A stretch of DNA of 57,599 nucleotides, from NCBI GenBank assembly GCA_030016635.1, contig JASEJQ010000007.1, positions 1 through 57,599 of the forward strand, given 5' to 3'. This DNA is from Thermoanaerobacteraceae bacterium. GTDB lineage: Bacteria > Bacillota > Thermoanaerobacteria > Thermoanaerobacterales > UBA4877. The number at the start of each line of letters is the position of its first letter. Within the stretch, counting starts at the first letter, position 1. This document shows positions 1 through 57,599 of the stretch, piece by piece. The notes beneath the pieces are model-generated. The model worked only from the letters and a program-made list of their open reading frames with translations, was not told the origin of the DNA and searched no databases. A program made the translations under genes and the position numbers.

Positions 1-27
1 AAGGTTGCATTTGATGTTGCATATCAT
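1..27 (+). repeat. Dispersed intergenic repeat, module 3 (edge copy)
   Basis: The first 27 bases, starting AAGGTTGCATTTGATGTTGC, recur almost exactly at 47177-47203 inside the long intergenic repeat upstream of modA. The rest of this copy would lie beyond the left edge. It sits downstream of the T-box terminator in the transcript direction (minus strand). Function unknown. Confidence 0.6.
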
Positions 28-86
28 TCTTCATAAGGGTTTTTACAGTGTAACCGAGATTGATTCTGTTGCAAAAAGTCGTTATG

Positions 87-123
87 AAAAAAGCCTCTCA
101 TCCCATGTCCAGGGACGAAAGGC
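87..123 (-). terminator. T-box intrinsic terminator
   Basis: On the minus strand the arms GCCTTTCGTCCC (123-112) and GGGATGAGAGGC (104-93) pair over 12 positions with two G-T pairs, enclosing a 7-base loop. Six T residues follow (92-87). The 5' arm is the one that would otherwise pair in the antiterminator. Confidence 0.9.
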
Positions 124-305
124 TCCGCGGTACCACCCTTATTAGCATATAGCTCACTTGTAAAATAACGGCCAGGCCGGACTGGACCTACTTAACTTTC
201 AGCCCAACCACTCCAGGGCGAACTTCGGAAGGCATCTTCATAGAGCCGTTCTCAGTCTACAGCGGCTCTTCCCTGTATGGATTACCTGCCTACTCTTCCC
301 CTTCA
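87..305 (-). promoter_or_regulatory. T-box riboswitch leader (gene off the left edge)
   Basis: Read on the minus strand, stem I starts near 305 with a GAAGAGTAGG segment, and a perfect T-box AGGGTGGTACCGCGG lies at 139-125. A terminator hairpin and T-run follow. T-box leaders sense uncharged tRNA and control aminoacyl-tRNA synthetase or amino-acid genes; the controlled gene lies left of base 1. The specifier codon is not resolved: the 3' strand of stem I reads CTCTATGAAGATGCC, so TAT, ATG and GAA are all possible. One copy of the iterated palindrome GGCCAGGCC lies inside the leader at 170-178 and may help form a small stem with the neighbouring GGTCCAG. Confidence 0.93.
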
Positions 306-375
306 TAGTGTTTAAATCAATATATCAATTGCCACATATTATACCATATTAAAGAGAAATATGAAATACCCAAAG

Positions 376-618
376 TTAAACAATCTCTTCCTCTATCATC
401 TTTTTTATCTCTTCCTTATTCAAAACCTTGCCTGCAGACTTTACCCTATCGTTTACAACAAAGCCCGGGGTAGTCATTATGTCATATTCCATGATCTTCT
501 TTATGTCTTTTACCTCAGTAACCACGGCATCTATGCCCATCTCCTTCAATGCCTCCTTGGCATTTCTTTCTAAGGCCTGGCATTTTGGACAACCTGTTCC
601 CAATATCTTTATCTCCAT
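376..618 (-). CDS. Thioredoxin-like small redox disulfide protein
   Basis: An 80-residue protein with the thioredoxin-fold start MEIKILGTGCPKC; the CxxC motif (GCPKC) is at residues 10-13 and the cis-Pro segment TTPGFVV is downstream. It belongs to the 'redox-active disulfide protein 2' (Thioredoxin_3) family, which typically pairs with YraQ/ArsP-type permeases. The start at 618 is chosen because GGAGG lies 7 bases upstream; the reading frame is open further to 636 but with no better site. It is the last gene of an arsR-permease-thioredoxin operon, 17 bases after the permease stop. It is probably a cytoplasmic dithiol donor for the transported compound. The family call is firm; the substrate is unknown. 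Confidence 0.85.
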   Translation of the reverse strand: MEIKILGTGCPKCQALERNAKEALKEMGIDAVVTEVKDIKKIMEYDIMTTPGFVVNDRVKSAGKVLNKEEIKKMIEEEIV

Positions 619-635
619 GATTTCGCCTCCTTCCA

Positions 636-1802
636 TTATAACATTCCAAAGATATACCCTGCAAGGGTAGACATAACCACCACAAGTATAATGTATGTTG
701 CTGTCTTTTTAAAGCCCAGTATGCTATTTAAGACGAGCATGCTGGGAAGACTTAGGGCCGGGCCGCTTAAGAGCAGGGCAAGAGCTGGCCCCTGTCCCAT
801 GCCCGAACCAATAAGCCCCTGCAGTATAGGTACCTCGGTGAGAGTGGCAAAGTACATAAATGCCCCTATAACTGAAGCGATAAGGTTGGCAGTTATAGAA
901 TTACCACCAACAAGATAAGATACATATCTCGACGGTATGAGACCAGCATCTGTACCAGGTCTGCCCATCAAGAGTCCTGCGGCCATAACCCCTATGAAAA
1001 GCAGCGGCATAATCTGCAGTGTAAAAATCCATGTGGAATCAAACCAGTGGCTTATCTCCTCTTTTTTAAACCACTTGAGAACAATTACAAAAAGGATTAT
1101 GAGAAGTATAGCAGTTATATACCATTTAATGTTATAAATATCGCTAAAAAACCCTACCTCCTGCTCCGGTCTTCCCCAAGCAGCAAATATCAATATAAAG
1201 ACCATCACAGCAAAGTATGTTATATTCTGGGGTAGGCTTCTGACCTCATCCTCCTGATAAGCTGCTGAAACACTTGAGTTTATCCTGGTTTCATCCTCAT
1301 TTTTGAATAGGAGAGACATAATAATCCCTATGACAATTGAAAAAAATATAGCTCCTATAGCCCTGGCAATACCCAGTTTCAGACCCAATACCCTGGATGT
1401 AAGTATTATTGCCAGTACATTTATTGCTGGCCCGGAGTATAAAAAAGCTAATGCAGGACCTATCCCCGCACCCTTTTTATATATCCCTGCAAATAAAGGT
1501 AAAACAGTACATGAGCAGACTGCAAGTACAGCACCTGATACAGAAGCTACCAGATAACTTACTACCCTGTTAGCCCCACTCCCCAGGTACTTTATAACTG
1601 AACCCTGAGAAATAAAACTGGATATTGCCCCTGCAATAAAAAGAGCCGGTATAAGACATGTAAGTACATGAAGCCTTACGTAGTCCTGGAGCATATAGAA
1701 TGATTCCATTATAGCACCCTGTACCCGCGGACTGCCAAACGGCACAAAATATGCAAGCAGAAAAACAGTGACAATTAAAGCAAACTTCTGCCAGTCCTTC
1801 AT
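636..1802 (-). CDS. YraQ/ArsP-type permease (DUF318)
   Basis: A 388-residue polytopic membrane protein with about ten hydrophobic segments arranged as two halves around a charged loop (residues about 165-190). It carries the family's cysteine motif CSCTVLPLFAGIYKKGAG (from about residue 95) and the repeated glycine-rich SGPALNV/SGPALSLPS segments. Members such as ArsP export organoarsenicals; others are uncharacterised. The neighbouring ArsR-family gene and redox protein fit a metal/metalloid or thiol-compound efflux role. An AG-rich segment (AAAGGGGATAGGGAGA) precedes the ATG. The permease identity is solid; the arsenic link is inference. Confidence 0.85.
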   Translation of the reverse strand: MKDWQKFALIVTVFLLAYFVPFGSPRVQGAIMESFYMLQDYVRLHVLTCLIPALFIAGAISSFISQGSVIKYLGSGANRVVSYLVASVSGAVLAVCSCTVLPLFAGIYKKGAGIGPALAFLYSGPAINVLAIILTSRVLGLKLGIARAIGAIFFSIVIGIIMSLLFKNEDETRINSSVSAAYQEDEVRSLPQNITYFAVMVFILIFAAWGRPEQEVGFFSDIYNIKWYITAILLIILFVIVLKWFKKEEISHWFDSTWIFTLQIMPLLFIGVMAAGLLMGRPGTDAGLIPSRYVSYLVGGNSITANLIASVIGAFMYFATLTEVPILQGLIGSGMGQGPALALLLSGPALSLPSMLVLNSILGFKKTATYIILVVVMSTLAGYIFGML

Positions 1803-1807
1803 TCTCC

Positions 1808-2123
1808 CTATCCCCTTTCCAAATGATACATCTTCCTTTCAATATCCTGGCTCAATACGTTGTCAATGCACCCCATAAATGTTACAATGCAGGGTACATT
1901 CAAATGGTATAATACCTTTAATCCATCTTTCCTGCCATCGATTATACCGGCGTTCTTCAAGACGGATAGGTGTTTTGAAACTGAGGACTGTTCCAAGCCC
2001 AATTCATCCACTATCTCACATACACATTTCTCTTCGCATCCTGATAATAATGTCTATTATCCTTAGCCTTACCGGATGGGCAAGTGCCTTAATAACCTCT
2101 GTACGCAGTTCATATTTATCCAT
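1808..2123 (-). pseudogene. ArsR-family repressor, frameshifted
   Basis: The minus strand from ATG 2123 encodes MDKYELRTEVIKALAHPVR then RLRIIDI, a normal ArsR amino terminus, but runs into a stop within 36 codons. One base further along, another frame continues as LSGCEEKCVCEIVDELG and then the HTH segment LEQSSVSKHLSVLKNAGI to the stop at 1808. Removing one A near 2052 joins the halves into a complete protein of about 104 residues, including the metal-sensing CVCE motif. So this is a one-base insertion in an otherwise intact gene: either a real inactivation, leaving the permease operon derepressed, or a sequencing error. It sits 5 bases upstream of the permease start. Confidence 0.85.
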
Positions 2124-2152
2124 ATGAGGTAATCACCTCCTCCCCTATATTT

Positions 2153-2168
2153 CTATATTATCATATAG
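2153..2168. promoter_or_regulatory. Candidate ArsR operator (inverted repeat)
   Basis: CTATATTATCATATAG, an inverted repeat of CTATAT/ATATAG around 4 bases, lies about 30 bases upstream of the arsR start. A second inverted repeat, GAGGTAATCACCTC (2126-2139), overlaps the arsR ribosome binding site. Either could be an autoregulatory operator; AT-rich dyads near the promoter are typical for ArsR/SmtB proteins. No experimental support. Confidence 0.4.
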
Positions 2169-2180
2169 TAAAATAAAAGC

Positions 2181-2206
2181 CAAAAAAAGGGCAACTCTAT
2201 GCCCTT
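2181..2206 (-). terminator. Intrinsic terminator after nrdG
   Basis: On the minus strand AAGGGCA (2206-2200) pairs with TGCCCTT (2193-2187) around a short loop, followed by a T-run (2186-2182). The 5' arm overlaps the last codons and the TAG stop of nrdG. Confidence 0.8.
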
Positions 2207-2886
2207 ATCAAAACCTCATCAAAATATTTGTCAACAGCATCCTTTATTTTCTCAAGATAACCGATATCACATGGGCTATTTCCACAGAAATCTTTATCAA
2301 GCACATCATCGGAATATTTATAGCCCTGAATCACATACCTGTGTGCACACTGCAGCCATTCCCCAATTTTCTCAAAGTCGTTGAGATCCAATATTTTTTC
2401 ATGGACAGTAGTCCTGAACTCATAGGACAACCTCGAGTTCATAATTATTTCTGTGCTCTCTTCAACTCTGGAAATATCCGATTCATCTTTTACAAATATA
2501 CCGTATTTATCAAGAGGAGCCTTTATATCCATGGCGATATAATCTAAGAGGTTCTCAGCTATAAGCTTTTTTAATATCCCCGGCCTGGCCCCGTTGGTAT
2601 CCAGCTTCACCTTAAATCCAATATCCCTAATCCTCTTTATATACTCCTCAAGCCCTATCCATAGGGTTGGTTCACCACCGGTGATGCACACCCCATCTAG
2701 GAGATTACCTCTTTTTACAAGATAATTTAATATCTCTTCTTCTGAGACATGCCCCTTATCGGTTGCCACTATGATAGAGCTGTTATGACAATAAGGACAG
2801 TGAAAATTACAGCCTGATACAAAGACTGTAGCAGCAACATTGCCAGGATAGTCAGCCACAGAGACCGGCATGAGGTCATAGATCAT
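2197..2886 (-). CDS. nrdG: Anaerobic ribonucleotide reductase activating protein
   Basis: A 229-residue radical-SAM enzyme that uses a 4Fe-4S cluster and S-adenosylmethionine to generate the glycyl radical on NrdD. The cluster motif CNFHCPYC is near residues 27-34, followed by the glycine-rich SAM-binding TGGEPTL (about 90-96). Its ATG overlaps the nrdD stop by 4 bases (ATGA), so translation is coupled. At 229 residues it is longer than E. coli NrdG (154) and closer to the pyruvate-formate-lyase-activase-like NrdG proteins of Clostridia. One copy of the iterated palindrome (2582-2590) encodes ARP in this gene. The gene ends in a terminator hairpin. Confidence 0.93.
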   Translation of the reverse strand: MIYDLMPVSVADYPGNVAATVFVSGCNFHCPYCHNSSIIVATDKGHVSEEEILNYLVKRGNLLDGVCITGGEPTLWIGLEEYIKRIRDIGFKVKLDTNGARPGILKKLIAENLLDYIAMDIKAPLDKYGIFVKDESDISRVEESTEIIMNSRLSYEFRTTVHEKILDLNDFEKIGEWLQCAHRYVIQGYKYSDDVLDKDFCGNSPCDIGYLEKIKDAVDKYFDEVLIRA

Positions 2887-4958
2887 ACCACAAATTCCTT
2901 CCTATCGGAAAACTCCTCCTGTTTGCCCTTGTTCCAGCACTGGACAGGCCTGTAATAGCCTACCACCCTGCTGTATACCTCAGTGTCCCTGCTACAGTAT
3001 GGGCAGCTAAAGTGCTCACCTGCAATGTATCCATGTTCGTTGCAGATAGAAAATGTAGGTGTTATCGTATAATAGGGCAGGTGATAATTTTCAGCGATCT
3101 TTTTTACCAACGACTTGCATGTCTCAGCATCGTATATCCTTTCACCCAAAAATCCGTGCAGGACAGTGCCACCGGTATATTTGCACTGAAGCTCGTCCTG
3201 AAGATCTAAGGCAGTAAAGATATCCTCTGTAAAGTCTACGGGGAGCTGAGTCGAATTAGTATAATACGGTTCACCATCTCCACAGGTTATTATATCCCTG
3301 AAGAGTTCTCTATCCTTCTTTGCCAGTCTATAGGTTGCTCCCTCTGCTGGTGATGCTTCCAGATTATACAGTACCCCACTCTCTTCCTGATATTTCTCCA
3401 TCCTATTCCTCATAAAGTCTAAAACCCGTAGAGCAAAATTTCTACCCTTTTCTGTGGCAATCCCGCATCTCATAAAGTTTAAGAGTGCCTCATTCATACC
3501 AACAAGGCCGATGGTATTAAAATGATTCTGCCAGTACGCGCCAAACCTCGCATATACATCTCTCAGATAGAACCTCGCATAGGGATATAGACCCTCTCTG
3601 GTCATCTTCTCCAGTACCTCTCGCTTTATCTCCAGGCTTGTCCTGGCAATATCCATCAGTTTCCCCACCCTATCGAAGAACTCCTCTTCAGACTTCGAAA
3701 GATACCCTATCCTGGGCATATTTATAGTAACAACTCCGATAGAACCTGTAAGAGGGTTGGCTCCAAAGAGTCCGCCTCCCCTTTTCTTGAGCTCCCTGTT
3801 ATCCAAACGAAGCCTGCAACACATCGACCTGACATCATCCGGATTCATGTCGCTGTTAACGAAATTAGAAAAATATGGAAGGCCATACCTGGAGGTCATT
3901 TCCATCACTTTATTAACCACAGGATTATCCCAATCAAAATCCTTCGTGATATTGTATGTAGGTATAGGGAATGTGAATATCCTGCCGTTGGCATCACCCT
4001 CCATCATTACCTCAGCAAAAGCCATATTAAGCATATCCATCTCTGGCTTAAACTCACCATATGTCCTGTCCATGAGTTTGCCGCCGATTACTACTGGTTC
4101 GTTAGCCAGTATATTGGGAGGAGTCAAGTCCATGGTTATATTTACAAAAGGCGTCTGAAAGCCAACCCTTGTTGGGACATTAAGATTGAATATAAACTCC
4201 TGCATGGCCTGTTTGATCTCTGGATAGGTAAGGTTATCATAATATATAAATGGAGCCAGGTAGGTATCAAAGTTTGAAAACGCCTGGGCGCCCGCAGCCT
4301 CCCCTTGAAGAGTATAGAAGAAGTTAACTATCTGTCCCAGGGCAGTCCTGAAGTGCTTGGGCGGCCGGCTGGCTACCTTCCCGGTAACACCGGTAAAACC
4401 ATTCATCAAAAGGTCTCTTAAATCCCATCCACAGCAGTACACAGACAAAAGTCCCAGATCGTGGATATGGAAATCCCCATTTATGTGGGCATCTCTTACC
4501 TCCTGCGGATATATTTTATTCAGCCAGTATCTTGCTGTAACTGAACTGGATATATGATTATTTAGTCCCTGGAGGGAGTAGTCCATGTTGCTGTTCTCAT
4601 TTATCCTCCAGTCTGCCTTACCTATGTACTGGTCTATGGTCTCCTCTATATCAAGAAATACATTTTTAAACTCCCTTATATCCTGATGCTGCTTCCTGTA
4701 GAGTATGTAAGCCTTGGCTGTCTTAGCATGTCCATTTTCTATGAGTACCTTTTCAACCATATCCTGTACGTCCTCAACAGAAGGAATGGTATCCTGAAAC
4801 TTTTCCTCTAAGATCTTTACCACCTTTTGTGTAAGATACCTGGCTGTCTCTCGGTCGTTTCCTCCTACAGCCCTGGCAGCCTTAAAAATTGCATTTTCTA
4901 TCTTGCTGCTGTCAAAACCTTGCAGGCTTCCATCTCGTTTCGCTATATGTGTAAACAT
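2883..4958 (-). CDS. nrdD: Anaerobic ribonucleoside-triphosphate reductase
   Basis: A 691-residue class III ribonucleotide reductase that makes dNTPs without oxygen. It has an N-terminal ATP-cone (about residues 1-90), the large catalytic barrel, a C-terminal zinc site (CNEHG then SCPYC) and the glycyl-radical motif RVVGYYRPV with the radical Gly at about 667. Length and motif order are complete. The start at 4958 follows GGGGGT by 8 bases. Two NrdR boxes lie immediately upstream, so it is expected to be repressed when dATP/ATP-loaded NrdR binds. It forms an operon with nrdG. It fits an obligate or facultative anaerobe. Confidence 0.97.
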   Translation of the reverse strand: MFTHIAKRDGSLQGFDSSKIENAIFKAARAVGGNDRETARYLTQKVVKILEEKFQDTIPSVEDVQDMVEKVLIENGHAKTAKAYILYRKQHQDIREFKNVFLDIEETIDQYIGKADWRINENSNMDYSLQGLNNHISSSVTARYWLNKIYPQEVRDAHINGDFHIHDLGLLSVYCCGWDLRDLLMNGFTGVTGKVASRPPKHFRTALGQIVNFFYTLQGEAAGAQAFSNFDTYLAPFIYYDNLTYPEIKQAMQEFIFNLNVPTRVGFQTPFVNITMDLTPPNILANEPVVIGGKLMDRTYGEFKPEMDMLNMAFAEVMMEGDANGRIFTFPIPTYNITKDFDWDNPVVNKVMEMTSRYGLPYFSNFVNSDMNPDDVRSMCCRLRLDNRELKKRGGGLFGANPLTGSIGVVTINMPRIGYLSKSEEEFFDRVGKLMDIARTSLEIKREVLEKMTREGLYPYARFYLRDVYARFGAYWQNHFNTIGLVGMNEALLNFMRCGIATEKGRNFALRVLDFMRNRMEKYQEESGVLYNLEASPAEGATYRLAKKDRELFRDIITCGDGEPYYTNSTQLPVDFTEDIFTALDLQDELQCKYTGGTVLHGFLGERIYDAETCKSLVKKIAENYHLPYYTITPTFSICNEHGYIAGEHFSCPYCSRDTEVYSRVVGYYRPVQCWNKGKQEEFSDRKEFVV

Positions 4959-4965
4959 GTAAAGA

Positions 4966-4981
4966 CCCCCATATATTGTGT
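4966..4981. promoter_or_regulatory. NrdR box 1
   Basis: CCCCCATATATTGTGT closely matches the NrdR consensus ACACWATATATWGTGT in its core and 3' half. It lies just upstream of the nrdD ribosome binding site. NrdR is the usual repressor of ribonucleotide reductase operons in bacteria. Confidence 0.7.
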
Positions 4982-4997
4982 TATTATGTAATGCTTA

Positions 4998-5013
4998 CCT
5001 CTATATATTCTAC
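4998..5013. promoter_or_regulatory. NrdR box 2
   Basis: CCTCTATATATTCTAC matches the NrdR core CTATATATT and starts exactly 32 bases from box 1, about three helical turns. That is the phased spacing typical of paired NrdR boxes, and it makes both calls much more likely. Confidence 0.7.
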
Positions 5014-5403
5014 TACCATGGAGAATCTTTTTCAAGATGGAATGAAAAAGTTGTTATTGTTCGAAAATAGTACAAAATTAAAAAGGATTCAGGTGCAAGA
5101 AGTCTATCTATGAATGATAGCAGCATCCATGCATCTGGTCGCTCGTCTTGATACCCTAATGATTCGTGGCTGCGTTCCACCGGGTACGCCTCCATAGTTA
5201 AGAATGATTTGGGGCATAGGAACAGTAAGAGAAGACAGCATGTAAAAGCTGTAGGTACCTTAACACGAAAATAGGCAAATATAAATCATGAAACTGGACC
5301 TTGAAAACCAGATAGGCTTGAATAGCAAACCTGAAAAATGACAACAGGAAATAAACCAATGCTGTATGGCATCAGCTGGAAAATTTTATGAAGTTAACCT
5401 AAA
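5014..5403. other. Intergenic region between nrdD promoter and IS remnant
   Basis: 390 bases with no convincing gene. It holds the upstream side of the nrdD promoter, one copy of the dispersed repeat (5091-5197), and about 200 bases downstream of the IS110 transposase, which may include an element end. A 60-codon frame at 5013-5195 lies wholly inside the repeat; I do not regard it as a gene. Confidence 0.6.
5091..5197 (+). repeat. Dispersed intergenic repeat, copy A
   Basis: Module 1 (5091-5154) runs from AGGTGCAAGAAGTCTAT to GGTCGCTCGTCTTGATAC and matches copies B, C, D and E. Module 2 follows, including GTGGCTGCGTTCCACCGGGT (from 5166) and CGCCTCCAT, and matches 47081-47111. Compared with copy D it lacks an insert of about 65 bases between the modules. 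Confidence 0.8.
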
Positions 5404-6505
5404 CTATGCTATTTGAGGTGTGACTTCTAAGCCAAGCTTTCGTGCCTCATTGATAAGTCGTTTGACACGAATTTCTTCCTGCTTTTTACGTACTTCCTCA
5501 AAAACTCTTCCATCATAGTAAGTGTCATTTTTAAGCATGTTGCATATGATGACCAATAGCTTTCTGGCAAGTGCCACTATTGCTTTCTTTCCTCCACGGC
5601 GCTGTTTTATCTTCCAGTACCATGTGGAAAGATATGAATTCCTTATACGGGTTATGCTCCATGCAACCTCACAGAGTATGCTCTTGATATATGTGTTGCC
5701 ATTTGTTATTCTGGTGGACTTTTTTTCCTGCACTTTCATTGTTGCCGGGGCTTAATCCTGCCCATGAGCATATATGCTCCGCTGTTTTGAACTTGCTCAT
5801 GTCTGTGCCTATTTCAGCGATAATGGCAGAGGCTGCAGTTTTGTCTATACCAGGTATACTATCCAACTGCTCAATTTGCCTTGCATAGTTTTTTATTTCT
5901 GAATTGATTTCTTCCTCTATTATTAGAAGATGCTCATTCATTTCATCTAAGTGTTTGAGCAGTAGTTTTAAAAAATCTCTCTGGTGCCTTTTCATCCTGC
6001 CGTTGACCGATAGCTTTATTTCAGGGAGTTTATTGCGGGCTGTTGTTTTGACATAACCATCAATCTCTTCAGCTGTTATACTACCATGTTCTGCTAAGTG
6101 ATCTATTATTGCTCTACCTGATTTGCCGAATATATCTGATAGAAAGTTAGAAAGTTTAAAACCACAGCTCTGGAGATATTTTTCAATACGGTTTTTCTGA
6201 GATGATATATCCTGGATTATGTTCTTACGGTATCTTGTAAGATCCCTTAATTCACGAATATCTTCAGGTGGTATGAAGCTCCCATTTAGAAGTCCTGCTC
6301 TAAGGAGGGTTGCTATCCATTCAGCATCTTTCATATCGGTCTTTTTACCAGGGACATTTTTCATATGTCTTGCATTAGTTACTATAGCTATCATAGTACC
6401 ATCAAGGGCATTTTCCAGGATGTTATACACAGGCTGCCAGTATATACCGGTACTTTCCATAGCAACGTAATGGCAGTCTTCCGATTCAAGAAGTAAATCC
6501 TCCAT
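5404..6505 (-). pseudogene. IS110-family transposase, broken
   Basis: The 6505-5669 frame encodes YVAMESTGIYWQPVYNIL, the KTDMKDAEWIATLLR region and the C-terminal SIPGIDKTAASAIIAEIG of the IS110/IS1111 DEDD transposases. The frame then shifts: with 7 A residues at about 5725-5731 it ends early, while the +1 frame continues KSTRITNGNTYIKSILCEVAW to 5404. Six A residues would restore one protein of about 365 residues. The amino-terminal 50 or so residues with the first catalytic Asp (GIDVHKK-type motif) are missing; an in-frame stop lies two codons before the first Met. No GGCCWGGCC copy falls in it, as expected for foreign DNA, though the stretch is short. Confidence 0.88.
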
Positions 6506-6640
6506 TTTTCACTCCTGCTAAATATATTACAGGGTTGATTACCTGAGAATAAAGAAGTTTAACACCCGTGCTGTTCTCATATCATTAGATATGAGGCGAC
6601 AATTGGCTGTGCTCAAAGGTAATCAGGTTAGGTTAAAGTC
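6506..6640 (-). ncRNA. Candidate IS110 bridge-RNA region
   Basis: The leader directly upstream of the IS110 transposase is non-coding and can fold on the minus strand. An outer stem TGATTACC (6625-6618) pairs with GGTAATCA (6543-6536). It encloses a perfect 8-bp hairpin, CTCATATC/GATATGAG, at 6595-6576. In IS110-group elements this position encodes the bridge RNA that guides recombination. I have not matched it to a known bridge-RNA model and the transposase is dead, so this is a structural suggestion only. Confidence 0.3.
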
Positions 6641-6821
6641 CGAGGTATAAAATCCATCAATGGTGCCACAACCTTTGACTCTGTTAACATTAATTTAGCA
6701 GAAAATATTATGTTTTACAACGCATCAGCCTATTTTCATTATTGGTTGTGCTTAAAATAAGCATGGACGGTTAAAGTGAGACTTAGCCGCTCTTGGTCTC
6801 GAAACAAGCGAGGCAGGGTAG
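6641..6821. other. Intergenic region upstream of IS remnant
   Basis: No gene is visible. Two related strings, GGTTAAAGTGAGACTTAG (from 6770) and GGTTAAAGTCCGAGGTATAA (from 6631), may mark a duplicated IS end or an arm-binding site. The element's left boundary cannot be fixed from this sequence alone. Confidence 0.35.
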
Positions 6822-6850
6822 AATTAAAAAAGGGCTTACGCCCTAAAAAA
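6822..6850 (-). terminator. Terminator after uppP
   Basis: A short AGGGC/GCCCT hairpin (6831-6835 and 6840-6844), flanked by A-runs on the plus strand on both sides. On the minus strand the hairpin is followed by TTTTTAATT. It overlaps the uppP stop. Confidence 0.7.
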
Positions 6851-7658
6851 TATAACCATAAAGTATGGCACCTAAACCCACAATCAAACAGTATATAGAA
6901 AAATATGAGAGTTTACCCCTCTTTACCACACTATTTAATACATACAGGAATATAAGACCGCTAATAAAAGATGTTGCCATGCCTACAGCCATAGGAGCAA
7001 TTGCCAGATTGGCACCTATGGCGTCCTTTGCCTCCAGGAGAAGCGCTCCGAGTATAGCTGGAATAGAAAGCACAAATGAAAACTTAAATGCCCATTCCCG
7101 TTTTAGACCCCTGAAGAGTGAACCGGAGAGCGTAAAACCCGACCTGGAAATACCGGGCATAACTGCGATTCCTTGAAATGTTCCTATGACAAAGGCATCT
7201 GATGCTGTCATATCTCTCAAAACCCTATCTCCAGTGTTATAACGTTCACTTAAATAAAGCACAGCAGCCGTTATGAGGAGCATAAAACCCACAAGCGTTA
7301 TGCTGCTGAATAATGTATCTGTATAGTTGTTCAGTATGAGCCCAATAATACCTGTGGGGATTGAACCTACTATGACAAGAAGTGCCAGTTTTTCATCCTG
7401 ATCCAGTTTTTTTCTTTTTCTCGATACCACCCTCACTACAATTTTAATACACCCTGATATGAGTTCGATGACCTCATTCCTAAAGTAAATAAAGACAGCC
7501 AGGAGTGTACCGAGATGTAAAGTCACATCAAACAGGAGGTTATCCTGAGTTAGTCCAAAAATTGTCTGAAAGATTACGAGGTGGCCGGAACTGCTCACTG
7601 GCAAAAACTCTGTCGCACCCTGCAGCAGACCTAAAATAAATGCCTGAAATAAACTCAT
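6843..7658 (-). CDS. uppP: Undecaprenyl-diphosphate phosphatase (BacA/UppP)
   Basis: A 271-residue, eight-helix membrane enzyme that dephosphorylates undecaprenyl pyrophosphate to recycle the cell-wall lipid carrier; overexpression gives bacitracin resistance. The catalytic motifs are GATEFLPVSSSGH (residues 15-27) and PGISRSGFT (about 170-178). Length is normal. An AAAGGATG site lies upstream of the ATG. It ends in a terminator and is the last gene of a leftward run from the cyclo-ligase gene. No oddities. Confidence 0.96.
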   Translation of the reverse strand: MSLFQAFILGLLQGATEFLPVSSSGHLVIFQTIFGLTQDNLLFDVTLHLGTLLAVFIYFRNEVIELISGCIKIVVRVVSRKRKKLDQDEKLALLVIVGSIPTGIIGLILNNYTDTLFSSITLVGFMLLITAAVLYLSERYNTGDRVLRDMTASDAFVIGTFQGIAVMPGISRSGFTLSGSLFRGLKREWAFKFSFVLSIPAILGALLLEAKDAIGANLAIAPMAVGMATSFISGLIFLYVLNSVVKRGKLSYFSIYCLIVGLGAILYGYIF

Positions 7659-7716
7659 TATGCATCATCCTTTCCCTTATATAGACAAGCCAAAACCACA
7701 TTTTGTTCAATCAACA

Positions 7717-8280
7717 TTACTTGCATTCAATTACTCTTTCCTCTGTGACAATATAGTCCACCCTTACATCATGATCATCCTCAGGTACTGGATGTATCTG
7801 GATTTCGAAGGCCAGGCCAATTTTAATCGCATTAATCCCCTTTAAAAATCTGTCATAATACCCACCACCATACCCTATTCGATAACCCCTCTCGTCAAAT
7901 ACTACACCAGGCACCAGTATCAGGTCAACATCATCGGGAGCTACTATTCTCTTATTATCATATATTGGCTCTCTTATCCCCTTAAATCCTACGGTAATAT
8001 CCCTGATTAAGTCCTTCATCTCAATCAGTATCAGTTCATAGGTATCTGGCTTTGTAAGGGGTAACACTATTTTTCTGTCTTCCTTTAAAGCTGCCTCTAT
8101 AATAGGGGCAGTCATAACCTCTTTTCTGTAATCCATATAAGCCATTATTATATTTGCCTGTGAATAAAAAGAAAGACTCTGGAGTCTTTCTGATATACTC
8201 AAACTCTTAAATTTAACATCATCCTCTGTAAGACTTTCCCTAAGGTTTAAAATATGTGATCTCAATTCTTTTTTATTCAT
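7717..8280 (-). CDS. 5-formyltetrahydrofolate cyclo-ligase
   Basis: A 187-residue enzyme that converts 5-formyl-THF to 5,10-methenyl-THF with ATP. The ATP/folate motif GYGGGYYDRFL is present near residue 140, as is the N-terminal KKELRSHIL..R basic segment. The start at 8280 is chosen because GGGGGA lies 7 bases upstream; the frame extends to 8298 without support. It returns side-product formyl-folate to the one-carbon pool, which fits the SHMT gene in the purine operon. It carries a copy of the iterated palindrome (7810-7818, encoding GLA). Confidence 0.93.
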   Translation of the reverse strand: MNKKELRSHILNLRESLTEDDVKFKSLSISERLQSLSFYSQANIIMAYMDYRKEVMTAPIIEAALKEDRKIVLPLTKPDTYELILIEMKDLIRDITVGFKGIREPIYDNKRIVAPDDVDLILVPGVVFDERGYRIGYGGGYYDRFLKGINAIKIGLAFEIQIHPVPEDDHDVRVDYIVTEERVIECK

Positions 8281-8309
8281 TTTGTTTCCCCCTGTCAAAT
8301 TTGAATGTC

Positions 8310-9137
8310 TTATCCGCCCAGCCCAAATATATATGACAGTATTGTTAAAAGCATTTCAGCAGCAATTAGTATTATGACCATCCATTCCAGGCGTGTACCT
8401 CTCTTGGCATGAGCAAGGCCCGTAAATACATCCGTTATATCCAGTAATGTTTCTGTCTTATGGCGTACTTTTTCATATCTTTCCTTAAGCTCAAAAAGTT
8501 TTTCAAGCCTATTATAAAGGTCTTCGCTCTCCTCATTCACCCATGTGACATCCGGTTTATCCAGAAGCATGACATAGGATATGGTATTATACTTGAAACT
8601 TAAGATTTTGCCGGAAATTTTGGCCAAGCGTTCATCTGATATGTTCAAATGACCCTTTTCCAAATAGTTTATTATATCCTCTATGTCGTCCATCAATTTA
8701 TTTATGCCGGATTCTATCCTATCCAATGCTACAGATTTAGCCAGAACGGTTGAGATTATATACAGATGGAACTCCTCCATATGAGGAATCACCATCAGGT
8801 CATAATTAATTGAGAACTCTTTATCGGGATTTACCTCCAGATTAAAATCATCGGTAAACTCAAATTTTATATTTTCAAGTTCATCTGCTATTTTCTTAAA
8901 ATATTCTATGAGGTCTACCATATCATGATGCTCAAAGTTCAAAAATACCATGGAGCCAAAGGAAAATACAAATACAGATTTACCCTCCGGCATATTGATT
9001 ATACCCTTTAATTGTTCCTGTGAAAGCAATAAAGGTTCGTCCCATTCAAATTTTTTCTCTATCCCAAAGTGCTTTGCAATGGTATTTAAATCAATTTCAT
9101 TACACAGGCTGACAGCAGTAAATTTAATACTTTCCAA
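8310..9137 (-). CDS. RMD1/YagE-family protein (DUF155)
   Basis: A 275-residue protein with the DUF155 layout: a mixed alpha/beta domain (about 1-130), a long helical stretch rich in charged residues with coiled-coil character (about 150-240) and one C-terminal membrane helix (MVIILIAAEMLLTILSYIF). The family includes yeast Rmd1 and bacterial YagE; its biochemical role is unknown. It lies 29 bases from the cyclo-ligase gene and is probably co-transcribed with it and uppP. The family call is good; no function is proposed. Confidence 0.75.
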   Translation of the reverse strand: MESIKFTAVSLCNEIDLNTIAKHFGIEKKFEWDEPLLLSQEQLKGIINMPEGKSVFVFSFGSMVFLNFEHHDMVDLIEYFKKIADELENIKFEFTDDFNLEVNPDKEFSINYDLMVIPHMEEFHLYIISTVLAKSVALDRIESGINKLMDDIEDIINYLEKGHLNISDERLAKISGKILSFKYNTISYVMLLDKPDVTWVNEESEDLYNRLEKLFELKERYEKVRHKTETLLDITDVFTGLAHAKRGTRLEWMVIILIAAEMLLTILSYIFGLGG

Positions 9138-9165
9138 AATATCTTACCTCCACAAAATCATAACC

Positions 9166-10404
9166 TTATTTTTTATCCACCGACAATAATGTCTCAAATA
9201 CAACCTCTATCCCCTTTGCCAGATCCTCATAGTCAGTCCACTCTTCTGGACAATGACTCTTACCATTTTTGCTTGGCACAAAGACCATTGCTGTAGGAGC
9301 TATGGAAGCCATCACCATGGCATCGTGTCCTGCCCCGCTTGCCATCCTTTTGTAACTGTAGCCAAGTTTTTGTGTCCCGTCTTCAATAAATTTCTTTATG
9401 TCTTCATCCAGTTTCACCGGTAAAACATAGAGTCTATTCGAGTAGTTTGCATCAAATCCCTTTTCTTTGAGTGCCTCAATCCCTTCTCTAATTTTATTCC
9501 ATATCTCATCCATCGTTTCTTGTTCACCAGACCTTATGTCTACAGTGAATGTCACTCTCCCTGGAACAACATTGGCAGCACCGGGCTCAACCCTTATCTT
9601 CCCAACCGTACCCACAGTACCTTCACCTGCAGTCTTAGCCAGTTCATTGACATATATGATGAGGTCCGCCGCCTCAACCAGGGCATCATGCCTCAAATCC
9701 ATTGGTGTCGTACCTGCATGGTCAGGGCTGCCTATGATTTCCACTTCATATTCACTTATCCCCACTATGCTGTCCACTATCCCTATGTCAATACCTTCAT
9801 GCTCCAGTATAGGACCCTGCTCAATATGTAACTCAATAAACGCTGCAATACTACCTTGCTCTCTCTTCGCCTCACCAATCTTAGCTGAATCAAGGCCAAA
9901 GCTTTTCATGGCCTCGTACATAGAAATGCCCTTATCATCCACAGCAGCTTTAAGCTGTTCTACACTGACATCGCCCTTTATGGCCCTGCTCCCATAAAGG
10001 CCCGAGCCAAACCTGCTCCCCTCTTCCTCGATAAATGCAACAAACTCCACAGGATGCTCGGTAACTATACCCTCCTCATTTAACACTCTTGCTATCTCTA
10101 AAGCAGCAACAACACCTGCGGTCCCATCAAATGCACCCCCATGAGGCACAGAATCAAAATGTGAGCCAATCATAATAGGGATAGCTTTCTTACCCCTCTT
10201 CTTGCTGCCCTCTCTCCTGCCAAATACTGTACCGGCAGCATCCTCATATACCTTTAAACCAGCTTTATTCATCTCTTCTTTTATATATTCTCTGGCTTTT
10301 CTATCATCATCAGAAAAAGAAAGTCTTGTTACACCCTCTCCTGGAGTAGAAGTAAACTCTGCCATTGTTTCGATATCCTTTTTTATTCTTTCAACGTTTA
10401 CCAT
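9166..10404 (-). CDS. Zn-dependent N-carbamoyl amino acid / allantoate amidohydrolase (M20)
   Basis: A 412-residue M20-family amidohydrolase of the AllC/HyuC type that hydrolyses ureido groups (allantoate, N-carbamoyl-L-amino acids or beta-ureidopropionate). Metal residues are visible in GSHFDSVPHGGAFDGTAGV, the EEEGSRFG segment and HIEQGP; the C-terminal GAGHDAM motif contributes the last His. The start is ATG 10404, with GGGGGAG 5 bases upstream. It stands alone behind a terminator and has a TATAAT at about 10438-10443 on the minus strand. Together with HyuA (24820-26199) and the racemase (13989-14645) it would complete a hydantoin-to-amino-acid route. The substrate is inference. Confidence 0.88.
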   Translation of the reverse strand: MVNVERIKKDIETMAEFTSTPGEGVTRLSFSDDDRKAREYIKEEMNKAGLKVYEDAAGTVFGRREGSKKRGKKAIPIMIGSHFDSVPHGGAFDGTAGVVAALEIARVLNEEGIVTEHPVEFVAFIEEEGSRFGSGLYGSRAIKGDVSVEQLKAAVDDKGISMYEAMKSFGLDSAKIGEAKREQGSIAAFIELHIEQGPILEHEGIDIGIVDSIVGISEYEVEIIGSPDHAGTTPMDLRHDALVEAADLIIYVNELAKTAGEGTVGTVGKIRVEPGAANVVPGRVTFTVDIRSGEQETMDEIWNKIREGIEALKEKGFDANYSNRLYVLPVKLDEDIKKFIEDGTQKLGYSYKRMASGAGHDAMVMASIAPTAMVFVPSKNGKSHCPEEWTDYEDLAKGIEVVFETLLSVDKK

Positions 10405-10476
10405 CAATGCTCCCCCGTTTCTTTTTCATATATTCATATTATAGCCTAAAATACCATTAAAAAACAGTTTAAAATA

Positions 10477-10509
10477 AAATTTAGACAGGGTATCACCCTG
10501 TCTAAATTT
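10477..10509 (-). terminator. Strong terminator ending the M29-DUF6092 operon
   Basis: Perfect 14-bp inverted repeat AAATTTAGACAGGG / CCCTGTCTAAATTT with a 5-base loop. On the minus strand it is followed by TATTTTA. It lies 20 bases past the stop of the last operon gene. Confidence 0.9.
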
Positions 10510-10529
10510 TAGGAAGTTTATGGAGTAGG

Positions 10530-10805
10530 CTATATATAATCGATAACAAGATTTAAAATTTCATTAACCCTTACCTCGAATTTTTCTCTGTCGGTCATTG
10601 TGAGCCTTGTGCATTCTCCAATCTTATCTTTTATTTCCTTTAGCCTTTCATCTGATATGCCATTGTACTGTAAATAATCAATAAACATAGAAACGCTTTC
10701 CATAAGCCTTAAGGGCCCATAGACTTTGGGCTCACGGAAAAGGCCTGCAGCACTGGTAACCATAAATGCCAGTACGTCTTTGTAATCTATCTCATCGGAC
10801 AACAT
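10530..10805 (-). CDS. DUF6092-like small protein
   Basis: A 91-residue soluble, mostly helical protein starting MLSDEIDYKDVLAFMVTSA. The start at 10805 is set by a perfect AAGGAGGT 7 bases upstream; it overlaps the end of the nitroreductase gene by 14 bases, which implies translational coupling. It resembles the small DUF6092 proteins found beside nitroreductases and amidohydrolases in Clostridia; I recall the family from context and am not certain. No catalytic motif is visible. It is the last gene of the operon. Confidence 0.6.
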   Translation of the reverse strand: MLSDEIDYKDVLAFMVTSAAGLFREPKVYGPLRLMESVSMFIDYLQYNGISDERLKEIKDKIGECTRLTMTDREKFEVRVNEILNLVIDYI

Positions 10806-11301
10806 TGAGTACCTCCTTGATATCTCTTCTCCCTGGAGGTTCAGGAATTTCATCAGGATAGCCTATAGTTATTAAAAACTCCGGTTCAAACCCCTCTTTT
10901 AAATCGATTAGCTTTTTCACTGCCTCTCTGTTGAAAGATAGCTTTATGCAACTACCAAGCCCCAGACTGTACGCCGATAACATCATATTTTGAGCTGCCA
11001 TAGCTAAGTCGAAAACATTATCATTGCCCATCCCTTCGCCCTGAGCTTTAATGATGTTTTTATTTAATGATAATACAATTATACAGGGCGGGTTCTCACG
11101 GAACATACCCGGAGAGAATGACCTTATTCTTTTTATTATATCTCTATTCAATATAGCGGTGAAATGCCATGGTTGAAGATTACTGGCTGAAGGTGCCCAT
11201 ATAGCAGCTTCTATAATCTTCATTATAGTGTTCTCATCTAAAGATTCCTCTTTATACTTTCTTATACTCCTTCTGCCCTCTATTGCATCAAATAAATCCA
11301 C
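10792..11301 (-). CDS. Nitroreductase-family FMN oxidoreductase
   Basis: A 169-residue member of the FMN-binding nitroreductase fold. Seen: the N-terminal FMN-phosphate segment RRSIRKYKE, the APSASNLQPWHF motif (about residues 36-47), and the C-terminal IGYPDE. It is compact compared with the usual 180-220. It sits between aroM and the DUF6092-like gene in the same operon. In this context it may reduce an intermediate from the hydantoin-like substrate of the cluster; the actual electron acceptor is unknown. Confidence 0.85.
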   Translation of the reverse strand: MDLFDAIEGRRSIRKYKEESLDENTIMKIIEAAIWAPSASNLQPWHFTAILNRDIIKRIRSFSPGMFRENPPCIIVLSLNKNIIKAQGEGMGNDNVFDLAMAAQNMMLSAYSLGLGSCIKLSFNREAVKKLIDLKEGFEPEFLITIGYPDEIPEPPGRRDIKEVLNVVR

Positions 11302-11312
11302 GATTCCATCTC

Positions 11313-11972
11313 CTAATTTAAAATCTCAGCTGCCACCCTGGCCACCATTGTTCTGGAGAGAATTACCGGTTTACCTGTATATCTTCTTACGGCTTCTTTC
11401 ATCTTAATGCTATAGCCCATGCAGTCCATAACGATAAGGTCACATGCCTTAAGTTTTTCAGCAGCCTTGATTATTTCATTAAAATCTCTATATGGAGAAG
11501 CAGCAGAAACTAAAATATTGTTATATTTACCCCACTTATTTGCGGTCATATCTACCTGGTCCTCATCCGGTACCATGATGCCAGGGCAGATGTCTTGCCT
11601 AAAAGAACTGATTATTCCCTTAATAACATCGCTGGGTTTTATCAAAAGTACCTGAGAATTAAAATTGGGAAACTCGCCGGTACATAACAGTAATATGGCA
11701 TCCACACCAAGATGGTTTAACTCATCAATCTTTTGCTGCATAAGACCAAGTATCTTATTCTCTGAGAGCTTTACTTCCGTCCCGTCCTTTAGCCTTGAAA
11801 CCAGAATATTTACCTCATTTTCAGGAGAAAGTCCATTTATATCTTCCATGGCCAGGCCATCCAGTGCTCCTCTTTCAATAATCTCTACTTCTCCCAATAC
11901 CCTCATGATTTCAGGAATTATGTCCGTCCGCGGGGATTGCCCGATAGTCACTGTCCCTATCCTCTTATTCAT
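11313..11972 (-). CDS. AroM family protein
   Basis: A 219-residue protein with the AroM signature IGTVTIGQSPRTDI at the N terminus and the LLCTGEFP segment near residue 97. AroM proteins belong to the broad Asp/Glu racemase-like superfamily; their reaction is not established. The gene overlaps the upstream DUF1177 stop by 8 bases. AroM, DUF1177, DUF917, OPT and M29-like genes recur together in other genomes, suggesting one pathway. It contains a palindrome copy at 11850-11858 encoding GLA. Confidence 0.85.
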   Translation of the reverse strand: MNKRIGTVTIGQSPRTDIIPEIMRVLGEVEIIERGALDGLAMEDINGLSPENEVNILVSRLKDGTEVKLSENKILGLMQQKIDELNHLGVDAILLLCTGEFPNFNSQVLLIKPSDVIKGIISSFRQDICPGIMVPDEDQVDMTANKWGKYNNILVSAASPYRDFNEIIKAAEKLKACDLIVMDCMGYSIKMKEAVRRYTGKPVILSRTMVARVAAEILN

Positions 11973-12906
11973 TTAAATCACCCTTTTTCTGAAACCTGTT
12001 CATTTCACCATATAGTTCAATAATCTTTTCAAATTCATTCCTGTCATAAAATGCGCATTTACCGTAACCAAAGTTCTTAGCTACTTCTATCACAAATCTT
12101 ACCACTTCCTCGATGTCTGTAACATGGCTCGCACCCGACGCACAACCCGGAACAGGCATTTCGGTTGTTATGGCAATACCTACAACTGGGGAAGAGGTAG
12201 CTACTGAAGGCTGCATAATGCTGTTAATATGAAAAAGTCCATTTCCATATGGGGTTATATCCTGCTCACTTATAGCAAATACTCTCGGTAACCTGCCAGT
12301 CGTGATCTGAATTATGTCCAGCAGGTCTTCGCTTACCTTCAGAATATACCCTTCCTTTACTGTCGGGGATATGGCAAAGCCATTAAAATTTATGATTCTA
12401 TTCCCCTTGGTTGTATCGATGCTTAATATAGCATCCATCTTTTCGTCAACCTCATATCTGTTCATTACATCCATATCAACAGGCGAACCCATGAAAGGCA
12501 CAGGCTCATGGGGAAGTGTAGGAGCAAAAGGACATATATGGGTACCTATAATGACATCACCAGGAAGGACATCCCCTCTTTTATTCATTTCACCTATTTT
12601 AGCTGCTATGGCTATGGCGGCCACTGCTCCATCTCCATCAGATACCAGGCCTATAGCTTCCGGCCTGGCACCTATCCCGCCAAGCCTTCCAATGATGCCC
12701 AGAGTAGGAGCATTCCCATCCCTCATTTTGCCATTATTTCCTGGTATTATTATCTTTACAAAATCTGTATACCCCTCACTCCCCTCGACCCTGGTTACCT
12801 TTACATGCTTAGCTCCGCTTTTCAATAGATAATCCCTTACCTTATTCCCGTCAACGCCCGGGTCATCCAATAAGTCATAAACCTCCATGACGTGTTTGAG
12901 TGACAT
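11965..12906 (-). CDS. DUF1177 family protein
   Basis: A 313-residue protein beginning MSLKHVMEVYDLLDDPGVDG, typical of DUF1177. It has conserved segments GRLGGIGARPEAIGLVSDGDGA and HICPFAPTLPHEPVPFMGSP, both rich in possible metal or phosphate ligands. No function is known for the family. It lies 12 bases downstream of the DUF917 gene and overlaps aroM. A near-copy of the iterated palindrome (8 of 9 bases) occurs at 12662. Confidence 0.8.
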   Translation of the reverse strand: MSLKHVMEVYDLLDDPGVDGNKVRDYLLKSGAKHVKVTRVEGSEGYTDFVKIIIPGNNGKMRDGNAPTLGIIGRLGGIGARPEAIGLVSDGDGAVAAIAIAAKIGEMNKRGDVLPGDVIIGTHICPFAPTLPHEPVPFMGSPVDMDVMNRYEVDEKMDAILSIDTTKGNRIINFNGFAISPTVKEGYILKVSEDLLDIIQITTGRLPRVFAISEQDITPYGNGLFHINSIMQPSVATSSPVVGIAITTEMPVPGCASGASHVTDIEEVVRFVIEVAKNFGYGKCAFYDRNEFEKIIELYGEMNRFQKKGDLNE

Positions 12907-12918
12907 AAAAAGCCTCCT

Positions 12919-13986
12919 TTAGTCCAGATATTTAAGAACTTCTTCACCCGTAACATCCTCTATAGGCTTTAAAAGTTCTTTATCTTTAACCCCACTACCC
13001 AATAAAATACTGTCTTTAGGTATAACTGCTATATAAATCTCATTTCCCTCTTTAATTTCTGCACTACTAATTACTTCCCATTTGATGGCATCAACAGTGA
13101 AAATCAGATCAGGAAATGTGGCTATTCTTTCATTTCCCTTATTTAAAAACATATACTCATTCCAGAAGTATAGTTTATATCTTCCAGAATCGCTATCAAG
13201 TTCCACATATCCGGAATCAAAACCACCCTCTGTATTTAATACCTTCTTTACTACCTTCGCCCTATCAACAATTTTGCCATTTAATTCTTCACACACACTC
13301 TCAATTTTTTTAATTCCATCATTTTTTATATAAATCTCACCTATCTGTAGAGCCTGTCTCATAGTACCTATTGCACAATTATTTTTTGCATAGCTTACGG
13401 TTACAGGATTCCTCAGTACAAATATCATCCCACCTGCCATAACTGATGCATACCTTATCATTGAGGAACACCTGTCCAAATTTCCCTTAATGGCAACTTC
13501 AATATAATTATTATTGTCAGGATTCCCGCCAACAGCAGTCTGGATACTCTCATACCCTACAACCCTGTTCAGACCAATAGAACCCATAACACCAGTCGGA
13601 TGAGCCCGGCCATTGCATGGAGCATCTACTATAGGTATGCCTGTAGCAGCTGATATAACCCAGCCGTTTACAATAGACAGGGCACCCATCTCATTTACGA
13701 TAATACCATCTATGTCTTTTCCATTAATCTCTTTGAACAGCTCCAATGCCTTTAATTGATATGACGGCTCAATATAAGCTCCATCTGCGGCGGGTGCCCC
13801 CACAGAAGAGGCTGTGACAAGAATATCATCATTATTTAGTTCATCTATGCCAATGACATTTACCGTACCCAGGTCTACAGCTATATAAGCCATCTTTTTG
13901 CCCAATTCCTTTAAGCCGCCACCTCCACCTCCTAAGATATTTCCACCTTCGACCAAAAATTCAGCCATATCATGATTTATCTTCAT
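12919..13986 (-). CDS. DUF917 / S-methyl-thiohydantoin desulfurase-like protein
   Basis: A 355-residue DUF917 protein: N-terminal GGNILGGGGGGLKELGKK, central EMGALSIVNGWVISAATGIPIVDAPCNGRAHPT, C-terminal beta-rich half. Pfam now labels the two halves as S-methyl thiohydantoin desulfurase domains, so a hydantoin or thiohydantoin substrate is plausible. It pairs with the hydantoin-racemase-like gene only 2 bases upstream. The family is certain; the chemistry here is inferred from the name and neighbours. Confidence 0.82.
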   Translation of the reverse strand: MKINHDMAEFLVEGGNILGGGGGGLKELGKKMAYIAVDLGTVNVIGIDELNNDDILVTASSVGAPAADGAYIEPSYQLKALELFKEINGKDIDGIIVNEMGALSIVNGWVISAATGIPIVDAPCNGRAHPTGVMGSIGLNRVVGYESIQTAVGGNPDNNNYIEVAIKGNLDRCSSMIRYASVMAGGMIFVLRNPVTVSYAKNNCAIGTMRQALQIGEIYIKNDGIKKIESVCEELNGKIVDRAKVVKKVLNTEGGFDSGYVELDSDSGRYKLYFWNEYMFLNKGNERIATFPDLIFTVDAIKWEVISSAEIKEGNEIYIAVIPKDSILLGSGVKDKELLKPIEDVTGEEVLKYLD

Positions 13987-13988
13987 GG

Positions 13989-14645
13989 TTATTCACCTCT
14001 ATCTTTGCACAATATACCATATGTGACAGCACCTGCTGCTATAACTGCGTCAACTATAGGCACTCCAATGTTGCTTCTTAGATAATCAAGGGCACCAATA
14101 GTGGAAAGACCTGTGCAGGCAAAAGCTATGACATCTGCACCTCTCTCTATCAATCTTTTTGATGCTGTTATAAGTTTTACTTTATTTTCCTCACGCATAA
14201 GGTCAACAGTGTTACTTACGCTTTCGGGTTTTTCTTCACCTATCAGCCGTGTACCCAGCACTTCTTTCATGGCCTTAGGCGTATCTTCTGTTATCCCAAG
14301 GGTTCCAACCATATAACCGGCTGATAGGGCCAGAGCGGCGCAGGCAGTGCCTGCGCCGATAACCGGAATATTCATCTCCCCCCTTAAATTCTTTACAGCC
14401 GGATCGGCGGCACAGCTCACTATTATGGCATCAACACCCTCAGAAAATAGCTCCTTCCCAAGTTTTATAATTTTGGGGATAGCTATTTCTTCAGACTCAT
14501 CATCGTATATACCGTATGGCTGGTCCTCTATACACCGACTGATAACTTGAAAATCCGGAAACAATTTTTCTAAAATCTCACCATGAGAATTTAAAATCTC
14601 AACATTATTCGTTGTTAGTACACGAATGAGACCAATTTTAAACAT
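13989..14645 (-). CDS. Asp/Glu/hydantoin racemase family protein
   Basis: A 218-residue protein with the two catalytic cysteine regions of the cofactor-independent racemases: IIVSCAADPAVK (about residues 77-88) and IAFACTGLSTIG (about 172-183). The family includes aspartate and glutamate racemases and hydantoin racemase (HyuE). Its position between an OPT transporter and a DUF917 gene, together with AllC-like and HyuA-like enzymes elsewhere in the window, favours a 5-substituted hydantoin substrate. This is inference. Confidence 0.85.
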   Translation of the reverse strand: MFKIGLIRVLTTNNVEILNSHGEILEKLFPDFQVISRCIEDQPYGIYDDESEEIAIPKIIKLGKELFSEGVDAIIVSCAADPAVKNLRGEMNIPVIGAGTACAALALSAGYMVGTLGITEDTPKAMKEVLGTRLIGEEKPESVSNTVDLMREENKVKLITASKRLIERGADVIAFACTGLSTIGALDYLRSNIGVPIVDAVIAAGAVTYGILCKDRGE

Positions 14646-14655
14646 GAAATCACCC

Positions 14656-16311
14656 CTATTTTGTCCGTTTAATAAACAAATTCATTGTACTCGTAAAGAA
14701 TGAATATAAAGTTGAACCTGCTATGAATCCAGCTGCTATTATATACATCGACGACTGAATTTTTTGACCATATAACTTCTGCAGAATAACTCTAACCACT
14801 ATGGCTGCCAGGACACCAAATCCGGCATTAGGATTTAAAATAAGTAATCCCGTAGCAAAAAGTATACCTATCTGCTTTTCAGCACCACCTATAAATTGTA
14901 TTGCAGCACCTACTATCGCCCATATCAAGAGGTTTTGAAGCACTCCCGGCTGGGCTCCTGCCTGAATAGTAGCAGCAAATACTCTATCCACTGGTGGGAA
15001 AAGGTCCTGACCAAAATAACTGGAATAGCTGAATATTACTACCACTATAGCCACAAGACCTCCCATAATTTCAGCAAAATACTGCTGTCTTCTACCAAAG
15101 AGCTCAATGTTGGCATCCTTTGATTTGCCTCTTAATAGCCACCCAGTCTTTAGGTCATAACCCATATCTGCAAATGCAGGTCCTGTACAGGCGGTATAAC
15201 CAACAAGAAGCCCCAGTGCCAGTGGTGGGAATCCCATCAACATGCCCAACACAAGGAATATCAGAGCAGTTGCAAATCCCGGAAACCATCCTGCATGCAT
15301 TGCCGAGATGCCTACCATCAACTCCGATACAAGTGCTGATAATGCTGCAAAGACAATCCACCATATTAGCATAGGCAGACTCATATCAGACATTATACCG
15401 CCAATAAGAGCTAATATAAGTCCACCGATGATATATAAAACAAATCCATTCCTTAGTGATTTGAGCATATGCTCAGGTGTCCTTGTCCTGGCATATCCCG
15501 ACTTTTCTTTTCCTGTTTGTGTTAGTCTTTTCCCACGAATGATCATTGTTATTTGTACCAGAGCTACTATGCCTGCACCAATCATAATACCATGAGGTAT
15601 ATAAAGCGCATTTATATCAATACCAAACAAGGGCTTGGAATAACCTCTGATGAGCAAACCAACCCCAAACATAGTTAGTGCCCATTCGTTTCCTATCCAT
15701 GCAACACCTATGACATCCATGGGAATTTTAAAGGCCTGGCCCACTGCACCTACAATACCACCAATTACTAAAAGAATGGCACGCCTGCCGCCTTCTGCTG
15801 CAGCAAGAATTGTTTCACTGGTAGCAATCCCGGGAGGCCAGGCCTCATCAGCAGGAAAAGCCGGCGTATCAAACATCCAGTACATCATTGTTATATCCAC
15901 TATCATTCCAAATGCCGCTCCAAATAACATAGGCATAAGGGATTCTTTATTTCCCATAAGCCATATGGTTCCCATTGCTAAAAGAAGGGCATTACCTGCA
16001 CCAAATGTTGCAGCAGAAACACTCGTCTGTATTAAATTTTGTCTATATATATTTTTAAACCCAGTAAATGCACCTCCTGGAATGAGACCTACAAGAACCG
16101 CTATAAGTGCACCAATAATAGAAGTATTGGCTGTTATTCCCAGCCTCACAATAAGTTCGAGGCCAATTATAGAACCCAAAGCTGAAACAATAAGAGTAAC
16201 AATTATGGTCAAAGGTTCAAAAAGCCTTGGCTGGGGCTCTTTTAAATATGTCTCAATCACTGGATCTAAAGCCCCTACATTGAAATCCCTCTTATTCTCC
16301 GGCAAATCCAT
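14656..16311 (-). CDS. OPT-family (oligopeptide) transporter
   Basis: A membrane protein of 551 residues with about 14 hydrophobic segments, including the OPT signature near the N terminus (IGALIAVLVGLIPGGAFTGF) and the repeated GxxPxG-type loops. OPT proteins import small peptides or metal chelates by proton symport. The frame is open to 16365, but ATG 16311 has AAAGGGGG 6 bases before it and avoids overlapping the upstream gene, so it is preferred. It contains two copies of the iterated palindrome (15733-15741, 15836-15844), in different frames. It is probably the importer for the substrate of this operon. Confidence 0.87.
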   Translation of the reverse strand: MDLPENKRDFNVGALDPVIETYLKEPQPRLFEPLTIIVTLIVSALGSIIGLELIVRLGITANTSIIGALIAVLVGLIPGGAFTGFKNIYRQNLIQTSVSAATFGAGNALLLAMGTIWLMGNKESLMPMLFGAAFGMIVDITMMYWMFDTPAFPADEAWPPGIATSETILAAAEGGRRAILLVIGGIVGAVGQAFKIPMDVIGVAWIGNEWALTMFGVGLLIRGYSKPLFGIDINALYIPHGIMIGAGIVALVQITMIIRGKRLTQTGKEKSGYARTRTPEHMLKSLRNGFVLYIIGGLILALIGGIMSDMSLPMLIWWIVFAALSALVSELMVGISAMHAGWFPGFATALIFLVLGMLMGFPPLALGLLVGYTACTGPAFADMGYDLKTGWLLRGKSKDANIELFGRRQQYFAEIMGGLVAIVVVIFSYSSYFGQDLFPPVDRVFAATIQAGAQPGVLQNLLIWAIVGAAIQFIGGAEKQIGILFATGLLILNPNAGFGVLAAIVVRVILQKLYGQKIQSSMYIIAAGFIAGSTLYSFFTSTMNLFIKRTK

Positions 16312-16334
16312 AAACATCCCCCTTTTAATTGAAT

Positions 16335-17399
16335 TTAGTAACCAGGTACACCTAATTTTCTGCAATACTCTCTTATTTCTTCCTTTACATATACACCCTC
16401 CTCCTCTATTACTTCACCATCAAGAATGATGGTGGGATTTAATACAATACCATCGGTATGAGAGGCAGAAGACCAGGTTTTACCCATAATCTGCGCCCCC
16501 TGGCTGCCCAGTCCAAACTCAATGCAGCCAAATACCCTTTCATCCTCAACTATTCTCCCTGTAGGTTTGGTTATCCTGGGGCTAAACCCAAGAGAGTAGT
16601 GTGCAACCCTGTACATCGTCGGATCATTGAAACCGGCCATCCATCTTTCAAATACCCTGGCCTCAGCGTCGCCATCTATTTTTGTAGCCACACCATTTTC
16701 TATTGTAAGTTTTATTCGTGATGAAAGTTTCCCAAGCTCGGCGGGTGGCCATACAGCCCCGTCAAAAACAATTTTCCCATTTATGGTCTCCTCTGTAGGG
16801 CACCATGAGACCTGTCCTCCAAGCATCACTGGTTCTCCCTTTTTATCTGCAAGTTTTCCTGACACCCTGGCTCTCCTGCCCCTGTTGTATGCTATGAGAT
16901 CAGTACCCCCAGGGCTCTTAATTTCAACCTTATCTGCTTTTTGAACAATTTCTTTGAGAAGATTGCTCATCACTATTAAAAGGTTATAGTCAACCCTCCC
17001 AATGGTATTTACCATCATCGTAACATCCATACCAGGAAGGCAAAGATATCTTGTGCCATTATCCAGGGCTGCCCTCCATGCTCTTGTATGTTGAATGTAC
17101 GAAACTGCGTACTCTATCCAGACGTCACTTTCTTTAATAGCACCAGCAACTGGAGCTGGTGGCTCCATTACTGCTGTAGGATTAGTGTGATAAAGTATTA
17201 TAGTCGGAATAGCATCTGCGGCGTATACGGCTTTTGCTGTTTCAGCAACCACGCGCATATCAGAAGAAGTATCTGCTGTGATGACAACATTCTCGTCCTT
17301 TTTCACAAGTGCAATCTCCTCAACCAATTTCCTTGCACTTTTAGCTACTTCGAGACCCAGGTATTCACCCCTTGTCTCTGTACCTAAAGCAATGTCCAT
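16335..17399 (-). CDS. M29/NicX-like metalloenzyme
   Basis: A 354-residue protein resembling the aminopeptidase T (M29) and 2,5-dihydroxypyridine dioxygenase (NicX) superfamily: N-terminal Rossmann-like half with VVITADTSSDMRVV, C-terminal metal-binding half with GCIEFGLGSQG and ASHTDGIVLNPTI. It could cleave a peptide bond or open a ring; the sequence does not decide. The start is ATG 17399, with GAGGAGG about 9 bases upstream; a TTG at 17405 is too close. It is the first gene of the eight-gene operon ending at 10530. Confidence 0.75.
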   Translation of the reverse strand: MDIALGTETRGEYLGLEVAKSARKLVEEIALVKKDENVVITADTSSDMRVVAETAKAVYAADAIPTIILYHTNPTAVMEPPAPVAGAIKESDVWIEYAVSYIQHTRAWRAALDNGTRYLCLPGMDVTMMVNTIGRVDYNLLIVMSNLLKEIVQKADKVEIKSPGGTDLIAYNRGRRARVSGKLADKKGEPVMLGGQVSWCPTEETINGKIVFDGAVWPPAELGKLSSRIKLTIENGVATKIDGDAEARVFERWMAGFNDPTMYRVAHYSLGFSPRITKPTGRIVEDERVFGCIEFGLGSQGAQIMGKTWSSASHTDGIVLNPTIILDGEVIEEEGVYVKEEIREYCRKLGVPGY

Positions 17400-17669
17400 C
17401 TTCAACTACCTCCTCATTTCTTAAACTTCAAATAGTACCCTCATTCCATATTTCAGTAAGACAGGCATTATAACCTACAATTTCATAAAATCTACCCCAT
17501 AAATGAATTAATTTATCTGTTAACTTTCATGATTCGTTTAAATAAAAGTTTTATCGATATAGCGATATCTGTTATATTATGCATAATCACTGATAATATT
17601 GGCTCTGCAAATTAATATTATTTTATATTAATATTTATTAAATTGATATATACAAAATATATAAAATCA
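17400..17669 (-). promoter_or_regulatory. Promoter region of the M29/OPT/DUF917 operon
   Basis: AT-rich region without a gene. On the minus strand a TATAAT lies at 17472-17467, but without a good -35. Two dyads, ATTATGCATAAT (17576-17587) and GATATAGCGATATC (17556-17569), are candidate sites for the adjacent PucR-type regulator. No sigma-54 type promoter is seen here. Confidence 0.4.
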
Positions 17670-17708
17670 GGGAAGAATATTTGGCTATGGTAACCAAATG
17701 TCCTTCCC
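17670..17708 (-). terminator. Hairpin after the pucR-type gene
   Basis: Inverted repeat GGGAAGAATATTTGG / CCAAATGTCCTTCCC with one internal mismatch region, 8 bases beyond the regulator stop. No clean T-run follows on the minus strand, so read-through into the next operon is possible. Confidence 0.65.
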
Positions 17709-17716
17709 TTAAGGAT

Positions 17717-19318
17717 TTATATTATGCTCAAGTCCATCAGTTTTAAAGCCATATGATATCCAAAAATTTCTTTATCATCATTTAGTTCTGTCCCCAACAG
17801 TTCCTTTATTTTATCTATGCGATATATAAGGGTATTTCTGTGTATATATAGCTTATCGGCAGTCTTTTTTATATTCATCTGGCTATCAAGAAATTCTTTA
17901 AACGTAGGAATTAACTGTGATTTATATTTTTTATCGTATTCAATAAGTGGACCCAGTTTCGATATTACATATTTTTTTGAGTCAGCATCATTAGTTAGTT
18001 TAGCCAGTATCTTATAAACCCCTACATCATCAAAAAGGTATATCTTTCCCCTTCCCCACATCCTTTCACCTATTTTTATCGATTCCATCGCTTCCCTATA
18101 AGAGCTGGATACTATGAGCAGGTTTTCCACTGGCCTGCCTATACCAATAGTAAACTCAATTTTAGAAAATTTTTGCTTAATAATTTCTTCTATTCGCCCC
18201 GATATCATTGATGCTTTCTCATACAGTCCTCCTGAACAGAATGCTATAATATAATCGCTAAACAATGCAGTCTTTATATTACCCAGAGGTTCTATAATTT
18301 CATTGATCTCTTTAAATATCCTTTCGTTCACATTACAACCCTTTTTCTCAGGACCTGTATTATAATTCCTTTGATAAGTGACAATAACCATGCTGAAATA
18401 CTTTCTATAAACATCCCAGCCCAGTCTTTTTGCTCTTTCTATAACAAGGCTTTCATCAACAAAATTTCCTGTAAGCAAATCATAAAGAAAATTACCCTCA
18501 ATTCTCCTGTTGTTCTCCTCAATCAGGTCCTGCTTTAGATATTGAATGGCAATAACTGTTGCAGTCATTTCTGCTGTCATGGTGTTTATAAGCTGCATAT
18601 TTTTATCTGATATTATTACCAGATATCCTCTTATATCCCCTTTTACTGAAAGAGGCGTTACAACATATACCTTAGACTGGTAATATTGATCTTCGTATAT
18701 GCCAGTCCTATCTTTATTTGGGCAAGTAATGTGGTTCAAAACTATTCCATTCAAATCATTTGAAATAATTTTGTCAGATTTATTAAATACAATATTAAGG
18801 TCCTCGTCCAGGAGAATTACGGGAATATCTATCAAATGGGATAATTTCTCCAAAAATGTCGATGTGCTATCATCAGTCAAAACTGCCTCAGTAAGTTTTT
18901 CATGAACCCTCAAGATGTTATTTAATAACTCCGACTGGTCATGTACAATCTTCGTAAGAACAGAGTTAATAATGTCTGCATAGGGTGCTTTTGTTTTGAG
19001 ATTTATTATAGTAAAATCTGCATTATTTGCCATCTCAATAATATCCCAGGGTAGTTCGTCAATATATCTGCCAAGCTTGATTCCAAGGCCCGAAGCTTTA
19101 GCTTTAATAAGATAGCTTATCAGCTGCCTTAGTTTTTCCTTGCTGTCTCTGTAAGCATAGCCAGCAGTGATATAAAACCCGCCCTCTTTTATCCACCCTG
19201 TTACATCAGGAACTTCTATGACATCTATGCATGTAACATTTCTCTCAAGCCCATTCTTGCCTGCTATTAATTTAGAACCTTTTACTTCCCTCAATTTAAA
19301 TATATCTTTAACCTTCAT
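17717..19318 (-). CDS. PucR-family transcriptional regulator
   Basis: A 533-residue regulator with an N-terminal PucR domain (about 1-125, starting MKVKDIFKLREVKGSKLIAG), a middle GGDEF-like/CdaR sensor region and a C-terminal PucR helix-turn-helix (NIKKTADKLYIHRNTLIYRIDKIKELLG, about 485-512). In Bacillus PucR controls purine and ureide catabolism genes. It sits between the purine operon (upstream, separated by a terminator) and the M29/OPT operon (downstream), so either could be its target. The start is ATG 19318; GGAGG is about 20 bases away, so initiation there is not strongly supported. Confidence 0.9.
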   Translation of the reverse strand: MKVKDIFKLREVKGSKLIAGKNGLERNVTCIDVIEVPDVTGWIKEGGFYITAGYAYRDSKEKLRQLISYLIKAKASGLGIKLGRYIDELPWDIIEMANNADFTIINLKTKAPYADIINSVLTKIVHDQSELLNNILRVHEKLTEAVLTDDSTSTFLEKLSHLIDIPVILLDEDLNIVFNKSDKIISNDLNGIVLNHITCPNKDRTGIYEDQYYQSKVYVVTPLSVKGDIRGYLVIISDKNMQLINTMTAEMTATVIAIQYLKQDLIEENNRRIEGNFLYDLLTGNFVDESLVIERAKRLGWDVYRKYFSMVIVTYQRNYNTGPEKKGCNVNERIFKEINEIIEPLGNIKTALFSDYIIAFCSGGLYEKASMISGRIEEIIKQKFSKIEFTIGIGRPVENLLIVSSSYREAMESIKIGERMWGRGKIYLFDDVGVYKILAKLTNDADSKKYVISKLGPLIEYDKKYKSQLIPTFKEFLDSQMNIKKTADKLYIHRNTLIYRIDKIKELLGTELNDDKEIFGYHMALKLMDLSII

Positions 19319-19416
19319 CTCTCATCACTTCAACATAAACCTCCTCCATCTGAATTCCTCACCAAAGATTATTTAATTAATTATACGACATAAATCCCAA
19401 ATATCCTCTTTTTAAT

Positions 19417-19446
19417 AAAAAATAAGGTGGGATAAACCACCTTATT
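19417..19446 (-). terminator. Terminator ending the purine operon
   Basis: Perfect 10-bp inverted repeat AATAAGGTGG / CCACCTTATT with a 6-base loop, followed on the minus strand by TTTTATTAAAAAG. It overlaps the stop of the 2Fe-2S gene and marks the end of the long operon starting near 42.8 kb. Confidence 0.85.
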
Positions 19447-19909
19447 GCATCATTTTACTGGCCTTTTGAACCGCCTTTATAATCTTTGCATAACCAGTAC
19501 ACCTACACAGGTTGCCGGATAACCCTTCCTTTATTTCATCCTCAGTAGGTTTAGGGTTTTTATCTAAAAGATACACTGTTGACATGACCATTCCGGGAGT
19601 GCAGTAGCCGCATTGTATGGCCCACTCGTCTATAAAGGCCTTCTGCACTGGATGCAGTCCCTTTTCTCCTATCCCTTCTATTGTCGTTATCTCCGCTCCA
19701 TCGGCCTGTGGTGCAAGGACAAGGCATGAGTCCACTGTCCTGCCATTCATTATCACGGTACATGCACCACATTCTCCCATGCCACATGATTCTTTCGTCC
19801 CTGTGAGCTTTAGTTCATCCCTTATGACCTCCAGGAGGGTCATATTGGGTCTGACAGATAAATCATACTGCTTTCCATTTACTTTTAGGGAAATATTAAT
19901 CTCTTTCAT
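19442..19909 (-). CDS. 2Fe-2S subunit of molybdenum hydroxylase (orphan XdhC)
   Basis: A 155-residue small subunit of the xanthine dehydrogenase family. It has all eight cysteines for two 2Fe-2S clusters: Cys42, 47, 50 and 62 in the plant-ferredoxin-like domain and Cys100, 103, 135 and 137 in the helical domain (CGYC and CRC). The start at 19909 has CAGGAG about 8 bases upstream. It has no Mo or FAD subunit beside it; it follows preA by 4 bases at the far end of the operon. It probably completes the XdhD-like enzyme at 35683-37971, which lacks a fused or adjacent 2Fe-2S domain. Confidence 0.92.
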   Translation of the reverse strand: MKEINISLKVNGKQYDLSVRPNMTLLEVIRDELKLTGTKESCGMGECGACTVIMNGRTVDSCLVLAPQADGAEITTIEGIGEKGLHPVQKAFIDEWAIQCGYCTPGMVMSTVYLLDKNPKPTEDEIKEGLSGNLCRCTGYAKIIKAVQKASKMMQ

Positions 19910-19913
19910 ATCG

Positions 19914-21149
19914 TCATCTCCTGATGACAAAATAATTTAGACTATCATCAATTTTTTCTTTCATCCTGATTGCATCCACAGGACAAACCTGCATGCACAT
20001 GGCACACCCAACGCACTTTTCTTCGTCTATATTCGGCCTCCTGGTATTTCCATCCCAGGCTATTGCCCTGTGACCTCCATCGTTGCAAGCATCAAAGCAG
20101 AGACCGCAGCCTATGCATTTCTCACCGATGAGTTCCGCCCTTGTATATGGGGAGGGCAGCTCATCATGGGAATATATGTTTTGGATGGCCTTTCCTATGA
20201 TGTCCATCGGGGAATCAAAGCCCATGTCCATGAGATAGTGGGCCAGGCCGCTTTTTAAATCTCTGATTGTCCTGAAGCCATATACCATTGGCAGGGTGCA
20301 AAACTGCACATTGCTGGCCCCCACAGCCATTATCTCCACAGCATCCCGCCAGCTAAACGCCCCTCCATTGCCGGATATTACTATATCCACATTGGATGCT
20401 ATCTCCGCTATGGTGCGCAGAGTTAAAGGTTTTATTGCAGGACCTGATAGCCCTGAGTAGCCACCCTTGCCTGCGAGGCTTGGATATGGTTCAAAGGTGT
20501 TTATATCAATCCCCACTAAGGACGGGATTGTATTGCTTGCTGTAATGCCGTCGGCTCCCCCTCTTTTAACTGCGTGCGCCACCTCTACAATATCGGTAAC
20601 CTGCGGTGTTATCTTTATAAGCACAGGGGTATCCTCGGCTGCCTCCTTGACCCACCCTGTCACCTTCTCAGTTGCCTCTATACTCTGGGCCAGCATTCTA
20701 CCTGGTGCCTCACCCATACTGCCCTGTGGGCAGCTAAAGCTGCACTCAATCAGGTCCACACCAGCTTTTTTCAGTCTCCAGACAAGATTTTGCCAGTCTT
20801 CTTTCCTTGCGCCCATTATCGAGGCTCCAATCATTTTTTCTGGAAAGGCCTCTTTTAATATCCTTACTCTTTTTTCAATGTCATCAATGTGGTATTGAGA
20901 TATGAGGTCTATATTGCCAAGGCCGGTAACCTTTCTACCTTGCGGACCAAAGGATGACATCATGGGATACTTGAGCAGTACTGGGTTATTTTCTACAGAG
21001 GTAGTCTTTAAAATAACCCCTGCCCAGCCAGCCTTTAGCCCATCATAGGCAATCTCAAGCTCATCTGTTGGCGGTGCAGCAGAAAGTACGAAGGGGTTTT
21101 CCAGATGTATTCCCAAAAAGTCTATAGAGATATCTTTTTCCTTATACAT
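19914..21149 (-). CDS. preA: Dihydropyrimidine dehydrogenase catalytic subunit
   Basis: A 411-residue FMN barrel plus ferredoxin domain, as in PreA. The catalytic cysteine region reads ECSFSCPQGSMGE (about residue 140), and two 4Fe-4S motifs, CIGCGLCFDAC and CVGCAMCMQVCP, lie near the C terminus. With PreT it would interconvert uracil/thymine and dihydropyrimidines with NAD(H). ATG 21149 is chosen (GGGGAG 9 bases upstream); it overlaps the preT stop by 8 bases. In this purine cluster it occupies the place of E. coli YgfK, so the true substrate may be a purine-derived ring. Confidence 0.9.
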   Translation of the reverse strand: MYKEKDISIDFLGIHLENPFVLSAAPPTDELEIAYDGLKAGWAGVILKTTSVENNPVLLKYPMMSSFGPQGRKVTGLGNIDLISQYHIDDIEKRVRILKEAFPEKMIGASIMGARKEDWQNLVWRLKKAGVDLIECSFSCPQGSMGEAPGRMLAQSIEATEKVTGWVKEAAEDTPVLIKITPQVTDIVEVAHAVKRGGADGITASNTIPSLVGIDINTFEPYPSLAGKGGYSGLSGPAIKPLTLRTIAEIASNVDIVISGNGGAFSWRDAVEIMAVGASNVQFCTLPMVYGFRTIRDLKSGLAHYLMDMGFDSPMDIIGKAIQNIYSHDELPSPYTRAELIGEKCIGCGLCFDACNDGGHRAIAWDGNTRRPNIDEEKCVGCAMCMQVCPVDAIRMKEKIDDSLNYFVIRR

Positions 21150-22398
21150 TTCCAACACTCCCCTCGATATATTTTGCTATCTTTTCCGCTGCCTTCTTGC
21201 CATCAGATGCACACTCCACTATGGTACTTGCACCACGGACTATATCTCCGCCTGCAAATACTCCCTTTACACTTGTCATCATGTTCTCGTCAACACTGAT
21301 TAAGCCATTCTCTTTCCTTTGTATACCTGGAAAAACCTTATCAGCCTTCTGGCCAACAGCTATCACAACTGTATCTAAAGGTATAAAGAAATCTGAATCC
21401 GGTACAGGCTCCGGTTGCCTCCTGCCAGACTCGTCAGGTTCACCCAGATGTGCCCTTGTAACAACTATACCTTCAACCTTATCCGTACCTCTAATCTCTT
21501 TTGGTATGGCCATGAACTGGAATGTTACACCCAGCTCATTTGCCTCTTCAATCTCATCAGGGAAGGCCTTTATCTCCTTCATACCCCTCCTGTATATTAC
21601 CTCCACGTCCCTATCTGGATTTTCCGCCTTCAACGCGGATGCTACCTCTATAGCCACATTTCCGCCACCTATTACACCCACCCTTTTGCCTGCTTTAGAA
21701 GTCCTGCCATCCTTTATATCCCTCAATATTTCCCTTGCCTTATACACTCCCTCAAGAGCTTCTCTAGGGATACCCAGATCCTGCTCATCGGCCAGGCCAG
21801 TGGATATAAACACTGCTGCATATCCATTTGCGAGTTCATCTATAGAGTCTACATCCTTATTGATAACATCAATTGCAAAATGCTTCTTGATAAATCCTAT
21901 CTCTCTATCAGCCCTTCCTTCAGAAAATCTGGCTGATGAAACCTCCTGTGCTGGTATACCTCCAATTTTCTTTTTCTCAAAGATATATGGCCTATATCCC
22001 ATCATTCTCAGCTCTCTTGCACAGGCCAGGCCTGCCGGCCCTCCGCCAACTATGGCCACTTTTTCTTTGGTTGCTTCTGGAATTTCTAGATTTTCCTCCA
22101 TGTCTGTATTCTCCATGATGTACCTGTGCAGTGCTCTTATCCTCACAGTAGAATCTATCTGCTTCCTTGTACATACATCCTGGCAGAAGGCAGGACATAG
22201 TATCCCGCATATGTCTATCAGAGGATTGGCCTCTACAATTATCTCCATAGCACCCTTTAGGTTACCTGTCTTTATAGAATATATAAAATCAGAGACAGGT
22301 ACAGCCGAAGGACATGCCTTCTCACATGGTGCATCATAGCAGTAAAGACACCTTTCCGCCTCAAGAAGCGCCTGCTCTCTGCTCAATGTTGTCTGCAT
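21142..22398 (-). CDS. preT: NAD(P)H-dependent flavin/Fe-S oxidoreductase subunit (PreT-like)
   Basis: A 418-residue glutamate-synthase-small-subunit-type protein. Cysteines C17, C20, C25, C29 and C64, C68, C72, C76 match two 4Fe-4S clusters; FAD is bound at VAIVGGGPAGLACARE (about 114-129) and NAD(P) at GVIGGGNVAIEVA (about 243-255). It would pass electrons from NAD(P)H to PreA. It follows ygeW by 24 bases. Two iterated palindromes occur, both encoding GLA (21790 and 22024). YgfK of the E. coli locus has related domains in one chain, so PreT/PreA look like its split counterpart. Confidence 0.9.
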   Translation of the reverse strand: MQTTLSREQALLEAERCLYCYDAPCEKACPSAVPVSDFIYSIKTGNLKGAMEIIVEANPLIDICGILCPAFCQDVCTRKQIDSTVRIRALHRYIMENTDMEENLEIPEATKEKVAIVGGGPAGLACARELRMMGYRPYIFEKKKIGGIPAQEVSSARFSEGRADREIGFIKKHFAIDVINKDVDSIDELANGYAAVFISTGLADEQDLGIPREALEGVYKAREILRDIKDGRTSKAGKRVGVIGGGNVAIEVASALKAENPDRDVEVIYRRGMKEIKAFPDEIEEANELGVTFQFMAIPKEIRGTDKVEGIVVTRAHLGEPDESGRRQPEPVPDSDFFIPLDTVVIAVGQKADKVFPGIQRKENGLISVDENMMTSVKGVFAGGDIVRGASTIVECASDGKKAAEKIAKYIEGSVGNV

Positions 22399-22422
22399 AT
22401 TTAAGCCCCCTTTTATTTAAGT

Positions 22423-23409
22423 CTATCTGCCACTCATTGTTAACTGCATAACTGCCTTTGCGGTATGAAGCCTGTTTTCAGCCTCATCATAGACTACCGA
22501 GTGTGGTCCATCAATTACCGAGTCCACCACCTCGTGCCCTCTATCTGCCGGCAGTGCATGCATATAAAGGCAGTCTCTGTTTGTAAGAGCCATCATCTCT
22601 TCTGTACATATCCAGCTCCTGTTGGCTTCCAGTGTGGAGTCTATGACCTCATTGCTCTGGTTTGTAACCCAGCTTCCCCAGTTTTTTGGGAACACTACAT
22701 CGGCATCCCTGTATGCCTCTTCCATATCATGGGTTACCTTGAGGCTGCCGCTATGTTTTACAGCGTTCTCTTTAGCCTGATTGATGACAAAGTCTGGCAG
22801 GTCATATCCCTCCGGGTACGCTAAGGTTACATCCATGCCATACCTTGGGAACAAGAGTACCTGTGATACCGGCACGGAGATAGGCTTTTTATGGGTTGTA
22901 GCATATGCCCATATTATTGATACCTTTAGATGTCTCGTATCCATGCCACGTTTCTCCTGAATAGTCATCAGATCTGCCAGTACCTGAAGAGGATGATACA
23001 GGTCTGTCTGCAGATTAATTATTGGGACTGTGGCATTAGCTGCCATTTCCTCAAGATACTTGTTGCCTATCCCCCAGAAGCAATTTCGGCAGCCTATGGC
23101 CTCACCAAATCTCGAGAGGATTATGGCCGTGTCTTTTGCAGACTCCCCATGGGATACCTGCATGGTGCTTGTGTCCAAGTAATTGGCATGCCCGCCTAGC
23201 TGTGTTATACCTGCCTCCATTGAGTTTCTTGTCCTGGTGGACTGCTCAAAGAACATGAGAAATATGGTTTTATATAGCAGGTATGGGGTCGGTATCCCCA
23301 TGGCATATTTTTTCTTGAGGTCATATGAGACGTCCAGGATAGTATCAATTTCTTCCTTTGCCCAGTCCTGAAGTGTTATTAGGTGTTTTCCTCTAAATAA
23401 TGTATTCAT
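22423..23409 (-). CDS. ygeW: Knotted carbamoyltransferase YgeW
   Basis: A 328-residue member of the ATCase/OTCase family. It has the carbamoyl-phosphate motif STRTR (57-61, in FEQSTRTRNS), HPLQ (139-142) and HALPADR (284-290). The last replaces the HCLP of ornithine transcarbamoylases, as in YgeW. YgeW genes mark anaerobic purine degradation clusters, where the enzyme is thought to phosphorolyse a carbamoyl product, giving carbamoyl phosphate for ATP. The start has GAGGAGG about 8 bases upstream. It lies 122 bases after ygeY, a gap filled partly by repeat copy B. Confidence 0.92.
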   Translation of the reverse strand: MNTLFRGKHLITLQDWAKEEIDTILDVSYDLKKKYAMGIPTPYLLYKTIFLMFFEQSTRTRNSMEAGITQLGGHANYLDTSTMQVSHGESAKDTAIILSRFGEAIGCRNCFWGIGNKYLEEMAANATVPIINLQTDLYHPLQVLADLMTIQEKRGMDTRHLKVSIIWAYATTHKKPISVPVSQVLLFPRYGMDVTLAYPEGYDLPDFVINQAKENAVKHSGSLKVTHDMEEAYRDADVVFPKNWGSWVTNQSNEVIDSTLEANRSWICTEEMMALTNRDCLYMHALPADRGHEVVDSVIDGPHSVVYDEAENRLHTAKAVMQLTMSGR

Positions 23410-23468
23410 ATAATTGTCCTCCTCTATTTCCTCAATTTTTCCAATTACAATAAAATTATATACAATTT

Positions 23469-23532
23469 AGGTGTAATAAGTCTATATTAGCATGCCATCA
23501 GCATCCATGTGCCTGATCGCTCGTCCTGATAC
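23469..23532 (+). repeat. Dispersed intergenic repeat, copy B
   Basis: Module 1 only: AGGTGTAATAAGTCTATATT at the start and GATCGCTCGTCCTGATAC at the end. In minus-strand terms it begins exactly at the ygeY stop codon, inside the long operon. The same placement, abutting a stop codon, is seen for copy E and yqeB. Confidence 0.85.
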
Positions 23533-24773
23533 TATACAAGATTCTCCGTCCTCTCAGGCATTAGACCTGCGTAATTTTCTACATAAATAGACGGTATAGC
23601 AGCATACATTGCAGCCGCCTTTACAAGTTCGTCTTTCCATATGACCTCATTAGGTGCATGAGCCTGGTCCTCATGGCCTGGCCCAAACCCCACACAAGGT
23701 ATGCCAAACCTGCCCATGATGGATACCCCATTGGTAGAAAAGACCCACTTTGTGATCTCGGGCGCTTCATTGAAGAGCTCCCTATATGCGTGTATAAGGG
23801 TTTTACACCCAGGATGATCCTCCTCTATAAGCCATGTGGGGAAGTAGGCCTCTGTAGGATACTCAAGGCCGGTATACGACGGCCTGCTGTATCCATACAT
23901 CTCCACATCGGCATTGGCGGCCTTTACTGCAGGAAGGTTCCTTATCTGACTCAATGCCAGTTCTGCATCTTCTCCCGCAGTTAGCCTCCTATCTATGGAG
24001 ATCCAACAGCTATCAGCCACAGCACATCGCGATGGAGATGTGAAGAATATCTCTGATACAGTTAGACTGCCCTTCCCGAGAAAATCATGATTTTTCAAAT
24101 TCTCATGCAAAGCCCTCAGCTCTAGGAGTATAGGAGCTATCTTATATATGGCGTTATCTCCCCTTTCCGGTGCTGAGCCGTGGCAGCTTACCCCATGGGT
24201 GGTCACCTTTATCTCCATCCTGCCCCTCTGGCCTCTGCTTATCCTGCAAGCAGTAGGCTCAGTAAGTACAACAAATTCAGGTCTAATACAGTCTTCATTA
24301 ATGATATACTGCCAGCAAAGACCGTCGCAGTCTTCCTCCTGAACAGTGCCTGTAACCAGCAGGGTATAGTCGTCCTCTAAATTGAGGTCCTTTATTATTT
24401 TCCCGGCATATACCATGGAAGCCATACCTCCCTCTTGGTCACTTGCCCCCCTGCCGCCAATCACCTCATTGTCCTCATAGCCTTCGTACGGGTCAAACCT
24501 CCAAAGCGTTTTATCTCCAACACCCACTGTGTCTATATGGGCATCCATAGCTATGAGATGTTTTCCATGTCCGATATATCCCAGTATATTGCCCATTGGG
24601 TCTATCTCCACGCGGTCAAATCCCACTTTTTCCATTTCCTGCTTTATTCTTTTTATAACTGCCTCTTCCTGGCTGCTCTCACTGGGTATTGCTATCATGT
24701 CCCTCAAAAATCTTGAGATGTCCGGCCTGTATTTTTCAGCCTGTTCCTTTATCTCACTGAATTTTGCCTTCAT
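23532..24773 (-). CDS. ygeY: YgeY-family M20 hydrolase
   Basis: A 413-residue M20 metallohydrolase. Metal ligands are visible: His79 and Asp81 in MDAHIDTV, Asp112 in GASDQEGG, Glu146/147 in QEEDCDG and a late His in [11 protein letters not shown]. It matches the YgeY 'selenium metabolism-linked hydrolase' type found with YgeW, YgeX and HyuA; in purine-degrading clusters it is thought to remove a ureido or carbamoyl group from an opened ring product. Length is normal. The HIP-like palindrome at 23675 encodes GPG. The upstream gap of 46 bases to hyuA holds only a CTTCAAGGAGG-type binding site. Confidence 0.9.
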
Positions 24774-24819
24774 AAGCTAAAGCCTCCTTGAAGTTGATCG
24801 CATTTCAAAGTTCCATTCA

Positions 24820-26199
24820 TTAAAGTTTATTTTTTATAAATTCTCCATACCCCCTCCTTCCTGTCACACCTTTCTCATCATCGTAAACTACCTCGCCCCT
24901 TACTATGGTCTTTACCACCTTTCCCTTCATCTTTTCTCCCATAAGCGGTGAGTATTTCCCCTTAGACTCCATAATATGAGCAGTTACGGTCCATTCCTTA
25001 TTTATGTCTACAATCGCAAAGTCCGCATCTGCACCAATCTCTAAGCTTCCTTTTTGAGGGTAGAGGCCATATCTCTTTGCTGCATTTTCCGACATCAGCC
25101 TCTGTATATCATCAAGGGTTATCCTGCCCATTTGATATCCATAAGTCAATATCGAGGAGAGAGAAAATTGTATACCAGGTATGCCTGCATAATTGTCCCA
25201 GATACTCTCCTTTGTTTTTTCTTCTGGATAAATACCTGCTGCATGGTCTGTGGATATAAAGTCAATTGAGCCATCACTGAGCCCTTCCCATAGTGCAGCC
25301 TTGTCTTCATCCTGCCTTACCGGCGGGGCAGTCTTAAGCACAGCACCCTTTTTGACAAGGTCATCCACTGTAAATAAAAGATACTGAGGACAGGTCTCCA
25401 CTGTGACATCCATGCCATGTTCTTTTGCCCATCTGACCACATTAAGCCCCTCTTTCGATGAGAGGTGGACAATATGAAGCTTATTGCCTACCTTTTCAGT
25501 AATACCCATTACAGACCATATGGCTGCAGGTTCAGCCTCATATGCCCTGCCCTCATACCAGCTAAATGGGTCATTTCTGCCAATTTTCTGAAGATAACTA
25601 GAATAAAAATCAACTATATAATAGTCCTCGGCATGAATTGCACACACCAGATTCAGTTCTTTTAACTGGCGAAATACTGCATCCATCAGAGGCAAAGGCA
25701 TCCTTGGATATGTTTCCATACCCGAGATGGTATAGAACTTAACCCCAACAATGCCTCTGTCCTTTAAGTCACCCAAGTCCTTTCGGTATTGGCCATTTTC
25801 AACCTGTCCTGGAGTTATGCCTCCCCAGAAGGCAAAATCAACATATGCCTTTTCTTTTATAATACTTAACTTATAGTCAAGATTCTCGCCGTTTATCACA
25901 GGAGGTATAGAGGTACAGGGCATATCTATTACAGTGGTTACACCTCCAGCCGCTGCGCTTTTAGTACCTGTTTCAAAGTCCTCTCGCTGTGTAAAACCCG
26001 GGTCATCAAAGTGAACGTGGGGATCCACAAGCCCGGGAAAGACTATATGACCAACTGCATCTATCTCTTCGTCGACACCAATACTTCTATCCAGTCCATC
26101 ACATATCTTTCCTATCTTACCATTATCCACATATATGGTGGCCTCTCTTGTCACATTGCCATCTGTTACAATAAGTCCATTTACTATCCTTAAATCCAT
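24820..26199 (-). CDS. hyuA: Hydantoinase / allantoinase-type cyclic amidohydrolase
   Basis: A 459-residue amidohydrolase of the dihydropyrimidinase-allantoinase-dihydroorotase group. Binuclear metal ligands are in HVH (61-63), the carboxylated Lys154 in GVKFYTISG, HAEDYY and HLSSKEG, and the Asp of STDHA. It would hydrolyse a cyclic imide or ureide ring; allantoinase-like features (FDDPGFTQREDFETGTKSAAAGG) suggest a purine-derived ring. It is the HyuA position of the E. coli locus. Next gene ade is 2 bases upstream. The exact substrate is not determined by sequence. Confidence 0.9.
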   Translation of the reverse strand: MDLRIVNGLIVTDGNVTREATIYVDNGKIGKICDGLDRSIGVDEEIDAVGHIVFPGLVDPHVHFDDPGFTQREDFETGTKSAAAGGVTTVIDMPCTSIPPVINGENLDYKLSIIKEKAYVDFAFWGGITPGQVENGQYRKDLGDLKDRGIVGVKFYTISGMETYPRMPLPLMDAVFRQLKELNLVCAIHAEDYYIVDFYSSYLQKIGRNDPFSWYEGRAYEAEPAAIWSVMGITEKVGNKLHIVHLSSKEGLNVVRWAKEHGMDVTVETCPQYLLFTVDDLVKKGAVLKTAPPVRQDEDKAALWEGLSDGSIDFISTDHAAGIYPEEKTKESIWDNYAGIPGIQFSLSSILTYGYQMGRITLDDIQRLMSENAAKRYGLYPQKGSLEIGADADFAIVDINKEWTVTAHIMESKGKYSPLMGEKMKGKVVKTIVRGEVVYDDEKGVTGRRGYGEFIKNKL

Positions 26200-26201
26200 T
26201 A

Positions 26202-27926
26202 TTATTCCTCCTTGAAAAGGTCCACCAGTTCAAACCTATCCACGTCAACAAGGCCATTGGTACTGAGCTTTAGTTTGGGGCAGACAGCTAAGGATATAAA
26301 GGAAAGCGTCATAAATGGGTCTGATATGCCAACTCCATTTTTCTCCTTTACAATATCGTGCAGCTCTATCAGGGTTTCTGCTGTCACACCTACAGGCCTA
26401 TCTGCCATAAGCCCCCCATAGGGTAGGGCAAGTGAACCCAGTACATTGCCATCCAAGGTAACCACGATCCCGCCGCCTATCCTCTTCAATTCATTTATGG
26501 CAAGTATCATATCTCCATCGTTTTCTCCGGCTGCTATGATATTATGAGAATCATGAGATATGCTGGTGGCAAAAGCACCTCTTTTCAGTTTAAGGCCCGT
26601 GACAAAGCCTATACCGATCTTGCCCGTAGCCCTGTGCCTTTCCACCACAGCTATCTTTATGATGTCACTTTCAACATCTGACTCTACATAGCCATTTACT
26701 ACTTTCGGCCTGGCCAGAATCTCATCAGTAATTATGGAGTCTGCATGCAGCCCAATTACCCTTATGGTTTCACCCTTGGCTGGCACCTTAAAACTGTCAT
26801 TATGCAATGGTGCAATATTTATGGTATCCTTAAGACTACCATCAGGGTCCTTTATGTCAAAAATCGCTTTCCCATCTTCAGCCACAAGAACTCCTTCTCT
26901 ATATACCTTTTCTATCTTTAAAATATCATTAAATATAATAATATCTGCATCATAACCTGGGGCAATGCCGCCTTTATGTTTAAACCCAAAAAACATTGAA
27001 GGATTTAATGTGGCAAGCCTGACAGCTGTAGGAAGTGAAATACCATTCCGGATAAGAAGGTGAACTGCATAATTTATATGTCCCTCATGCACAAGGTCTT
27101 CAGGATGCTTATCATCTGTACATAAAAGTATCCTGTGCTTGGTATTATCATTTAAGATTGGAAGAAGTCTTAATAGGTCCCTGGTCAGCGACCCCTCTCT
27201 TATCATTATCCACATGCCTTTTCTTAGCTTCTCCATGGCTTCTTCCGGTGTGGTACACTCATGGTCAGCCATTATACCTGCTGCAAGGTAGGCATTTAGT
27301 TCTTTGCCGGTAAGGCCCGGAGAGTGGCCATCCATTATCCTATCGTGAAAGAGGGAGACCTTCTTCAGAACCTCACTTTTTCCACCAAGCAGCCCGGGAT
27401 AATTCATCATTTCGGCCAGGCCGATGACCGCAGGGTCCTCCATGAAGGGCCTTAAGTCTTCTGCTTTCAAATCCGCTCCAGAGGTTTCAAAAGGATCGGC
27501 AGGGACGCATGAGGGCAACATAAAGAATATATCCATGGGTAGCCCTTTAGAAGACTCTATCATAAATCTTATTCCATTACTTCCAGCTACATTGGCTATC
27601 TCATGGGGGTCAACAACAGTAGTCAAAGTGCCAAGTGGTATGAGTGCCTTCGCAAACTCTGGAGGTATGCACATGGTACTTTCAATATGCAGGTGGGAGT
27701 CTATAAAGGCCGGGGATATATATGCTCCTTTAATATCAACTACTTCTTTTGCTTTTTCAAACCTTCCCACCCCGACTACTGCGCCCCTATGTATGAGCAC
27801 ATCCCCTTCCTCTACGGACTCATCAAATACATTTACTATGCGTCCATTTTTTAAAAGCAGGTCACCCTCTGATTTGCCCAATGCCACATCTATCATATCA
27901 CCCAGTGAATTTACATAATCAAGCAT
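26202..27926 (-). CDS. ade: Adenine deaminase (AdeC type)
   Basis: A 574-residue adenine deaminase that converts adenine to hypoxanthine and ammonia with Mn/Fe. Seen: HLHIES near residue 68, VVDPHEIANV, the ICTDDKHPEDL-like CTDDKH motif and the C-terminal DSHN segment (ISHDSHNI). Length is normal for the Ade/AdeC family. It overlaps ssnA by 8 bases. It feeds adenine into the xanthine branch of the pathway. Two palindromes occur, encoding ARP (26707) and GLA (27414). Confidence 0.95.
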   Translation of the reverse strand: MLDYVNSLGDMIDVALGKSEGDLLLKNGRIVNVFDESVEEGDVLIHRGAVVGVGRFEKAKEVVDIKGAYISPAFIDSHLHIESTMCIPPEFAKALIPLGTLTTVVDPHEIANVAGSNGIRFMIESSKGLPMDIFFMLPSCVPADPFETSGADLKAEDLRPFMEDPAVIGLAEMMNYPGLLGGKSEVLKKVSLFHDRIMDGHSPGLTGKELNAYLAAGIMADHECTTPEEAMEKLRKGMWIMIREGSLTRDLLRLLPILNDNTKHRILLCTDDKHPEDLVHEGHINYAVHLLIRNGISLPTAVRLATLNPSMFFGFKHKGGIAPGYDADIIIFNDILKIEKVYREGVLVAEDGKAIFDIKDPDGSLKDTINIAPLHNDSFKVPAKGETIRVIGLHADSIITDEILARPKVVNGYVESDVESDIIKIAVVERHRATGKIGIGFVTGLKLKRGAFATSISHDSHNIIAAGENDGDMILAINELKRIGGGIVVTLDGNVLGSLALPYGGLMADRPVGVTAETLIELHDIVKEKNGVGISDPFMTLSFISLAVCPKLKLSTNGLVDVDRFELVDLFKEE

Positions 27927-29256
27927 TTGCCATCTTCTCCCAGAATTTTTTGGCTACCTCTTGGGATTTCGCCATGACCTTTTCCTCATCTATTTCAGTA
28001 AGTTCATGATTTCTCATAAGGATACGCCCGTTTACAATTGTTGTGTTCACCTGATTGTCCCTCATTCCAAATATGACATGGCCAAAATAATTGTTTGCAT
28101 CCAGGGGTGTGGGCGGATAATAGTCAAGTATAATTATATCAGCATAAGCACCCGGCTCTATCACACCAACGGGCCTATCATAGAATCTACCAAATATTTT
28201 CCTGTTGTTCTCAAAGAGCATCCTCCTGCTCTCTTCAAAACCCACTCTTGGATCCCTATAGACAAGTTTTGGAAGAATATATGCCGTCTTTACAGATTCC
28301 AGCATAGAGGGCGTATAGCCGTCTGTGCCTATACCTGTAAGAATACCCCTCTTAAAAAACTCCAGCAGTGGTGCAGCACCGACCCCATTGTTCATGTTGG
28401 ACTCAGGGTTATGGATAACCATTGTCCCGGTGTTTTTCAGTATCTCAATATCACTATCATCCACATGTACGCAGTGAACTGCCAGTGTCTTTTCACCCAG
28501 TATGCCAAAGGAATTAAGCCTCTCAACCACCCTCATTCCACTCTTGCCCATGGAATCTTCCACATCTTCAATTCCTTCTGCCACGTGCACATGAAAACCC
28601 GTCCCCAGTGTCTCGGCTTCTGTCCTACACCTGGTTAGTGTCTCATCAGACAGGGTCAGTGAGGCATGAAGCCCAAATGTGCCCTTTATCAAATCATTCA
28701 TATCTTTCTTTTTCTTAATAAACCTTACATTTTCCCTTATTGATGCATCACTTAAGTCTTTACCCCAGCGGTCAGATGTCTCGTAGCAAAGTACAGAACG
28801 CACACCGGCATCCTCAGCAGCCCTTTCCAGTATATCCAGGCTACCATCCACCAATCCAAAGGAGGCATGGTGGTCAATTATACCTGTGGTCCCACACTTA
28901 ATACCCTCTATTAAAGGGACCATGGCACTATAGTAGATGTCCTCTTCAGTGTCAAGACATCTATCCAGTTTAAACCAGAGTTTTTCCAGTATCTCCTTAA
29001 AGCTTTTTGCTGGTTCGCCCTTCAAGGCCATACCTCTGGAAAACGTGCTGTATAGGTGCATATGGGTATTCAGGAAGCCGGGCATAACAAGGCGATGCCA
29101 GGCTTCTATATATTCTGCTTCAGGATATCTCGTCTTTAATTCTTGAGTATCTCCTACCTCTCTGATACATTCTCCATCTATGAGGATAGCGCCATCATTA
29201 ATAAGGCGGTTATCATCCCCTGATGTCAGGATTACCCCATTGCCTATAAGATACAT
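27919..29256 (-). CDS. ssnA: SsnA-type amidohydrolase
   Basis: A 445-residue amidohydrolase of the guanine deaminase/chlorohydrolase group, closest in style to SsnA of the E. coli xdh-yge-ssn locus. It has the HMH pair (His65 and His67, NTHMHLYS), HVHVAEG, HCVHVD and the GTDGYTPS aspartate. The family deaminates guanine-like rings, or opens them in the purine pathway. It lies 19 bases after the permease gene. A second paralogue is at 34325-35686, so the two probably have different substrates. Confidence 0.9.
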   Translation of the reverse strand: MYLIGNGVILTSGDDNRLINDGAILIDGECIREVGDTQELKTRYPEAEYIEAWHRLVMPGFLNTHMHLYSTFSRGMALKGEPAKSFKEILEKLWFKLDRCLDTEEDIYYSAMVPLIEGIKCGTTGIIDHHASFGLVDGSLDILERAAEDAGVRSVLCYETSDRWGKDLSDASIRENVRFIKKKKDMNDLIKGTFGLHASLTLSDETLTRCRTEAETLGTGFHVHVAEGIEDVEDSMGKSGMRVVERLNSFGILGEKTLAVHCVHVDDSDIEILKNTGTMVIHNPESNMNNGVGAAPLLEFFKRGILTGIGTDGYTPSMLESVKTAYILPKLVYRDPRVGFEESRRMLFENNRKIFGRFYDRPVGVIEPGAYADIIILDYYPPTPLDANNYFGHVIFGMRDNQVNTTIVNGRILMRNHELTEIDEEKVMAKSQEVAKKFWEKMANA

Positions 29257-29275
29257 AATCCTTCCCCCCTGATGG

Positions 29276-30652
29276 CTATCTAAATATCAGATAGACAATA
29301 AATACTGCCGCCAGTACATACATTGTCCCGCTTACCTCTTTTGCTTTGCCAGTAAAGACCTTCAGGAGTGTATATGAAACCACACCAAACACTATGCCCT
29401 CAGAGATTGATGCTGTAAAAGGCATGATGGCTATAGTAAGAAATGCCGGTAAAGCCTCTGTCCAATCCTCTGAAAGATCTATATCTTTTATAACAGATAT
29501 CATCAAAAGTCCGACTATCACAAGAGCAGGAGCTGTAGCTGCTGCAGGTACAGACGTAAATATATTGCTCAAGAATAGCGCAATTATAAAAAACAACCCT
29601 GTAACTACTGAAGTAAGCCCTGTCCTACCACCCTCAGCAATACCAGAACTGCTCTCTATATAGGTTGTAACTGTTGATGTGCCTAGGCACGCGCCAAACA
29701 TTGTCCCTATCGCATCAGTCAAAAGTCCCCTGGTTGTATCCTTTTCTGACATATTGCCTTTTTCATCCACCAGTTTTGCTTTCTGGGCACATCCTATGAA
29801 AGTACCTATGGTATCAAACATATCTACAAAGAAGAAGGCAAATATTACCGGAAGCATCGCCAAGGTGAAGGCATTCTTAAAATCAAATTTGAATGCTATT
29901 GGCGAAACACTGGGCGGCATTGATATGAGATGGTTCCAGGAAGGTTCAAATATTCCAAATTGAGCCGCTGTCTCAGGGCCTACCACCATTGCATAAATCC
30001 AGCCAATTATTGCGGTAATTATTATGCCCCACAGGAGTGAACCTTTTATCTTTTTATACATCATTATACCTGTTATCAGGAGTCCAAAAACGAACAAAAG
30101 TGTCTGTGGACTGGCATAACTGCCAAAGGTCAAATGGTTATCAACAATCTTTACCGCACCGGCATTCATAAAACCAAGAGATGCAATGAACATGCCTATC
30201 CCTACACTTATTGCTCTCTTTATATTTACCGGTATGGCATTGACTATAGCTGTTCTTATTTTAAAAAGTGAAATTATAGTGAAAATGACGCCATCTAACA
30301 GCACGCAGGTTAAGGCTATCTGCCAGCCGTTAGGTACCCCTTTTAACGGCCCGGCAAGAACAAGGGTGGCAAAATAAGCATTTAAGCCCATTCCGCTGGC
30401 CAGTGCAAATGGAAGGTTGGCAAAAACACCCATCAGTATTGTGGTAAGGCCGGCACTTACAGCTGTTGCTGTAAAGAGTGCTTCTTTTGGCATACCCGTT
30501 GCTGAAAGAATGATTGGATTTACGGCCAGTATATATGCCATGGTGAGAAATGTTGTAAGACCTGCCGTAAATTCTGTCCTGGCATCTGTACCCCTTTCTT
30601 TTAGCTTGAAATACCTCTCCAATGCGGATTCATTCCCATTCCTGGTTTCCAT
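29276..30652 (-). CDS. Purine permease (AzgA-type NCS2)
   Basis: A 458-residue transporter of the guanine/hypoxanthine/adenine AzgA subfamily of NCS2. It has 12-14 membrane segments, with the characteristic early region FTAGLTTFLTMAYILAVNP and the substrate-site segment ASGMGLNAYFA. The later GACLGTSTVTTYIESSSGIAEGGRTG motif is typical of this subfamily. It would import purine bases by proton symport. Its position between ssnA and xdhA ties substrate uptake to degradation. Length is complete. Confidence 0.93.
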   Translation of the reverse strand: METRNGNESALERYFKLKERGTDARTEFTAGLTTFLTMAYILAVNPIILSATGMPKEALFTATAVSAGLTTILMGVFANLPFALASGMGLNAYFATLVLAGPLKGVPNGWQIALTCVLLDGVIFTIISLFKIRTAIVNAIPVNIKRAISVGIGMFIASLGFMNAGAVKIVDNHLTFGSYASPQTLLFVFGLLITGIMMYKKIKGSLLWGIIITAIIGWIYAMVVGPETAAQFGIFEPSWNHLISMPPSVSPIAFKFDFKNAFTLAMLPVIFAFFFVDMFDTIGTFIGCAQKAKLVDEKGNMSEKDTTRGLLTDAIGTMFGACLGTSTVTTYIESSSGIAEGGRTGLTSVVTGLFFIIALFLSNIFTSVPAAATAPALVIVGLLMISVIKDIDLSEDWTEALPAFLTIAIMPFTASISEGIVFGVVSYTLLKVFTGKAKEVSGTMYVLAAVFIVYLIFR

Positions 30653-30677
30653 TTTTAACCTCCTTAAAAATTTAATT

Positions 30678-32987
30678 TTATTTATTCTTAATCTCCCTTA
30701 AGACCTTTTCAGGAGTTAAGGGAAAATCTTTAACTCTAATTCCAATAGCATCATAAAGTGCATTGGCTATAGCCGGGGCAGGGCCGTTTATGTTTATTTC
30801 TGCTGCAGACTTAGCCCCATAAGGTCCTGTAGGCTCATAGGTCTCCACTATGATTGGCACTACCTCAGGCATATCCCGTGTAGAAAATATCTTATAGTCA
30901 GTTAAATTGCCATTTAACATTTTCCCATTTTCATCAAAGACATATTCCTCTGTAAGGGCATATCCTAAGCCCTCAGATACTGCACCTATTATCTGCCCCT
31001 TGACCAGTTCCGGATTAATAGGTTTGCCGCAGTCCATAGCCGCTACATATTTAATGGGTTTTATAACCCCTGTCTCCCCATCCACCTCTATCTCGGCAAA
31101 ATGCACTGCAAATGGAGGAGGTGAGTATGGTGAAACCATGGAGGCTGAAGCAATTATCTGATGCTGGTTGCTTACATAAAGCGTGTGGTGGGCTATCTCA
31201 GAAAGGGATAAGGATTTTCCGCTTGCCTTACTTATAACCCTGCCGTCCTCTAAGATAAAGTTTTTGTCATCTACCTCTCCTAAGAGTTCCTTGGCCACCT
31301 CGAAGATCTGGTCTCTTACAGCCATAGCAGCTTTTAGCGCTGCACTGCCTGAAATATAGAGGCCGCTGGAAGCATATGCGCCCACATCAAATGGGGTAAT
31401 ATCAGTATCTGAGGCATAAACAATTATGTCCTCAGGTTTTACTCCCAGAGTCTCTGCAACTATCTGACTGGAGACCGTATCAAGCCCTGTGCCCAGATCT
31501 GTGCCGCCATACATAAGGTTAAAAGACCCATCCTCATTCATCTTTATAGTGGCTGCACCCATATCTACCATAGGTATGGCAGACCCCTGCATGAGCATAG
31601 CCATCCCTACACCACGTACCTTACTTCCGTTTCTGATATGCTTCCCAAACTTCTCATACCAACCAATTTCCTGTGCTCCCCTATCTATGAGTTCATCTAA
31701 GGCACAGCTCTGTATATATTGCTCTACCCCTTCCTTGCCCTCTCCTAAGGCTTTAAATATAGGGGATGTCTCTCCAGTCCTGATGTGGTTTTTCTTCCTA
31801 AATTCCAGTGGACCAATACCCGTTTTATATGCCAGTTCATCTATTACCTGCTCTAAGGCTGCATAGGCCTGCGGGGCTCCATAACCCCTGTTGGCACCAG
31901 CTACAGGAAGATTTGTATATACAATATTGGCCCTGAACTGTACGGCTTTAGCCTTATTATATAGAGGCAATGACTTGGATCCTGAATTTGAAGCCACTGT
32001 AAGACCATGGGCTCCATATGCTCCGGTGTTGCTGAGTATATGCATACTTATAGCATTTATAAGGCCATCCTCGCCAGCCCCTATCTTTAATGAAATCTCC
32101 ATGGGGTGACGTGTCCTTGTAGACATGAGCTCTTCTTCACGTGTATAAATAGCCCTTACTGGCCTTCCCGTCTTTAATGTAGCATAAGCACATATATCCT
32201 CAAGAATTATTTCCTGCTTGGTCCCAAAACCACCACCTGTACGTGGTTTTATAACCCTGATGTTCCTGACCGGTATATCCAGTACCTGGGCTACAATCCT
32301 CCTTACATGGAAAGGAACCTGGGTAGATGTCCTTATAACTATCCGCCCATATTCATCCAGATATGAGATGGTGACATGCGGCTCTATGGGTGTCAACTGA
32401 ACATACTGTGTCCTTATGGTGTCCTCTATTACATATGCAGACTTTTTAAGTTCCTCATTGATATCACCAATCTCAATATCTATATTTGCTGCCAGATTGT
32501 GCTGGGGGTCATAGGCGCCTTTAATTTCAGGCTCATCATGAATTACCGGTACACCATCCCTCATTGAATCATGGGGGTCTAAGACAGCCTGCAAAATATT
32601 GTACTTTACCTCTATGAGCTTTAATGCTTCACAGGCAGCCTCCTCTGACTCAGCCACCACAGCGGCCACCCTGTCACCTACGAACCTCATCTTCTGATTG
32701 AACATATAAGTATCGTAGGGCGACGGCTCAGGCCATCCCTGTCCTGCTGTAGTGTGTATTACACGAGGGGTATTCTTATATGTAAGCACCATCAAAACGC
32801 CGGGATATCCTTCTGCCTTTTCTGTGTTTATCTCTTCTATTGTAGCATGAGGATACGGTGAATGCATCATCTTTATATGGAGCATATCTTTCAACGCTAT
32901 ATCATCAGTAAACACCGGCTGGCCGGTCACTAAGGACATTGCATCTCTTTTTTCTGTGTTAATCCCTATAGACTTATACTCTGCCAT
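30678..32987 (-). CDS. xdhA: Xanthine dehydrogenase-type molybdenum subunit
   Basis: A 769-residue molybdopterin subunit. Early residues form the aldehyde oxidase hammerhead domain; molybdopterin segments include GGGFGTKQE and GANRGYGAPQ, and the base catalyst region near the C terminus reads GPYGAKSAAEI, with the conserved Glu. It hydroxylates purine rings using water. The accessory genes yqeB and yqeC suggest a selenium-dependent form with a labile selenium ligand. It forms one complete heterotrimer with the next two genes (2Fe-2S, FAD), overlapping by 14 and 4 bases. Confidence 0.93.
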   Translation of the reverse strand: MAEYKSIGINTEKRDAMSLVTGQPVFTDDIALKDMLHIKMMHSPYPHATIEEINTEKAEGYPGVLMVLTYKNTPRVIHTTAGQGWPEPSPYDTYMFNQKMRFVGDRVAAVVAESEEAACEALKLIEVKYNILQAVLDPHDSMRDGVPVIHDEPEIKGAYDPQHNLAANIDIEIGDINEELKKSAYVIEDTIRTQYVQLTPIEPHVTISYLDEYGRIVIRTSTQVPFHVRRIVAQVLDIPVRNIRVIKPRTGGGFGTKQEIILEDICAYATLKTGRPVRAIYTREEELMSTRTRHPMEISLKIGAGEDGLINAISMHILSNTGAYGAHGLTVASNSGSKSLPLYNKAKAVQFRANIVYTNLPVAGANRGYGAPQAYAALEQVIDELAYKTGIGPLEFRKKNHIRTGETSPIFKALGEGKEGVEQYIQSCALDELIDRGAQEIGWYEKFGKHIRNGSKVRGVGMAMLMQGSAIPMVDMGAATIKMNEDGSFNLMYGGTDLGTGLDTVSSQIVAETLGVKPEDIIVYASDTDITPFDVGAYASSGLYISGSAALKAAMAVRDQIFEVAKELLGEVDDKNFILEDGRVISKASGKSLSLSEIAHHTLYVSNQHQIIASASMVSPYSPPPFAVHFAEIEVDGETGVIKPIKYVAAMDCGKPINPELVKGQIIGAVSEGLGYALTEEYVFDENGKMLNGNLTDYKIFSTRDMPEVVPIIVETYEPTGPYGAKSAAEININGPAPAIANALYDAIGIRVKDFPLTPEKVLREIKNK

Positions 32988-33456
32988 TATCTCCAGCCTC
33001 CCTCATCATCTTAGCCGCTATTTTTACTGCCTCAATCTGTTGCATATATCCAGAGCAGCGGCAGAGGTTGCCATCTAAGGCCCTCTTTATATCCTCCTCA
33101 CCAGGATCTGGATCTTTAAGAAGCAGGGCATAGGCGGAGAGAATTTCCCCTGGCGTACAATAGCCGCACTGTACCGCGCCAAATTTTGCAAACGCCTGCT
33201 GAACAGGGTGAGGATTGTTAATATCACCCAACCCTTTCACTGTTGTAATCTCAGCCTCGTCCACACCTGCTGCTAAGGTTGTGCAGCTGGCATAGGGCAC
33301 ATTATTTATAAGCACAGTGCAGGCACCGCATGTGCCCTCATAGCAGTCTCCTTTCACCTCCATGTAGCCATTATCCCTCAGAAGATCCAGGAGTATCTCT
33401 CCAGGAGATATATCAAACTCCTGCTTTTTCCCATTGATTATATATGTGACTTTCAT
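32974..33456 (-). CDS. xdhC: Xanthine dehydrogenase 2Fe-2S subunit
   Basis: A 160-residue subunit with all eight cluster cysteines: C38, C43, C46, C58 and C97, C100 (CGYC), C132, C134 (CRC). It carries electrons from the molybdenum subunit to FAD. It overlaps both neighbours (14 bases with xdhA, 4 with the FAD gene). It is clearly distinct in sequence from the orphan copy at 19442-19909. Confidence 0.95.
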   Translation of the reverse strand: MKVTYIINGKKQEFDISPGEILLDLLRDNGYMEVKGDCYEGTCGACTVLINNVPYASCTTLAAGVDEAEITTVKGLGDINNPHPVQQAFAKFGAVQCGYCTPGEILSAYALLLKDPDPGEEDIKRALDGNLCRCSGYMQQIEAVKIAAKMMREAGDNGRV

Positions 33457-34301
33457 TCTCCCACCCCTGTAAACCCTAGAAGAATCCGCCTGGCAAAAAC
33501 TCCAGCCAGTTCCTTCCTGTATTCACTGCTCAGCCTGTAGTCATTTAAAGTATTGAGGTTATCTCTCACATAGCTGAAAAAGTCATCCGCTGTCTCCCTG
33601 CCAACTTTCTTCCCTTTAAGGTAAGATTCACCTTTTTCAAACCTGGATGTAGGGCTCTTCAAAGAGCCAGAGGCTATTGATGCATCCTCTATCAAGCCAT
33701 TGTCAAGTTTCAATAAAATTGCAAGGTTTAAGAGCGGGATGTCCGTGGCTGTCCTTGTAAATCTTTCCATTCCAAAATGATGGCTTGAATCATATTTTCT
33801 TAGACATACCTCTTTTATAATCATATCGTTTAGTAATTGGCCTGAATCATAAAATTCATCTAAGGACATCCTGATGTCCTTTTCACCATCAAACATGATA
33901 ACAACCGCTCTGAGGGCTAAAAACATTGTTGCTATATCAGAAAAGGGCCTACCTTTAACCAGTGAGCCACCTATGGTCATCTGATTCCTGAGTAGCTCTG
34001 ATGAGATTTCCCTTATTGCATCACACACGCTTCCATTAAGGTAATCCTCTATAATCGGAGAATTAATGAATTCATTGACTGAGACCCTGCTGCCAACCCT
34101 TATCTCATCTTCATCTTCAGTGATATGCTTTAATCCAATCTTATCTAAATAAACCAGTGCTTTAATGCTCTCGTCTCTCTCTGTGGTTATGTTCAGTCCA
34201 CCTCCAACTATTGCGGCTTTCCCTTTGTAGTCCCTAATAATGGTGACCGCTTCACTTAATGTTTCGGGTTTAAAGCACTGCTCTATACTTGTAAGCCTCA
34301 A
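33453..34301 (-). CDS. xdhB: Xanthine dehydrogenase FAD subunit
   Basis: A 282-residue FAD-binding subunit of the CO-dehydrogenase medium chain type. FAD loops are visible at VGGGLNITT (about 37-45) and NQMTIGGSLVKG (about 106-117). The first is less canonical than the AGGTDL of its paralogue at 37971-38831. It passes electrons to NAD+. It directly precedes the 2Fe-2S gene in the operon. Confidence 0.9.
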   Translation of the reverse strand: MRLTSIEQCFKPETLSEAVTIIRDYKGKAAIVGGGLNITTERDESIKALVYLDKIGLKHITEDEDEIRVGSRVSVNEFINSPIIEDYLNGSVCDAIREISSELLRNQMTIGGSLVKGRPFSDIATMFLALRAVVIMFDGEKDIRMSLDEFYDSGQLLNDMIIKEVCLRKYDSSHHFGMERFTRTATDIPLLNLAILLKLDNGLIEDASIASGSLKSPTSRFEKGESYLKGKKVGRETADDFFSYVRDNLNTLNDYRLSSEYRKELAGVFARRILLGFTGVGE

Positions 34302-34324
34302 TTTGCAACCCCTCCCTCCTCAAA

Positions 34325-35686
34325 TCAGTCCGATTCCAGCAGTTTCTTAGAAACGCGATTTTGTTCTTCAATCAGGGCCTGTTCATCCAGTCTTGTAAAA
34401 TGGCCATTCTCTATTAAAACATTTCCATTTATCATTGAAAAATCTACTGCTTTAGCATCGCAGAGCACCAGTGAGGCCACCGGATCTGAAAGGCCGCCAG
34501 CAAACTCTAACCTGTCCATTTTAAACCCTATTATGTCTGCCGCCTTGCCTACTTCAATAGAGCCTATTTCTTTGTCCATCCTCATGACCTTAGCCCCACC
34601 CATTGTACCTATATACAGGGCTTCTCTTGGGGTTATTGCATCCGACCCATATTTAACCCTTTGAAGGAGAAGAGCATTTCTTATCTCAAGCAAAAAGTTT
34701 CCGGAGTCATTGCTGGCGCTGCCATCTACGCCCAGCCCTATCCTCATGCCGGTATCTTTCATCTTTGTAACTGGCGCTATACCAGAGCCCAGCCTCATAT
34801 TGGATGTAGGGCAGTGTGCCATCCCAACGTCATGCTCAGAGAGCTTTTTTATATCCTCATCGGATACCCATACCATGTGGGTAAACCATGTCCTGGGGCT
34901 TAGCCATCCCAGTTTTTCCATGTAATCCACAGGCTTTAAACCAAAATGCTCAAGGCAGTAGTCATCCTCGTCCATTGTTTCCGCCACATGGGTATTTATT
35001 ATCACATCATACTTTTCTGCCAGCCAGAGTGTATCTTTCATGAGCTGTTCCGTCACAGAAAACGGTGAGCATGGGGCAATGGCAATCCTCCTCATTGAAA
35101 ATGGCCTGGGGTCATGGTATTTCTCTATAACCCTTTCGCAGTCCTTCAATATCTCTTCCTCTTCCTGAACCACTGAATCCGGCGGAAGTCCACCATCTTT
35201 CCTGGAAAGGCACATGCTTCCCCTGGTGGGGTGAAACCTTACCCCCGTAACCTGTGCCCCCTCCATCTGCGAGTCTATGAGGTATGGATGCCCTTTGGGA
35301 AACAGGTAATGGTGGTCAGTGGTGGTGGTCACACCGCTTTTCATCATCTCCATTATAGCCACCGTAGTGGACACCCTTACAGCCTCTTCGTCAATATTTT
35401 TCCATTTTTCATATAGGAACACCAACCAGTCAAACAGTTTAGCGCTCTGTACCTCTTTAACAGCCCTGGTGAGGGATTGGTAAAAGTGGTGGTGGGTATT
35501 TACAAAACCGGGCAGGATCATCATACCCTTACCTGAAATTATCCTGTCCGGTCTGATACCATCGGCCTGGCCACTTCCCACCCCTTTTATCACATTATCC
35601 TCTATATATATCCACCCACTCTTTATTTCATCCATATTCTGGTCAAATGTAGCAATGATATCCGCATCCTTAATCAGAGTCTTCAC
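34325..35686 (-). CDS. 8-oxoguanine deaminase-type amidohydrolase
   Basis: A 453-residue amidohydrolase with the sequence style of 8-oxoguanine deaminases: PGFVNTHHHFYQSLTRA (His65-67), INTHVAET, FTHMVWV, HCPTSNMRLGSG and the aspartate of GVDGSASND. Such enzymes convert 8-oxoguanine to urate; relatives act on isocytosine or hydroxyatrazine. It would bring guanine-derived oxidised bases into the pathway. Its start overlaps the XdhD-like gene by 4 bases. It is a paralogue of ssnA at 27919. A palindrome copy at 35564 encodes GQA. Confidence 0.88.
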   Translation of the reverse strand: MKTLIKDADIIATFDQNMDEIKSGWIYIEDNVIKGVGSGQADGIRPDRIISGKGMMILPGFVNTHHHFYQSLTRAVKEVQSAKLFDWLVFLYEKWKNIDEEAVRVSTTVAIMEMMKSGVTTTTDHHYLFPKGHPYLIDSQMEGAQVTGVRFHPTRGSMCLSRKDGGLPPDSVVQEEEEILKDCERVIEKYHDPRPFSMRRIAIAPCSPFSVTEQLMKDTLWLAEKYDVIINTHVAETMDEDDYCLEHFGLKPVDYMEKLGWLSPRTWFTHMVWVSDEDIKKLSEHDVGMAHCPTSNMRLGSGIAPVTKMKDTGMRIGLGVDGSASNDSGNFLLEIRNALLLQRVKYGSDAITPREALYIGTMGGAKVMRMDKEIGSIEVGKAADIIGFKMDRLEFAGGLSDPVASLVLCDAKAVDFSMINGNVLIENGHFTRLDEQALIEEQNRVSKKLLESD

Positions 35687-37971
35687 TTATTTTCCCCCTT
35701 CTTCTGCTTTAAAAGCTCATATATTCGCTCCCCTGTAGCCGGAATTTTGAATACCCTTATATCAGCAGCATCATATATTGCATTGGTCACAGCAGGAGCA
35801 GTAGGCACCATGCCTATCTCTCCTATCCCCTTTGCCCCAAACGGTCCTGTAGACTCATAGTTTGTCACAGGTATTGTCTCTATAGAACTGGGCATATCCT
35901 TTGAGGTAGGTATGATATACGTTGAAAAGTTTGGGGTCTTAACGACACCATTTTCTATAATGAGGTCTTCAGTAAGGGCATAACCTGTACCCATAACAAA
36001 GCCGCCCTCCGATTGTCCCTCTAATCCACCCTGATTTATGACAGTACCTGCGTCAACCACTACCGCACCATCTGTCACCCTGGCCTGGCCGGTCAATGTA
36101 TTGACCTCCACCGCAGCTATCTGACCGCAGCATGAGTATATATGATGGGGGAGTCCAAATGCGCCCTCAATGGCCTTATCCGCAGTTGGAAGGTCAAAGT
36201 GCCCCTCAGCGACAGGTAAGCCTCCCCTCTCTATTGCATAAGATGAAATTTCCTCATAAGATACCCTCTTATCTTTAGCTGTTTTTACATATGCACTGCC
36301 ATCATCTATCTCTATCTCGTCCGGGGATACACTTAACATGCCTGAGGCATATCCTTTTATCTTCTCATTCATCTCCTCCGCTGCTAAGAATATAGCCTTG
36401 CCGCCTACATAAGCCGCCCTGGATGCAGTGGTAGGACCAGCATCTGGTGCATTTCTCGTATCGCCAATCACAACCCTTATCCTCTCAATAGGAAACCTCA
36501 ATGCCTCTGCAGCCACCTGGGCATATACCGTCATTGCTCCCTGTCCTATCTCCACACATCCAACCCTTACAATGAAACCGCCATCAGGGTCCATCTCTAT
36601 GACAGCATCTCCGAAATCCGGCAACCCTACACCCAGTCCCATACCCTGCCAGGAAAGGGCCAGGCCGACCCCTCTCTTTATCCACGGCCTATTTTTATCC
36701 GTCCCTCTATACCTCTCCCTTTCCCTCCAGAGCCTGCTGCCCTCCATAGCATCCAATACAGCCTCTGACTCCACATCCGTAGTAATGTGATGCCCTATAG
36801 GGGCCACTTCTCCTTTTTTTAATATGTTCTTCCTCCTGAACTCTATAGGGTCAAGACCAAGTTTTTCAGCTATAATGTCCATCTGAGACTCCATGGCAAA
36901 TGTCACCTGTGGCACCCCAAAGCCCCTGAATGCTCCAGATATGCCATTATTTGTATAGACGCTGTACCCATCTATATGGACATGTGGAATCCTGTATAGC
37001 CCGCAGCTCGATTCCAGGGCAAGATTTAAGATGGGACCTCCCAGTGAGGCATAGGCACCTGTATCAGCATAGACCTTCACATCGTTGGCAACCAGAGTGC
37101 CGTCTCTTTTAACCCCCGTCCTGTAGATCATTATCATTGGATGCCTTTTCCAGTATGATATTATAGATTCTTCACGGGGCATTACCATCTTTACAGGTTT
37201 GCCCGTCTTTAGGGCTAAAAGTGCCATTATAGGCTGGATGGTAAGTTCATCCTTTCCTCCAAAGGCACCGCCCACCGGACTGGATACCACCCTTATCTTT
37301 TCTACAGGCATATTGAGGCAGCGAGAAAGCTGGAGCTGATCTCTATGTGGATAATGGGAGCCGGCATAGACAGTAAGTGTGCCATCCTCCTCTATAAGGG
37401 CAATGCCATCCTCTGTCTCTAAAAAGGCATGCTCCTGTCTGCTGGCATAATAGGTATTCTCTATGATGAGGTCTGCCTCATCAAATCCCTTATCGATATC
37501 TCCCTTTCTTATTTCAGTGTGAAGCAGAATATTTCCGCTCTCATGCACTTTGGGTGAGTCAGGTTCAATGGCCCTGATGGGGTCATCCACCACAGGAAGC
37601 ACCTCATACTCCACTTCTATGAGCAATGCAGCCTCCTCTGCAATCTCTTTTGATACAGCTGCTACCGCTGCCACTGCATCACCAGCATACCGCACCTTGT
37701 CTTTGCAGAGTACAGGCTGGTCCTGTATGGCTATGCCGAAGCCGTTAAGGCCAGGCACGTCCTCCCATGTAACCACTGCCTCAACCCCGGGCAGGGCCTT
37801 CGCTTTAGATGTATCAATGCTCTTTATAAGGGCATGTGGATGTATTGAACGCAGCACCTTGCCCCAAAGCATACCATCAAAGGAGAGGTCGCTCATGTAT
37901 TTTGTAGTTCCTGTCACCTTTTCATATGCATCAACTCTGGGTATATCCTTGCCAACATATTTGAGGTCCAC
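35683..37971 (-). CDS. xdhD: XdhD-like molybdenum hydroxylase subunit
   Basis: A 762-residue molybdopterin subunit. The N-terminal hammerhead domain starts KDIPRVDAYEKVTGTTKYMSD; molybdopterin loops include GGAFGGKDEL and GAFRGFGVPQ; the base catalyst region reads GPFGAKGIGEIG. E. coli XdhD is 956 residues because a 2Fe-2S domain is fused at its N terminus; that domain is absent here. No 2Fe-2S gene is adjacent, so the orphan XdhC at 19442-19909 is the likely partner. It overlaps the FAD gene stop/start by one base. It carries two palindromes (GQA and GLA). Confidence 0.9.
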   Translation of the reverse strand: MDLKYVGKDIPRVDAYEKVTGTTKYMSDLSFDGMLWGKVLRSIHPHALIKSIDTSKAKALPGVEAVVTWEDVPGLNGFGIAIQDQPVLCKDKVRYAGDAVAAVAAVSKEIAEEAALLIEVEYEVLPVVDDPIRAIEPDSPKVHESGNILLHTEIRKGDIDKGFDEADLIIENTYYASRQEHAFLETEDGIALIEEDGTLTVYAGSHYPHRDQLQLSRCLNMPVEKIRVVSSPVGGAFGGKDELTIQPIMALLALKTGKPVKMVMPREESIISYWKRHPMIMIYRTGVKRDGTLVANDVKVYADTGAYASLGGPILNLALESSCGLYRIPHVHIDGYSVYTNNGISGAFRGFGVPQVTFAMESQMDIIAEKLGLDPIEFRRKNILKKGEVAPIGHHITTDVESEAVLDAMEGSRLWRERERYRGTDKNRPWIKRGVGLALSWQGMGLGVGLPDFGDAVIEMDPDGGFIVRVGCVEIGQGAMTVYAQVAAEALRFPIERIRVVIGDTRNAPDAGPTTASRAAYVGGKAIFLAAEEMNEKIKGYASGMLSVSPDEIEIDDGSAYVKTAKDKRVSYEEISSYAIERGGLPVAEGHFDLPTADKAIEGAFGLPHHIYSCCGQIAAVEVNTLTGQARVTDGAVVVDAGTVINQGGLEGQSEGGFVMGTGYALTEDLIIENGVVKTPNFSTYIIPTSKDMPSSIETIPVTNYESTGPFGAKGIGEIGMVPTAPAVTNAIYDAADIRVFKIPATGERIYELLKQKKGENK

Positions 37972-38831
37972 TAAATCACCCCCAATTCCAGCATACCTTC
38001 ATAAAACAGGTTTGCGCTCATCTCTGCCCTATATCTGGCAGAAGCCCTGACATCACTGATAGGGGAGACCCTATCCCTTATCTTCATGGCTATCTCCCAG
38101 AGCCTCTCCGCGCTGTCTATCCTGCTCCCTGCCATGAGGTTTTCTACCTCTATGCATCGGATAACTGTAGGTGCAGCAGAGCCAACCGCCACAGCAGCCC
38201 TTTCAATTATTTTACTGCTTCTGTTCATACTCAGGATTACTGCAATATTGACGATGGATATGGCCATGGCGTTTCTCTGCCCCAGCTTCTTAAAGAAACC
38301 TATCTCTCCATTGGCAATTGTTGGCACAACTATATCGACCAGAATCTCATTATCCCTCATAGCCGTCCTGCCTGGCCCTGTAAATAATTCTTCTATAGGA
38401 ATTGTCCTTTCCCCATCTATACTTTTAAGTTTCACATGAGCACCGTGGACAGAAAGGGCAGGTATGGTATCCCCTGCCGGGGATGCATTAACCACATTTC
38501 CACCGATTGTACCCCTGTTTCTTATCTGCGGTGAGCCCACCTGAGCACACGCTTTTTTTAAAACAGGCACCTCATCGCATAACCCTGACTCCACAATCTC
38601 ATTGTGAGTGGTGAGAGGGGCAATATGCACATCGCCCCCGTCAACATGTACGCCATGCAGTTCATCTAACCTGCCTATATCGACTATGTTATCTTCCCTT
38701 ATCATATCATGCTTTAACCTGACAAGGAGGTCAGTGCCGCCGGCAAGAATCCTGGCTCTACCCCTCATCTGGTCCAGCAGTTTCAGGCATTCGTCCAGCG
38801 AAGAAGGTCTGAAATAATCAAATTCCTTCAT
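37971..38831 (-). CDS. Molybdenum hydroxylase FAD subunit (YgfM-like)
   Basis: A 286-residue FAD subunit with both flavin loops: AGGTDLLVRLK (about 31-41) and RNRGTIGGNVVNASPAGD (about 104-121). In E. coli the corresponding gene ygfM lies beside xdhD, as here. It follows glyA by 15 bases. With the XdhD-like subunit it forms the second hydroxylase of the operon. Confidence 0.92.
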   Translation of the reverse strand: MKEFDYFRPSSLDECLKLLDQMRGRARILAGGTDLLVRLKHDMIREDNIVDIGRLDELHGVHVDGGDVHIAPLTTHNEIVESGLCDEVPVLKKACAQVGSPQIRNRGTIGGNVVNASPAGDTIPALSVHGAHVKLKSIDGERTIPIEELFTGPGRTAMRDNEILVDIVVPTIANGEIGFFKKLGQRNAMAISIVNIAVILSMNRSSKIIERAAVAVGSAAPTVIRCIEVENLMAGSRIDSAERLWEIAMKIRDRVSPISDVRASARYRAEMSANLFYEGMLELGVI

Positions 38832-38846
38832 AAAAATCCCCTACCT

Positions 38847-40085
38847 TTATTCTTCCTCATACAGTGGAAAATCCTTCAAAATTTTTGAGACCCTATCCTT
38901 TACGTCATCTACACTGTAGCTCCCCTTAATAACCGATGCGATTATATCTGCAATCTCATCCATCTCATGAATGCCAAGGCCCCTGGTCGTTGCGGCAGGC
39001 GTGCCGATACGTATGCCGCTTGTCACATTGGGCCCCTTTGGGTCATCGGGTATGGTGTTTTTATTTACCGTTATATTCATCTCCTCTAATTTTTTCTCAA
39101 TATCCTTTCCGCTTACATCATATTTTCTGAGGTCTACCAACATAAGATGATTGTCTGTACCGCCAGACACCAGATCAATATCCCTCTTTAAAAGTCCATC
39201 AGCTAATGCCTTTGCATTTTCTACTATCCTCCTTTGATAGTCTTTGAAGTCATCAGACATGGCCTCTTTAAAGCACACGGCTTTGGCTGCAATTATATGC
39301 ATCAGGGGGCCTCCCTGCGTACCGGGGAATATAGCCTTGTCTATGGCTTTACCCAGTTCCTCTTTGCAGAGGATTGCGCCACCCCGTGGCCCTCTTAATG
39401 TTTTATGGGTTGTGGTGGTCACTACGTGGGCATAGGGTACAGGGCTCATATGATAACCTGCAGCTACAAGACCTGCAATATGGGCCATATCTACCATGAG
39501 ATAGGCATTTACGCTATCGGCAATTTCTCTAAATTTCTTGAAATCAATTTCCCTAGGATATGCACTGGCCCCTGCTACAATTAGCTTCGGCCTGGCCTCT
39601 TTTGCAATCCTCTCCACCTCGTCATAGTCCATCCTTCCAGTGGTGGGGTCTACGCCATAGGACACAAAATTAAAATACTTACCCGATATATTCACAGGGC
39701 TGCCATGGGTCAGGTGACCGCCATGGGAAAGGTTCATCCCCAGAACAGTATCCCCAGGATTTAAAAGGGCAAAATACACAGCGGTGTTAGCCTGAGCCCC
39801 TGAATGGGGTTGGACATTCGCATATTCAGCATTAAAAAGACTCTTAAGCCTCTCCCTTGCCAGCTCCTCTACCTCATCCACAAACTGACATCCGCCGTAA
39901 TATCTCTTGCCCGGGTAACCCTCAGCATACTTGTTTGTAAGCACAGTGCCCATGGCTGCCATAACAGCAGGACTTACAAAGTTTTCAGAAGCAATCAGCT
40001 CAATTGTTTTTCTCTGTCTGCCCAGCTCTCTTCTTATACTGGCAGCAACCTCAGGGTCAACCATATCAATTGTCTTAAGGTCCAT
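38847..40085 (-). CDS. glyA: Serine hydroxymethyltransferase
   Basis: A 412-residue PLP enzyme that interconverts glycine plus methylene-THF and serine. The PLP lysine is Lys228 in [25 protein letters not shown] and HSGAQAN are also present. Length is standard. Its place inside a purine operon is unusual outside purinolytic Clostridia, where purine-derived glycine and one-carbon units are channelled to serine and pyruvate. The gap upstream is 52 bases. One palindrome (39589) encodes ARP. Confidence 0.96.
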
Positions 40086-40137
40086 ATCTTATGCATCTCC
40101 TTATCAGTTAGTTTAAAGACACCTATCTCTATATTCT

Positions 40138-41526
40138 CTAAAAACCCCTTATTTCCTTCAAAAGCCTGTCAATTTCTCCAACTTTTTCTCTCTCCTTCTG
40201 CCACCATTCCTGATTTCTCTGAGCATTGAGCTCCTCTACAGTCTTCCCCTGCTGCTCAACCCAGGTGTAATACTTGAGATTAAACCACCTGTCACGGTTA
40301 TTTACTGTCCCCTCCTGGATATAATCCTGCTTGACATTGTTAAATATTGAATTATAATAAACGGCTGCCTTTGTTTTATCCATCCTGCCATATCTCGCAT
40401 CCAGGTCGGCCATCACAGAGTGATACCTATCTATGGTGTCGGTGAGTATGGTAACCACATTATCACCTTTGCCCAGTCTCCAGAATTTAGCAGACTTGAT
40501 TGCACCCAACACATTGCAGACACCGGATATCCCAAATATAGTGGACATCTCCTTTACCACATCTCGGCTGATACCAACCTCCTCAGCCAGGTATTCCATC
40601 CCTTCGGAGTCGGTCAGTAGCCAAAGACCCAGCTTGCATTCCATATCATCTATGCACATTATGGCATCCATATTCATCACATTATGTATCCAGGTGACAT
40701 GCTTATCTCCTATACCCTGTATATCGTGGTCTCCATATCCATTGTTATACAGTGTGGGGCATTGGATGGGTTCAAGGCCGACAATCTTCAGGTCCGGGAA
40801 CAGTTCCTTAAGCCTGTCTCCTGCGGCAATAGTACCGGCTGACCCCATGGCAGAGACATAAGCAGCACACTTTCCATTGCCTATTCCTTTCTCATTCAAG
40901 TCATTTACCAGCTCACCTATAGTATTGCCTGTCACATAATAATGAAACCTGTAGTTGGCCATAACCTCAAACTGATTTAAGACCTTTACCTTTGGGTCCT
41001 TAGACAGCTCTTTACACTTATCATATATCTGCTTGACACTGGACTCGCATCCCGGTGTCTTTATATATCTTGCCCCATAGCCTTCTATTTTCTCAAACCT
41101 TTCCCTGCTCATCATCTCCGGCAGTATAACCACAGAGTCATAGCCCATCCTGGCGCCAACCCATGCGCCACCAATCCCATAGTTCCCTGTAGATGGGTAT
41201 ACCACAGTGTTTTTTCCTGGTACAATTTCACCATAGAGCTGTTTTTCCATGGTAACCGAGTATGTGGCGCCCACCTTATGTGAGCCTGTCGGGAAATCCC
41301 TCCCATAAAGGACTATTATGTTTGCGTCCACACCGGTGAGCTCTTTTGGCAAAACCATGTAACACGGTGTGCCGTCGGATTTCTTCCATGTGATGTTGTA
41401 GAGGTTGATCGGGTCTAAGGGATTTACTTCCTTAGCCATTAGCGCCTTCTCTCTGATGTCAGATGGTATATTTTCAGGGTGAAGCATCTCCTCAAACGTA
41501 GGACCCCATATAAGTTGTTTTTCCAT
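40138..41526 (-). CDS. Fold-type II PLP-dependent enzyme (lyase/synthase, unassigned)
   Basis: A 462-residue enzyme of the TrpB/threonine synthase/cysteine synthase superfamily. PLP Lys84 is in PTGSHKVGATYS, with the phosphate loop STGNYGIGG at 112-120. A C-terminal tail of about 90 residues rich in Trp and charged residues (RWFNLKYYTWVEQQ) is unusual. The start at 41526 has GAGGAGG 7 bases upstream. YgeX (2,3-diaminopropionate ammonia-lyase) has the same fold and occupies this role in the E. coli locus, but this protein is not similar enough to call YgeX. Function inferred only. Confidence 0.75.
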   Translation of the reverse strand: MEKQLIWGPTFEEMLHPENIPSDIREKALMAKEVNPLDPINLYNITWKKSDGTPCYMVLPKELTGVDANIIVLYGRDFPTGSHKVGATYSVTMEKQLYGEIVPGKNTVVYPSTGNYGIGGAWVGARMGYDSVVILPEMMSRERFEKIEGYGARYIKTPGCESSVKQIYDKCKELSKDPKVKVLNQFEVMANYRFHYYVTGNTIGELVNDLNEKGIGNGKCAAYVSAMGSAGTIAAGDRLKELFPDLKIVGLEPIQCPTLYNNGYGDHDIQGIGDKHVTWIHNVMNMDAIMCIDDMECKLGLWLLTDSEGMEYLAEEVGISRDVVKEMSTIFGISGVCNVLGAIKSAKFWRLGKGDNVVTILTDTIDRYHSVMADLDARYGRMDKTKAAVYYNSIFNNVKQDYIQEGTVNNRDRWFNLKYYTWVEQQGKTVEELNAQRNQEWWQKEREKVGEIDRLLKEIRGF

Positions 41527-41537
41527 TTTTATCCTCC

Positions 41538-42785
41538 TCAATTTGAGCCGATTAAGCTTAGTTTTTTAATAAGGTCATCAATGTCAGGTTCCACGGATAT
41601 GCCCTGGCCTGCAGCCTTTTGTGCACTCTTTATATCCTTAAGGCCGTTGCCCGTAACCACTATGGCAACCCTCTCGTCTTCTTTAAGTCTGCCTTCCAAA
41701 GCCATTTTCTTAAAACCAGCAAATCCGGTAACTCCAGCAGGCTCGCCAAAAACCCCTGTATCCCTTGCCAGCTCCCTCATGGCATCGAGGATTTCCTCAT
41801 CAGAAACGGCTACCATATCTCCCCTGCTCTCCCTAACTGCTCGTAATGCCTTAGCCCAGTTTCTGGGCGCTCCTACATCTATACTGTCAGCAATAGTACT
41901 TCCTTTAATGAATTCTACCCTATCCTTATTGCTTTTTATGGCGTCAAATACAGGGCTGCACCCCTCTGCCTGAACCCCAATTATTTGAGGCATACGGTCT
42001 GTAAAGCCGATCTCCTTAAGGTCGTAAAATGCTTTATATAAACTGCTTATACAGCACCCATCTCCCACCGCTATGAATACCTTATCGGGCACATCCCATT
42101 CCAGTTGTTCTGCAATCTCCATACCGCATGTCTTTTTACCCTCCAAAAGGTATGGGTTTATACCACAGTTCCTGTTGTACCATCCGTATTTCTCTATGGC
42201 CTCCTCAGACAATCTGAAGGCATCCTCATAATCTCCCTTTACCAGCATGACAATGGCACCGTATATCAAAAGCTGTGTCACCTTGGCTATAGGGGCATCC
42301 TCCGGGACAAATATAAAGCTCTTCAGCCCGGCCACAGCAGCAAATCCAGCCATGGAACTGGCTGCATTTCCAGTGGAAGAGCATGCAATGGTGTCCCTGC
42401 CAAAATCAAGGGCCTTGGCAACGCCCACAGCGCTGGCCCTATCTTTTAAAGACCCTGTGGGATTTCTCCCATCATCCTTTATGTAAACCTGTTTCACCCC
42501 ATATTTATGTGCTAACTTATTTGAACTATAGAGCGGAGTAAAACCCACTGATAATGGTTGAATATGAGATGCATCATTAACGGGCAATATCGGAAAATAT
42601 CTCCATTGGGTATAATTTCTATTATTTTTTAAACCCTCTTTTGTCAATTCTTTTTTCACTTCATCATAGTCGTAAAGGACATCCAGTGTTCCATCCAGCC
42701 CGCAGTGTGGACAGGTATAAAGGGTCTCCTCCTCTTTGTATGTCCTTCCGCACAGCACACACCTTAACTCAGTCACATTTGCCAT
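41538..42785 (-). CDS. Threonine synthase-like PLP enzyme with zinc ribbon
   Basis: A 415-residue fold-type II PLP enzyme. An N-terminal zinc ribbon has Cys9, Cys12, Cys25 and Cys28; PLP Lys114 is in NPTGSLKDRA, and the phosphate loop is SSTGNAAS (136-143). Annotated relatives are threonine synthases, but hom and thrB are absent here and the gene is first in a purine operon directly behind a sigma-54 promoter. It may instead act on a diamino- or ureido-amino acid, perhaps in tandem with the next gene. The start has GAGGAGATG upstream. Confidence 0.78.
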   Translation of the reverse strand: MANVTELRCVLCGRTYKEEETLYTCPHCGLDGTLDVLYDYDEVKKELTKEGLKNNRNYTQWRYFPILPVNDASHIQPLSVGFTPLYSSNKLAHKYGVKQVYIKDDGRNPTGSLKDRASAVGVAKALDFGRDTIACSSTGNAASSMAGFAAVAGLKSFIFVPEDAPIAKVTQLLIYGAIVMLVKGDYEDAFRLSEEAIEKYGWYNRNCGINPYLLEGKKTCGMEIAEQLEWDVPDKVFIAVGDGCCISSLYKAFYDLKEIGFTDRMPQIIGVQAEGCSPVFDAIKSNKDRVEFIKGSTIADSIDVGAPRNWAKALRAVRESRGDMVAVSDEEILDAMRELARDTGVFGEPAGVTGFAGFKKMALEGRLKEDERVAIVVTGNGLKDIKSAQKAAGQGISVEPDIDDLIKKLSLIGSN

Positions 42786-42834
42786 TTAGCTTCATCTCCT
42801 CACGCAGTGTTCATAAAGCTCCATCCTGATGATA

Positions 42835-42850
42835 TGCAAGAATCATGCCA
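42835..42850 (-). promoter_or_regulatory. Sigma-54 (-24/-12) promoter of the purine operon
   Basis: On the minus strand 42850-42835 reads TGGCATGATTCTTGCA, a perfect match to the sigma-54 consensus TGGCAYRNNNNTTGCW, with GG and GC at the correct spacing. Transcription would start about 12 bases past the GC, near 42824, giving a leader of about 40 bases to the first gene at 42785. A sigma-54 activator gene lies immediately upstream. Confidence 0.92.
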
Positions 42851-42859
42851 CTAGGTAGA

Positions 42860-42922
42860 GTATCAAAACGAGCGCTCAGGTACCGTGATGTTATTGCCAG
42901 GCATATCATCGACTTACATCTC
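42860..42922 (-). repeat. Dispersed intergenic repeat, copy C (inverted orientation)
   Basis: The plus strand reads GTATCAAAACGAGCGCTCAG at its start, the reverse complement of module 1 of copies A, B and D, and ends near GACTTACATCT. It lies between the sigma-54 promoter and the enhancer palindromes, so it may also contribute to DNA bending or spacing there. Confidence 0.7.
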
Positions 42923-42949
42923 AGTGAAATCATTTTTAAACTACTGAAA

Positions 42950-42966
42950 TTTATCAATTTGATAAA
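42950..42966. promoter_or_regulatory. Upstream activator site 1 (palindrome)
   Basis: TTTATCAATTTGATAAA is a perfect 7-bp dyad around ATT, about 100 bases upstream of the -24 element. The half-site TTTATCA recurs in the larger palindrome at 43006-43039. It is the expected type and place for a sigma-54 enhancer site. Confidence 0.7.
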
Positions 42967-43005
42967 GAAAAAGGCTCCCTATCAAAGAGAACCAGTCAAG
43001 GTACA

Positions 43006-43039
43006 TTTATCAAAATGATAATATTATCATTTTGATAAA
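43006..43039. promoter_or_regulatory. Upstream activator site 2/3 (34-bp palindrome)
   Basis: A perfect 34-bp inverted repeat: TTTATCAAAATGATAAT meets its complement ATTATCATTTTGATAAA at 43022/43023. It can be read as two overlapping activator dimers sites about 160-190 bases upstream of the promoter. It overlaps the last codons and stop of the activator gene. It lacks the GC stem of a terminator, so a binding-site role is more likely. Confidence 0.65.
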
Positions 43040-44814
43040 TCAATTGAATACTCCCTTATCTTCCTATAAAGAGTTGCTATGCCAATACCCAATTCATCAG
43101 CAGCCTTCACCTTCCCCTTATAGCTCATACCATATCTCTTTAATGCCTTACATATCAAATGCTTTTCTGCATTCCTCATGTCCATGGTGTTGTCACCAAT
43201 AGCTGAAGACCCTGCAAGGCTTGACTTAAATTTTTCAGGCAGGCTGGATGTATGGATTACAGGGGATTCTTCCATGTTGATGGCATATTCTATGGTGTTT
43301 TCCAGCTCTCTTACATTCCCTGGCCAAGAATAACCTTCTAATAATTCTAACGCCTCGGGTATTATTCCTGCAATATTTTTACTCAATAGTTTCGAGTATT
43401 TCTTGATGAAATAATCAATGAGCGGTTCTAAGTCCTCCAACCTTTCACGAAGCGGCGGTATATTTAACGGGATTACATTGAGACGATAATAAAGGTCCTC
43501 ACGGAACTCGCCCTTCTTGACCTTTTCCTCTATGTTGTTATTGGTTGCAGCTATGACCCTGACGTCTATTTTTCTGGTGCGGCTTGAACCAAGCCTCTCT
43601 ATCTCCTTATCCTGCAAAACCCTTAAAAGTTTCACCTGAAGATGTATAGGCATATCACCTATCTCATCGAGGAAGATAGTACCTCCATCTGCCATTTCAA
43701 ATTTACCGGGTTTTCCACCCTTCTTAGCACCAGTAAAGGCCCCCTCTTCGTAACCGAAGAGTTCGCTCTCCAACAGGTTATCAGGTATTGCCCCGCAGTT
43801 CACTGTAATAAATGGTTTATCCTTTCTTTCACTGGAATAATGTATTGCCCTGGCAAGAATTTCCTTGCCGGTACCACTTTCTCCTGTTATGAGTACTGTA
43901 GACCTGCTTTTGGCCACCCTGTAAACGCGCTCTTTCAGGTCCATAATGGGCTTGCTCACCCCTACAAAGTTATCCAAGCCAATCTTATCATGCGGCTGCG
44001 TCATATCATAAAAGAGCTGATGAAACTTAGCCATGGGTCTTAATATGGCCATAGCACCAAAGACCTTCTTCTCAAAGGTCATGGGGTATGCAGAGACAAG
44101 AAACGGCTTTTCTTCATCATTTAGATTTATAAAAAGCTCTCTTTCCTCTATCTCTCTCTGAGTTGAAATCACGTCCTGCAAAAAGGCCAGGCCAGGCCAA
44201 TCTGCAATTGTCGAAGTCTGCCAGCTTTCCATATTCAAAAGCTTCCTGGCAGAGGCATTGATATGCAAAACTTTTCCATCCCTCTCAATGGCTATGACAG
44301 GGTCTGGCATCTTGTCAATAAGGAGCATTATCTCCTGAGTAAAAAGTCTCTCTTCCTCCCTTAATTTTGCCTCTATAGAGCTGCTCGCCAGCAATCTGGC
44401 CATTTTTTCAATAAAAATCTTATGGGCAGGCAATCTCTCTATCAAATGCTGTTTCTGTTCATCTGTAAAGCATACAAGCCCTATAACTCCAAATACCTTC
44501 CCATTATCAATAATTGGTGCTGAAACCTCTGCCTTTTCCTCACATGCATCATGTTTATAGCATCTTTTGCATATTTCTTCCTCTCCTGCTACCTTCACTG
44601 CTATACCCCTGCCTGTCTTTATGACCTCGCTGTATACAACCCCATCCTCATTGAGGTACATGCCCACCCTGTCCCTATATTTTCCTGTGCCTGCAATCCT
44701 CTTGAGCCTGCTGTCCACAATCTCCACATCCAGATTCAGTTCCGAGGCTATGGCCTCACTGACCTGTGAACAAATATCCTGTATTTTTTCCAGTTCAGAT
44801 AATTCCTGCACCAT
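43027..44814 (-). CDS. Sigma-54 dependent activator (YgeV-like)
   Basis: A 595-residue enhancer-binding protein. N-terminal GAF-like sensor domain (about 15-140) with a cysteine cluster C82-x2-C85-x5-C91, a PAS domain (about 160-260), AAA+ domain with GESGTGKE (311-318), the sigma-54-contacting GAFTGA (358-363) and FLDEIGD (381-387), then a Fis-type HTH. All activation motifs are intact. The start is 44814 or 44817, just after the modC stop, so it is translated with modABC. E. coli ygeV, next to ygeW, is the counterpart. It probably binds the TTTATCA palindromes. The ligand could be a purine, molybdate or redox signal. Two overlapping GGCCWGGCC copies encode WPGLA. Confidence 0.93.
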
Positions 44815-44823
44815 CATCACCAC

Positions 44824-45495
44824 CTAATCTTGAGGTTTAACGCCATCTATAGGGTATCCATAGATTCTAAACTGTCTGCCATAAGACAGGTATAAGATAT
44901 TGTCTGTGATGCCCTTTACAAGCTCATCATGGGTTGCTATTATTACTGGTATCCGGCTGTCAGCAGATATCGTTTTAATGAGTCTGAATACATCCCTTGC
45001 CGTCCTCCTGTCCAGAGACGATGTTGGCTCATCAAAGAGCAGGATATCGGGATGCATTATAAGCGCCCTTGCTATGGCAACACGCTGTCTCTCACCGCCA
45101 GAAATCTCATCAGGCAGCCTATCCTTCAAATGATCTATATTTAGGTCTTTGAGCAGTTTGACTGCAGTATCCCTATCCTCTTCAGTAACCCTGTTTTTCG
45201 AAAAGAGTACATTGCCCATTACTGTAAGGTGAGGAAATAACACATGGTACTGAAATACCATACCAATCTTCCTCTTGCCCGGGTTTAAATTTATCTTTCT
45301 CATCGATGAAAACAGAACCCTATTGTTCAGGATTATTTCCCCTTCATCAGGGGAAGTTAAGCCTGATATGCACTCCAATAGAGTGGTCTTCCCCGCGCCA
45401 GAGCTTCCCATGATAGCCAGGATATCATTGTCCAGTGCAAAATCTGCATCCAGCATGAAGGAACCATAGCTTTTCTTTATGTTTAATGACAGCAT
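44824..45495 (-). CDS. modC: Molybdate ABC transporter ATPase
   Basis: A 223-residue ABC ATPase: Walker A GSSGAGKTT (30-38), signature SGGERQRVAIARAL and Walker B ILLFDEPTSSLD. The C-terminal MOP (molybdate-binding) domain of E. coli ModC is absent, as in many Firmicutes. Its ATG overlaps the modB stop (TAATG). It energises molybdate uptake for the hydroxylases of this locus. Substrate by gene context and ModA identity. Confidence 0.9.
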   Translation of the reverse strand: MLSLNIKKSYGSFMLDADFALDNDILAIMGSSGAGKTTLLECISGLTSPDEGEIILNNRVLFSSMRKINLNPGKRKIGMVFQYHVLFPHLTVMGNVLFSKNRVTEEDRDTAVKLLKDLNIDHLKDRLPDEISGGERQRVAIARALIMHPDILLFDEPTSSLDRRTARDVFRLIKTISADSRIPVIIATHDELVKGITDNILYLSYGRQFRIYGYPIDGVKPQD

Positions 45496-46163
45496 TATTG
45501 ATTCTCCTTTTTTAAGACAAATCTATCGGACAAAAACTCAATGGATAATGAGGCTGCAAGAGCAATAGCCACAATGATAATGCCATAAAGCCAGGCCATT
45601 TCTATATCTCCCTGTTCCACATAAAAATACAGCGCAAGGGGCAATGTCTGCGTCCTCCCGGGGATGTTTCCCGCCACCATCAATGTGGCTCCAAATTCGC
45701 CCAGTGCCCTGGAAAAACCAAGGATGACACCGGAAAGAAATGACGGCCAGGCCAGAGGCAGCATCACCCTGAAGAAAATCTTAAAGCTCCCGGCGCCCAG
45801 AACCTTTGCAGCCTTTATAAAGCTCGCATCCACCGATTTAAATCCAGCATCTATTGACCTGTATACCAACGGAAATGACACAACCGATGATGCAATCACA
45901 GCCCCAAGTACAGTAAAGACCACCCTTATACCTATGGAATCCAAGAATGAACCTATAGGGCTCCTAAGCCCAAATAACATGAGGATGATAAAGCCGACAA
46001 ATGTAGGAGGAAGTACCATGGGAAAAGTTGCCATAACATCTATGACCCGCCTTACACCCCTGCCCTTCATACTTATATATACGCATGCCAGTGATAAAAA
46101 TATATTGATGAATGTGGAAATAAGTGCTACCTTAAACGATACATATACAGGAGATAGGTCCAT
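45495..46163 (-). CDS. modB: Molybdate ABC transporter permease
   Basis: A 222-residue permease with five or six membrane helices and the EAA loop FGATLMVAGNIPGRTQTLPLALY, typical of ModB. It lies 3 bases after modA. A palindrome copy (45745) encodes AWP, and a near-copy lies at 45589. No irregularities. Confidence 0.93.
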   Translation of the reverse strand: MDLSPVYVSFKVALISTFINIFLSLACVYISMKGRGVRRVIDVMATFPMVLPPTFVGFIILMLFGLRSPIGSFLDSIGIRVVFTVLGAVIASSVVSFPLVYRSIDAGFKSVDASFIKAAKVLGAGSFKIFFRVMLPLAWPSFLSGVILGFSRALGEFGATLMVAGNIPGRTQTLPLALYFYVEQGDIEMAWLYGIIIVAIALAASLSIEFLSDRFVLKKENQ

Positions 46164-46166
46164 ACT

Positions 46167-46916
46167 TCACACCTCAAACCCAAACTTTTTAAATATAACT
46201 TTTGCCTTTTCTGACTTTAAGAAACTGATAAATGCCTCCGCATCCTTGACATGCCTGCTGTCTTTTACAATAATCGCATAATAGGCAATCTCCTCGTGGG
46301 ACCCAGCAGGGGCACTGTCAGATATTTCTACATCTTTTGATATTCCCGCATCTGTTTTATATACTACCCCGGCTCCGGCACTTCCACTCTCCACATAGGC
46401 CAGAACGCTCCTTACATCCTTTCCCATGACCAACCTCGGCTCTACCTCATCCCAAATACCCAGGGAAGTAAATACCTCCTTGGCGTACCTTCCTGCCGGT
46501 ACTATCTCCGGTTCACCTATGGCTATATATTCAAGGTCTCCTGGAAGCTCATTAAACTTAATCTTCTTGCCGCCTGAAGGTACAATTAATACAAGCTCAT
46601 TACCTGCTATCTTAGTTATGCTGTCAGGCCTGGCCAGCCCAGCTTCATTTAATGAGTCTATCTCTTTACGACCAGCAGACACAAACACATCTATTGGAGC
46701 ACCCTCCTTTATCTGATTCATAATAGTCCCCGATGAGGCAAAGTTTACAGTAACAGCTATATTCGAGTCCTCTTCATTAAATGATGTTATGAGGGCCTCC
46801 ATAACATCTCTGAGGCTGGCAGCACAGGATACATTTATCTCCTCTTTTTCAGGTGAGCATCCCGATATCAAAGACAGCATAAGAAATGGCAAAATGATGA
46901 GAAGAATTTTCCTCAT
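46167..46916 (-). CDS. modA: Molybdate-binding lipoprotein
   Basis: A 249-residue periplasmic-type binding protein anchored by lipid: the signal peptide MRKILLIILPFLMLSLISGC ends in the lipobox LISGC. ModA features include SCAASLRDVMEAL, FASSGTIMNQI, GAPIDVFVSAG and GKDVRSVLAYVESGSAGAGVVY. The start at 46916 has GGAGGG 8 bases upstream; a longer frame to 46988 only adds repeat sequence. It begins the modABC-activator operon. The palindrome at 46627 encodes ARP. Confidence 0.95.
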   Translation of the reverse strand: MRKILLIILPFLMLSLISGCSPEKEEINVSCAASLRDVMEALITSFNEEDSNIAVTVNFASSGTIMNQIKEGAPIDVFVSAGRKEIDSLNEAGLARPDSITKIAGNELVLIVPSGGKKIKFNELPGDLEYIAIGEPEIVPAGRYAKEVFTSLGIWDEVEPRLVMGKDVRSVLAYVESGSAGAGVVYKTDAGISKDVEISDSAPAGSHEEIAYYAIIVKDSRHVKDAEAFISFLKSEKAKVIFKKFGFEV

Positions 46917-46960
46917 AGAATAACCCTCCAGGTGAAACCTTGAACCAGGTTTATAATATT

Positions 46961-47203
46961 TCCATATCGGCATGCCAACAACATCCATGCACCTGATCGC
47001 TCATCTTGATACAGCAAGGTCAAGGGACACTCCTCTACTTCGATGGGGGCTACGCAGATGAAAAATGTCCCTATTCCACTTGTGGCTGCATCCCGACGGG
47101 TACGCCTCCATTTGACGTCCATGCCAGATGAGCCGGCTGCATTTGCCTCTCATTAAGAGTATCATGGACTCGCTTTAAGGTTGCATTTGATGTTGCATGT
47201 CAT
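46961..47203 (+). repeat. Dispersed intergenic repeat, copy D (longest)
   Basis: Module 1 at 46961-47012 (GCATGCCAACAACATCCATG, then GATCGCTCATCTTGATAC). A unique insert of about 65 bases contains the dyad AGGGACA (47023-47029) / TGTCCCT (47066-47072). Module 2 (47081-47111) and a GTCCATG/CATGGAC dyad (47117-47123 and 47163-47169) follow. Module 3 at 47177-47203 matches bases 1-27. The dyads suggest a structured RNA or a mobile-element derivative. Confidence 0.8.
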
Positions 47204-47258
47204 GCTACATTAGTTCTTACAGCAAAATCACCCTTTTATAAGAATATAAAATTTATTT

Positions 47259-47318
47259 AACTGCAATAAGTACCCATACATGTCAATAACATCCCGCCAC
47301 CTGAGCGTTCGGCATAGC
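47259..47318 (+). repeat. Dispersed intergenic repeat, copy E
   Basis: A diverged module 1: AACTGCAATAAGTACCCATA at the left, CACCTGAGCGTTCGGCATAG at the right. It ends exactly at the yqeB stop codon, as copy B does at ygeY. It lies in tandem with copy D. Confidence 0.65.
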
Positions 47319-48119
47319 TTAACCCTTCATTAGAAATCTTCCAAGATAAAGGATGGCCTCTACCACACCGCCGGCAACAGCTCTCGATTTGTCAGATATA
47401 GTATAGCAATAACCCACATTCATCCTGGGGTCAATATCGCCAATCTTTGTACCCTTCTTTACATATGCACCCGGGTGGATCATACCCCGTACTATCCCAT
47501 CTATCTGAGCCCTTATCTTTTCACTGCCGATCCTTGCAATCAAATCGTCCCTATATACAAAATTACCAATATCCATCATCACGTCTACCCTGCCATCTAC
47601 AGGAGCATATAACACCCTCTCTCCTGTCCTGCCACCGATCATACCCGGTTTGCCTGTATTGGGCATGGCACTCCCCTGTAAAATTACTTTCCCAAGGTCA
47701 TGCCCCCTCATAGTCTCAACTACTGCATGTGCATCTACACCTGCTTCAAAACCCGGTCCACAGCCTACCACAACAGGTGCCATATGAATGTTTGTATCAT
47801 TTTTTTGTTTGAGCATTCTGGCATCCACCACTACATCAGGTTTAATAGCATAGATAGATTTAGCCGTTTCATCTACAATCACAGGCACATAATCAGACTT
47901 TGCTGACTTCAATCCTTCCTCGCAATCATCAACCCTTATGGCTTTTATACCCTCAACCACTATATGGCCCATATATACAGCCTCAGAAAAGCTCACCATG
48001 CGCCTCACACTGAGGGGTTTTTCAATCTCCAATACTATCACATCAAAGCCACATCTCTTTAACCTATGGGCTATCCCTGTGCCTAAATCTCCGCCACCTC
48101 TTACTATCACCAAAGGCAT
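47319..48119 (-). CDS. yqeB: Selenium-dependent molybdenum hydroxylase accessory protein YqeB
   Basis: A 266-residue member of the YqeB (EF2563-type) family, present only in genomes with selenium-dependent molybdenum hydroxylases. The N-terminal Rossmann-type segment is MPLVIVRGGGDLGTGIAHRL; the C-terminal half has a biotinyl-lipoyl-like beta fold (GRVDVMMDIGNFV, HPGAYVKKGTKIGDI). The start at 48119 has AAGGAGG 9 bases upstream. It lies 27 bases after yqeC. It is thought to help insert the labile selenium or the cofactor; the exact step is unknown. Confidence 0.9.
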   Translation of the reverse strand: MPLVIVRGGGDLGTGIAHRLKRCGFDVIVLEIEKPLSVRRMVSFSEAVYMGHIVVEGIKAIRVDDCEEGLKSAKSDYVPVIVDETAKSIYAIKPDVVVDARMLKQKNDTNIHMAPVVVGCGPGFEAGVDAHAVVETMRGHDLGKVILQGSAMPNTGKPGMIGGRTGERVLYAPVDGRVDVMMDIGNFVYRDDLIARIGSEKIRAQIDGIVRGMIHPGAYVKKGTKIGDIDPRMNVGYCYTISDKSRAVAGGVVEAILYLGRFLMKG

Positions 48120-48146
48120 ATTTATCTGCCTCCTTATGTACATTCC

Positions 48147-48821
48147 TCATATAAGCTCTCCTATACCTTTACCTCTTATTATAACATCGTTTTCCGTTTT
48201 CACTTTAATTATTTTACCCGTTTCATAAGCTTTTTCCTTGCCTACGATATCTGCCTTATTTAAGATTATAAAGAGCCTTCCTCTTACGCCCTTTAAAAGA
48301 CCACCGGGATTTAACAACCGCAAAATAAGCTCTACATCCACGGTCATTCCCAGTCTATAACCTGTTAATTTGCATACCCTCTCAGCCCTGTGCACATACT
48401 CTCCATCAAGCGGTTTACCTATAATATCAAGACCAATGACTATGCATGTGATAGTGGTACAGTCCGACACGACCGGTTCCCATTCTGCAGGAACCTTAAG
48501 AGACCTACCCTTTGAACCATCAGCCTCTACCAGAATTACATCCCTTTTTATCTTTTTTATATCCTCAGGTGGAATTCCGACAAGCTTACCATTGCTATCC
48601 ATGTCCCTTGCAAAAACCAGAGGGTTCTCATCAGACACATCCTCTCCCCAGAAAACTGTCTTAATACCATGATAGGGGTATATATGGGTTGTGGTTGTTA
48701 TTGCCACAGTGTAGAACGGAATCATCTCATAAGCCAGATCGCCTATGATTGTTGTCTTGCCTCCGCCGCCAATAAAGCTGACTATATCACCCTTTGATAT
48801 ATGCATTATATCCTTTAGCAT
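48147..48821 (-). CDS. yqeC: Selenium-dependent hydroxylase accessory protein YqeC
   Basis: A 224-residue nucleotide-binding protein. The P-loop GGGGKTT is at about 18-24, with TTTTHIYP nearby, VEADGSKG as a Walker-B-like segment and a late NKAD (GTPase-type specificity) motif. The YqeC family is a co-marker, with YqeB, of selenium-dependent molybdenum hydroxylases. The start at 48821 matches the family's N terminus, although the ATG at 48806 has the closer AAAGGA site. It is the first gene of the maturation/Mo-uptake segment. Confidence 0.88.
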   Translation of the reverse strand: MLKDIMHISKGDIVSFIGGGGKTTIIGDLAYEMIPFYTVAITTTTHIYPYHGIKTVFWGEDVSDENPLVFARDMDSNGKLVGIPPEDIKKIKRDVILVEADGSKGRSLKVPAEWEPVVSDCTTITCIVIGLDIIGKPLDGEYVHRAERVCKLTGYRLGMTVDVELILRLLNPGGLLKGVRGRLFIILNKADIVGKEKAYETGKIIKVKTENDVIIRGKGIGELI

Positions 48822-49062
48822 AATTTACAACACTCTCTCATAAAGTTATGCGCTTAGCATTTAACCTAATCATACCCCATGAGGTAACTGGTAGTACCCC
48901 AGGTGGAATGCAGAAGAAAAATAAGGGATGGAGAAGAAGAAATTGAGGTTATATTAAATAGCATCACTGTTGTCCATGCGCCCCGTCATCCACTGGCCGG
49001 GCAATCTCAGGAAACACATAAAAAATAACCGGTCATCATATTGGGCAGGCAATATTTTTATA
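48822..49062. other. Intergenic region between addA and yqeC
   Basis: 241 bases with no gene. A segment near 48958-49000 (AGCATCACTGTTGTCCATGC) is weakly similar to module 1 of the dispersed repeat, possibly a decayed copy. No terminator is clearly visible. Confidence 0.4.
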
Positions 49063-51819
49063 TTAATTGCAGATATTTTTTAACCCATTATATCTGCAAA
49101 ACTGACAGTCCCCTTTTACTGGGACAAACCCATCAATCCCATCGCTGATGAGTTTGGTTAATGAATTGAGAAATTCATCTGTCTCAGTAAGGACACTGCT
49201 GTTTACTTCTATCTTATAAAACATGCCATCGCCGAGACTAAAAATTATACATTCCTTTGGCATATAACCCAAACGGGATAGGACCAGGCCATATATTTTC
49301 ACCTGCATCATATAAGCCTTTATCAGCTTTTCATCCATTACCCTGTTGGTCTTAAAATCAATGACAGTGGCATCCTTACCATTAAACATCAGCCTGTCTA
49401 TCCTACCCCTCAATGTAAGTCGTTCATTTACATTAAAAGTAAATGGATATTCTGAAATTCCGGCAGTATATCCGCTTTTCAGATAATTCTCAAAACATTT
49501 ATACGCATAATCTTTTTCGTCTCCATTCAGGTCAATCTCTTTCAGTACATCGTATATAATATGCTGATCATTTCCATCGTAAAGTTCAATGGCCCTGTGG
49601 ACTGCGTCCCCTCTGATGGCCCCAACGCCACCAGCCCCGGATAAGAAGTGTTCCTCAGACAGTCCGGCTATGTTGTTCAGATAGAACCTCCTGGGGCATT
49701 CCAGGAATTCAGACACAGCAGTAACATTGAGTATATATCTTCCTGTCAAACTCAGGACGGGATTTGTAGATACCTTGAACCCTGTCCGGCCGCATGCCAT
49801 GATAATAGTAGGTCCATCCAGAACAACTTTAGTTCCCTCACCAATATGGTCCTTTAGCTTACTATAAAAACTGCCGTTCCTATTATGACCGTCGCTAACT
49901 ATAATAAGATGGTCTTTGGCTCTGGTAAGTGCCACATAGAGCACCCTATCTTCCTCTTCTTCCTCATCCTTCTTTATCTTTTCTTTAAGTCCTTCATAAT
50001 TACTGCTCATATCCTTTATGCCTATACCCATATCAGGATGAAACAAAATGCTGCTGGATGTACTCTTTGTACTGCTTGTGGTATCTGCTAAGAAAACCAC
50101 AGGAAATTCCAGACCCTTTGCTGCATGGACAGTCAGTATCTTAACAGCATCCTCATCCTCGCTAACTAAAAGAACTCCTTCCTGCTCATCATATTTTTCA
50201 ATGGCTTTGATAAACTCAGCAGGGGTAAAGCCCTTTGAATCGTAGTATCTACAAACATCTATGAACCGTAGGAGGCCATCCAAACATTCTTCACCCTTAT
50301 ATGCTGCCTTAGAAAAGAGGTCACACATGAGGACGGCACGCATGGCCAGGCCCTCAATGCTGTACTCATCGTTCCTCTCTATTATCTCCCGCAACCATTC
50401 CGGCATCAGGTCCTCTATCTTTTTCCCTTCACTGACATAATGATATATCTCGCTCTCCTCCATTCCTGAGAGGTTCTTTAATATGCCATAAAGATATATG
50501 GCCTCTCCATTGGTTAGATACCTTATGAGGTTTAATATGTCCTTCACCTCATTGTAATCATAGAGGCTGCCCCTGTCTAAAACATGATAAGGTATACCAC
50601 TCCTTTTAAAGCTGTCTATATAATACTGGAGATTTGACTTCTTCCTGAAAAGTACTGCTATGTCCTTAAATTCTGGTGACCTGAAACAATTGTTTGTACT
50701 ATCATAAATAGTTGCACCGCTACTAAAAAGGAATTTTATTACCTTTGCTGCTATGCCATCCGCCTCTTCCCTCTTTCTCACATCAGCATCAGGGTTATCA
50801 TTTACAGATATATGAGCTACAGAGCTATCAATGTCAGACCCCACGGTGCAGATAAGGGGGTGATACCCATCCATATTTGAAAAGACTTCGTTTACCAGAG
50901 AAAGTATTCCGGCATTGCTCCTGTGGTTTTCCGTAAGCTTCAGTGTCAAAGCTCTGCTGTCTGCCGAACGCTTGTCAATGAGGCTTGGCCTGGACCCACG
51001 GAACCCGTAAATGGCCTGTTCTTTGTCGCCAACCACAAAGAGATTGGCGTTCCTTGAGAGCATCTCCACAATGCTGTCCTGGATATAGTTAACATCCTGA
51101 TACTCGTCAACCATTATATATTTAAAGTTATAGGCATCAAGTATTTCACTATGTTCTTTGAGGAGCTTCCACGCCATATAGAGTATATCGTCAAAGTCTG
51201 CCAACGAGTTTTCCTCTTTATATACCCTATATCTGATATCCAGTTCCTTCAAAAAATCTATGATAGAGGCTTCATACTCATTATTTGATTTTATCCCTTC
51301 CATGTCATAACCCATATCCCTGATTCTCTTGTATGTACCCTGAAGCGCACCTAAAAGGCTATTAAGCCCCAGATCCTTTGCAAGTCCATATATCCTGTTA
51401 TCTATTAGCCTTTCTCTGATCAGCTCGCTGGCTATGCCTTCAATAATATAAGCTGCCTCGCCCTCACTTATTACATACATATAAGGATCTATACCTGCAT
51501 CCACAGGATTCTCCCTAATAAGCCTCAAGCAGAATGAATGTATAGTGCCTATATACCCATACTCCATATGCTTCCGAATGTACTCTGTACTGTCATCGTT
51601 TCTTTTTGACAGTTCCCTTCTTATCCTTTCTTTTATCTCTGCACTGGCCTTTTCGGTAAAGGTTATGGCTACTATGCTCCTTATGTCTTCACCCATATCA
51701 AATAGTACATGCATTATCCTGTTAATCAAAAGGGATGTCTTTCCTGTGCCCGCTCCTGCCAGGACTGCTACATTCTTATCTATGGTCTCCGCAGCCCGTC
51801 TCCTGATATCCTCATCCAT
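49063..51819 (-). CDS. addA: AddA-like helicase-nuclease (UvrD/RecB type)
   Basis: A 918-residue superfamily 1 helicase with a C-terminal RecB nuclease. Walker A GAGTGKT is at 22-28, Walker B is MVDEYQDVNY, motif VI is VALTRAKDHLIIV, and the nuclease core reads GRIDRL then VIDFKTNR, then QVKIYGL. The last residues contain CQFC and a further Cys. The start at 51819 directly follows the addB stop and is preceded by AGGGGCGGTGA; a longer frame to 51879 would overlap addB. It is shorter than Bacillus AddA (about 1230). It repairs double-strand breaks with its partner. Palindrome 50344 encodes GLA. Confidence 0.88.
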   Translation of the reverse strand: MDEDIRRRAAETIDKNVAVLAGAGTGKTSLLINRIMHVLFDMGEDIRSIVAITFTEKASAEIKERIRRELSKRNDDSTEYIRKHMEYGYIGTIHSFCLRLIRENPVDAGIDPYMYVISEGEAAYIIEGIASELIRERLIDNRIYGLAKDLGLNSLLGALQGTYKRIRDMGYDMEGIKSNNEYEASIIDFLKELDIRYRVYKEENSLADFDDILYMAWKLLKEHSEILDAYNFKYIMVDEYQDVNYIQDSIVEMLSRNANLFVVGDKEQAIYGFRGSRPSLIDKRSADSRALTLKLTENHRSNAGILSLVNEVFSNMDGYHPLICTVGSDIDSSVAHISVNDNPDADVRKREEADGIAAKVIKFLFSSGATIYDSTNNCFRSPEFKDIAVLFRKKSNLQYYIDSFKRSGIPYHVLDRGSLYDYNEVKDILNLIRYLTNGEAIYLYGILKNLSGMEESEIYHYVSEGKKIEDLMPEWLREIIERNDEYSIEGLAMRAVLMCDLFSKAAYKGEECLDGLLRFIDVCRYYDSKGFTPAEFIKAIEKYDEQEGVLLVSEDEDAVKILTVHAAKGLEFPVVFLADTTSSTKSTSSSILFHPDMGIGIKDMSSNYEGLKEKIKKDEEEEEDRVLYVALTRAKDHLIIVSDGHNRNGSFYSKLKDHIGEGTKVVLDGPTIIMACGRTGFKVSTNPVLSLTGRYILNVTAVSEFLECPRRFYLNNIAGLSEEHFLSGAGGVGAIRGDAVHRAIELYDGNDQHIIYDVLKEIDLNGDEKDYAYKCFENYLKSGYTAGISEYPFTFNVNERLTLRGRIDRLMFNGKDATVIDFKTNRVMDEKLIKAYMMQVKIYGLVLSRLGYMPKECIIFSLGDGMFYKIEVNSSVLTETDEFLNSLTKLISDGIDGFVPVKGDCQFCRYNGLKNICN

Positions 51820-51820
51820 A

Positions 51821-54112
51821 TCATTCACCGCCCCTGTATTTGCATATATCATCATATTCGCAGTATGCACCATATCCATCAGTCTTGGGACATTTCTTCG
51901 GACTCAATGGAAATTCGCCGTTTCTTATCCCATCAACGTAACCCAAGATGATGTCTTTGATTTCATCGAAAAATATTCCCCATTCATCTCCGGTCAAAAG
52001 TCCCTTCTTCCTGCTGCTAAAGCCAAAAGTTCCCATGTCTTTTAAGATTATCGGCTCGCGCTTTTTTTGTTCTATTGATAAATACATCCCCCCTGATGTT
52101 GCGATAAATTGATTTTCAATTGCCATTATATACACAGGAAGCTGTATGTCCAACCCACCTGCTGCCTCATCTATAGTTGGAACATACCCTTTTTTATAGT
52201 CTATAATGAGATAACCTCTATCTGTTTTATCCAACCTGTCTATCCTGCCGCTTATCGTTATCCCATCCAGGTTCAGTTCAATGGGATACTCGACCTCTAC
52301 CAATGTTCTACTGTAATTTTTATCTATCTCTGAATTTAAAAAATCCCTAAGTTTATCACCCATTATATCCTTATATAGTCTTCTCTCAGCTTCACTTTCA
52401 AAGAACCCAGCTGTATGGCTGTCGTAAACCTCAGATAGGATTTTTTCTATCTCCTTTAAATATTCCTCCCTATGATCCCCTTCAATGCCGTCCGGGAGTT
52501 TTAAATAAAATTGTTTCAACACCTCATGATATATGCTGCCGATTGTAATGCTGTCAAAGGCATTTTCCCTCTCCGGCACAAGTTTTAGCACATTCTTCAG
52601 GTAATACCTGTAGGGACACTGCCCATATTCATTGAGCTCAGACACAGAAAAGGAGGTCCTGGATATGCCATCTATCTTTAAACCATTTTGGTCTTTTAAT
52701 TCAACAGGATTTACTGGAAAAACCTCTCTTAGTTCAAGGGTCTGTTTTATATCCGGTTGGTTCAAAAACCACGAGGGCAAGGTGGGTGAATCACCTGGCC
52801 CTAGTATTGGATAGGATGCAATGATTTCATCTGAAGTGGATTTCAAAAAATTCCAGGATAGGTTTTCCCTTTCTATAAGGCTTTCTATGGTGTCCAGAGT
52901 ATATCCCAGGCTGTTTATTTGAGCCCTGTCTACGTCTTTTATCAGCCAGTCCCCGATAAATGTCCTCGGATAGCTCCCCTCATATGCCCCCACAAGATAA
53001 ACCCTTTTAAAGTTCAGACCGCGAATATCTAAGGGTGAATATATCCTCACCCCACCTGACCCCATCCCTTCCCTATATGTGATGCCCTTAAGAATAGAAG
53101 TGATGTGTTTTTTAAATCCCTCTTGAGAAATAAGTTTTTTATCAGGCATCCTTTCTTCCACAAACAGTATTCCATCCAAGACACTTAGAAAGGTTTTCCT
53201 GGCCTCTAAGTCCCTGCGCAGATTCTTGAGGTGTTTATGGTTTTGGGCCAGGCCCTCCGCACTTGAAATAGACGACTTTAAACGCTCAACCCATTCCACT
53301 ATGGTGTCATCTCCACCATTAATACCCTTTATGGTATTCTTTACGAAGGGGTTTGACAGGATAGGTGCCTGCAGCTCAAAGCCTACAGGTATGCCCCTGG
53401 TCTTAAAGGAATCATAAACATACCTCTTGTAACTATCATCCCTTGTAACAACTGCAACATCTCCATATGAAAAGCCATTGGATATGTCATTTATAATGTT
53501 GTCGGCCAGTCCGTAGCACTCCGCATATATATCTCTTGCCTTTACCACTTTGACCTTTGCCCTGTCGTTCAGCACAGTGTTTATTATCCCGGCTTTATCC
53601 CCAAGTAAATTGATAATTTCCCTCTGCACTGATGTAAAGTAGTAAAAATCCCGAAAAATAATTTTGTCAAATCCTTCTATGTATTTATTTGTCCTTATAT
53701 TGCCCCTGCATATTATAAACCTATCTTCCTTATCATAAAAACCCTGGTCGGATAAAAAATTCTGATATTGATGAAATATATTTACGAGGTCTGGCCAGGC
53801 CGGGCTATACATGGGTAATTGACAAATTTTATCCATAGTGATTCCCTGAAGTTTTAGCTCACCTATCACTCTGGACACATCGATAACATACCCCCAACGT
53901 ATTACTTTAAAATAGTTAAGTCCGGCAGATTCCATAATCCTATAGAGTATAAATGTCTTTTCATTGTTATCAATCTCTCTCTTACCCTTTAATGCCTTAT
54001 ATATACACTTCCAGACAAAGCCATCAAATGTTTCAAATCTATCTTCGGCCGGATTGCAGCCCACCATATACCTATCCATGAGTTCCTTTGTTGGTAAGAC
54101 ATAAAGATTCAT
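51821..54112 (-). CDS. addB: AddB-like nuclease subunit, compact
   Basis: A 763-residue partner of the preceding helicase. The C-terminal PD-(D/E)xK nuclease reads GRIDRLDKTDRGYLIIDYKKG then QLPVYIMAI. Cysteines in YGQCPYRYY and the C-terminal C-x8-C-x5-C (CPKTDGYGAYCEYDDIC) fit the AddB iron-sulfur staple. Unlike Bacillus AddB (about 1160 residues), the N terminus has no Walker A, so the helicase-like half is reduced. It starts an addB-addA operon, TAA-to-ATG nearly adjacent. Two palindromes encode GLA (53246) and AWP (53793). Confidence 0.82.
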   Translation of the reverse strand: MNLYVLPTKELMDRYMVGCNPAEDRFETFDGFVWKCIYKALKGKREIDNNEKTFILYRIMESAGLNYFKVIRWGYVIDVSRVIGELKLQGITMDKICQLPMYSPAWPDLVNIFHQYQNFLSDQGFYDKEDRFIICRGNIRTNKYIEGFDKIIFRDFYYFTSVQREIINLLGDKAGIINTVLNDRAKVKVVKARDIYAECYGLADNIINDISNGFSYGDVAVVTRDDSYKRYVYDSFKTRGIPVGFELQAPILSNPFVKNTIKGINGGDDTIVEWVERLKSSISSAEGLAQNHKHLKNLRRDLEARKTFLSVLDGILFVEERMPDKKLISQEGFKKHITSILKGITYREGMGSGGVRIYSPLDIRGLNFKRVYLVGAYEGSYPRTFIGDWLIKDVDRAQINSLGYTLDTIESLIERENLSWNFLKSTSDEIIASYPILGPGDSPTLPSWFLNQPDIKQTLELREVFPVNPVELKDQNGLKIDGISRTSFSVSELNEYGQCPYRYYLKNVLKLVPERENAFDSITIGSIYHEVLKQFYLKLPDGIEGDHREEYLKEIEKILSEVYDSHTAGFFESEAERRLYKDIMGDKLRDFLNSEIDKNYSRTLVEVEYPIELNLDGITISGRIDRLDKTDRGYLIIDYKKGYVPTIDEAAGGLDIQLPVYIMAIENQFIATSGGMYLSIEQKKREPIILKDMGTFGFSSRKKGLLTGDEWGIFFDEIKDIILGYVDGIRNGEFPLSPKKCPKTDGYGAYCEYDDICKYRGGE

Positions 54113-54150
54113 ACAAACACCTCAATTATTGAAATTGAGAACATGAAAAT

Positions 54151-54792
54151 TTAATAACCTATATCATCAGCAACCAATATTATATTAAAATCCGTATAGT
54201 CAGGTTTCCTCTCAATAATCGTGGTAATCTTGCATATGCGATCCTGGGTCTTGCAGTCATTACAAACCCCCGTATAATTACATGAATTATTTTTATTCAA
54301 TCTAATGGAGTTCAAAGGTGCTGCTACATTTTGAGCTCTTTTCATGCCCTCCTCTATATTTTCAACAATCTTATTTGCTCCTGCAACAATTATTACCTTT
54401 TTGGGCCCAAATATCATGGACGCAACCCTATTGCCTGCACTGTCTATATTTATTAATGCACCTGTCTCTGTTATGGCATTGGTACTGGAAATGAATACAT
54501 CTGATGAAAGCTGGAAATATCTAATCTTTAATACCTCTTCGGGAGTAAGCCCTTTTTCCCAGTGGTCAAATACTGTATTGCCTCTGGATTTCAGTTCATC
54601 TACAATTCCTAAACTTCTCACAGTTATGGAACCTCCGACTCCCACAGTCATACCAGGCTCTATCATATTTAATAATATATCCTTTGCCTCTTTAGCATCC
54701 TGTGCATATATTGCATTAAAACCGTTATCCTTTAAGTTCTTTATGGTTCTTCCCACCCTGGCATTGTAATAAATACTTCTTATATTATCCAT
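54151..54792 (-). CDS. LUD-domain (LutC/YkgG-like) protein
   Basis: A 213-residue LUD-domain protein: VGVGGSITVRSLGIVDEL (about 49-66), ISSTNAITETGALINIDSAGNRV and PKKVIIVAGANKI are family hallmarks. A C-terminal cysteine cluster (NSCNYTGVCNDCKTQDRIC) is typical of the stand-alone clostridial forms. LutC-type proteins act in lactate oxidation, but no lutA/lutB is here, so the role is unknown. AGGAGGGG lies upstream of the ATG. It is the last well-preserved housekeeping-type gene before the remnant zone. Confidence 0.85.
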   Translation of the reverse strand: MDNIRSIYYNARVGRTIKNLKDNGFNAIYAQDAKEAKDILLNMIEPGMTVGVGGSITVRSLGIVDELKSRGNTVFDHWEKGLTPEEVLKIRYFQLSSDVFISSTNAITETGALINIDSAGNRVASMIFGPKKVIIVAGANKIVENIEEGMKRAQNVAAPLNSIRLNKNNSCNYTGVCNDCKTQDRICKITTIIERKPDYTDFNIILVADDIGY

Positions 54793-54955
54793 TCTTAAGC
54801 CCCTCCTATTTAAATACTCTCATGATTTATTATAACACATCACTAAGAATGAAATGGGGTTAATGATAGTGTAGTTTTTGTAGTAAATATTTAATATGCA
54901 GTGATATCATCTTTTCCATAATTTCATATATAAACAGCGTACTAAGAGGGTCAAA

Positions 54956-55087
54956 CTAAACACAACCAACACGATGAATATAATCAAGTATACCTGCTTT
55001 TCCTTCCAGCTCATAGTCTGACCATAAGCTTTGATAAGCCAGAATAAATCTACAGGCCTGCTGTTTTGTGATTGTTAATTTTTCCAA
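54956..55087 (-). pseudogene. YcaQ-like DNA glycosylase, N-terminal remnant
   Basis: From TTG 55087 the minus strand encodes MEKLTITKQQACRFILAYQ, continuing with LWSDYELEGKAGILDYIHRV and GCV. This matches the start of the YcaQ winged-helix, crosslink-repair glycosylase family (KQQARRFxLAxQGLW, EGKAGILDFIRRVGC). The frame then has TAG where the family has Gln, followed by FDPL, the next family residues, before similarity is lost. So it has a nonsense codon and a large 3' deletion. A 35-codon membrane-like frame overlapping it (54907-55014) is a shadow. Confidence 0.75.
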
Positions 55088-55269
55088 TTTTAATATGACA
55101 CTCCTTTAACCTTAAAAATAGAAAATTGACATATACACACACTCTCAATTTACATTCTTGAATGTTTTTTCAAATCACTACTTTCTTATGTATATATTAT
55201 TACATATGAAAAAGGTCTGGCCAAAGTAGTATGCGCCATACCCTGCCGACCAGGCCCTGTATATAAAGG
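55088..55269. other. AT-rich spacer
   Basis: No gene, repeat or clear terminator is seen. A TTGACA at about 55126 has no convincing -10 partner. Confidence 0.4.
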
Positions 55270-55533
55270 CTATTTTTTGTATACATCACCTCTATTCCCT
55301 ATTGTCGCCACAAAAATTATTAAGTCTTTATTGTTAACCTTATAGATAATACGTATATCATTAAGTTTATACCTATATAATCCTGAGATTTCACCTTTCA
55401 GCTTCTTAATATAAATGCCCTGAAACGGTGATTGCGCTATCGTTTCAAGGCATTTCTTTATAGTTCCTTGCAATTTCTGTGGTGATTTGTTAATAAATTT
55501 AGCAGCTTCATGCGAAAGAATTATTCTATACAT
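55270..55533 (-). CDS. RelE/ParE-family toxin
   Basis: An 87-residue toxin starting MYRIILSHEAAKFINKSPQK. The pattern fits RelE/ParE: basic helix, LKGEISGLYRYKLNDIRIIYKVN beta core with the conserved Arg residues (YRYKLNDIRIIY), and a final Gly-Asn-Arg segment. It would cleave mRNA at the ribosome or poison gyrase. The start at 55533 overlaps the antitoxin by 8 bases. It is the only intact system in this remnant zone. Confidence 0.85.
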   Translation of the reverse strand: MYRIILSHEAAKFINKSPQKLQGTIKKCLETIAQSPFQGIYIKKLKGEISGLYRYKLNDIRIIYKVNNKDLIIFVATIGNRGDVYKK

Positions 55534-55762
55534 TTTTAAACACATCCTCAAAGCTATAAATGTTGCCTTTTTCTATATCTTCTAATCCTCTTTTTAATGA
55601 AGCCATTAAGTTTTTATCATTTAATATCTCATCGGTTGCTTCATTTTCTTCTTTTTCTTCCTTTTGTTTTATGAATTCAATGAAGTCAATAACCTCTGTA
55701 ATTCTGTCTTCCGGTATTTCATCAATCATTAATTTTACTTTTTCCTTTAAAACATTGTCCAT
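55526..55762 (-). CDS. Antitoxin of the RelE/ParE pair
   Basis: A 78-residue acidic protein (MDNVLKEKVKLMIDEIPEDR) with a helical N-terminal dimerisation region, a Lys/Glu-rich linker and a C-terminal segment LMASLKRGLEDIEKGNIYSF that fits toxin wrapping. The start at 55762 has GGGGTG 6 bases upstream; the frame extends to 55786 without a better site. Antitoxin precedes toxin, the usual order. DNA-binding family not resolved. Confidence 0.8.
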   Translation of the reverse strand: MDNVLKEKVKLMIDEIPEDRITEVIDFIEFIKQKEEKEENEATDEILNDKNLMASLKRGLEDIEKGNIYSFEDVFKNV

Positions 55763-55855
55763 AGCTATCACCCCAAACATTTTCATCTTTTTTCTATTAT
55801 ATATTTTTTTGTTTTTAAAAACAACACTATTATGTGTGCAGATCTTATCTTCTTT

Positions 55856-55883
55856 TGGCAGAGCTGCGGGGAATCAAACCCCG
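55856..55883 (-). other. tRNA/tmRNA-like 3' end fragment
   Basis: On the minus strand a T-arm-like hairpin, CGGGG-TTTGATT-CCCCG, is followed by exactly 7 acceptor-strand bases (CAGCTCT), one discriminator base (G) and CCA. That geometry is that of a tRNA or tmRNA 3' end. Loop position 56 is T rather than the invariant C, and no complementary 5' acceptor strand (AGAGCTG) or cloverleaf is seen upstream. It could be a decayed tRNA, an attachment-site copy or a structured element. Confidence 0.4.
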
Positions 55884-55943
55884 ATCCGGAAAGCTGACTT
55901 CGGCTTTGCTCCCCGTCGACACCTTCCAGCCTTGAAAACATTA

Positions 55944-55975
55944 AAAGAGCGCAAAAATGCGCTCTTTCATTTTGA
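55944..55975 (+). terminator. Bidirectional terminator
   Basis: AAAGAGCGC (55944-55952) and GCGCTCTTT (55959-55967) form a 9-bp stem with a 6-base loop. T-rich sequence follows on the plus strand (TTTCATTTTGAT) and four Ts on the minus strand. What plus-strand transcript it ends is unclear. Confidence 0.7.
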
Positions 55976-56017
55976 TGTAATCAATCTTGAAATTTCGCCG
56001 GCACGTACGTCCGGCAA

Positions 56018-56092
56018 TCAACGTAACCCCTCTGCATTACATTCTTTTATAACCTGCTCTTTAAATTCATAGCTATACTGTTTCTGTACCAT
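56018..56092 (-). pseudogene. Transposase N-terminal fragment (IS3/OrfA-like)
   Basis: From ATG 56092: MVQKQYSYEFKEQVIKEC, then NAEGLR and a stop. The first 18 residues match the start of IS3-type OrfA helix-turn-helix transposases (KQYSxEFKxQVVKxC). After that the similarity ends, so only a stub remains. A GGGAG site lies about 10 bases upstream. Confidence 0.55.
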
Positions 56093-56207
56093 ACTCTATC
56101 AACTCCCTAATAATATATTATAACATAAGTAGCTATTGTCCAAGTGTATTAGGGTGCTAAATAGAAATGTATTCTTCAGCAAGTGAATAATTGACGAAAT
56201 GCTGTTT

Positions 56208-57010
56208 TTAAACCAGCAAAGTATCTTCCACAATTTTGATATAATCAGGAAAATCAGTCATTGCATATTTTTTGGCAAGTTCTTCAAGAATTGTGGAAAT
56301 ATCCCGTATCTCACTATCAGTATACTCTTTGCATGACTTCGTAAAAATGTGTTTGCGCTTATAATAGCAAAACCTGTCATTCATGTCACAACATTGTCGT
56401 TCACAGTGCGTGGGGAAAGCTTTGACAAAATCATACGCATCCCCTCTTGCAAAAGCCATGAATGTAGCCTGACGCTCGATTTTTGTCACATTCCAATCTG
56501 TCACGCCAATATTATGAGAGAATTGTACAAGATGAAGCATCTCGTGGGCAGTCAAAAATCGAAGCTGCAAATCACCATAGTATTCGAGGGCATTTGCCGG
56601 CACGATTATATGATATACAGGGGTCGGATAAGCAAAAAACCCTCTTTTCTCAAAGCGAGGTAAACTTTACCTACGAGTTCTGGATATTGTTCAAACATTG
56701 GGACGATATATCTTTCTGCGTAAATGGCCAATATCTCTTTCCGTTCCTCACTTGACCTATCACAAAGATATCCCCAGCCCTGGAAGTCATTTGCATTATA
56801 CTGTCCTCCTGGTTTTTTTCTGGATTTAATCTCATGGGATAATATGTCATAAAACTCTGTTCCAAATAAACAGATTAGGACATACTTCATCGATTCGATA
56901 AACAATGGTGCTTCTTGGAATGGATCAGTTACACAGGGGACGACATTTCCCCATCTATCGATATTGCCATTTTTCTCGGTGATTGTAGTTACGAACAGTC
57001 TCCTTGTCAT
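56208..57010 (-). pseudogene. Frameshifted HExxH protein of unknown function
   Basis: Two frames on the minus strand join into one protein. The 57010-56606 frame ends near LRKEGF; one T missing in a T6 run at about 56621-56626 explains the shift, after which FAYPTPVYHIIVPANALEYY continues to 56208. The second part holds TAHEMLHLVQFSHN, an HExxH zinc-metallopeptidase-like motif, with a downstream ERQATFMA Glu. A further frame upstream (57090-57010: GYICKIKSLDCFIEPLDIIV) suggests another shift near 57005 and loss of the true start. I recognise no family. It abuts the integrase fragment, which lies on the other strand. Confidence 0.6.
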
Positions 57011-57092
57011 CAAGCACAATTATATCCAGTGGCTCAATAAAGCAATCTAAGCTCTTTATTTTGCAAATGTAACCAACCGGCTGGGTTTCCCC

Positions 57093-57284
57093 GTGCGGTT
57101 TCATAATCTAAGACACACTCATGCAAGCCTGCTGCTGAAAGCTGGGGTTAACGTAAAGATTATATCTGAAAGGTTGGGACATAGCTCTATTGAGATAACA
57201 CTCAATACGTATTCTCATGTCATGCCTGTAAAAGAAGCAGCTAACAAATTCGAAGAGATATTAAAAAAAGAGATCCTTCATTAG
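57093..57284 (+). pseudogene. Tyrosine recombinase (phage integrase) C-terminal fragment
   Basis: About 63 residues: FHNLRHTHASLLLKAGVNVK, then ISERLGHSSIEITLNTYSHV. These contain the HxxR box (HNLRH), the LGH box and the catalytic Tyr (NTYSH) of phage-type integrases. The first catalytic Arg and the whole N-terminal DNA-binding part are missing. The frame is open back to about 57060, but that sequence seems to belong to the neighbouring minus-strand remnant. It points toward the tRNA genes 80 bases away, the usual arrangement for an element integrated at a tRNA. Confidence 0.85.
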
Positions 57285-57333
57285 AAGAATATTTAGAAGA
57301 AATACAAAAATCGCATATTATAAATATTCTTCT
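57283..57333. other. 13-bp perfect inverted repeat beside integrase
   Basis: AGAAGAATATTTA (57283-57295) and TAAATATTCTTCT (57321-57333) are perfect complements separated by 25 bases, starting at the integrase stop. There is no T-run, so it is either a weak terminator or an integrase arm-type or att-related site. Confidence 0.5.
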
Positions 57334-57365
57334 ATACTCTAAAATGGCTTAAACAGGTAAAATAT

Positions 57366-57441
57366 TGGAGCTGATGGAGGGATTTGAACCCTCGACCTGC
57401 TGATTACGAATCAGCTGCTCTGCCGGCTGAGCTACATCAGC
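57366..57441 (-). tRNA. tRNA-Thr (CGT)
   Basis: A complete 76-base cloverleaf on the minus strand: acceptor GCTGATG/CATCAGC, D-arm TAGCTCAGCCGGCAGAGC, anticodon loop TTCGTAA (anticodon CGT), T-arm GAGGGTTCAAATCCCTC, discriminator T and encoded CCA. Confidence 0.95.
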
Positions 57442-57452
57442 CTCTATTATTA

Positions 57453-57528
57453 TGGTGCCTCGAAGTGGAATCGAACCACTGACACGGGGATTTTCAGTCC
57501 CCTGCTCTACCATCTGAGCTATCGAGGC
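57453..57528 (-). tRNA. tRNA-Phe (GAA)
   Basis: A complete 76-base tRNA on the minus strand: acceptor GCCTCGA/TCGAGGC, anticodon loop CTGAAAA (anticodon GAA), T-arm GTGGTTCGATTCCAC, discriminator A and encoded CCA. 11 bases separate it from tRNA-Thr, so they are one transcript. Confidence 0.96.
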
Positions 57529-57549
57529 TTAACTTTTTTCCATATAAAA

Positions 57550-57599
57550 TGGCGACCCGGAAGGGGTTCGAACCCTCGACCTCTAGCGTGACAGGCTAG
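57550..57599 (-). tRNA. tRNA-Asp (GTC), partial
   Basis: The 3' 50 bases of a tRNA on the minus strand: anticodon stem CTAGC/GCTAG with loop CTGTCAC (anticodon GTC), T-arm GAGGGTTCGAACCCC, discriminator G and CCA. The 5' part is cut off by the right edge. Confidence 0.9.

Follow-up and report, generated by a model that had tools for sequence, protein, structure and literature searches.

The locus and its sites

The window analyzed here is a stretch of 57,599 nucleotides from a contig of a Thermoanaerobacteraceae bacterium, and carries a T-box leader near its start, a series of metabolic, transport and regulatory genes, and AddA- and AddB-like genes towards its end. A scan of the window found exactly 23 exact sites of the palindrome GGCCWGGCC (Table 1), at the very positions listed by hand in an earlier, sequence-only reading of the same DNA. 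With both strands pooled it is the commonest 9-mer of the window (23 copies, the next having 10), and the number expected by chance lies between 0.13 (base composition) and 0.94 (order-2 Markov model). As the earlier reading had claimed, the copies fall in all three reading frames (GLA, GQA, xARP, xAWP, GPGH and WPGL), 22 of the 23 being inside ORFs, and one lies in the T-box, where it falls in a small three-pair hairpin of the RF00230 model with a loop that is lower-case in the consensus. Some details needed correction. Ten GLA tripeptides are indeed written GGCCTGGCC, out of a total of 14 in the window ORFs, where the earlier reading had noticed 12; the addA GLA written GGACTTGCA is present, at position 51379 and not about 51376; and the near-copies at 12662, 37749 and 45589 are correctly placed, but that listed at 573 starts one base later, at 574 (GGCCTGGCA).

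Table 1. Exact GGCCWGGCC sites of the window, with the features that contain them and the peptides encoded.
Site	Position	Feature (strand)	Peptide or remark
GGCCAGGCC	170..178	T-box leader (RF00230 108-315, minus strand)	
GGCCTGGCC	2582..2590	radical SAM ORF 2197-2886(-)	GARP
GGCCAGGCC	7810..7818	ORF 7717-8298(-)	GLA
GGCCAGGCC	11850..11858	AroM ORF 11313-11972(-)	GLA
GGCCTGGCC	15733..15741	OPT transporter ORF 14656-16365(-)	GQA
GGCCAGGCC	15836..15844	OPT transporter ORF 14656-16365(-)	EAWP
GGCCAGGCC	20241..20249	ORF 19914-21158(-)	GLA
GGCCAGGCC	21790..21798	pyridine nucleotide-disulphide oxidoreductase ORF 21142-22398(-)	GLA
GGCCAGGCC	22024..22032	pyridine nucleotide-disulphide oxidoreductase ORF 21142-22398(-)	GLA
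GGCCTGGCC	23675..23683	ORF 23532-24773(-)	GPGH
GGCCTGGCC	26707..26715	adenine deaminase ORF 26202-27926(-)	LARP
GGCCAGGCC	27414..27422	adenine deaminase ORF 26202-27926(-)	GLA
GGCCTGGCC	35564..35572	ORF 34325-35686(-)	GQA
GGCCTGGCC	36082..36090	molybdopterin-binding (xanthine dehydrogenase-like) ORF 35683-37971(-)	GQA
GGCCAGGCC	36658..36666	molybdopterin-binding (xanthine dehydrogenase-like) ORF 35683-37971(-)	GLA
GGCCTGGCC	39589..39597	ORF 38847-40085(-)	EARP
GGCCAGGCC	44185..44193	sigma-54 activator ORF 43027-44823(-)	GLA; overlaps 44190 site (5-base step)
GGCCAGGCC	44190..44198	sigma-54 activator ORF 43027-44823(-)	WPGL
GGCCAGGCC	45745..45753	ORF 45495-46163(-)	LAWP
GGCCTGGCC	46627..46635	solute-binding protein ORF 46167-46988(-)	LARP
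GGCCAGGCC	50344..50352	AddA-like ORF 49063-51879(-)	GLA
GGCCAGGCC	53246..53254	AddB-like ORF 51821-54112(-)	GLA
GGCCAGGCC	53793..53801	AddB-like ORF 51821-54112(-)	PAWP

Abundance and distribution among genomes

The source genome as a whole (G000, 2.35 Mb) contains 759 sites, or about 323 per Mb, compared with 1 for a reversed-pattern control, in keeping with the earlier suggestion of a genome-wide element parallel to HIP1, the highly iterated palindrome of cyanobacteria. Within its class, the excess is confined to one family. That family is represented by two genomes, one per genus, and the second (G001) has 664 sites and 5 reversed controls; the remaining 35 of the 37 genomes of the class have 0–12 sites each. 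In a sample of 398 genomes from the phylum, high counts were mostly accompanied by high controls, and genomes with raised ratios that were sampled further (G250, G411 and G300) gave ORF counts near those of codon shuffles (10 vs. 8.8, 5 vs. 3.0 and 3 vs. 3.0 in samples of the three, which are richer in G+C). Raised ratios were also seen in several f17 genomes (for example G394, 538 vs. 124 controls), in other f99 genomes (G361, 118 vs. 6), and in G248 (116 vs. 11), G109 (40 vs. 0) and others, and a weaker excess may be present in other lineages of the phylum.

The nine-base unit

The unit is sharp, and is exactly nine bases. In samples of the two family genomes GGCCWGGCC is about 31- and 37-fold enriched, and its one-base variants are near background (184 vs. 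135.5 and 136 vs. 107.6 expected). Pairs of GGCC are enriched at a spacing of 1 only (130 vs. 4.5 and 108 vs. 3.2), and the flanks of the sites carry no signal in either family genome. Of the 16 palindromes that fit xxxxWxxxx with G or C at every x, GGCCWGGCC reaches 229 and 196 copies in the two samples, the other 15 having 0–6 each.

Conservation, turnover and spacing

The sites are conserved at the DNA level. Orthologues were compared in 131 pairs drawn from partial samples of the two family genomes, and where the two genera encode the same peptide, G001 matches the source genome letter for letter at 20 of its 21 in-frame sites, compared with 377 of 1898 control triplets (20%), so that the conservation at synonymous positions that the earlier reading had proposed to look for in relatives is indeed present. 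At the nucleotide level, 26 of 38 sites are exact (shared sites being counted from both sides) vs. 15.8% of comparable 9-mers. Independent gains on both sides would likewise yield matches, since the majority of GLA and GQA tripeptides in these genomes are sites. Orthologues below 90% DNA identity share 29 sites, with 17 and 18 unshared, and the peptide is retained at 3 of these 35. In-frame synonymous one-base variants, counted over the non-motif GLA and GQA of both family genomes, are in modest excess (46 seen, about 19 expected from codon usage), and this, together with the few unshared sites that keep the peptide, indicates that sites turn over.

Gaps between sites fit random placement in both family genomes (CV 1.01 and 0.97; variance/mean in 5-kb bins 1.09 and 1.38), and the even spacing that was looked for in them was not seen. 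Unshared 9-mers are 57% identical and their flanks 62%, a similar degree of divergence, and no multi-base conversion tracts were seen at unshared sites. The random gaps and flank-like divergence argue that each site behaves on its own, and nothing points to block conversion. Site-free stretches of 12–20 kb exist, one of which contains core genes, and dense spacing is therefore not required. Some of the site-free stretches look foreign. Genes with and without an outgroup match, a weak proxy for mobile DNA, have broadly similar site densities after grouping by G+C.

Methyltransferases and the biased-repair model

The palindrome nests a Dcm-type CCWGG between two HaeIII-type GGCC sites, as the sequence-only reading had pointed out, naming a methylation-linked motif among several possible roles. 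Outside the 9-mer both words are ordinary (order-1 O/E 0.84 for GGCC and 1.17 for CCWGG; 0.75 and 1.31 in the motif-free relative G003), one-base variants of the whole unit are near background, and a C5-cytosine methyltransferase (PF00145) was not detected in either family genome, so the Dcm/HaeIII reading fails.

Other methyltransferases are present. Both family genomes have two full-length PF01555 enzymes with the motif TSPPY, which we take to indicate the N4-cytosine type; among four relatives from the order that were tested, two had only partial matches above the cut-off and two had none above it. The first enzyme seems unlikely as the site reader, as it adjoins in G001 an MjaI-like endonuclease, presumably of CTAG specificity, and CTAG is strongly avoided in the two family genomes (order-1 O/E 0.05 and 0.09). 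The second also seems unlikely: it is a widely spread enzyme, and the motif is absent as an enriched word from the DNA around its relatives, there being 8 sites vs. 4 controls in 1.14 Mb around 80 of them, in a scan from which records of the window itself or of its close kin may be missing. The two genera share both genes at about 99% identity, against an orthologue median of 76%, and thus the genes look recently shared and the sites look old. The two genomes also have in common a PF02384 pair located in type I-like clusters (judged by ORF order and lengths alone), and each genome has one PF02086 enzyme.

These results bear on the model of biased repair that Elhai advanced for cyanobacterial HIPs, by which a methyltransferase would mark the site, mismatch repair would favour the marked sequence, and sites would build up although they serve no function themselves. 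In cyanobacteria, strongly over-represented palindromes occur alongside putative methyltransferases that could recognise them (PMC4390886), the pair of TSPPY enzymes offers candidates, and the random, site-by-site spacing fits a local process. Random spacing is at odds with saturation at a fixed distance, however, and with a C5 enzyme undetected, GGCC and CCWGG ordinary on their own, and the two PF01555 enzymes placed as described, we regard a drive of this kind as possible but rather unlikely.

Uptake and recombination signals as alternatives

The sites could instead be self-recognition signals for natural transformation, resembling DUS or USS, that accumulate by preferential uptake and recombination. 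The hundreds of copies of a 9-mer, the presence of ComEC (PF03772) in both family genomes and the foreign look of some site-free stretches are in line with this, but ComEC is also present in G003 and G005, both of which are without the excess, and recently shared tracts in the two genera, part of them chosen for their methyltransferase genes, are not richer in sites (7 in 21.5 kb, or 325 per Mb, vs. 44 in 126 kb, or 349 per Mb). The uptake sequences of Neisseria and Haemophilus are likewise short words present in hundreds of copies or more, but they are evenly spaced and, to our knowledge, known uptake signals are not palindromes, whereas GGCCWGGCC is palindromic and randomly spaced. An uptake signal is accordingly improbable.

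A Chi-like function, serving the AddAB nuclease of the window, is very improbable. Chi sites are over-represented short words, and the nuclease genes are at hand, but the palindrome has no orientation, and AddAB does not go with an abundant motif: G001, for all its sites, has no detectable homologue of the window's AddB, while G002 combines such a homologue (37% identity) with only 8 sites. An AddB missed in the unassembled part of G001, which is 98% complete, is the remaining escape from what is largely a refutation.

Protein cost and composition

In a 655-kb sample nearly all sites fall in ORFs, which hold 219 of them vs. 16.4 ± 3.8 after codon shuffling; a count no higher than a shuffle predicts, which the earlier reading had named as refuting, was thus not seen with this codon shuffle. 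GLA or GQA is encoded at 155 of the 219, and relative to outgroups no tripeptide is more enriched than GQA, at about 5-fold. The sites thus bend protein sequence, at an amino-acid cost. Their density tracks local G+C, from 0 to about 750–820 per Mb. An origin in codon or amino-acid preference or in G+C composition, which the prevalence of GLA and GQA and the climb with G+C might suggest, is refuted by the shuffle, the scarcity of the 15 other palindromes, the occurrence in all frames and in a T-box, and the shuffle-like counts of the three more G+C-rich genomes, and we give it almost no credence.

A probable lineage-specific highly iterated palindrome

GGCCWGGCC is best read as a highly iterated palindrome peculiar to one lineage, an analogue of HIP1 in cyanobacteria. 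Both are short, G+C-rich palindromes that are extremely over-represented across the genome, and GGCCWGGCC belongs with HIPs in Elhai's wide sense, that of palindromes found genome-wide far beyond the expectation from composition and codons. It is not HIP1 proper (GCGATCGC in a cyanobacterium), as it has another sequence, an odd length with a W centre, and a host that, judging from its T-box and AddAB-type genes, is not a cyanobacterium. At about 323 per Mb it is also less dense than HIP1, which reaches around 500–2500 per Mb (PMC4390886), its one-base variants are near background where those of many cyanobacteria are common, and where HIP1 is tied to methyltransferases, it has only candidate enzymes. 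The alternate cyanobacterial HIPs (GGCGCC, GCSGC, RCCGGY, GGGATCCC and TCGATCGA) are likewise cases of a lineage gaining its own palindrome, there replacing HIP1; GGCGCC, GCSGC and RCCGGY are indicated for a single genome apiece, together with a putative methyltransferase that could recognise the palindrome (PMC4390886), unlike GGCCWGGCC, which is common to both examined genera of its family. Caldithrix abyssi, an anaerobic thermophile, has an over-represented palindrome, aAACCGTTgaAACGGTTt, that is also not conserved outside, but is REP-like, with 38 exact core copies of which 13 overlap predicted genes (PMC5317091), as against 759 copies here that, in the sample, are nearly all in ORFs. Within the open-access literature, no description of GGCCWGGCC in Clostridia was found, and its degenerate form was absent among the listed matches to the motif letters, whose titles mostly concerned primers, constructs and human or mouse work.

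We judge the chances slightly better than even that this one-family HIP consists of exact 9-bp duplex sites that are read by a putative protein, with site loss disfavoured. A sequence-specific protein would read the entire 9-mer, probably as a homodimer because the site is a W-centred palindrome. Selection, or a repair bias with the same effect, would act against loss at each site separately, and ordinary substitutions would supply new sites wherever local G+C and a permissive stretch of protein put the sequence within reach. Against this explanation, no protein recognising GGCCWGGCC was found, and the tracking of local G+C would also be expected from mutational or repair bias. A role in chromosome maintenance, whether in repair, modification or nucleoid organisation, seems more likely than one in DNA uptake.

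The discussion of HIP function that we found is based on cyanobacteria, in which HIP1 occurs widely. Here a sharper HIP is limited to a single family whose sister families are motif-free and in which no C5 methyltransferase was detected. This offers a clean comparison, and the putative site reader would be expected among the genes that the two HIP genera share and the other 35 genomes of the class lack. More tentatively, a HIP may have arisen independently outside the cyanobacteria, in one probably clostridia-like family, with the whole 9-bp unit read by a putative dedicated protein. If so, its pull would suffice to hold synonymous codons fixed from one genus to the other and to introduce GQA, GLA, ARP and RPG into proteins, and it would represent a new kind of chromosomal site-plus-reader system for which C5 methylation is not needed. 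A DNA motif that shapes protein sequence at the genome scale matters for how conservation and tripeptide content are read in these organisms.

Abundance and anatomy of the motif

All 23 copies of the palindrome GGCCWGGCC counted by eye in a sequence-only reading of the window were found to be exact, and a scan revealed no others. No other 9-mer of the window is as frequent (the runner-up has 10 copies), and order-0 to order-3 Markov models predict 0.13–0.94 copies. As that reading had noted, one copy is non-coding: it sits in a T-box leader, within a small hairpin of the T-box model, and the other 22 are in ORFs.

In a 655 kb sample of the genome of the window (G000) there are 229 sites against 7.5 expected from an order-3 model (~31-fold), and in 792 kb of G001, from another genus of the same family, 196 against 5.3 (~37-fold). 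The other fifteen all-G+C palindromes of the form xxxxWxxxx occur only 0–6 times each in these samples. In smaller samples, GGCC pairs at spacings 0 to 11 are in excess at spacing 1 only (130 vs 4.5 and 108 vs 3.2), and flanking columns, followed to a distance of 14 bases, stay at ~0.1 bit or less. Away from the 9-mer, GGCC and CCWGG occur at ordinary frequencies, with order-1 observed/expected ratios (O/E) of 0.84 and 1.17 in G000, and 0.75 and 1.31 in the motif-free outgroup G003. One-base variants reach 1.36 times expectation in the G000 sample (184 vs 135.5) and 1.26 times in that of G001 (136 vs 107.6). Among non-motif GLA and GQA tripeptides, synonymous one-base variants number 21, 7, 11 and 7, where codon-aware expectations are 6.5, 2.9, 6.2 and 3.8; intermediates are therefore present, yet few compared with 280 in-frame sites.

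Codon usage and protein sequence

The proposal that codon preference would not explain the abundance was borne out: in the G000 sample 219 sites are within ORFs (a count including one site situated in two ORFs), against 16.4 ± 3.8 in 30 shuffles that kept each protein and its codons, codon pairs not being preserved. The corresponding values are 188 vs 11.0 in G001 and 3 vs 1.5 in G003. By reading frame, the G000 sites divide into 155, 33 and 31; in the same ORFs 95 of the 143 GLA are encoded by GGCCTGGCC and 60 of the 69 GQA by GGCCAGGCC.

The motif shapes proteins in both family genomes. Among tripeptides with at least 25 copies, ranked by composition-normalised frequency against three outgroup samples (outgroup ratios floored at 0.3), GQA is the most enriched in the family (5.1-fold). 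GLA, ARP, RPG, AWP and WPG are likewise raised, WPG only a little in G000, and AWP and WPG with few copies; GEA, GVA, GIA and ALG are not raised in the family, and GKA is slightly so in G000 only.

Distribution among relatives

The complete G000 sequence (2,351,550 bases, 114 contigs) carries 759 sites and one copy of the control, the pattern read backwards; G001, representing the second genus, has 664 and 5. Outside the family, the remaining 22 of 24 genomes of the order, and 35 of 37 of the class, have 0–12 sites. G000 has the highest count in a phylum sample of 398 genomes that does not include G001, and other high counts are paired with high controls (topmost, 541 vs 460 and 539 vs 457). 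Within the sample, genomes of the group f17 have 529–538 sites vs controls of 124–160, and lower-count genomes with a raised ratio include 118 vs 6, 116 vs 11 and 40 vs 0. The codon-shuffle check of raised-ratio genomes covers three, G250, G411 and G300, and their in-ORF sites nearly equal the shuffles (10 vs 8.8, 5 vs 3.0 and 3 vs 3.0). In samples of G003, G005 and G015 no palindrome is over-represented to a similar degree (3.6-fold at most). A word abundant in G250, GACCGGTC, may be a second iterated palindrome, or else a repeat.

Positions of individual features in the window and in genomes G000, G001 and G250
Genome	Location	Feature
G000 (window)	49063-54112	AddA-like and AddB-like proteins of unusually small size (938 and 763 aa)
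G000	L020:92-973	ORF upstream of first PF01555 gene; no family match
G000 and G001	L208, L210, L060 (G000:C80, C91, C95) vs G001:C6 ~37-42 kb and 63-76 kb	97-99.8% identical tracts
G001	L061 (G001:C1:1-20000)	Site-free 20 kb, 33.5% G+C; first listed site on contig at 40380
G001	L075 (G001:C12:60001-80000)	AAATCGGACCA, 118 copies
G250	L252-L262 (155 kb)	GACCGGTC ~11-fold above expectation (9 sites, counted as 18 over the two strands)

Conservation between the two genera

Sites are maintained at the DNA level between the two genera. Reciprocal best protein matches between the samples gave 153 pairs, of which the 131 below 90% DNA identity (mean 70%) were kept and 22 dropped. In these, 29 sites are present in both genomes (20 in frame, nine in the other two frames), 17 in G000 only and 18 in G001 only. 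Conservation at synonymous positions, put forward as a check, was confirmed: where the peptide is the same, 20 of 21 in-frame G000 sites are letter-identical in G001, compared with 377 of 1898 same-peptide control triplets having G or C at every third position, and with 5.5% (GLA) and 11.7% (GQA) predicted from the product of codon retention rates. The 23 identical GLA or GQA peptides carry a site in both genera in 20 cases, in one in 1 and in neither in 2. Letter matches could also come from gains made separately in each genus, since sites make up most GLA and GQA. At unshared sites the peptide is kept in only 3 of 35 (two of them out of frame), the rest coinciding with altered amino acids; the surroundings are more divergent (62% flank identity vs 78% at shared sites), and the 9-mers themselves (57%) are about as divergent as their flanks, which gives no sign of block conversion.

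Some tracts are nearly identical between the genomes and include a methyltransferase; set against a median orthologue DNA identity of 76%, they point to recent exchange (or assembly mixing).

Spacing and genomic position

Gaps between sites are consistent with random placement (CV 1.01 in G000, 0.97 in G001), and 5-kb bins are slightly over-dispersed (1.09 and 1.38). Density climbs with local G+C: none of the 20 two-kb bins of G000 under 35% has a site, and bins over 46% reach ~750 per Mb; in G001 the density is 0 under 32%, 104 per Mb at 32–35% and ~820 per Mb over 46%. Once grouped by G+C, genes with and without a match in the outgroup sample differ little. Eleven of the 229 G000 sites are not wholly within an ORF, which, at 86% ORF cover, is below an even spread (uncorrected for intergenic composition).

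The site-free G001 stretch L061 encodes core genes (PolC-type DNA polymerase III alpha, IF-2 and DXP reductoisomerase), and would represent an imported core region or an assembly mix-up. The repeats in L075 are probably a large CRISPR array.

Candidate readers

The sequence-only reading had proposed seeking a methyltransferase for GGCC or CCWGG; a C5 methyltransferase (PF00145) was detected in neither G000 nor G001. Candidate readers of the 9-mer are PF01555 methyltransferases, type I-like clusters and a D12-class enzyme (one per genome). Two full-length PF01555 enzymes with a TSPPY motif are common to both genomes, and both genes, ~99% DNA-identical between the genera against the 76% orthologue median, look recently shared. 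The first is N4-type, and the ORF upstream of it in G000 looks like an endonuclease; about 809 bases of this ORF are missing in G001 (L021), where the methyltransferase stands without it. Its relatives span many phyla, and 1.14 Mb around 80 of 348 of them holds 8 sites vs 4 controls. In G001 a MjaI-type endonuclease (PF09568) comes after the second, whose ORF in G000 sits at a contig end and is shorter (348 aa vs 446 aa). CTAG is avoided (order-1 O/E 0.05 in G000, 0.09 in G001). GATC is also strongly avoided (0.28 and 0.37).

AddAB was excluded as the reader, the window AddB having no match in G001; it has a 37% relative in G002, another relative with 8 sites, and none in G003. ComEC is present in 4 of 4 genomes examined, two of them motif-free.

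Relation to known iterated palindromes

Neither this motif nor any highly iterated palindrome (HIP) in Clostridia is described among the matches listed from the open-access literature; that the organism is close to Clostridia is suggested by its T-box and AddAB-type genes. HIP1 and alternate HIPs were described in cyanobacteria by Elhai, who proposes a repair model, assigns each highly over-represented sequence a putative methyltransferase able to read it, and mentions HIP1-rich genomes without a CGATCG enzyme (PMC4390886). Synechocystis has an N4-cytosine methyltransferase for GGCC, according to PMC6560206. GGCCWGGCC resembles the cyanobacterial HIPs in abundance and palindromy but differs in the scarcity of its one-base variants, in density, and in that a C5 methyltransferase was undetected.

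The two sampled genera of this family have in common a sharp, maintained site. That it is so sharply defined across nine bases, centred on W, suggests that a dimeric protein may read the duplex. Neighbouring sites behave independently and their density depends on local G+C; both points speak against a role that calls for sites at a set interval, and are in keeping with maintenance of each site by itself, which would act through selection or repair bias, both of which fit the two-genome data.

Follow-up and report, generated by a model that had tools for sequence, protein, structure and literature searches.

A cyclodipeptide oxidase-like gene pair in an import-type operon with DUF1177 and AroM: a possible module for the use of peptide-derived cyclic amides in a Thermoanaerobacteraceae bacterium

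What is the function of an operon in which an importer gene is tightly packed with genes of mostly uncharacterised families? The question is raised by the window analysed here, the whole stretch of 57,599 nucleotides from a Thermoanaerobacteraceae bacterium (contig JASEJQ010000007.1), in which eight genes on the minus strand, from 17399 to 10530, form one operon ending in a strong terminator. An earlier note on this DNA had proposed import and breakdown of a cyclic ureide, a hydantoin or a modified dipeptide. Our analysis retains the cyclic amide and the modified dipeptide, and the evidence leans away from ureides.

Organization and boundaries of the operon

The open reading frames agree with the order and coordinates previously given for the eight genes: NicX/M29-like, OPT, racemase (RAC), DUF917, DUF1177, AroM, nitroreductase (CDOA) and DUF6092 (CDOB). 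The operon and its adjoining elements are as follows.

17717 to 19318, minus strand: PucR-type regulator, a recurrent neighbour of the module, preceding the operon
17669 to 17709, minus strand: terminator-like hairpin behind pucR, from folding
16335 to 17399, minus strand: NicX/M29-superfamily protein with a NicX-type metal triad (H269, H316, D318)
14656 to 16317, minus strand: OPT-family importer (Pfam OPT), start at 16317 or 16311
13989 to 14645, minus strand: Asp/Glu/hydantoin racemase family protein (RAC), nearest solved relative 2eq5, Cys78 and Cys177 invariant
12919 to 13986, minus strand: DUF917 (S-Me-THD-like) protein, from Pfam and NCBIfam scores
11965 to 12906, minus strand: DUF1177 protein, predicted clan-MH zinc-aminopeptidase fold
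11313 to 11972, minus strand: AroM family protein, modelled racemase fold with Cys97 and Cys184
10792 to 11301, minus strand: CDOA, AlbA-like nitroreductase-fold subunit of a cyclodipeptide-oxidase-like enzyme, from its AlbA match
10530 to 10805, minus strand: CDOB, AlbB-like subunit (PF19585/DUF6092), start at 10805, longest frame from 10853
10475 to 10511, minus strand: intrinsic terminator of the operon, a hairpin followed by T's

Intergenic gaps range from 2 to about 20 nt; DUF1177 and AroM overlap by 8 nt, and CDOA and CDOB by 14 nt or 62 nt, according to which start is used. Plausible ribosome-binding sites are present at the starts of nearly all operon genes, the one for the CDOB start at 10805 being better than that for 10853. 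The terminator is a 17-bp hairpin followed by T's (10511 to 10475; -22.3 kcal/mol, z -8.3) that no shuffled sequence equals, which bears out its earlier description as strong; a consensus terminator scan did not detect it. The PucR-type regulator gene precedes the operon, as had been described, with a hairpin of its own in between.

The 2.35-Mb genome has a single copy each of DUF1177, AroM and DUF6092, and two copies of DUF917; for single-copy genes, the probability of chance adjacency is thus under 1% per pair. The gene order recurs in a genome from a different genus within the family (the sister genus), where an additional racemase gene lies between the PucR and NicX-like genes.

An AllC-like N-carbamoyl hydrolase gene does follow the operon, as the earlier note had it, and an allantoinase-like gene lies upstream. 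However, the AllC-like gene is located past the terminator and is linked to the operon only in the window and in the sister genus, and we therefore rejected it as an operon member. A purine or ureide link through the neighbours was also rejected, since relatives of xdh, ssnA, preA and ygeW of the window do not lie beside DUF1177 elsewhere. By terminator and conservation, the AllC-like and purine genes are separate units. The same genome carries a second cluster, composed of genes for a sigma-54 activator, an NCS1 permease, DUF917, HyuA, hydantoin racemase and D-serine ammonia-lyase, which looks like a typical hydantoin-type cluster.

Protein families and predicted folds

The family names originally assigned hold by Pfam (OPT, 5e-19; Asp/Glu/hydantoin racemase, 1.3e-22; both S-Me-THD (DUF917) domains, about 1e-21; DUF1177, 5e-136; AroM, 1e-74; nitroreductase, 3.9e-31; DUF6092, 1.7e-21), with three corrections that concern the nitroreductase and DUF6092 pair (CDOA and CDOB), the predicted zinc-aminopeptidase fold of DUF1177 and the NicX-type triad of the protein called M29.

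Judged by their sequences, the 'nitroreductase' and 'DUF6092' proteins each supply one subunit of a cyclodipeptide-oxidase-like (CDO-like) enzyme of the AlbA/AlbB type. In the PDB search, CDOA matches AlbA (8uc3_A) at 1.3e-22, and only the nitroreductase entry 9exv scores better; its residues R10, R14, S40, N41 and R158 correspond to R24, R28, S54, N55 and R175 of AlbA. CDOB has a single PDB match, AlbB (8uc3_D), with an E-value of 0.024 that is weak taken alone. The corresponding stretch of AlbB, in turn, matches PF19585 (DUF6092) at 1.1e-18, the family of CDOB subunits (PMC11055893), and E41, P42, Y45 and R49 of CDOB are equivalent to E33, P34, the catalytic Y37 and R41 of AlbB. The gene arrangement by which CDOs are recognised, neighbouring and overlapping CDOA (PF00881) and CDOB (PF19585) genes, is found here. 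The window pair thus resembles AlbA/AlbB of Streptomyces noursei (PMC11055893; PDB 8uc3) in its two overlapping genes for a nitroreductase-fold CDOA and a PF19585 CDOB and in the equivalents of the phosphate-binding Arg residues, Ser54/Asn55 and the catalytic Tyr37. In contrast to AlbA/AlbB, it has no CDPS partner, its genes lie in an operon of import type, and the genome gave no match to a haem-copper oxidase. The cysteine that binds FMN covalently in AlbA (Cys115) is absent from the CDOA alignment, D99 standing in its place, and so is most of the conserved CPVG stretch. The Cys115-linked FMN is a trait of CDPS-associated CDOs only; CDO-like proteins that are not encoded in CDPS clusters do not have it either (PMC11055893). 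As these features are missing and the other named residues are kept, we call the pair 'CDO-like', a name under which the remaining marks of a CDO, alpha-beta dehydrogenation of a cyclic dipeptide and filament formation, are putative.

The nearest solved relative of RAC, 2eq5 (1.7e-97), is called a hydantoin racemase, an activity that is itself annotated as hypothetical; hydantoin racemase activity of RAC is putative. The hallmarks of the Asp/Glu/hydantoin racemase superfamily, two catalytic cysteines and the fold, are present in both RAC (C78/C177) and AroM (C97/C184, invariant). The AroM model (pLDDT 95.9) matches 2eq5 and other structures of this superfamily of cofactor-independent racemases. 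According to this model, AroM has a two-cysteine racemase fold, with putative racemase or epimerase activity. The DUF917 protein belongs to the same family as the (thio)hydantoin desulfurases NF058529 and NF058532, but it scores 285.8 and 236.9 bits where these equivalogs require 440 and 450 bits, so that it is not assigned to either. Named DUF917 relatives work on five-membered ring amides, and DUF917 and the racemase appear closer to hydantoin chemistry.

Since a sequence search with DUF1177 against solved structures gave no real match, its fold was predicted. The AlphaFold2 model (59 sequences; pLDDT 88.8, pTM 0.91) matches M28, M20 and M17 metallopeptidases in Foldseek (best 4e-8) and, by VIA, M28 and M42 aminopeptidases with Z of about 18 over about 230 residues. 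DUF1177 is thus predicted to adopt the zinc-aminopeptidase fold of clan MH (M28, M42, M20), although its identity to these enzymes is about 8-17% and their usual metal motif, HxD, is not evident. For the two-zinc site that is canonical in this clan, the conserved D90, D92, H123, H133, D164 and H226 are candidate ligands by position only. In the literature searched, we found no relevant paper on DUF1177 function, and no established reaction for either DUF1177 or AroM. Four families of the operon had previously been listed as without such a reaction. This is partly outdated, as DUF6092 is the B subunit of CDOs (PMC11055893) and the DUF917 family contains the two NCBIfam desulfurase equivalogs, even if the operon protein falls short of their cut-offs.

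The NicX/M29-like protein matches no Pfam or NCBIfam family. Its sole PDB relative in a single-sequence search is NicX (3.5e-8; 2.7e-28 by profile), a 2,5-dihydroxypyridine dioxygenase (7cn3; PMC7910607). Homology is clear: H269, H316 and D318 align with the Fe ligands His265, His318 and Asp320 of NicX. However, the fourth NicX ligand, Ser302, is not conserved, with Gly at the aligned position. An alignment of these proteins separates two M29/NicX groups, and the window protein falls in the longer one. Members of the shorter group, which often follow AroM in other genomes, have Glu at the position of His269 of the window. Their Glu (LAE) and His (GTVH) occupy what we take to be the M29 aminopeptidase ligand positions, whereas in the window protein these positions are taken by His (VAH) and Glu (GCIE). 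As no match to COX1 (haem-copper oxidase) was found in the genome, we infer that oxygen-dependent roles of the NicX-like and CDO-like proteins are unlikely; the host is probably anaerobic.

Neighbourhoods of DUF1177 and of CDO genes in other genomes

For the linkage comparison we drew on 80 loci from genomes, 6 from plasmids and further ones from related genomes. These gave 56 non-redundant DUF1177 loci of at least 12 kb, bacterial and archaeal, whose gene content was compared within 8 kb on either side. Near DUF1177 we found AroM in 33 loci, M29/NicX in 26, DUF917 in 25, and PucR and racemase in 21 each. Since the 80 genome loci are the best matches from a larger set, these frequencies should not be read as coming from random sampling. 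OPT and OppB are each present in 19 loci, and 39 loci have OPT or at least one component of Opp/Dpp type; ABC ATPases identified by profile are included in the Opp count, which is perhaps slightly too high. Six loci have an NCS1 permease in place of these importers. Genes for M20, M24 or PepE-type peptidases and for the short M29-like group recur around DUF1177 at some loci, as do HyuA/HyuB genes at some. A near-complete order (PucR or IclR, OPT, racemase, DUF917, DUF1177, AroM, M29) is found in Bacillota, Synergistaceae and Thermococcus, the last with OPT at the opposite end. The linkage in other genomes on which the import-and-breakdown reading had been made to depend is therefore seen, and that reading survives the comparison. 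A new result is that DUF1177 is a conserved partner of AroM.

CDOB is present in 10 of 398 genomes from the phylum, that of the window included. At most of the other CDOB loci in the phylum, the neighbours include Opp/Dpp importers, DUF917, M29-type proteins, PucR or NCS1; at one of these other loci, CDOA and CDOB are fused in a single protein. A 285-aa nitroreductase from a Salinigranum cluster showed no fused CDOB at E 0.001, and plasmids gave no CDOB match. Among 40 genomes with DUF1177, CDOB is present in two, each time at a different locus, and on this ground we rejected the idea that CDO belongs to the core partners of DUF1177. These two clusters, both separate from the DUF1177 module of their genome but with partners of the same kinds, contain racemase, CDOA, CDOB, Opp, racemase and DUF917 in Thermococcus and CDOA, CDOB, PucR, Opp, M29 and DUF917 in a clostridial genome. 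CDOB and DUF1177 thus occupy separate loci elsewhere, which indicates that the window and the sister genus join two modules.

CDO-like enzymes outside antibiotic clusters are the majority, and their occurrence in anaerobes has already been remarked upon (PMC11055893). Andreas and Giessen (2024; PMC11055893) noted that non-CDPS CDO clusters are rich in genes for hydantoin racemase, DUF917, AroM, OPT or dipeptide ABC importers and peptidases, and the window operon is alike in this respect. DUF1177 is not mentioned there, and the window differs from these clusters in that its CDO pair is merged with an OPT-RAC-DUF917-DUF1177-AroM module. Our analysis adds the CDO-like identity of the window pair, the fold prediction for DUF1177, the NicX-type triad, the merged module and its likely catabolic direction.

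Possible substrates and direction of the pathway

In the best explanation, to which we give about an even chance, the operon serves to import and catabolise cyclic amides derived from peptides, with 2,5-diketopiperazines (cyclic dipeptides) and rings like them as the most likely substrates. The OPT protein would bring the compound into the cell, and the two racemase-fold proteins, RAC and AroM, could epimerise it or its opened product. CDOA/CDOB would oxidise the alpha-beta carbon bond beside the ring and pass the electrons to an acceptor other than oxygen. The ring would then be opened by metal-dependent hydrolases, DUF917, the peptidase-fold DUF1177 and perhaps the NicX-like protein, which may also split the product into amino acids or keto acids and ammonia, with PucR regulating the unit. 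What the analysis shows is the gene content and order, the terminator, the CDO homology with its retained active-site residues, the linkage in other genomes and, in predicted models, the folds of DUF1177 and AroM; from these features we infer the substrate, the order of steps, the roles of the hydrolases, the electron acceptor and the regulation.

The importer and the regulator argue for uptake and use rather than biosynthesis. Every CDO of known role is biosynthetic (PMC11055893), and the operon could in principle, like albonoursin-type CDO clusters, serve the synthesis of a modified cyclic peptide or of a hydantoin metabolite. However, its genes include no CDPS gene or exporter and instead encode an importer, hydrolase-fold proteins and a neighbouring PucR-type regulator, while the CDO loci of the phylum have binding-protein-dependent importers; we consider a biosynthetic role highly improbable. 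Within a catabolic framework, the peptide-type importers, the peptidases, the peptidase-fold DUF1177 and the CDO-like pair together point to cyclic or modified dipeptides, whereas DUF917 and the racemase keep hydantoins in view. A module for hydantoins or other five-membered ring ureides, the main idea of the earlier note, is somewhat unlikely in our view. In it, a 5-substituted hydantoin would be turned by RAC, DUF917 and the AllC-like carbamoylase into an N-carbamoyl amino acid and then the amino acid, with the CDO-like pair acting on the hydantoin ring. Such a module would be in line with the name given to 2eq5, the 286 bits of DUF917 against a thiohydantoin desulfurase, the flanking AllC-like and allantoinase-like genes, the NCS1 permeases and HyuA/HyuB genes at some DUF1177 loci and the hydantoin- or allantoin-like substrates favoured for such CDOs (PMC11055893). 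Nevertheless, the activity of 2eq5 is hypothetical, the AllC-like gene lies past the terminator with its narrow linkage, and it is the OPT or Opp/Dpp importers, the CDO-like pair, the unconserved purine neighbours and the separate hydantoin-type cluster of this genome that tilt the evidence from ureides towards cyclic or modified dipeptides.

It is less probable still, and in our opinion distinctly unlikely, that the module degrades linear peptides with unusual (D-, beta- or isopeptide-linked) residues, imported by OPT, inverted by the racemase-fold proteins and cleaved by DUF1177 and related metallo-enzymes, the CDO-like pair doing something other than diketopiperazine oxidation. The oligopeptide-type importers, the peptidase genes that recur around DUF1177, its predicted fold and the absence of CDO from most DUF1177 clusters would fit this proposal, but the five-membered ring amides of the named DUF917 relatives and the CDO catalytic residues of the window pair do not.

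Returning to the cyclic dipeptide reading, it is tempting, if tentative, to suggest an oxygen-independent degradation in which the CDO-like enzyme would deliver electrons to an anaerobic acceptor and DUF1177 and AroM would work together as a new pair, hydrolase and epimerase, on the ring or on its opened product. A literature search for diketopiperazine catabolic clusters returned nothing that matches. The zinc-peptidase fold prediction provides the first mechanistic handle on DUF1177. By placing DUF1177, AroM and CDO-like enzymes in one transcription unit with an importer and beside a regulator, the operon gives these families a testable role, which may be to make use of cyclic dipeptides or related rings under anaerobic conditions.

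Further clusters in the genome of the window

Upstream of the operon, the window carries a large cluster of purine type, and a cluster of hydantoin type lies apart from the operon in the same genome (G000), on contig C29 (locus L136).

Window 19442-42785, annotated part of the cluster only: xanthine-dehydrogenase-type, SsnA, adenine deaminase, allantoinase-like, carbamoyltransferase, 8-oxoguanine deaminase and serine hydroxymethyltransferase genes
L136 3418-11564: sigma-54 activator, NCS1 permease, DUF917, HyuA, Asp/Glu/hydantoin racemase and D-serine ammonia-lyase

Nitroreductases and a family near AroM

In L121, a locus from the same phylum, CDOA is joined to CDOB in a single polypeptide with nitroreductase and DUF6092 domains (5294-6268), whose gene sits within an Opp/DUF917/M29 cluster. 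The haloarchaeal DUF1177 cluster of Salinigranum (L005) encodes a nitroreductase of 285 aa (11533-12390) with a C-terminal extension of about 100 residues, flanked by M29 and racemase genes; DUF6092 was sought in this protein and gave no match at E 0.001. Several Bacillota DUF1177 clusters contain, adjoining or close to AroM, a protein family of about 281 aa (L039:6155-7000, with relatives in nine loci), for which Pfam returned no significant match.

A plasmid-borne module

A related module is located on a conjugative plasmid of Klebsiella pneumoniae.

L002 5559-10966: IclR, OPT, DUF1177, AroM, PepE and racemase

This plasmid location, together with the transposase genes that flank the module on both sides, indicates that the DUF1177/AroM/OPT module can be mobile in enterobacteria.
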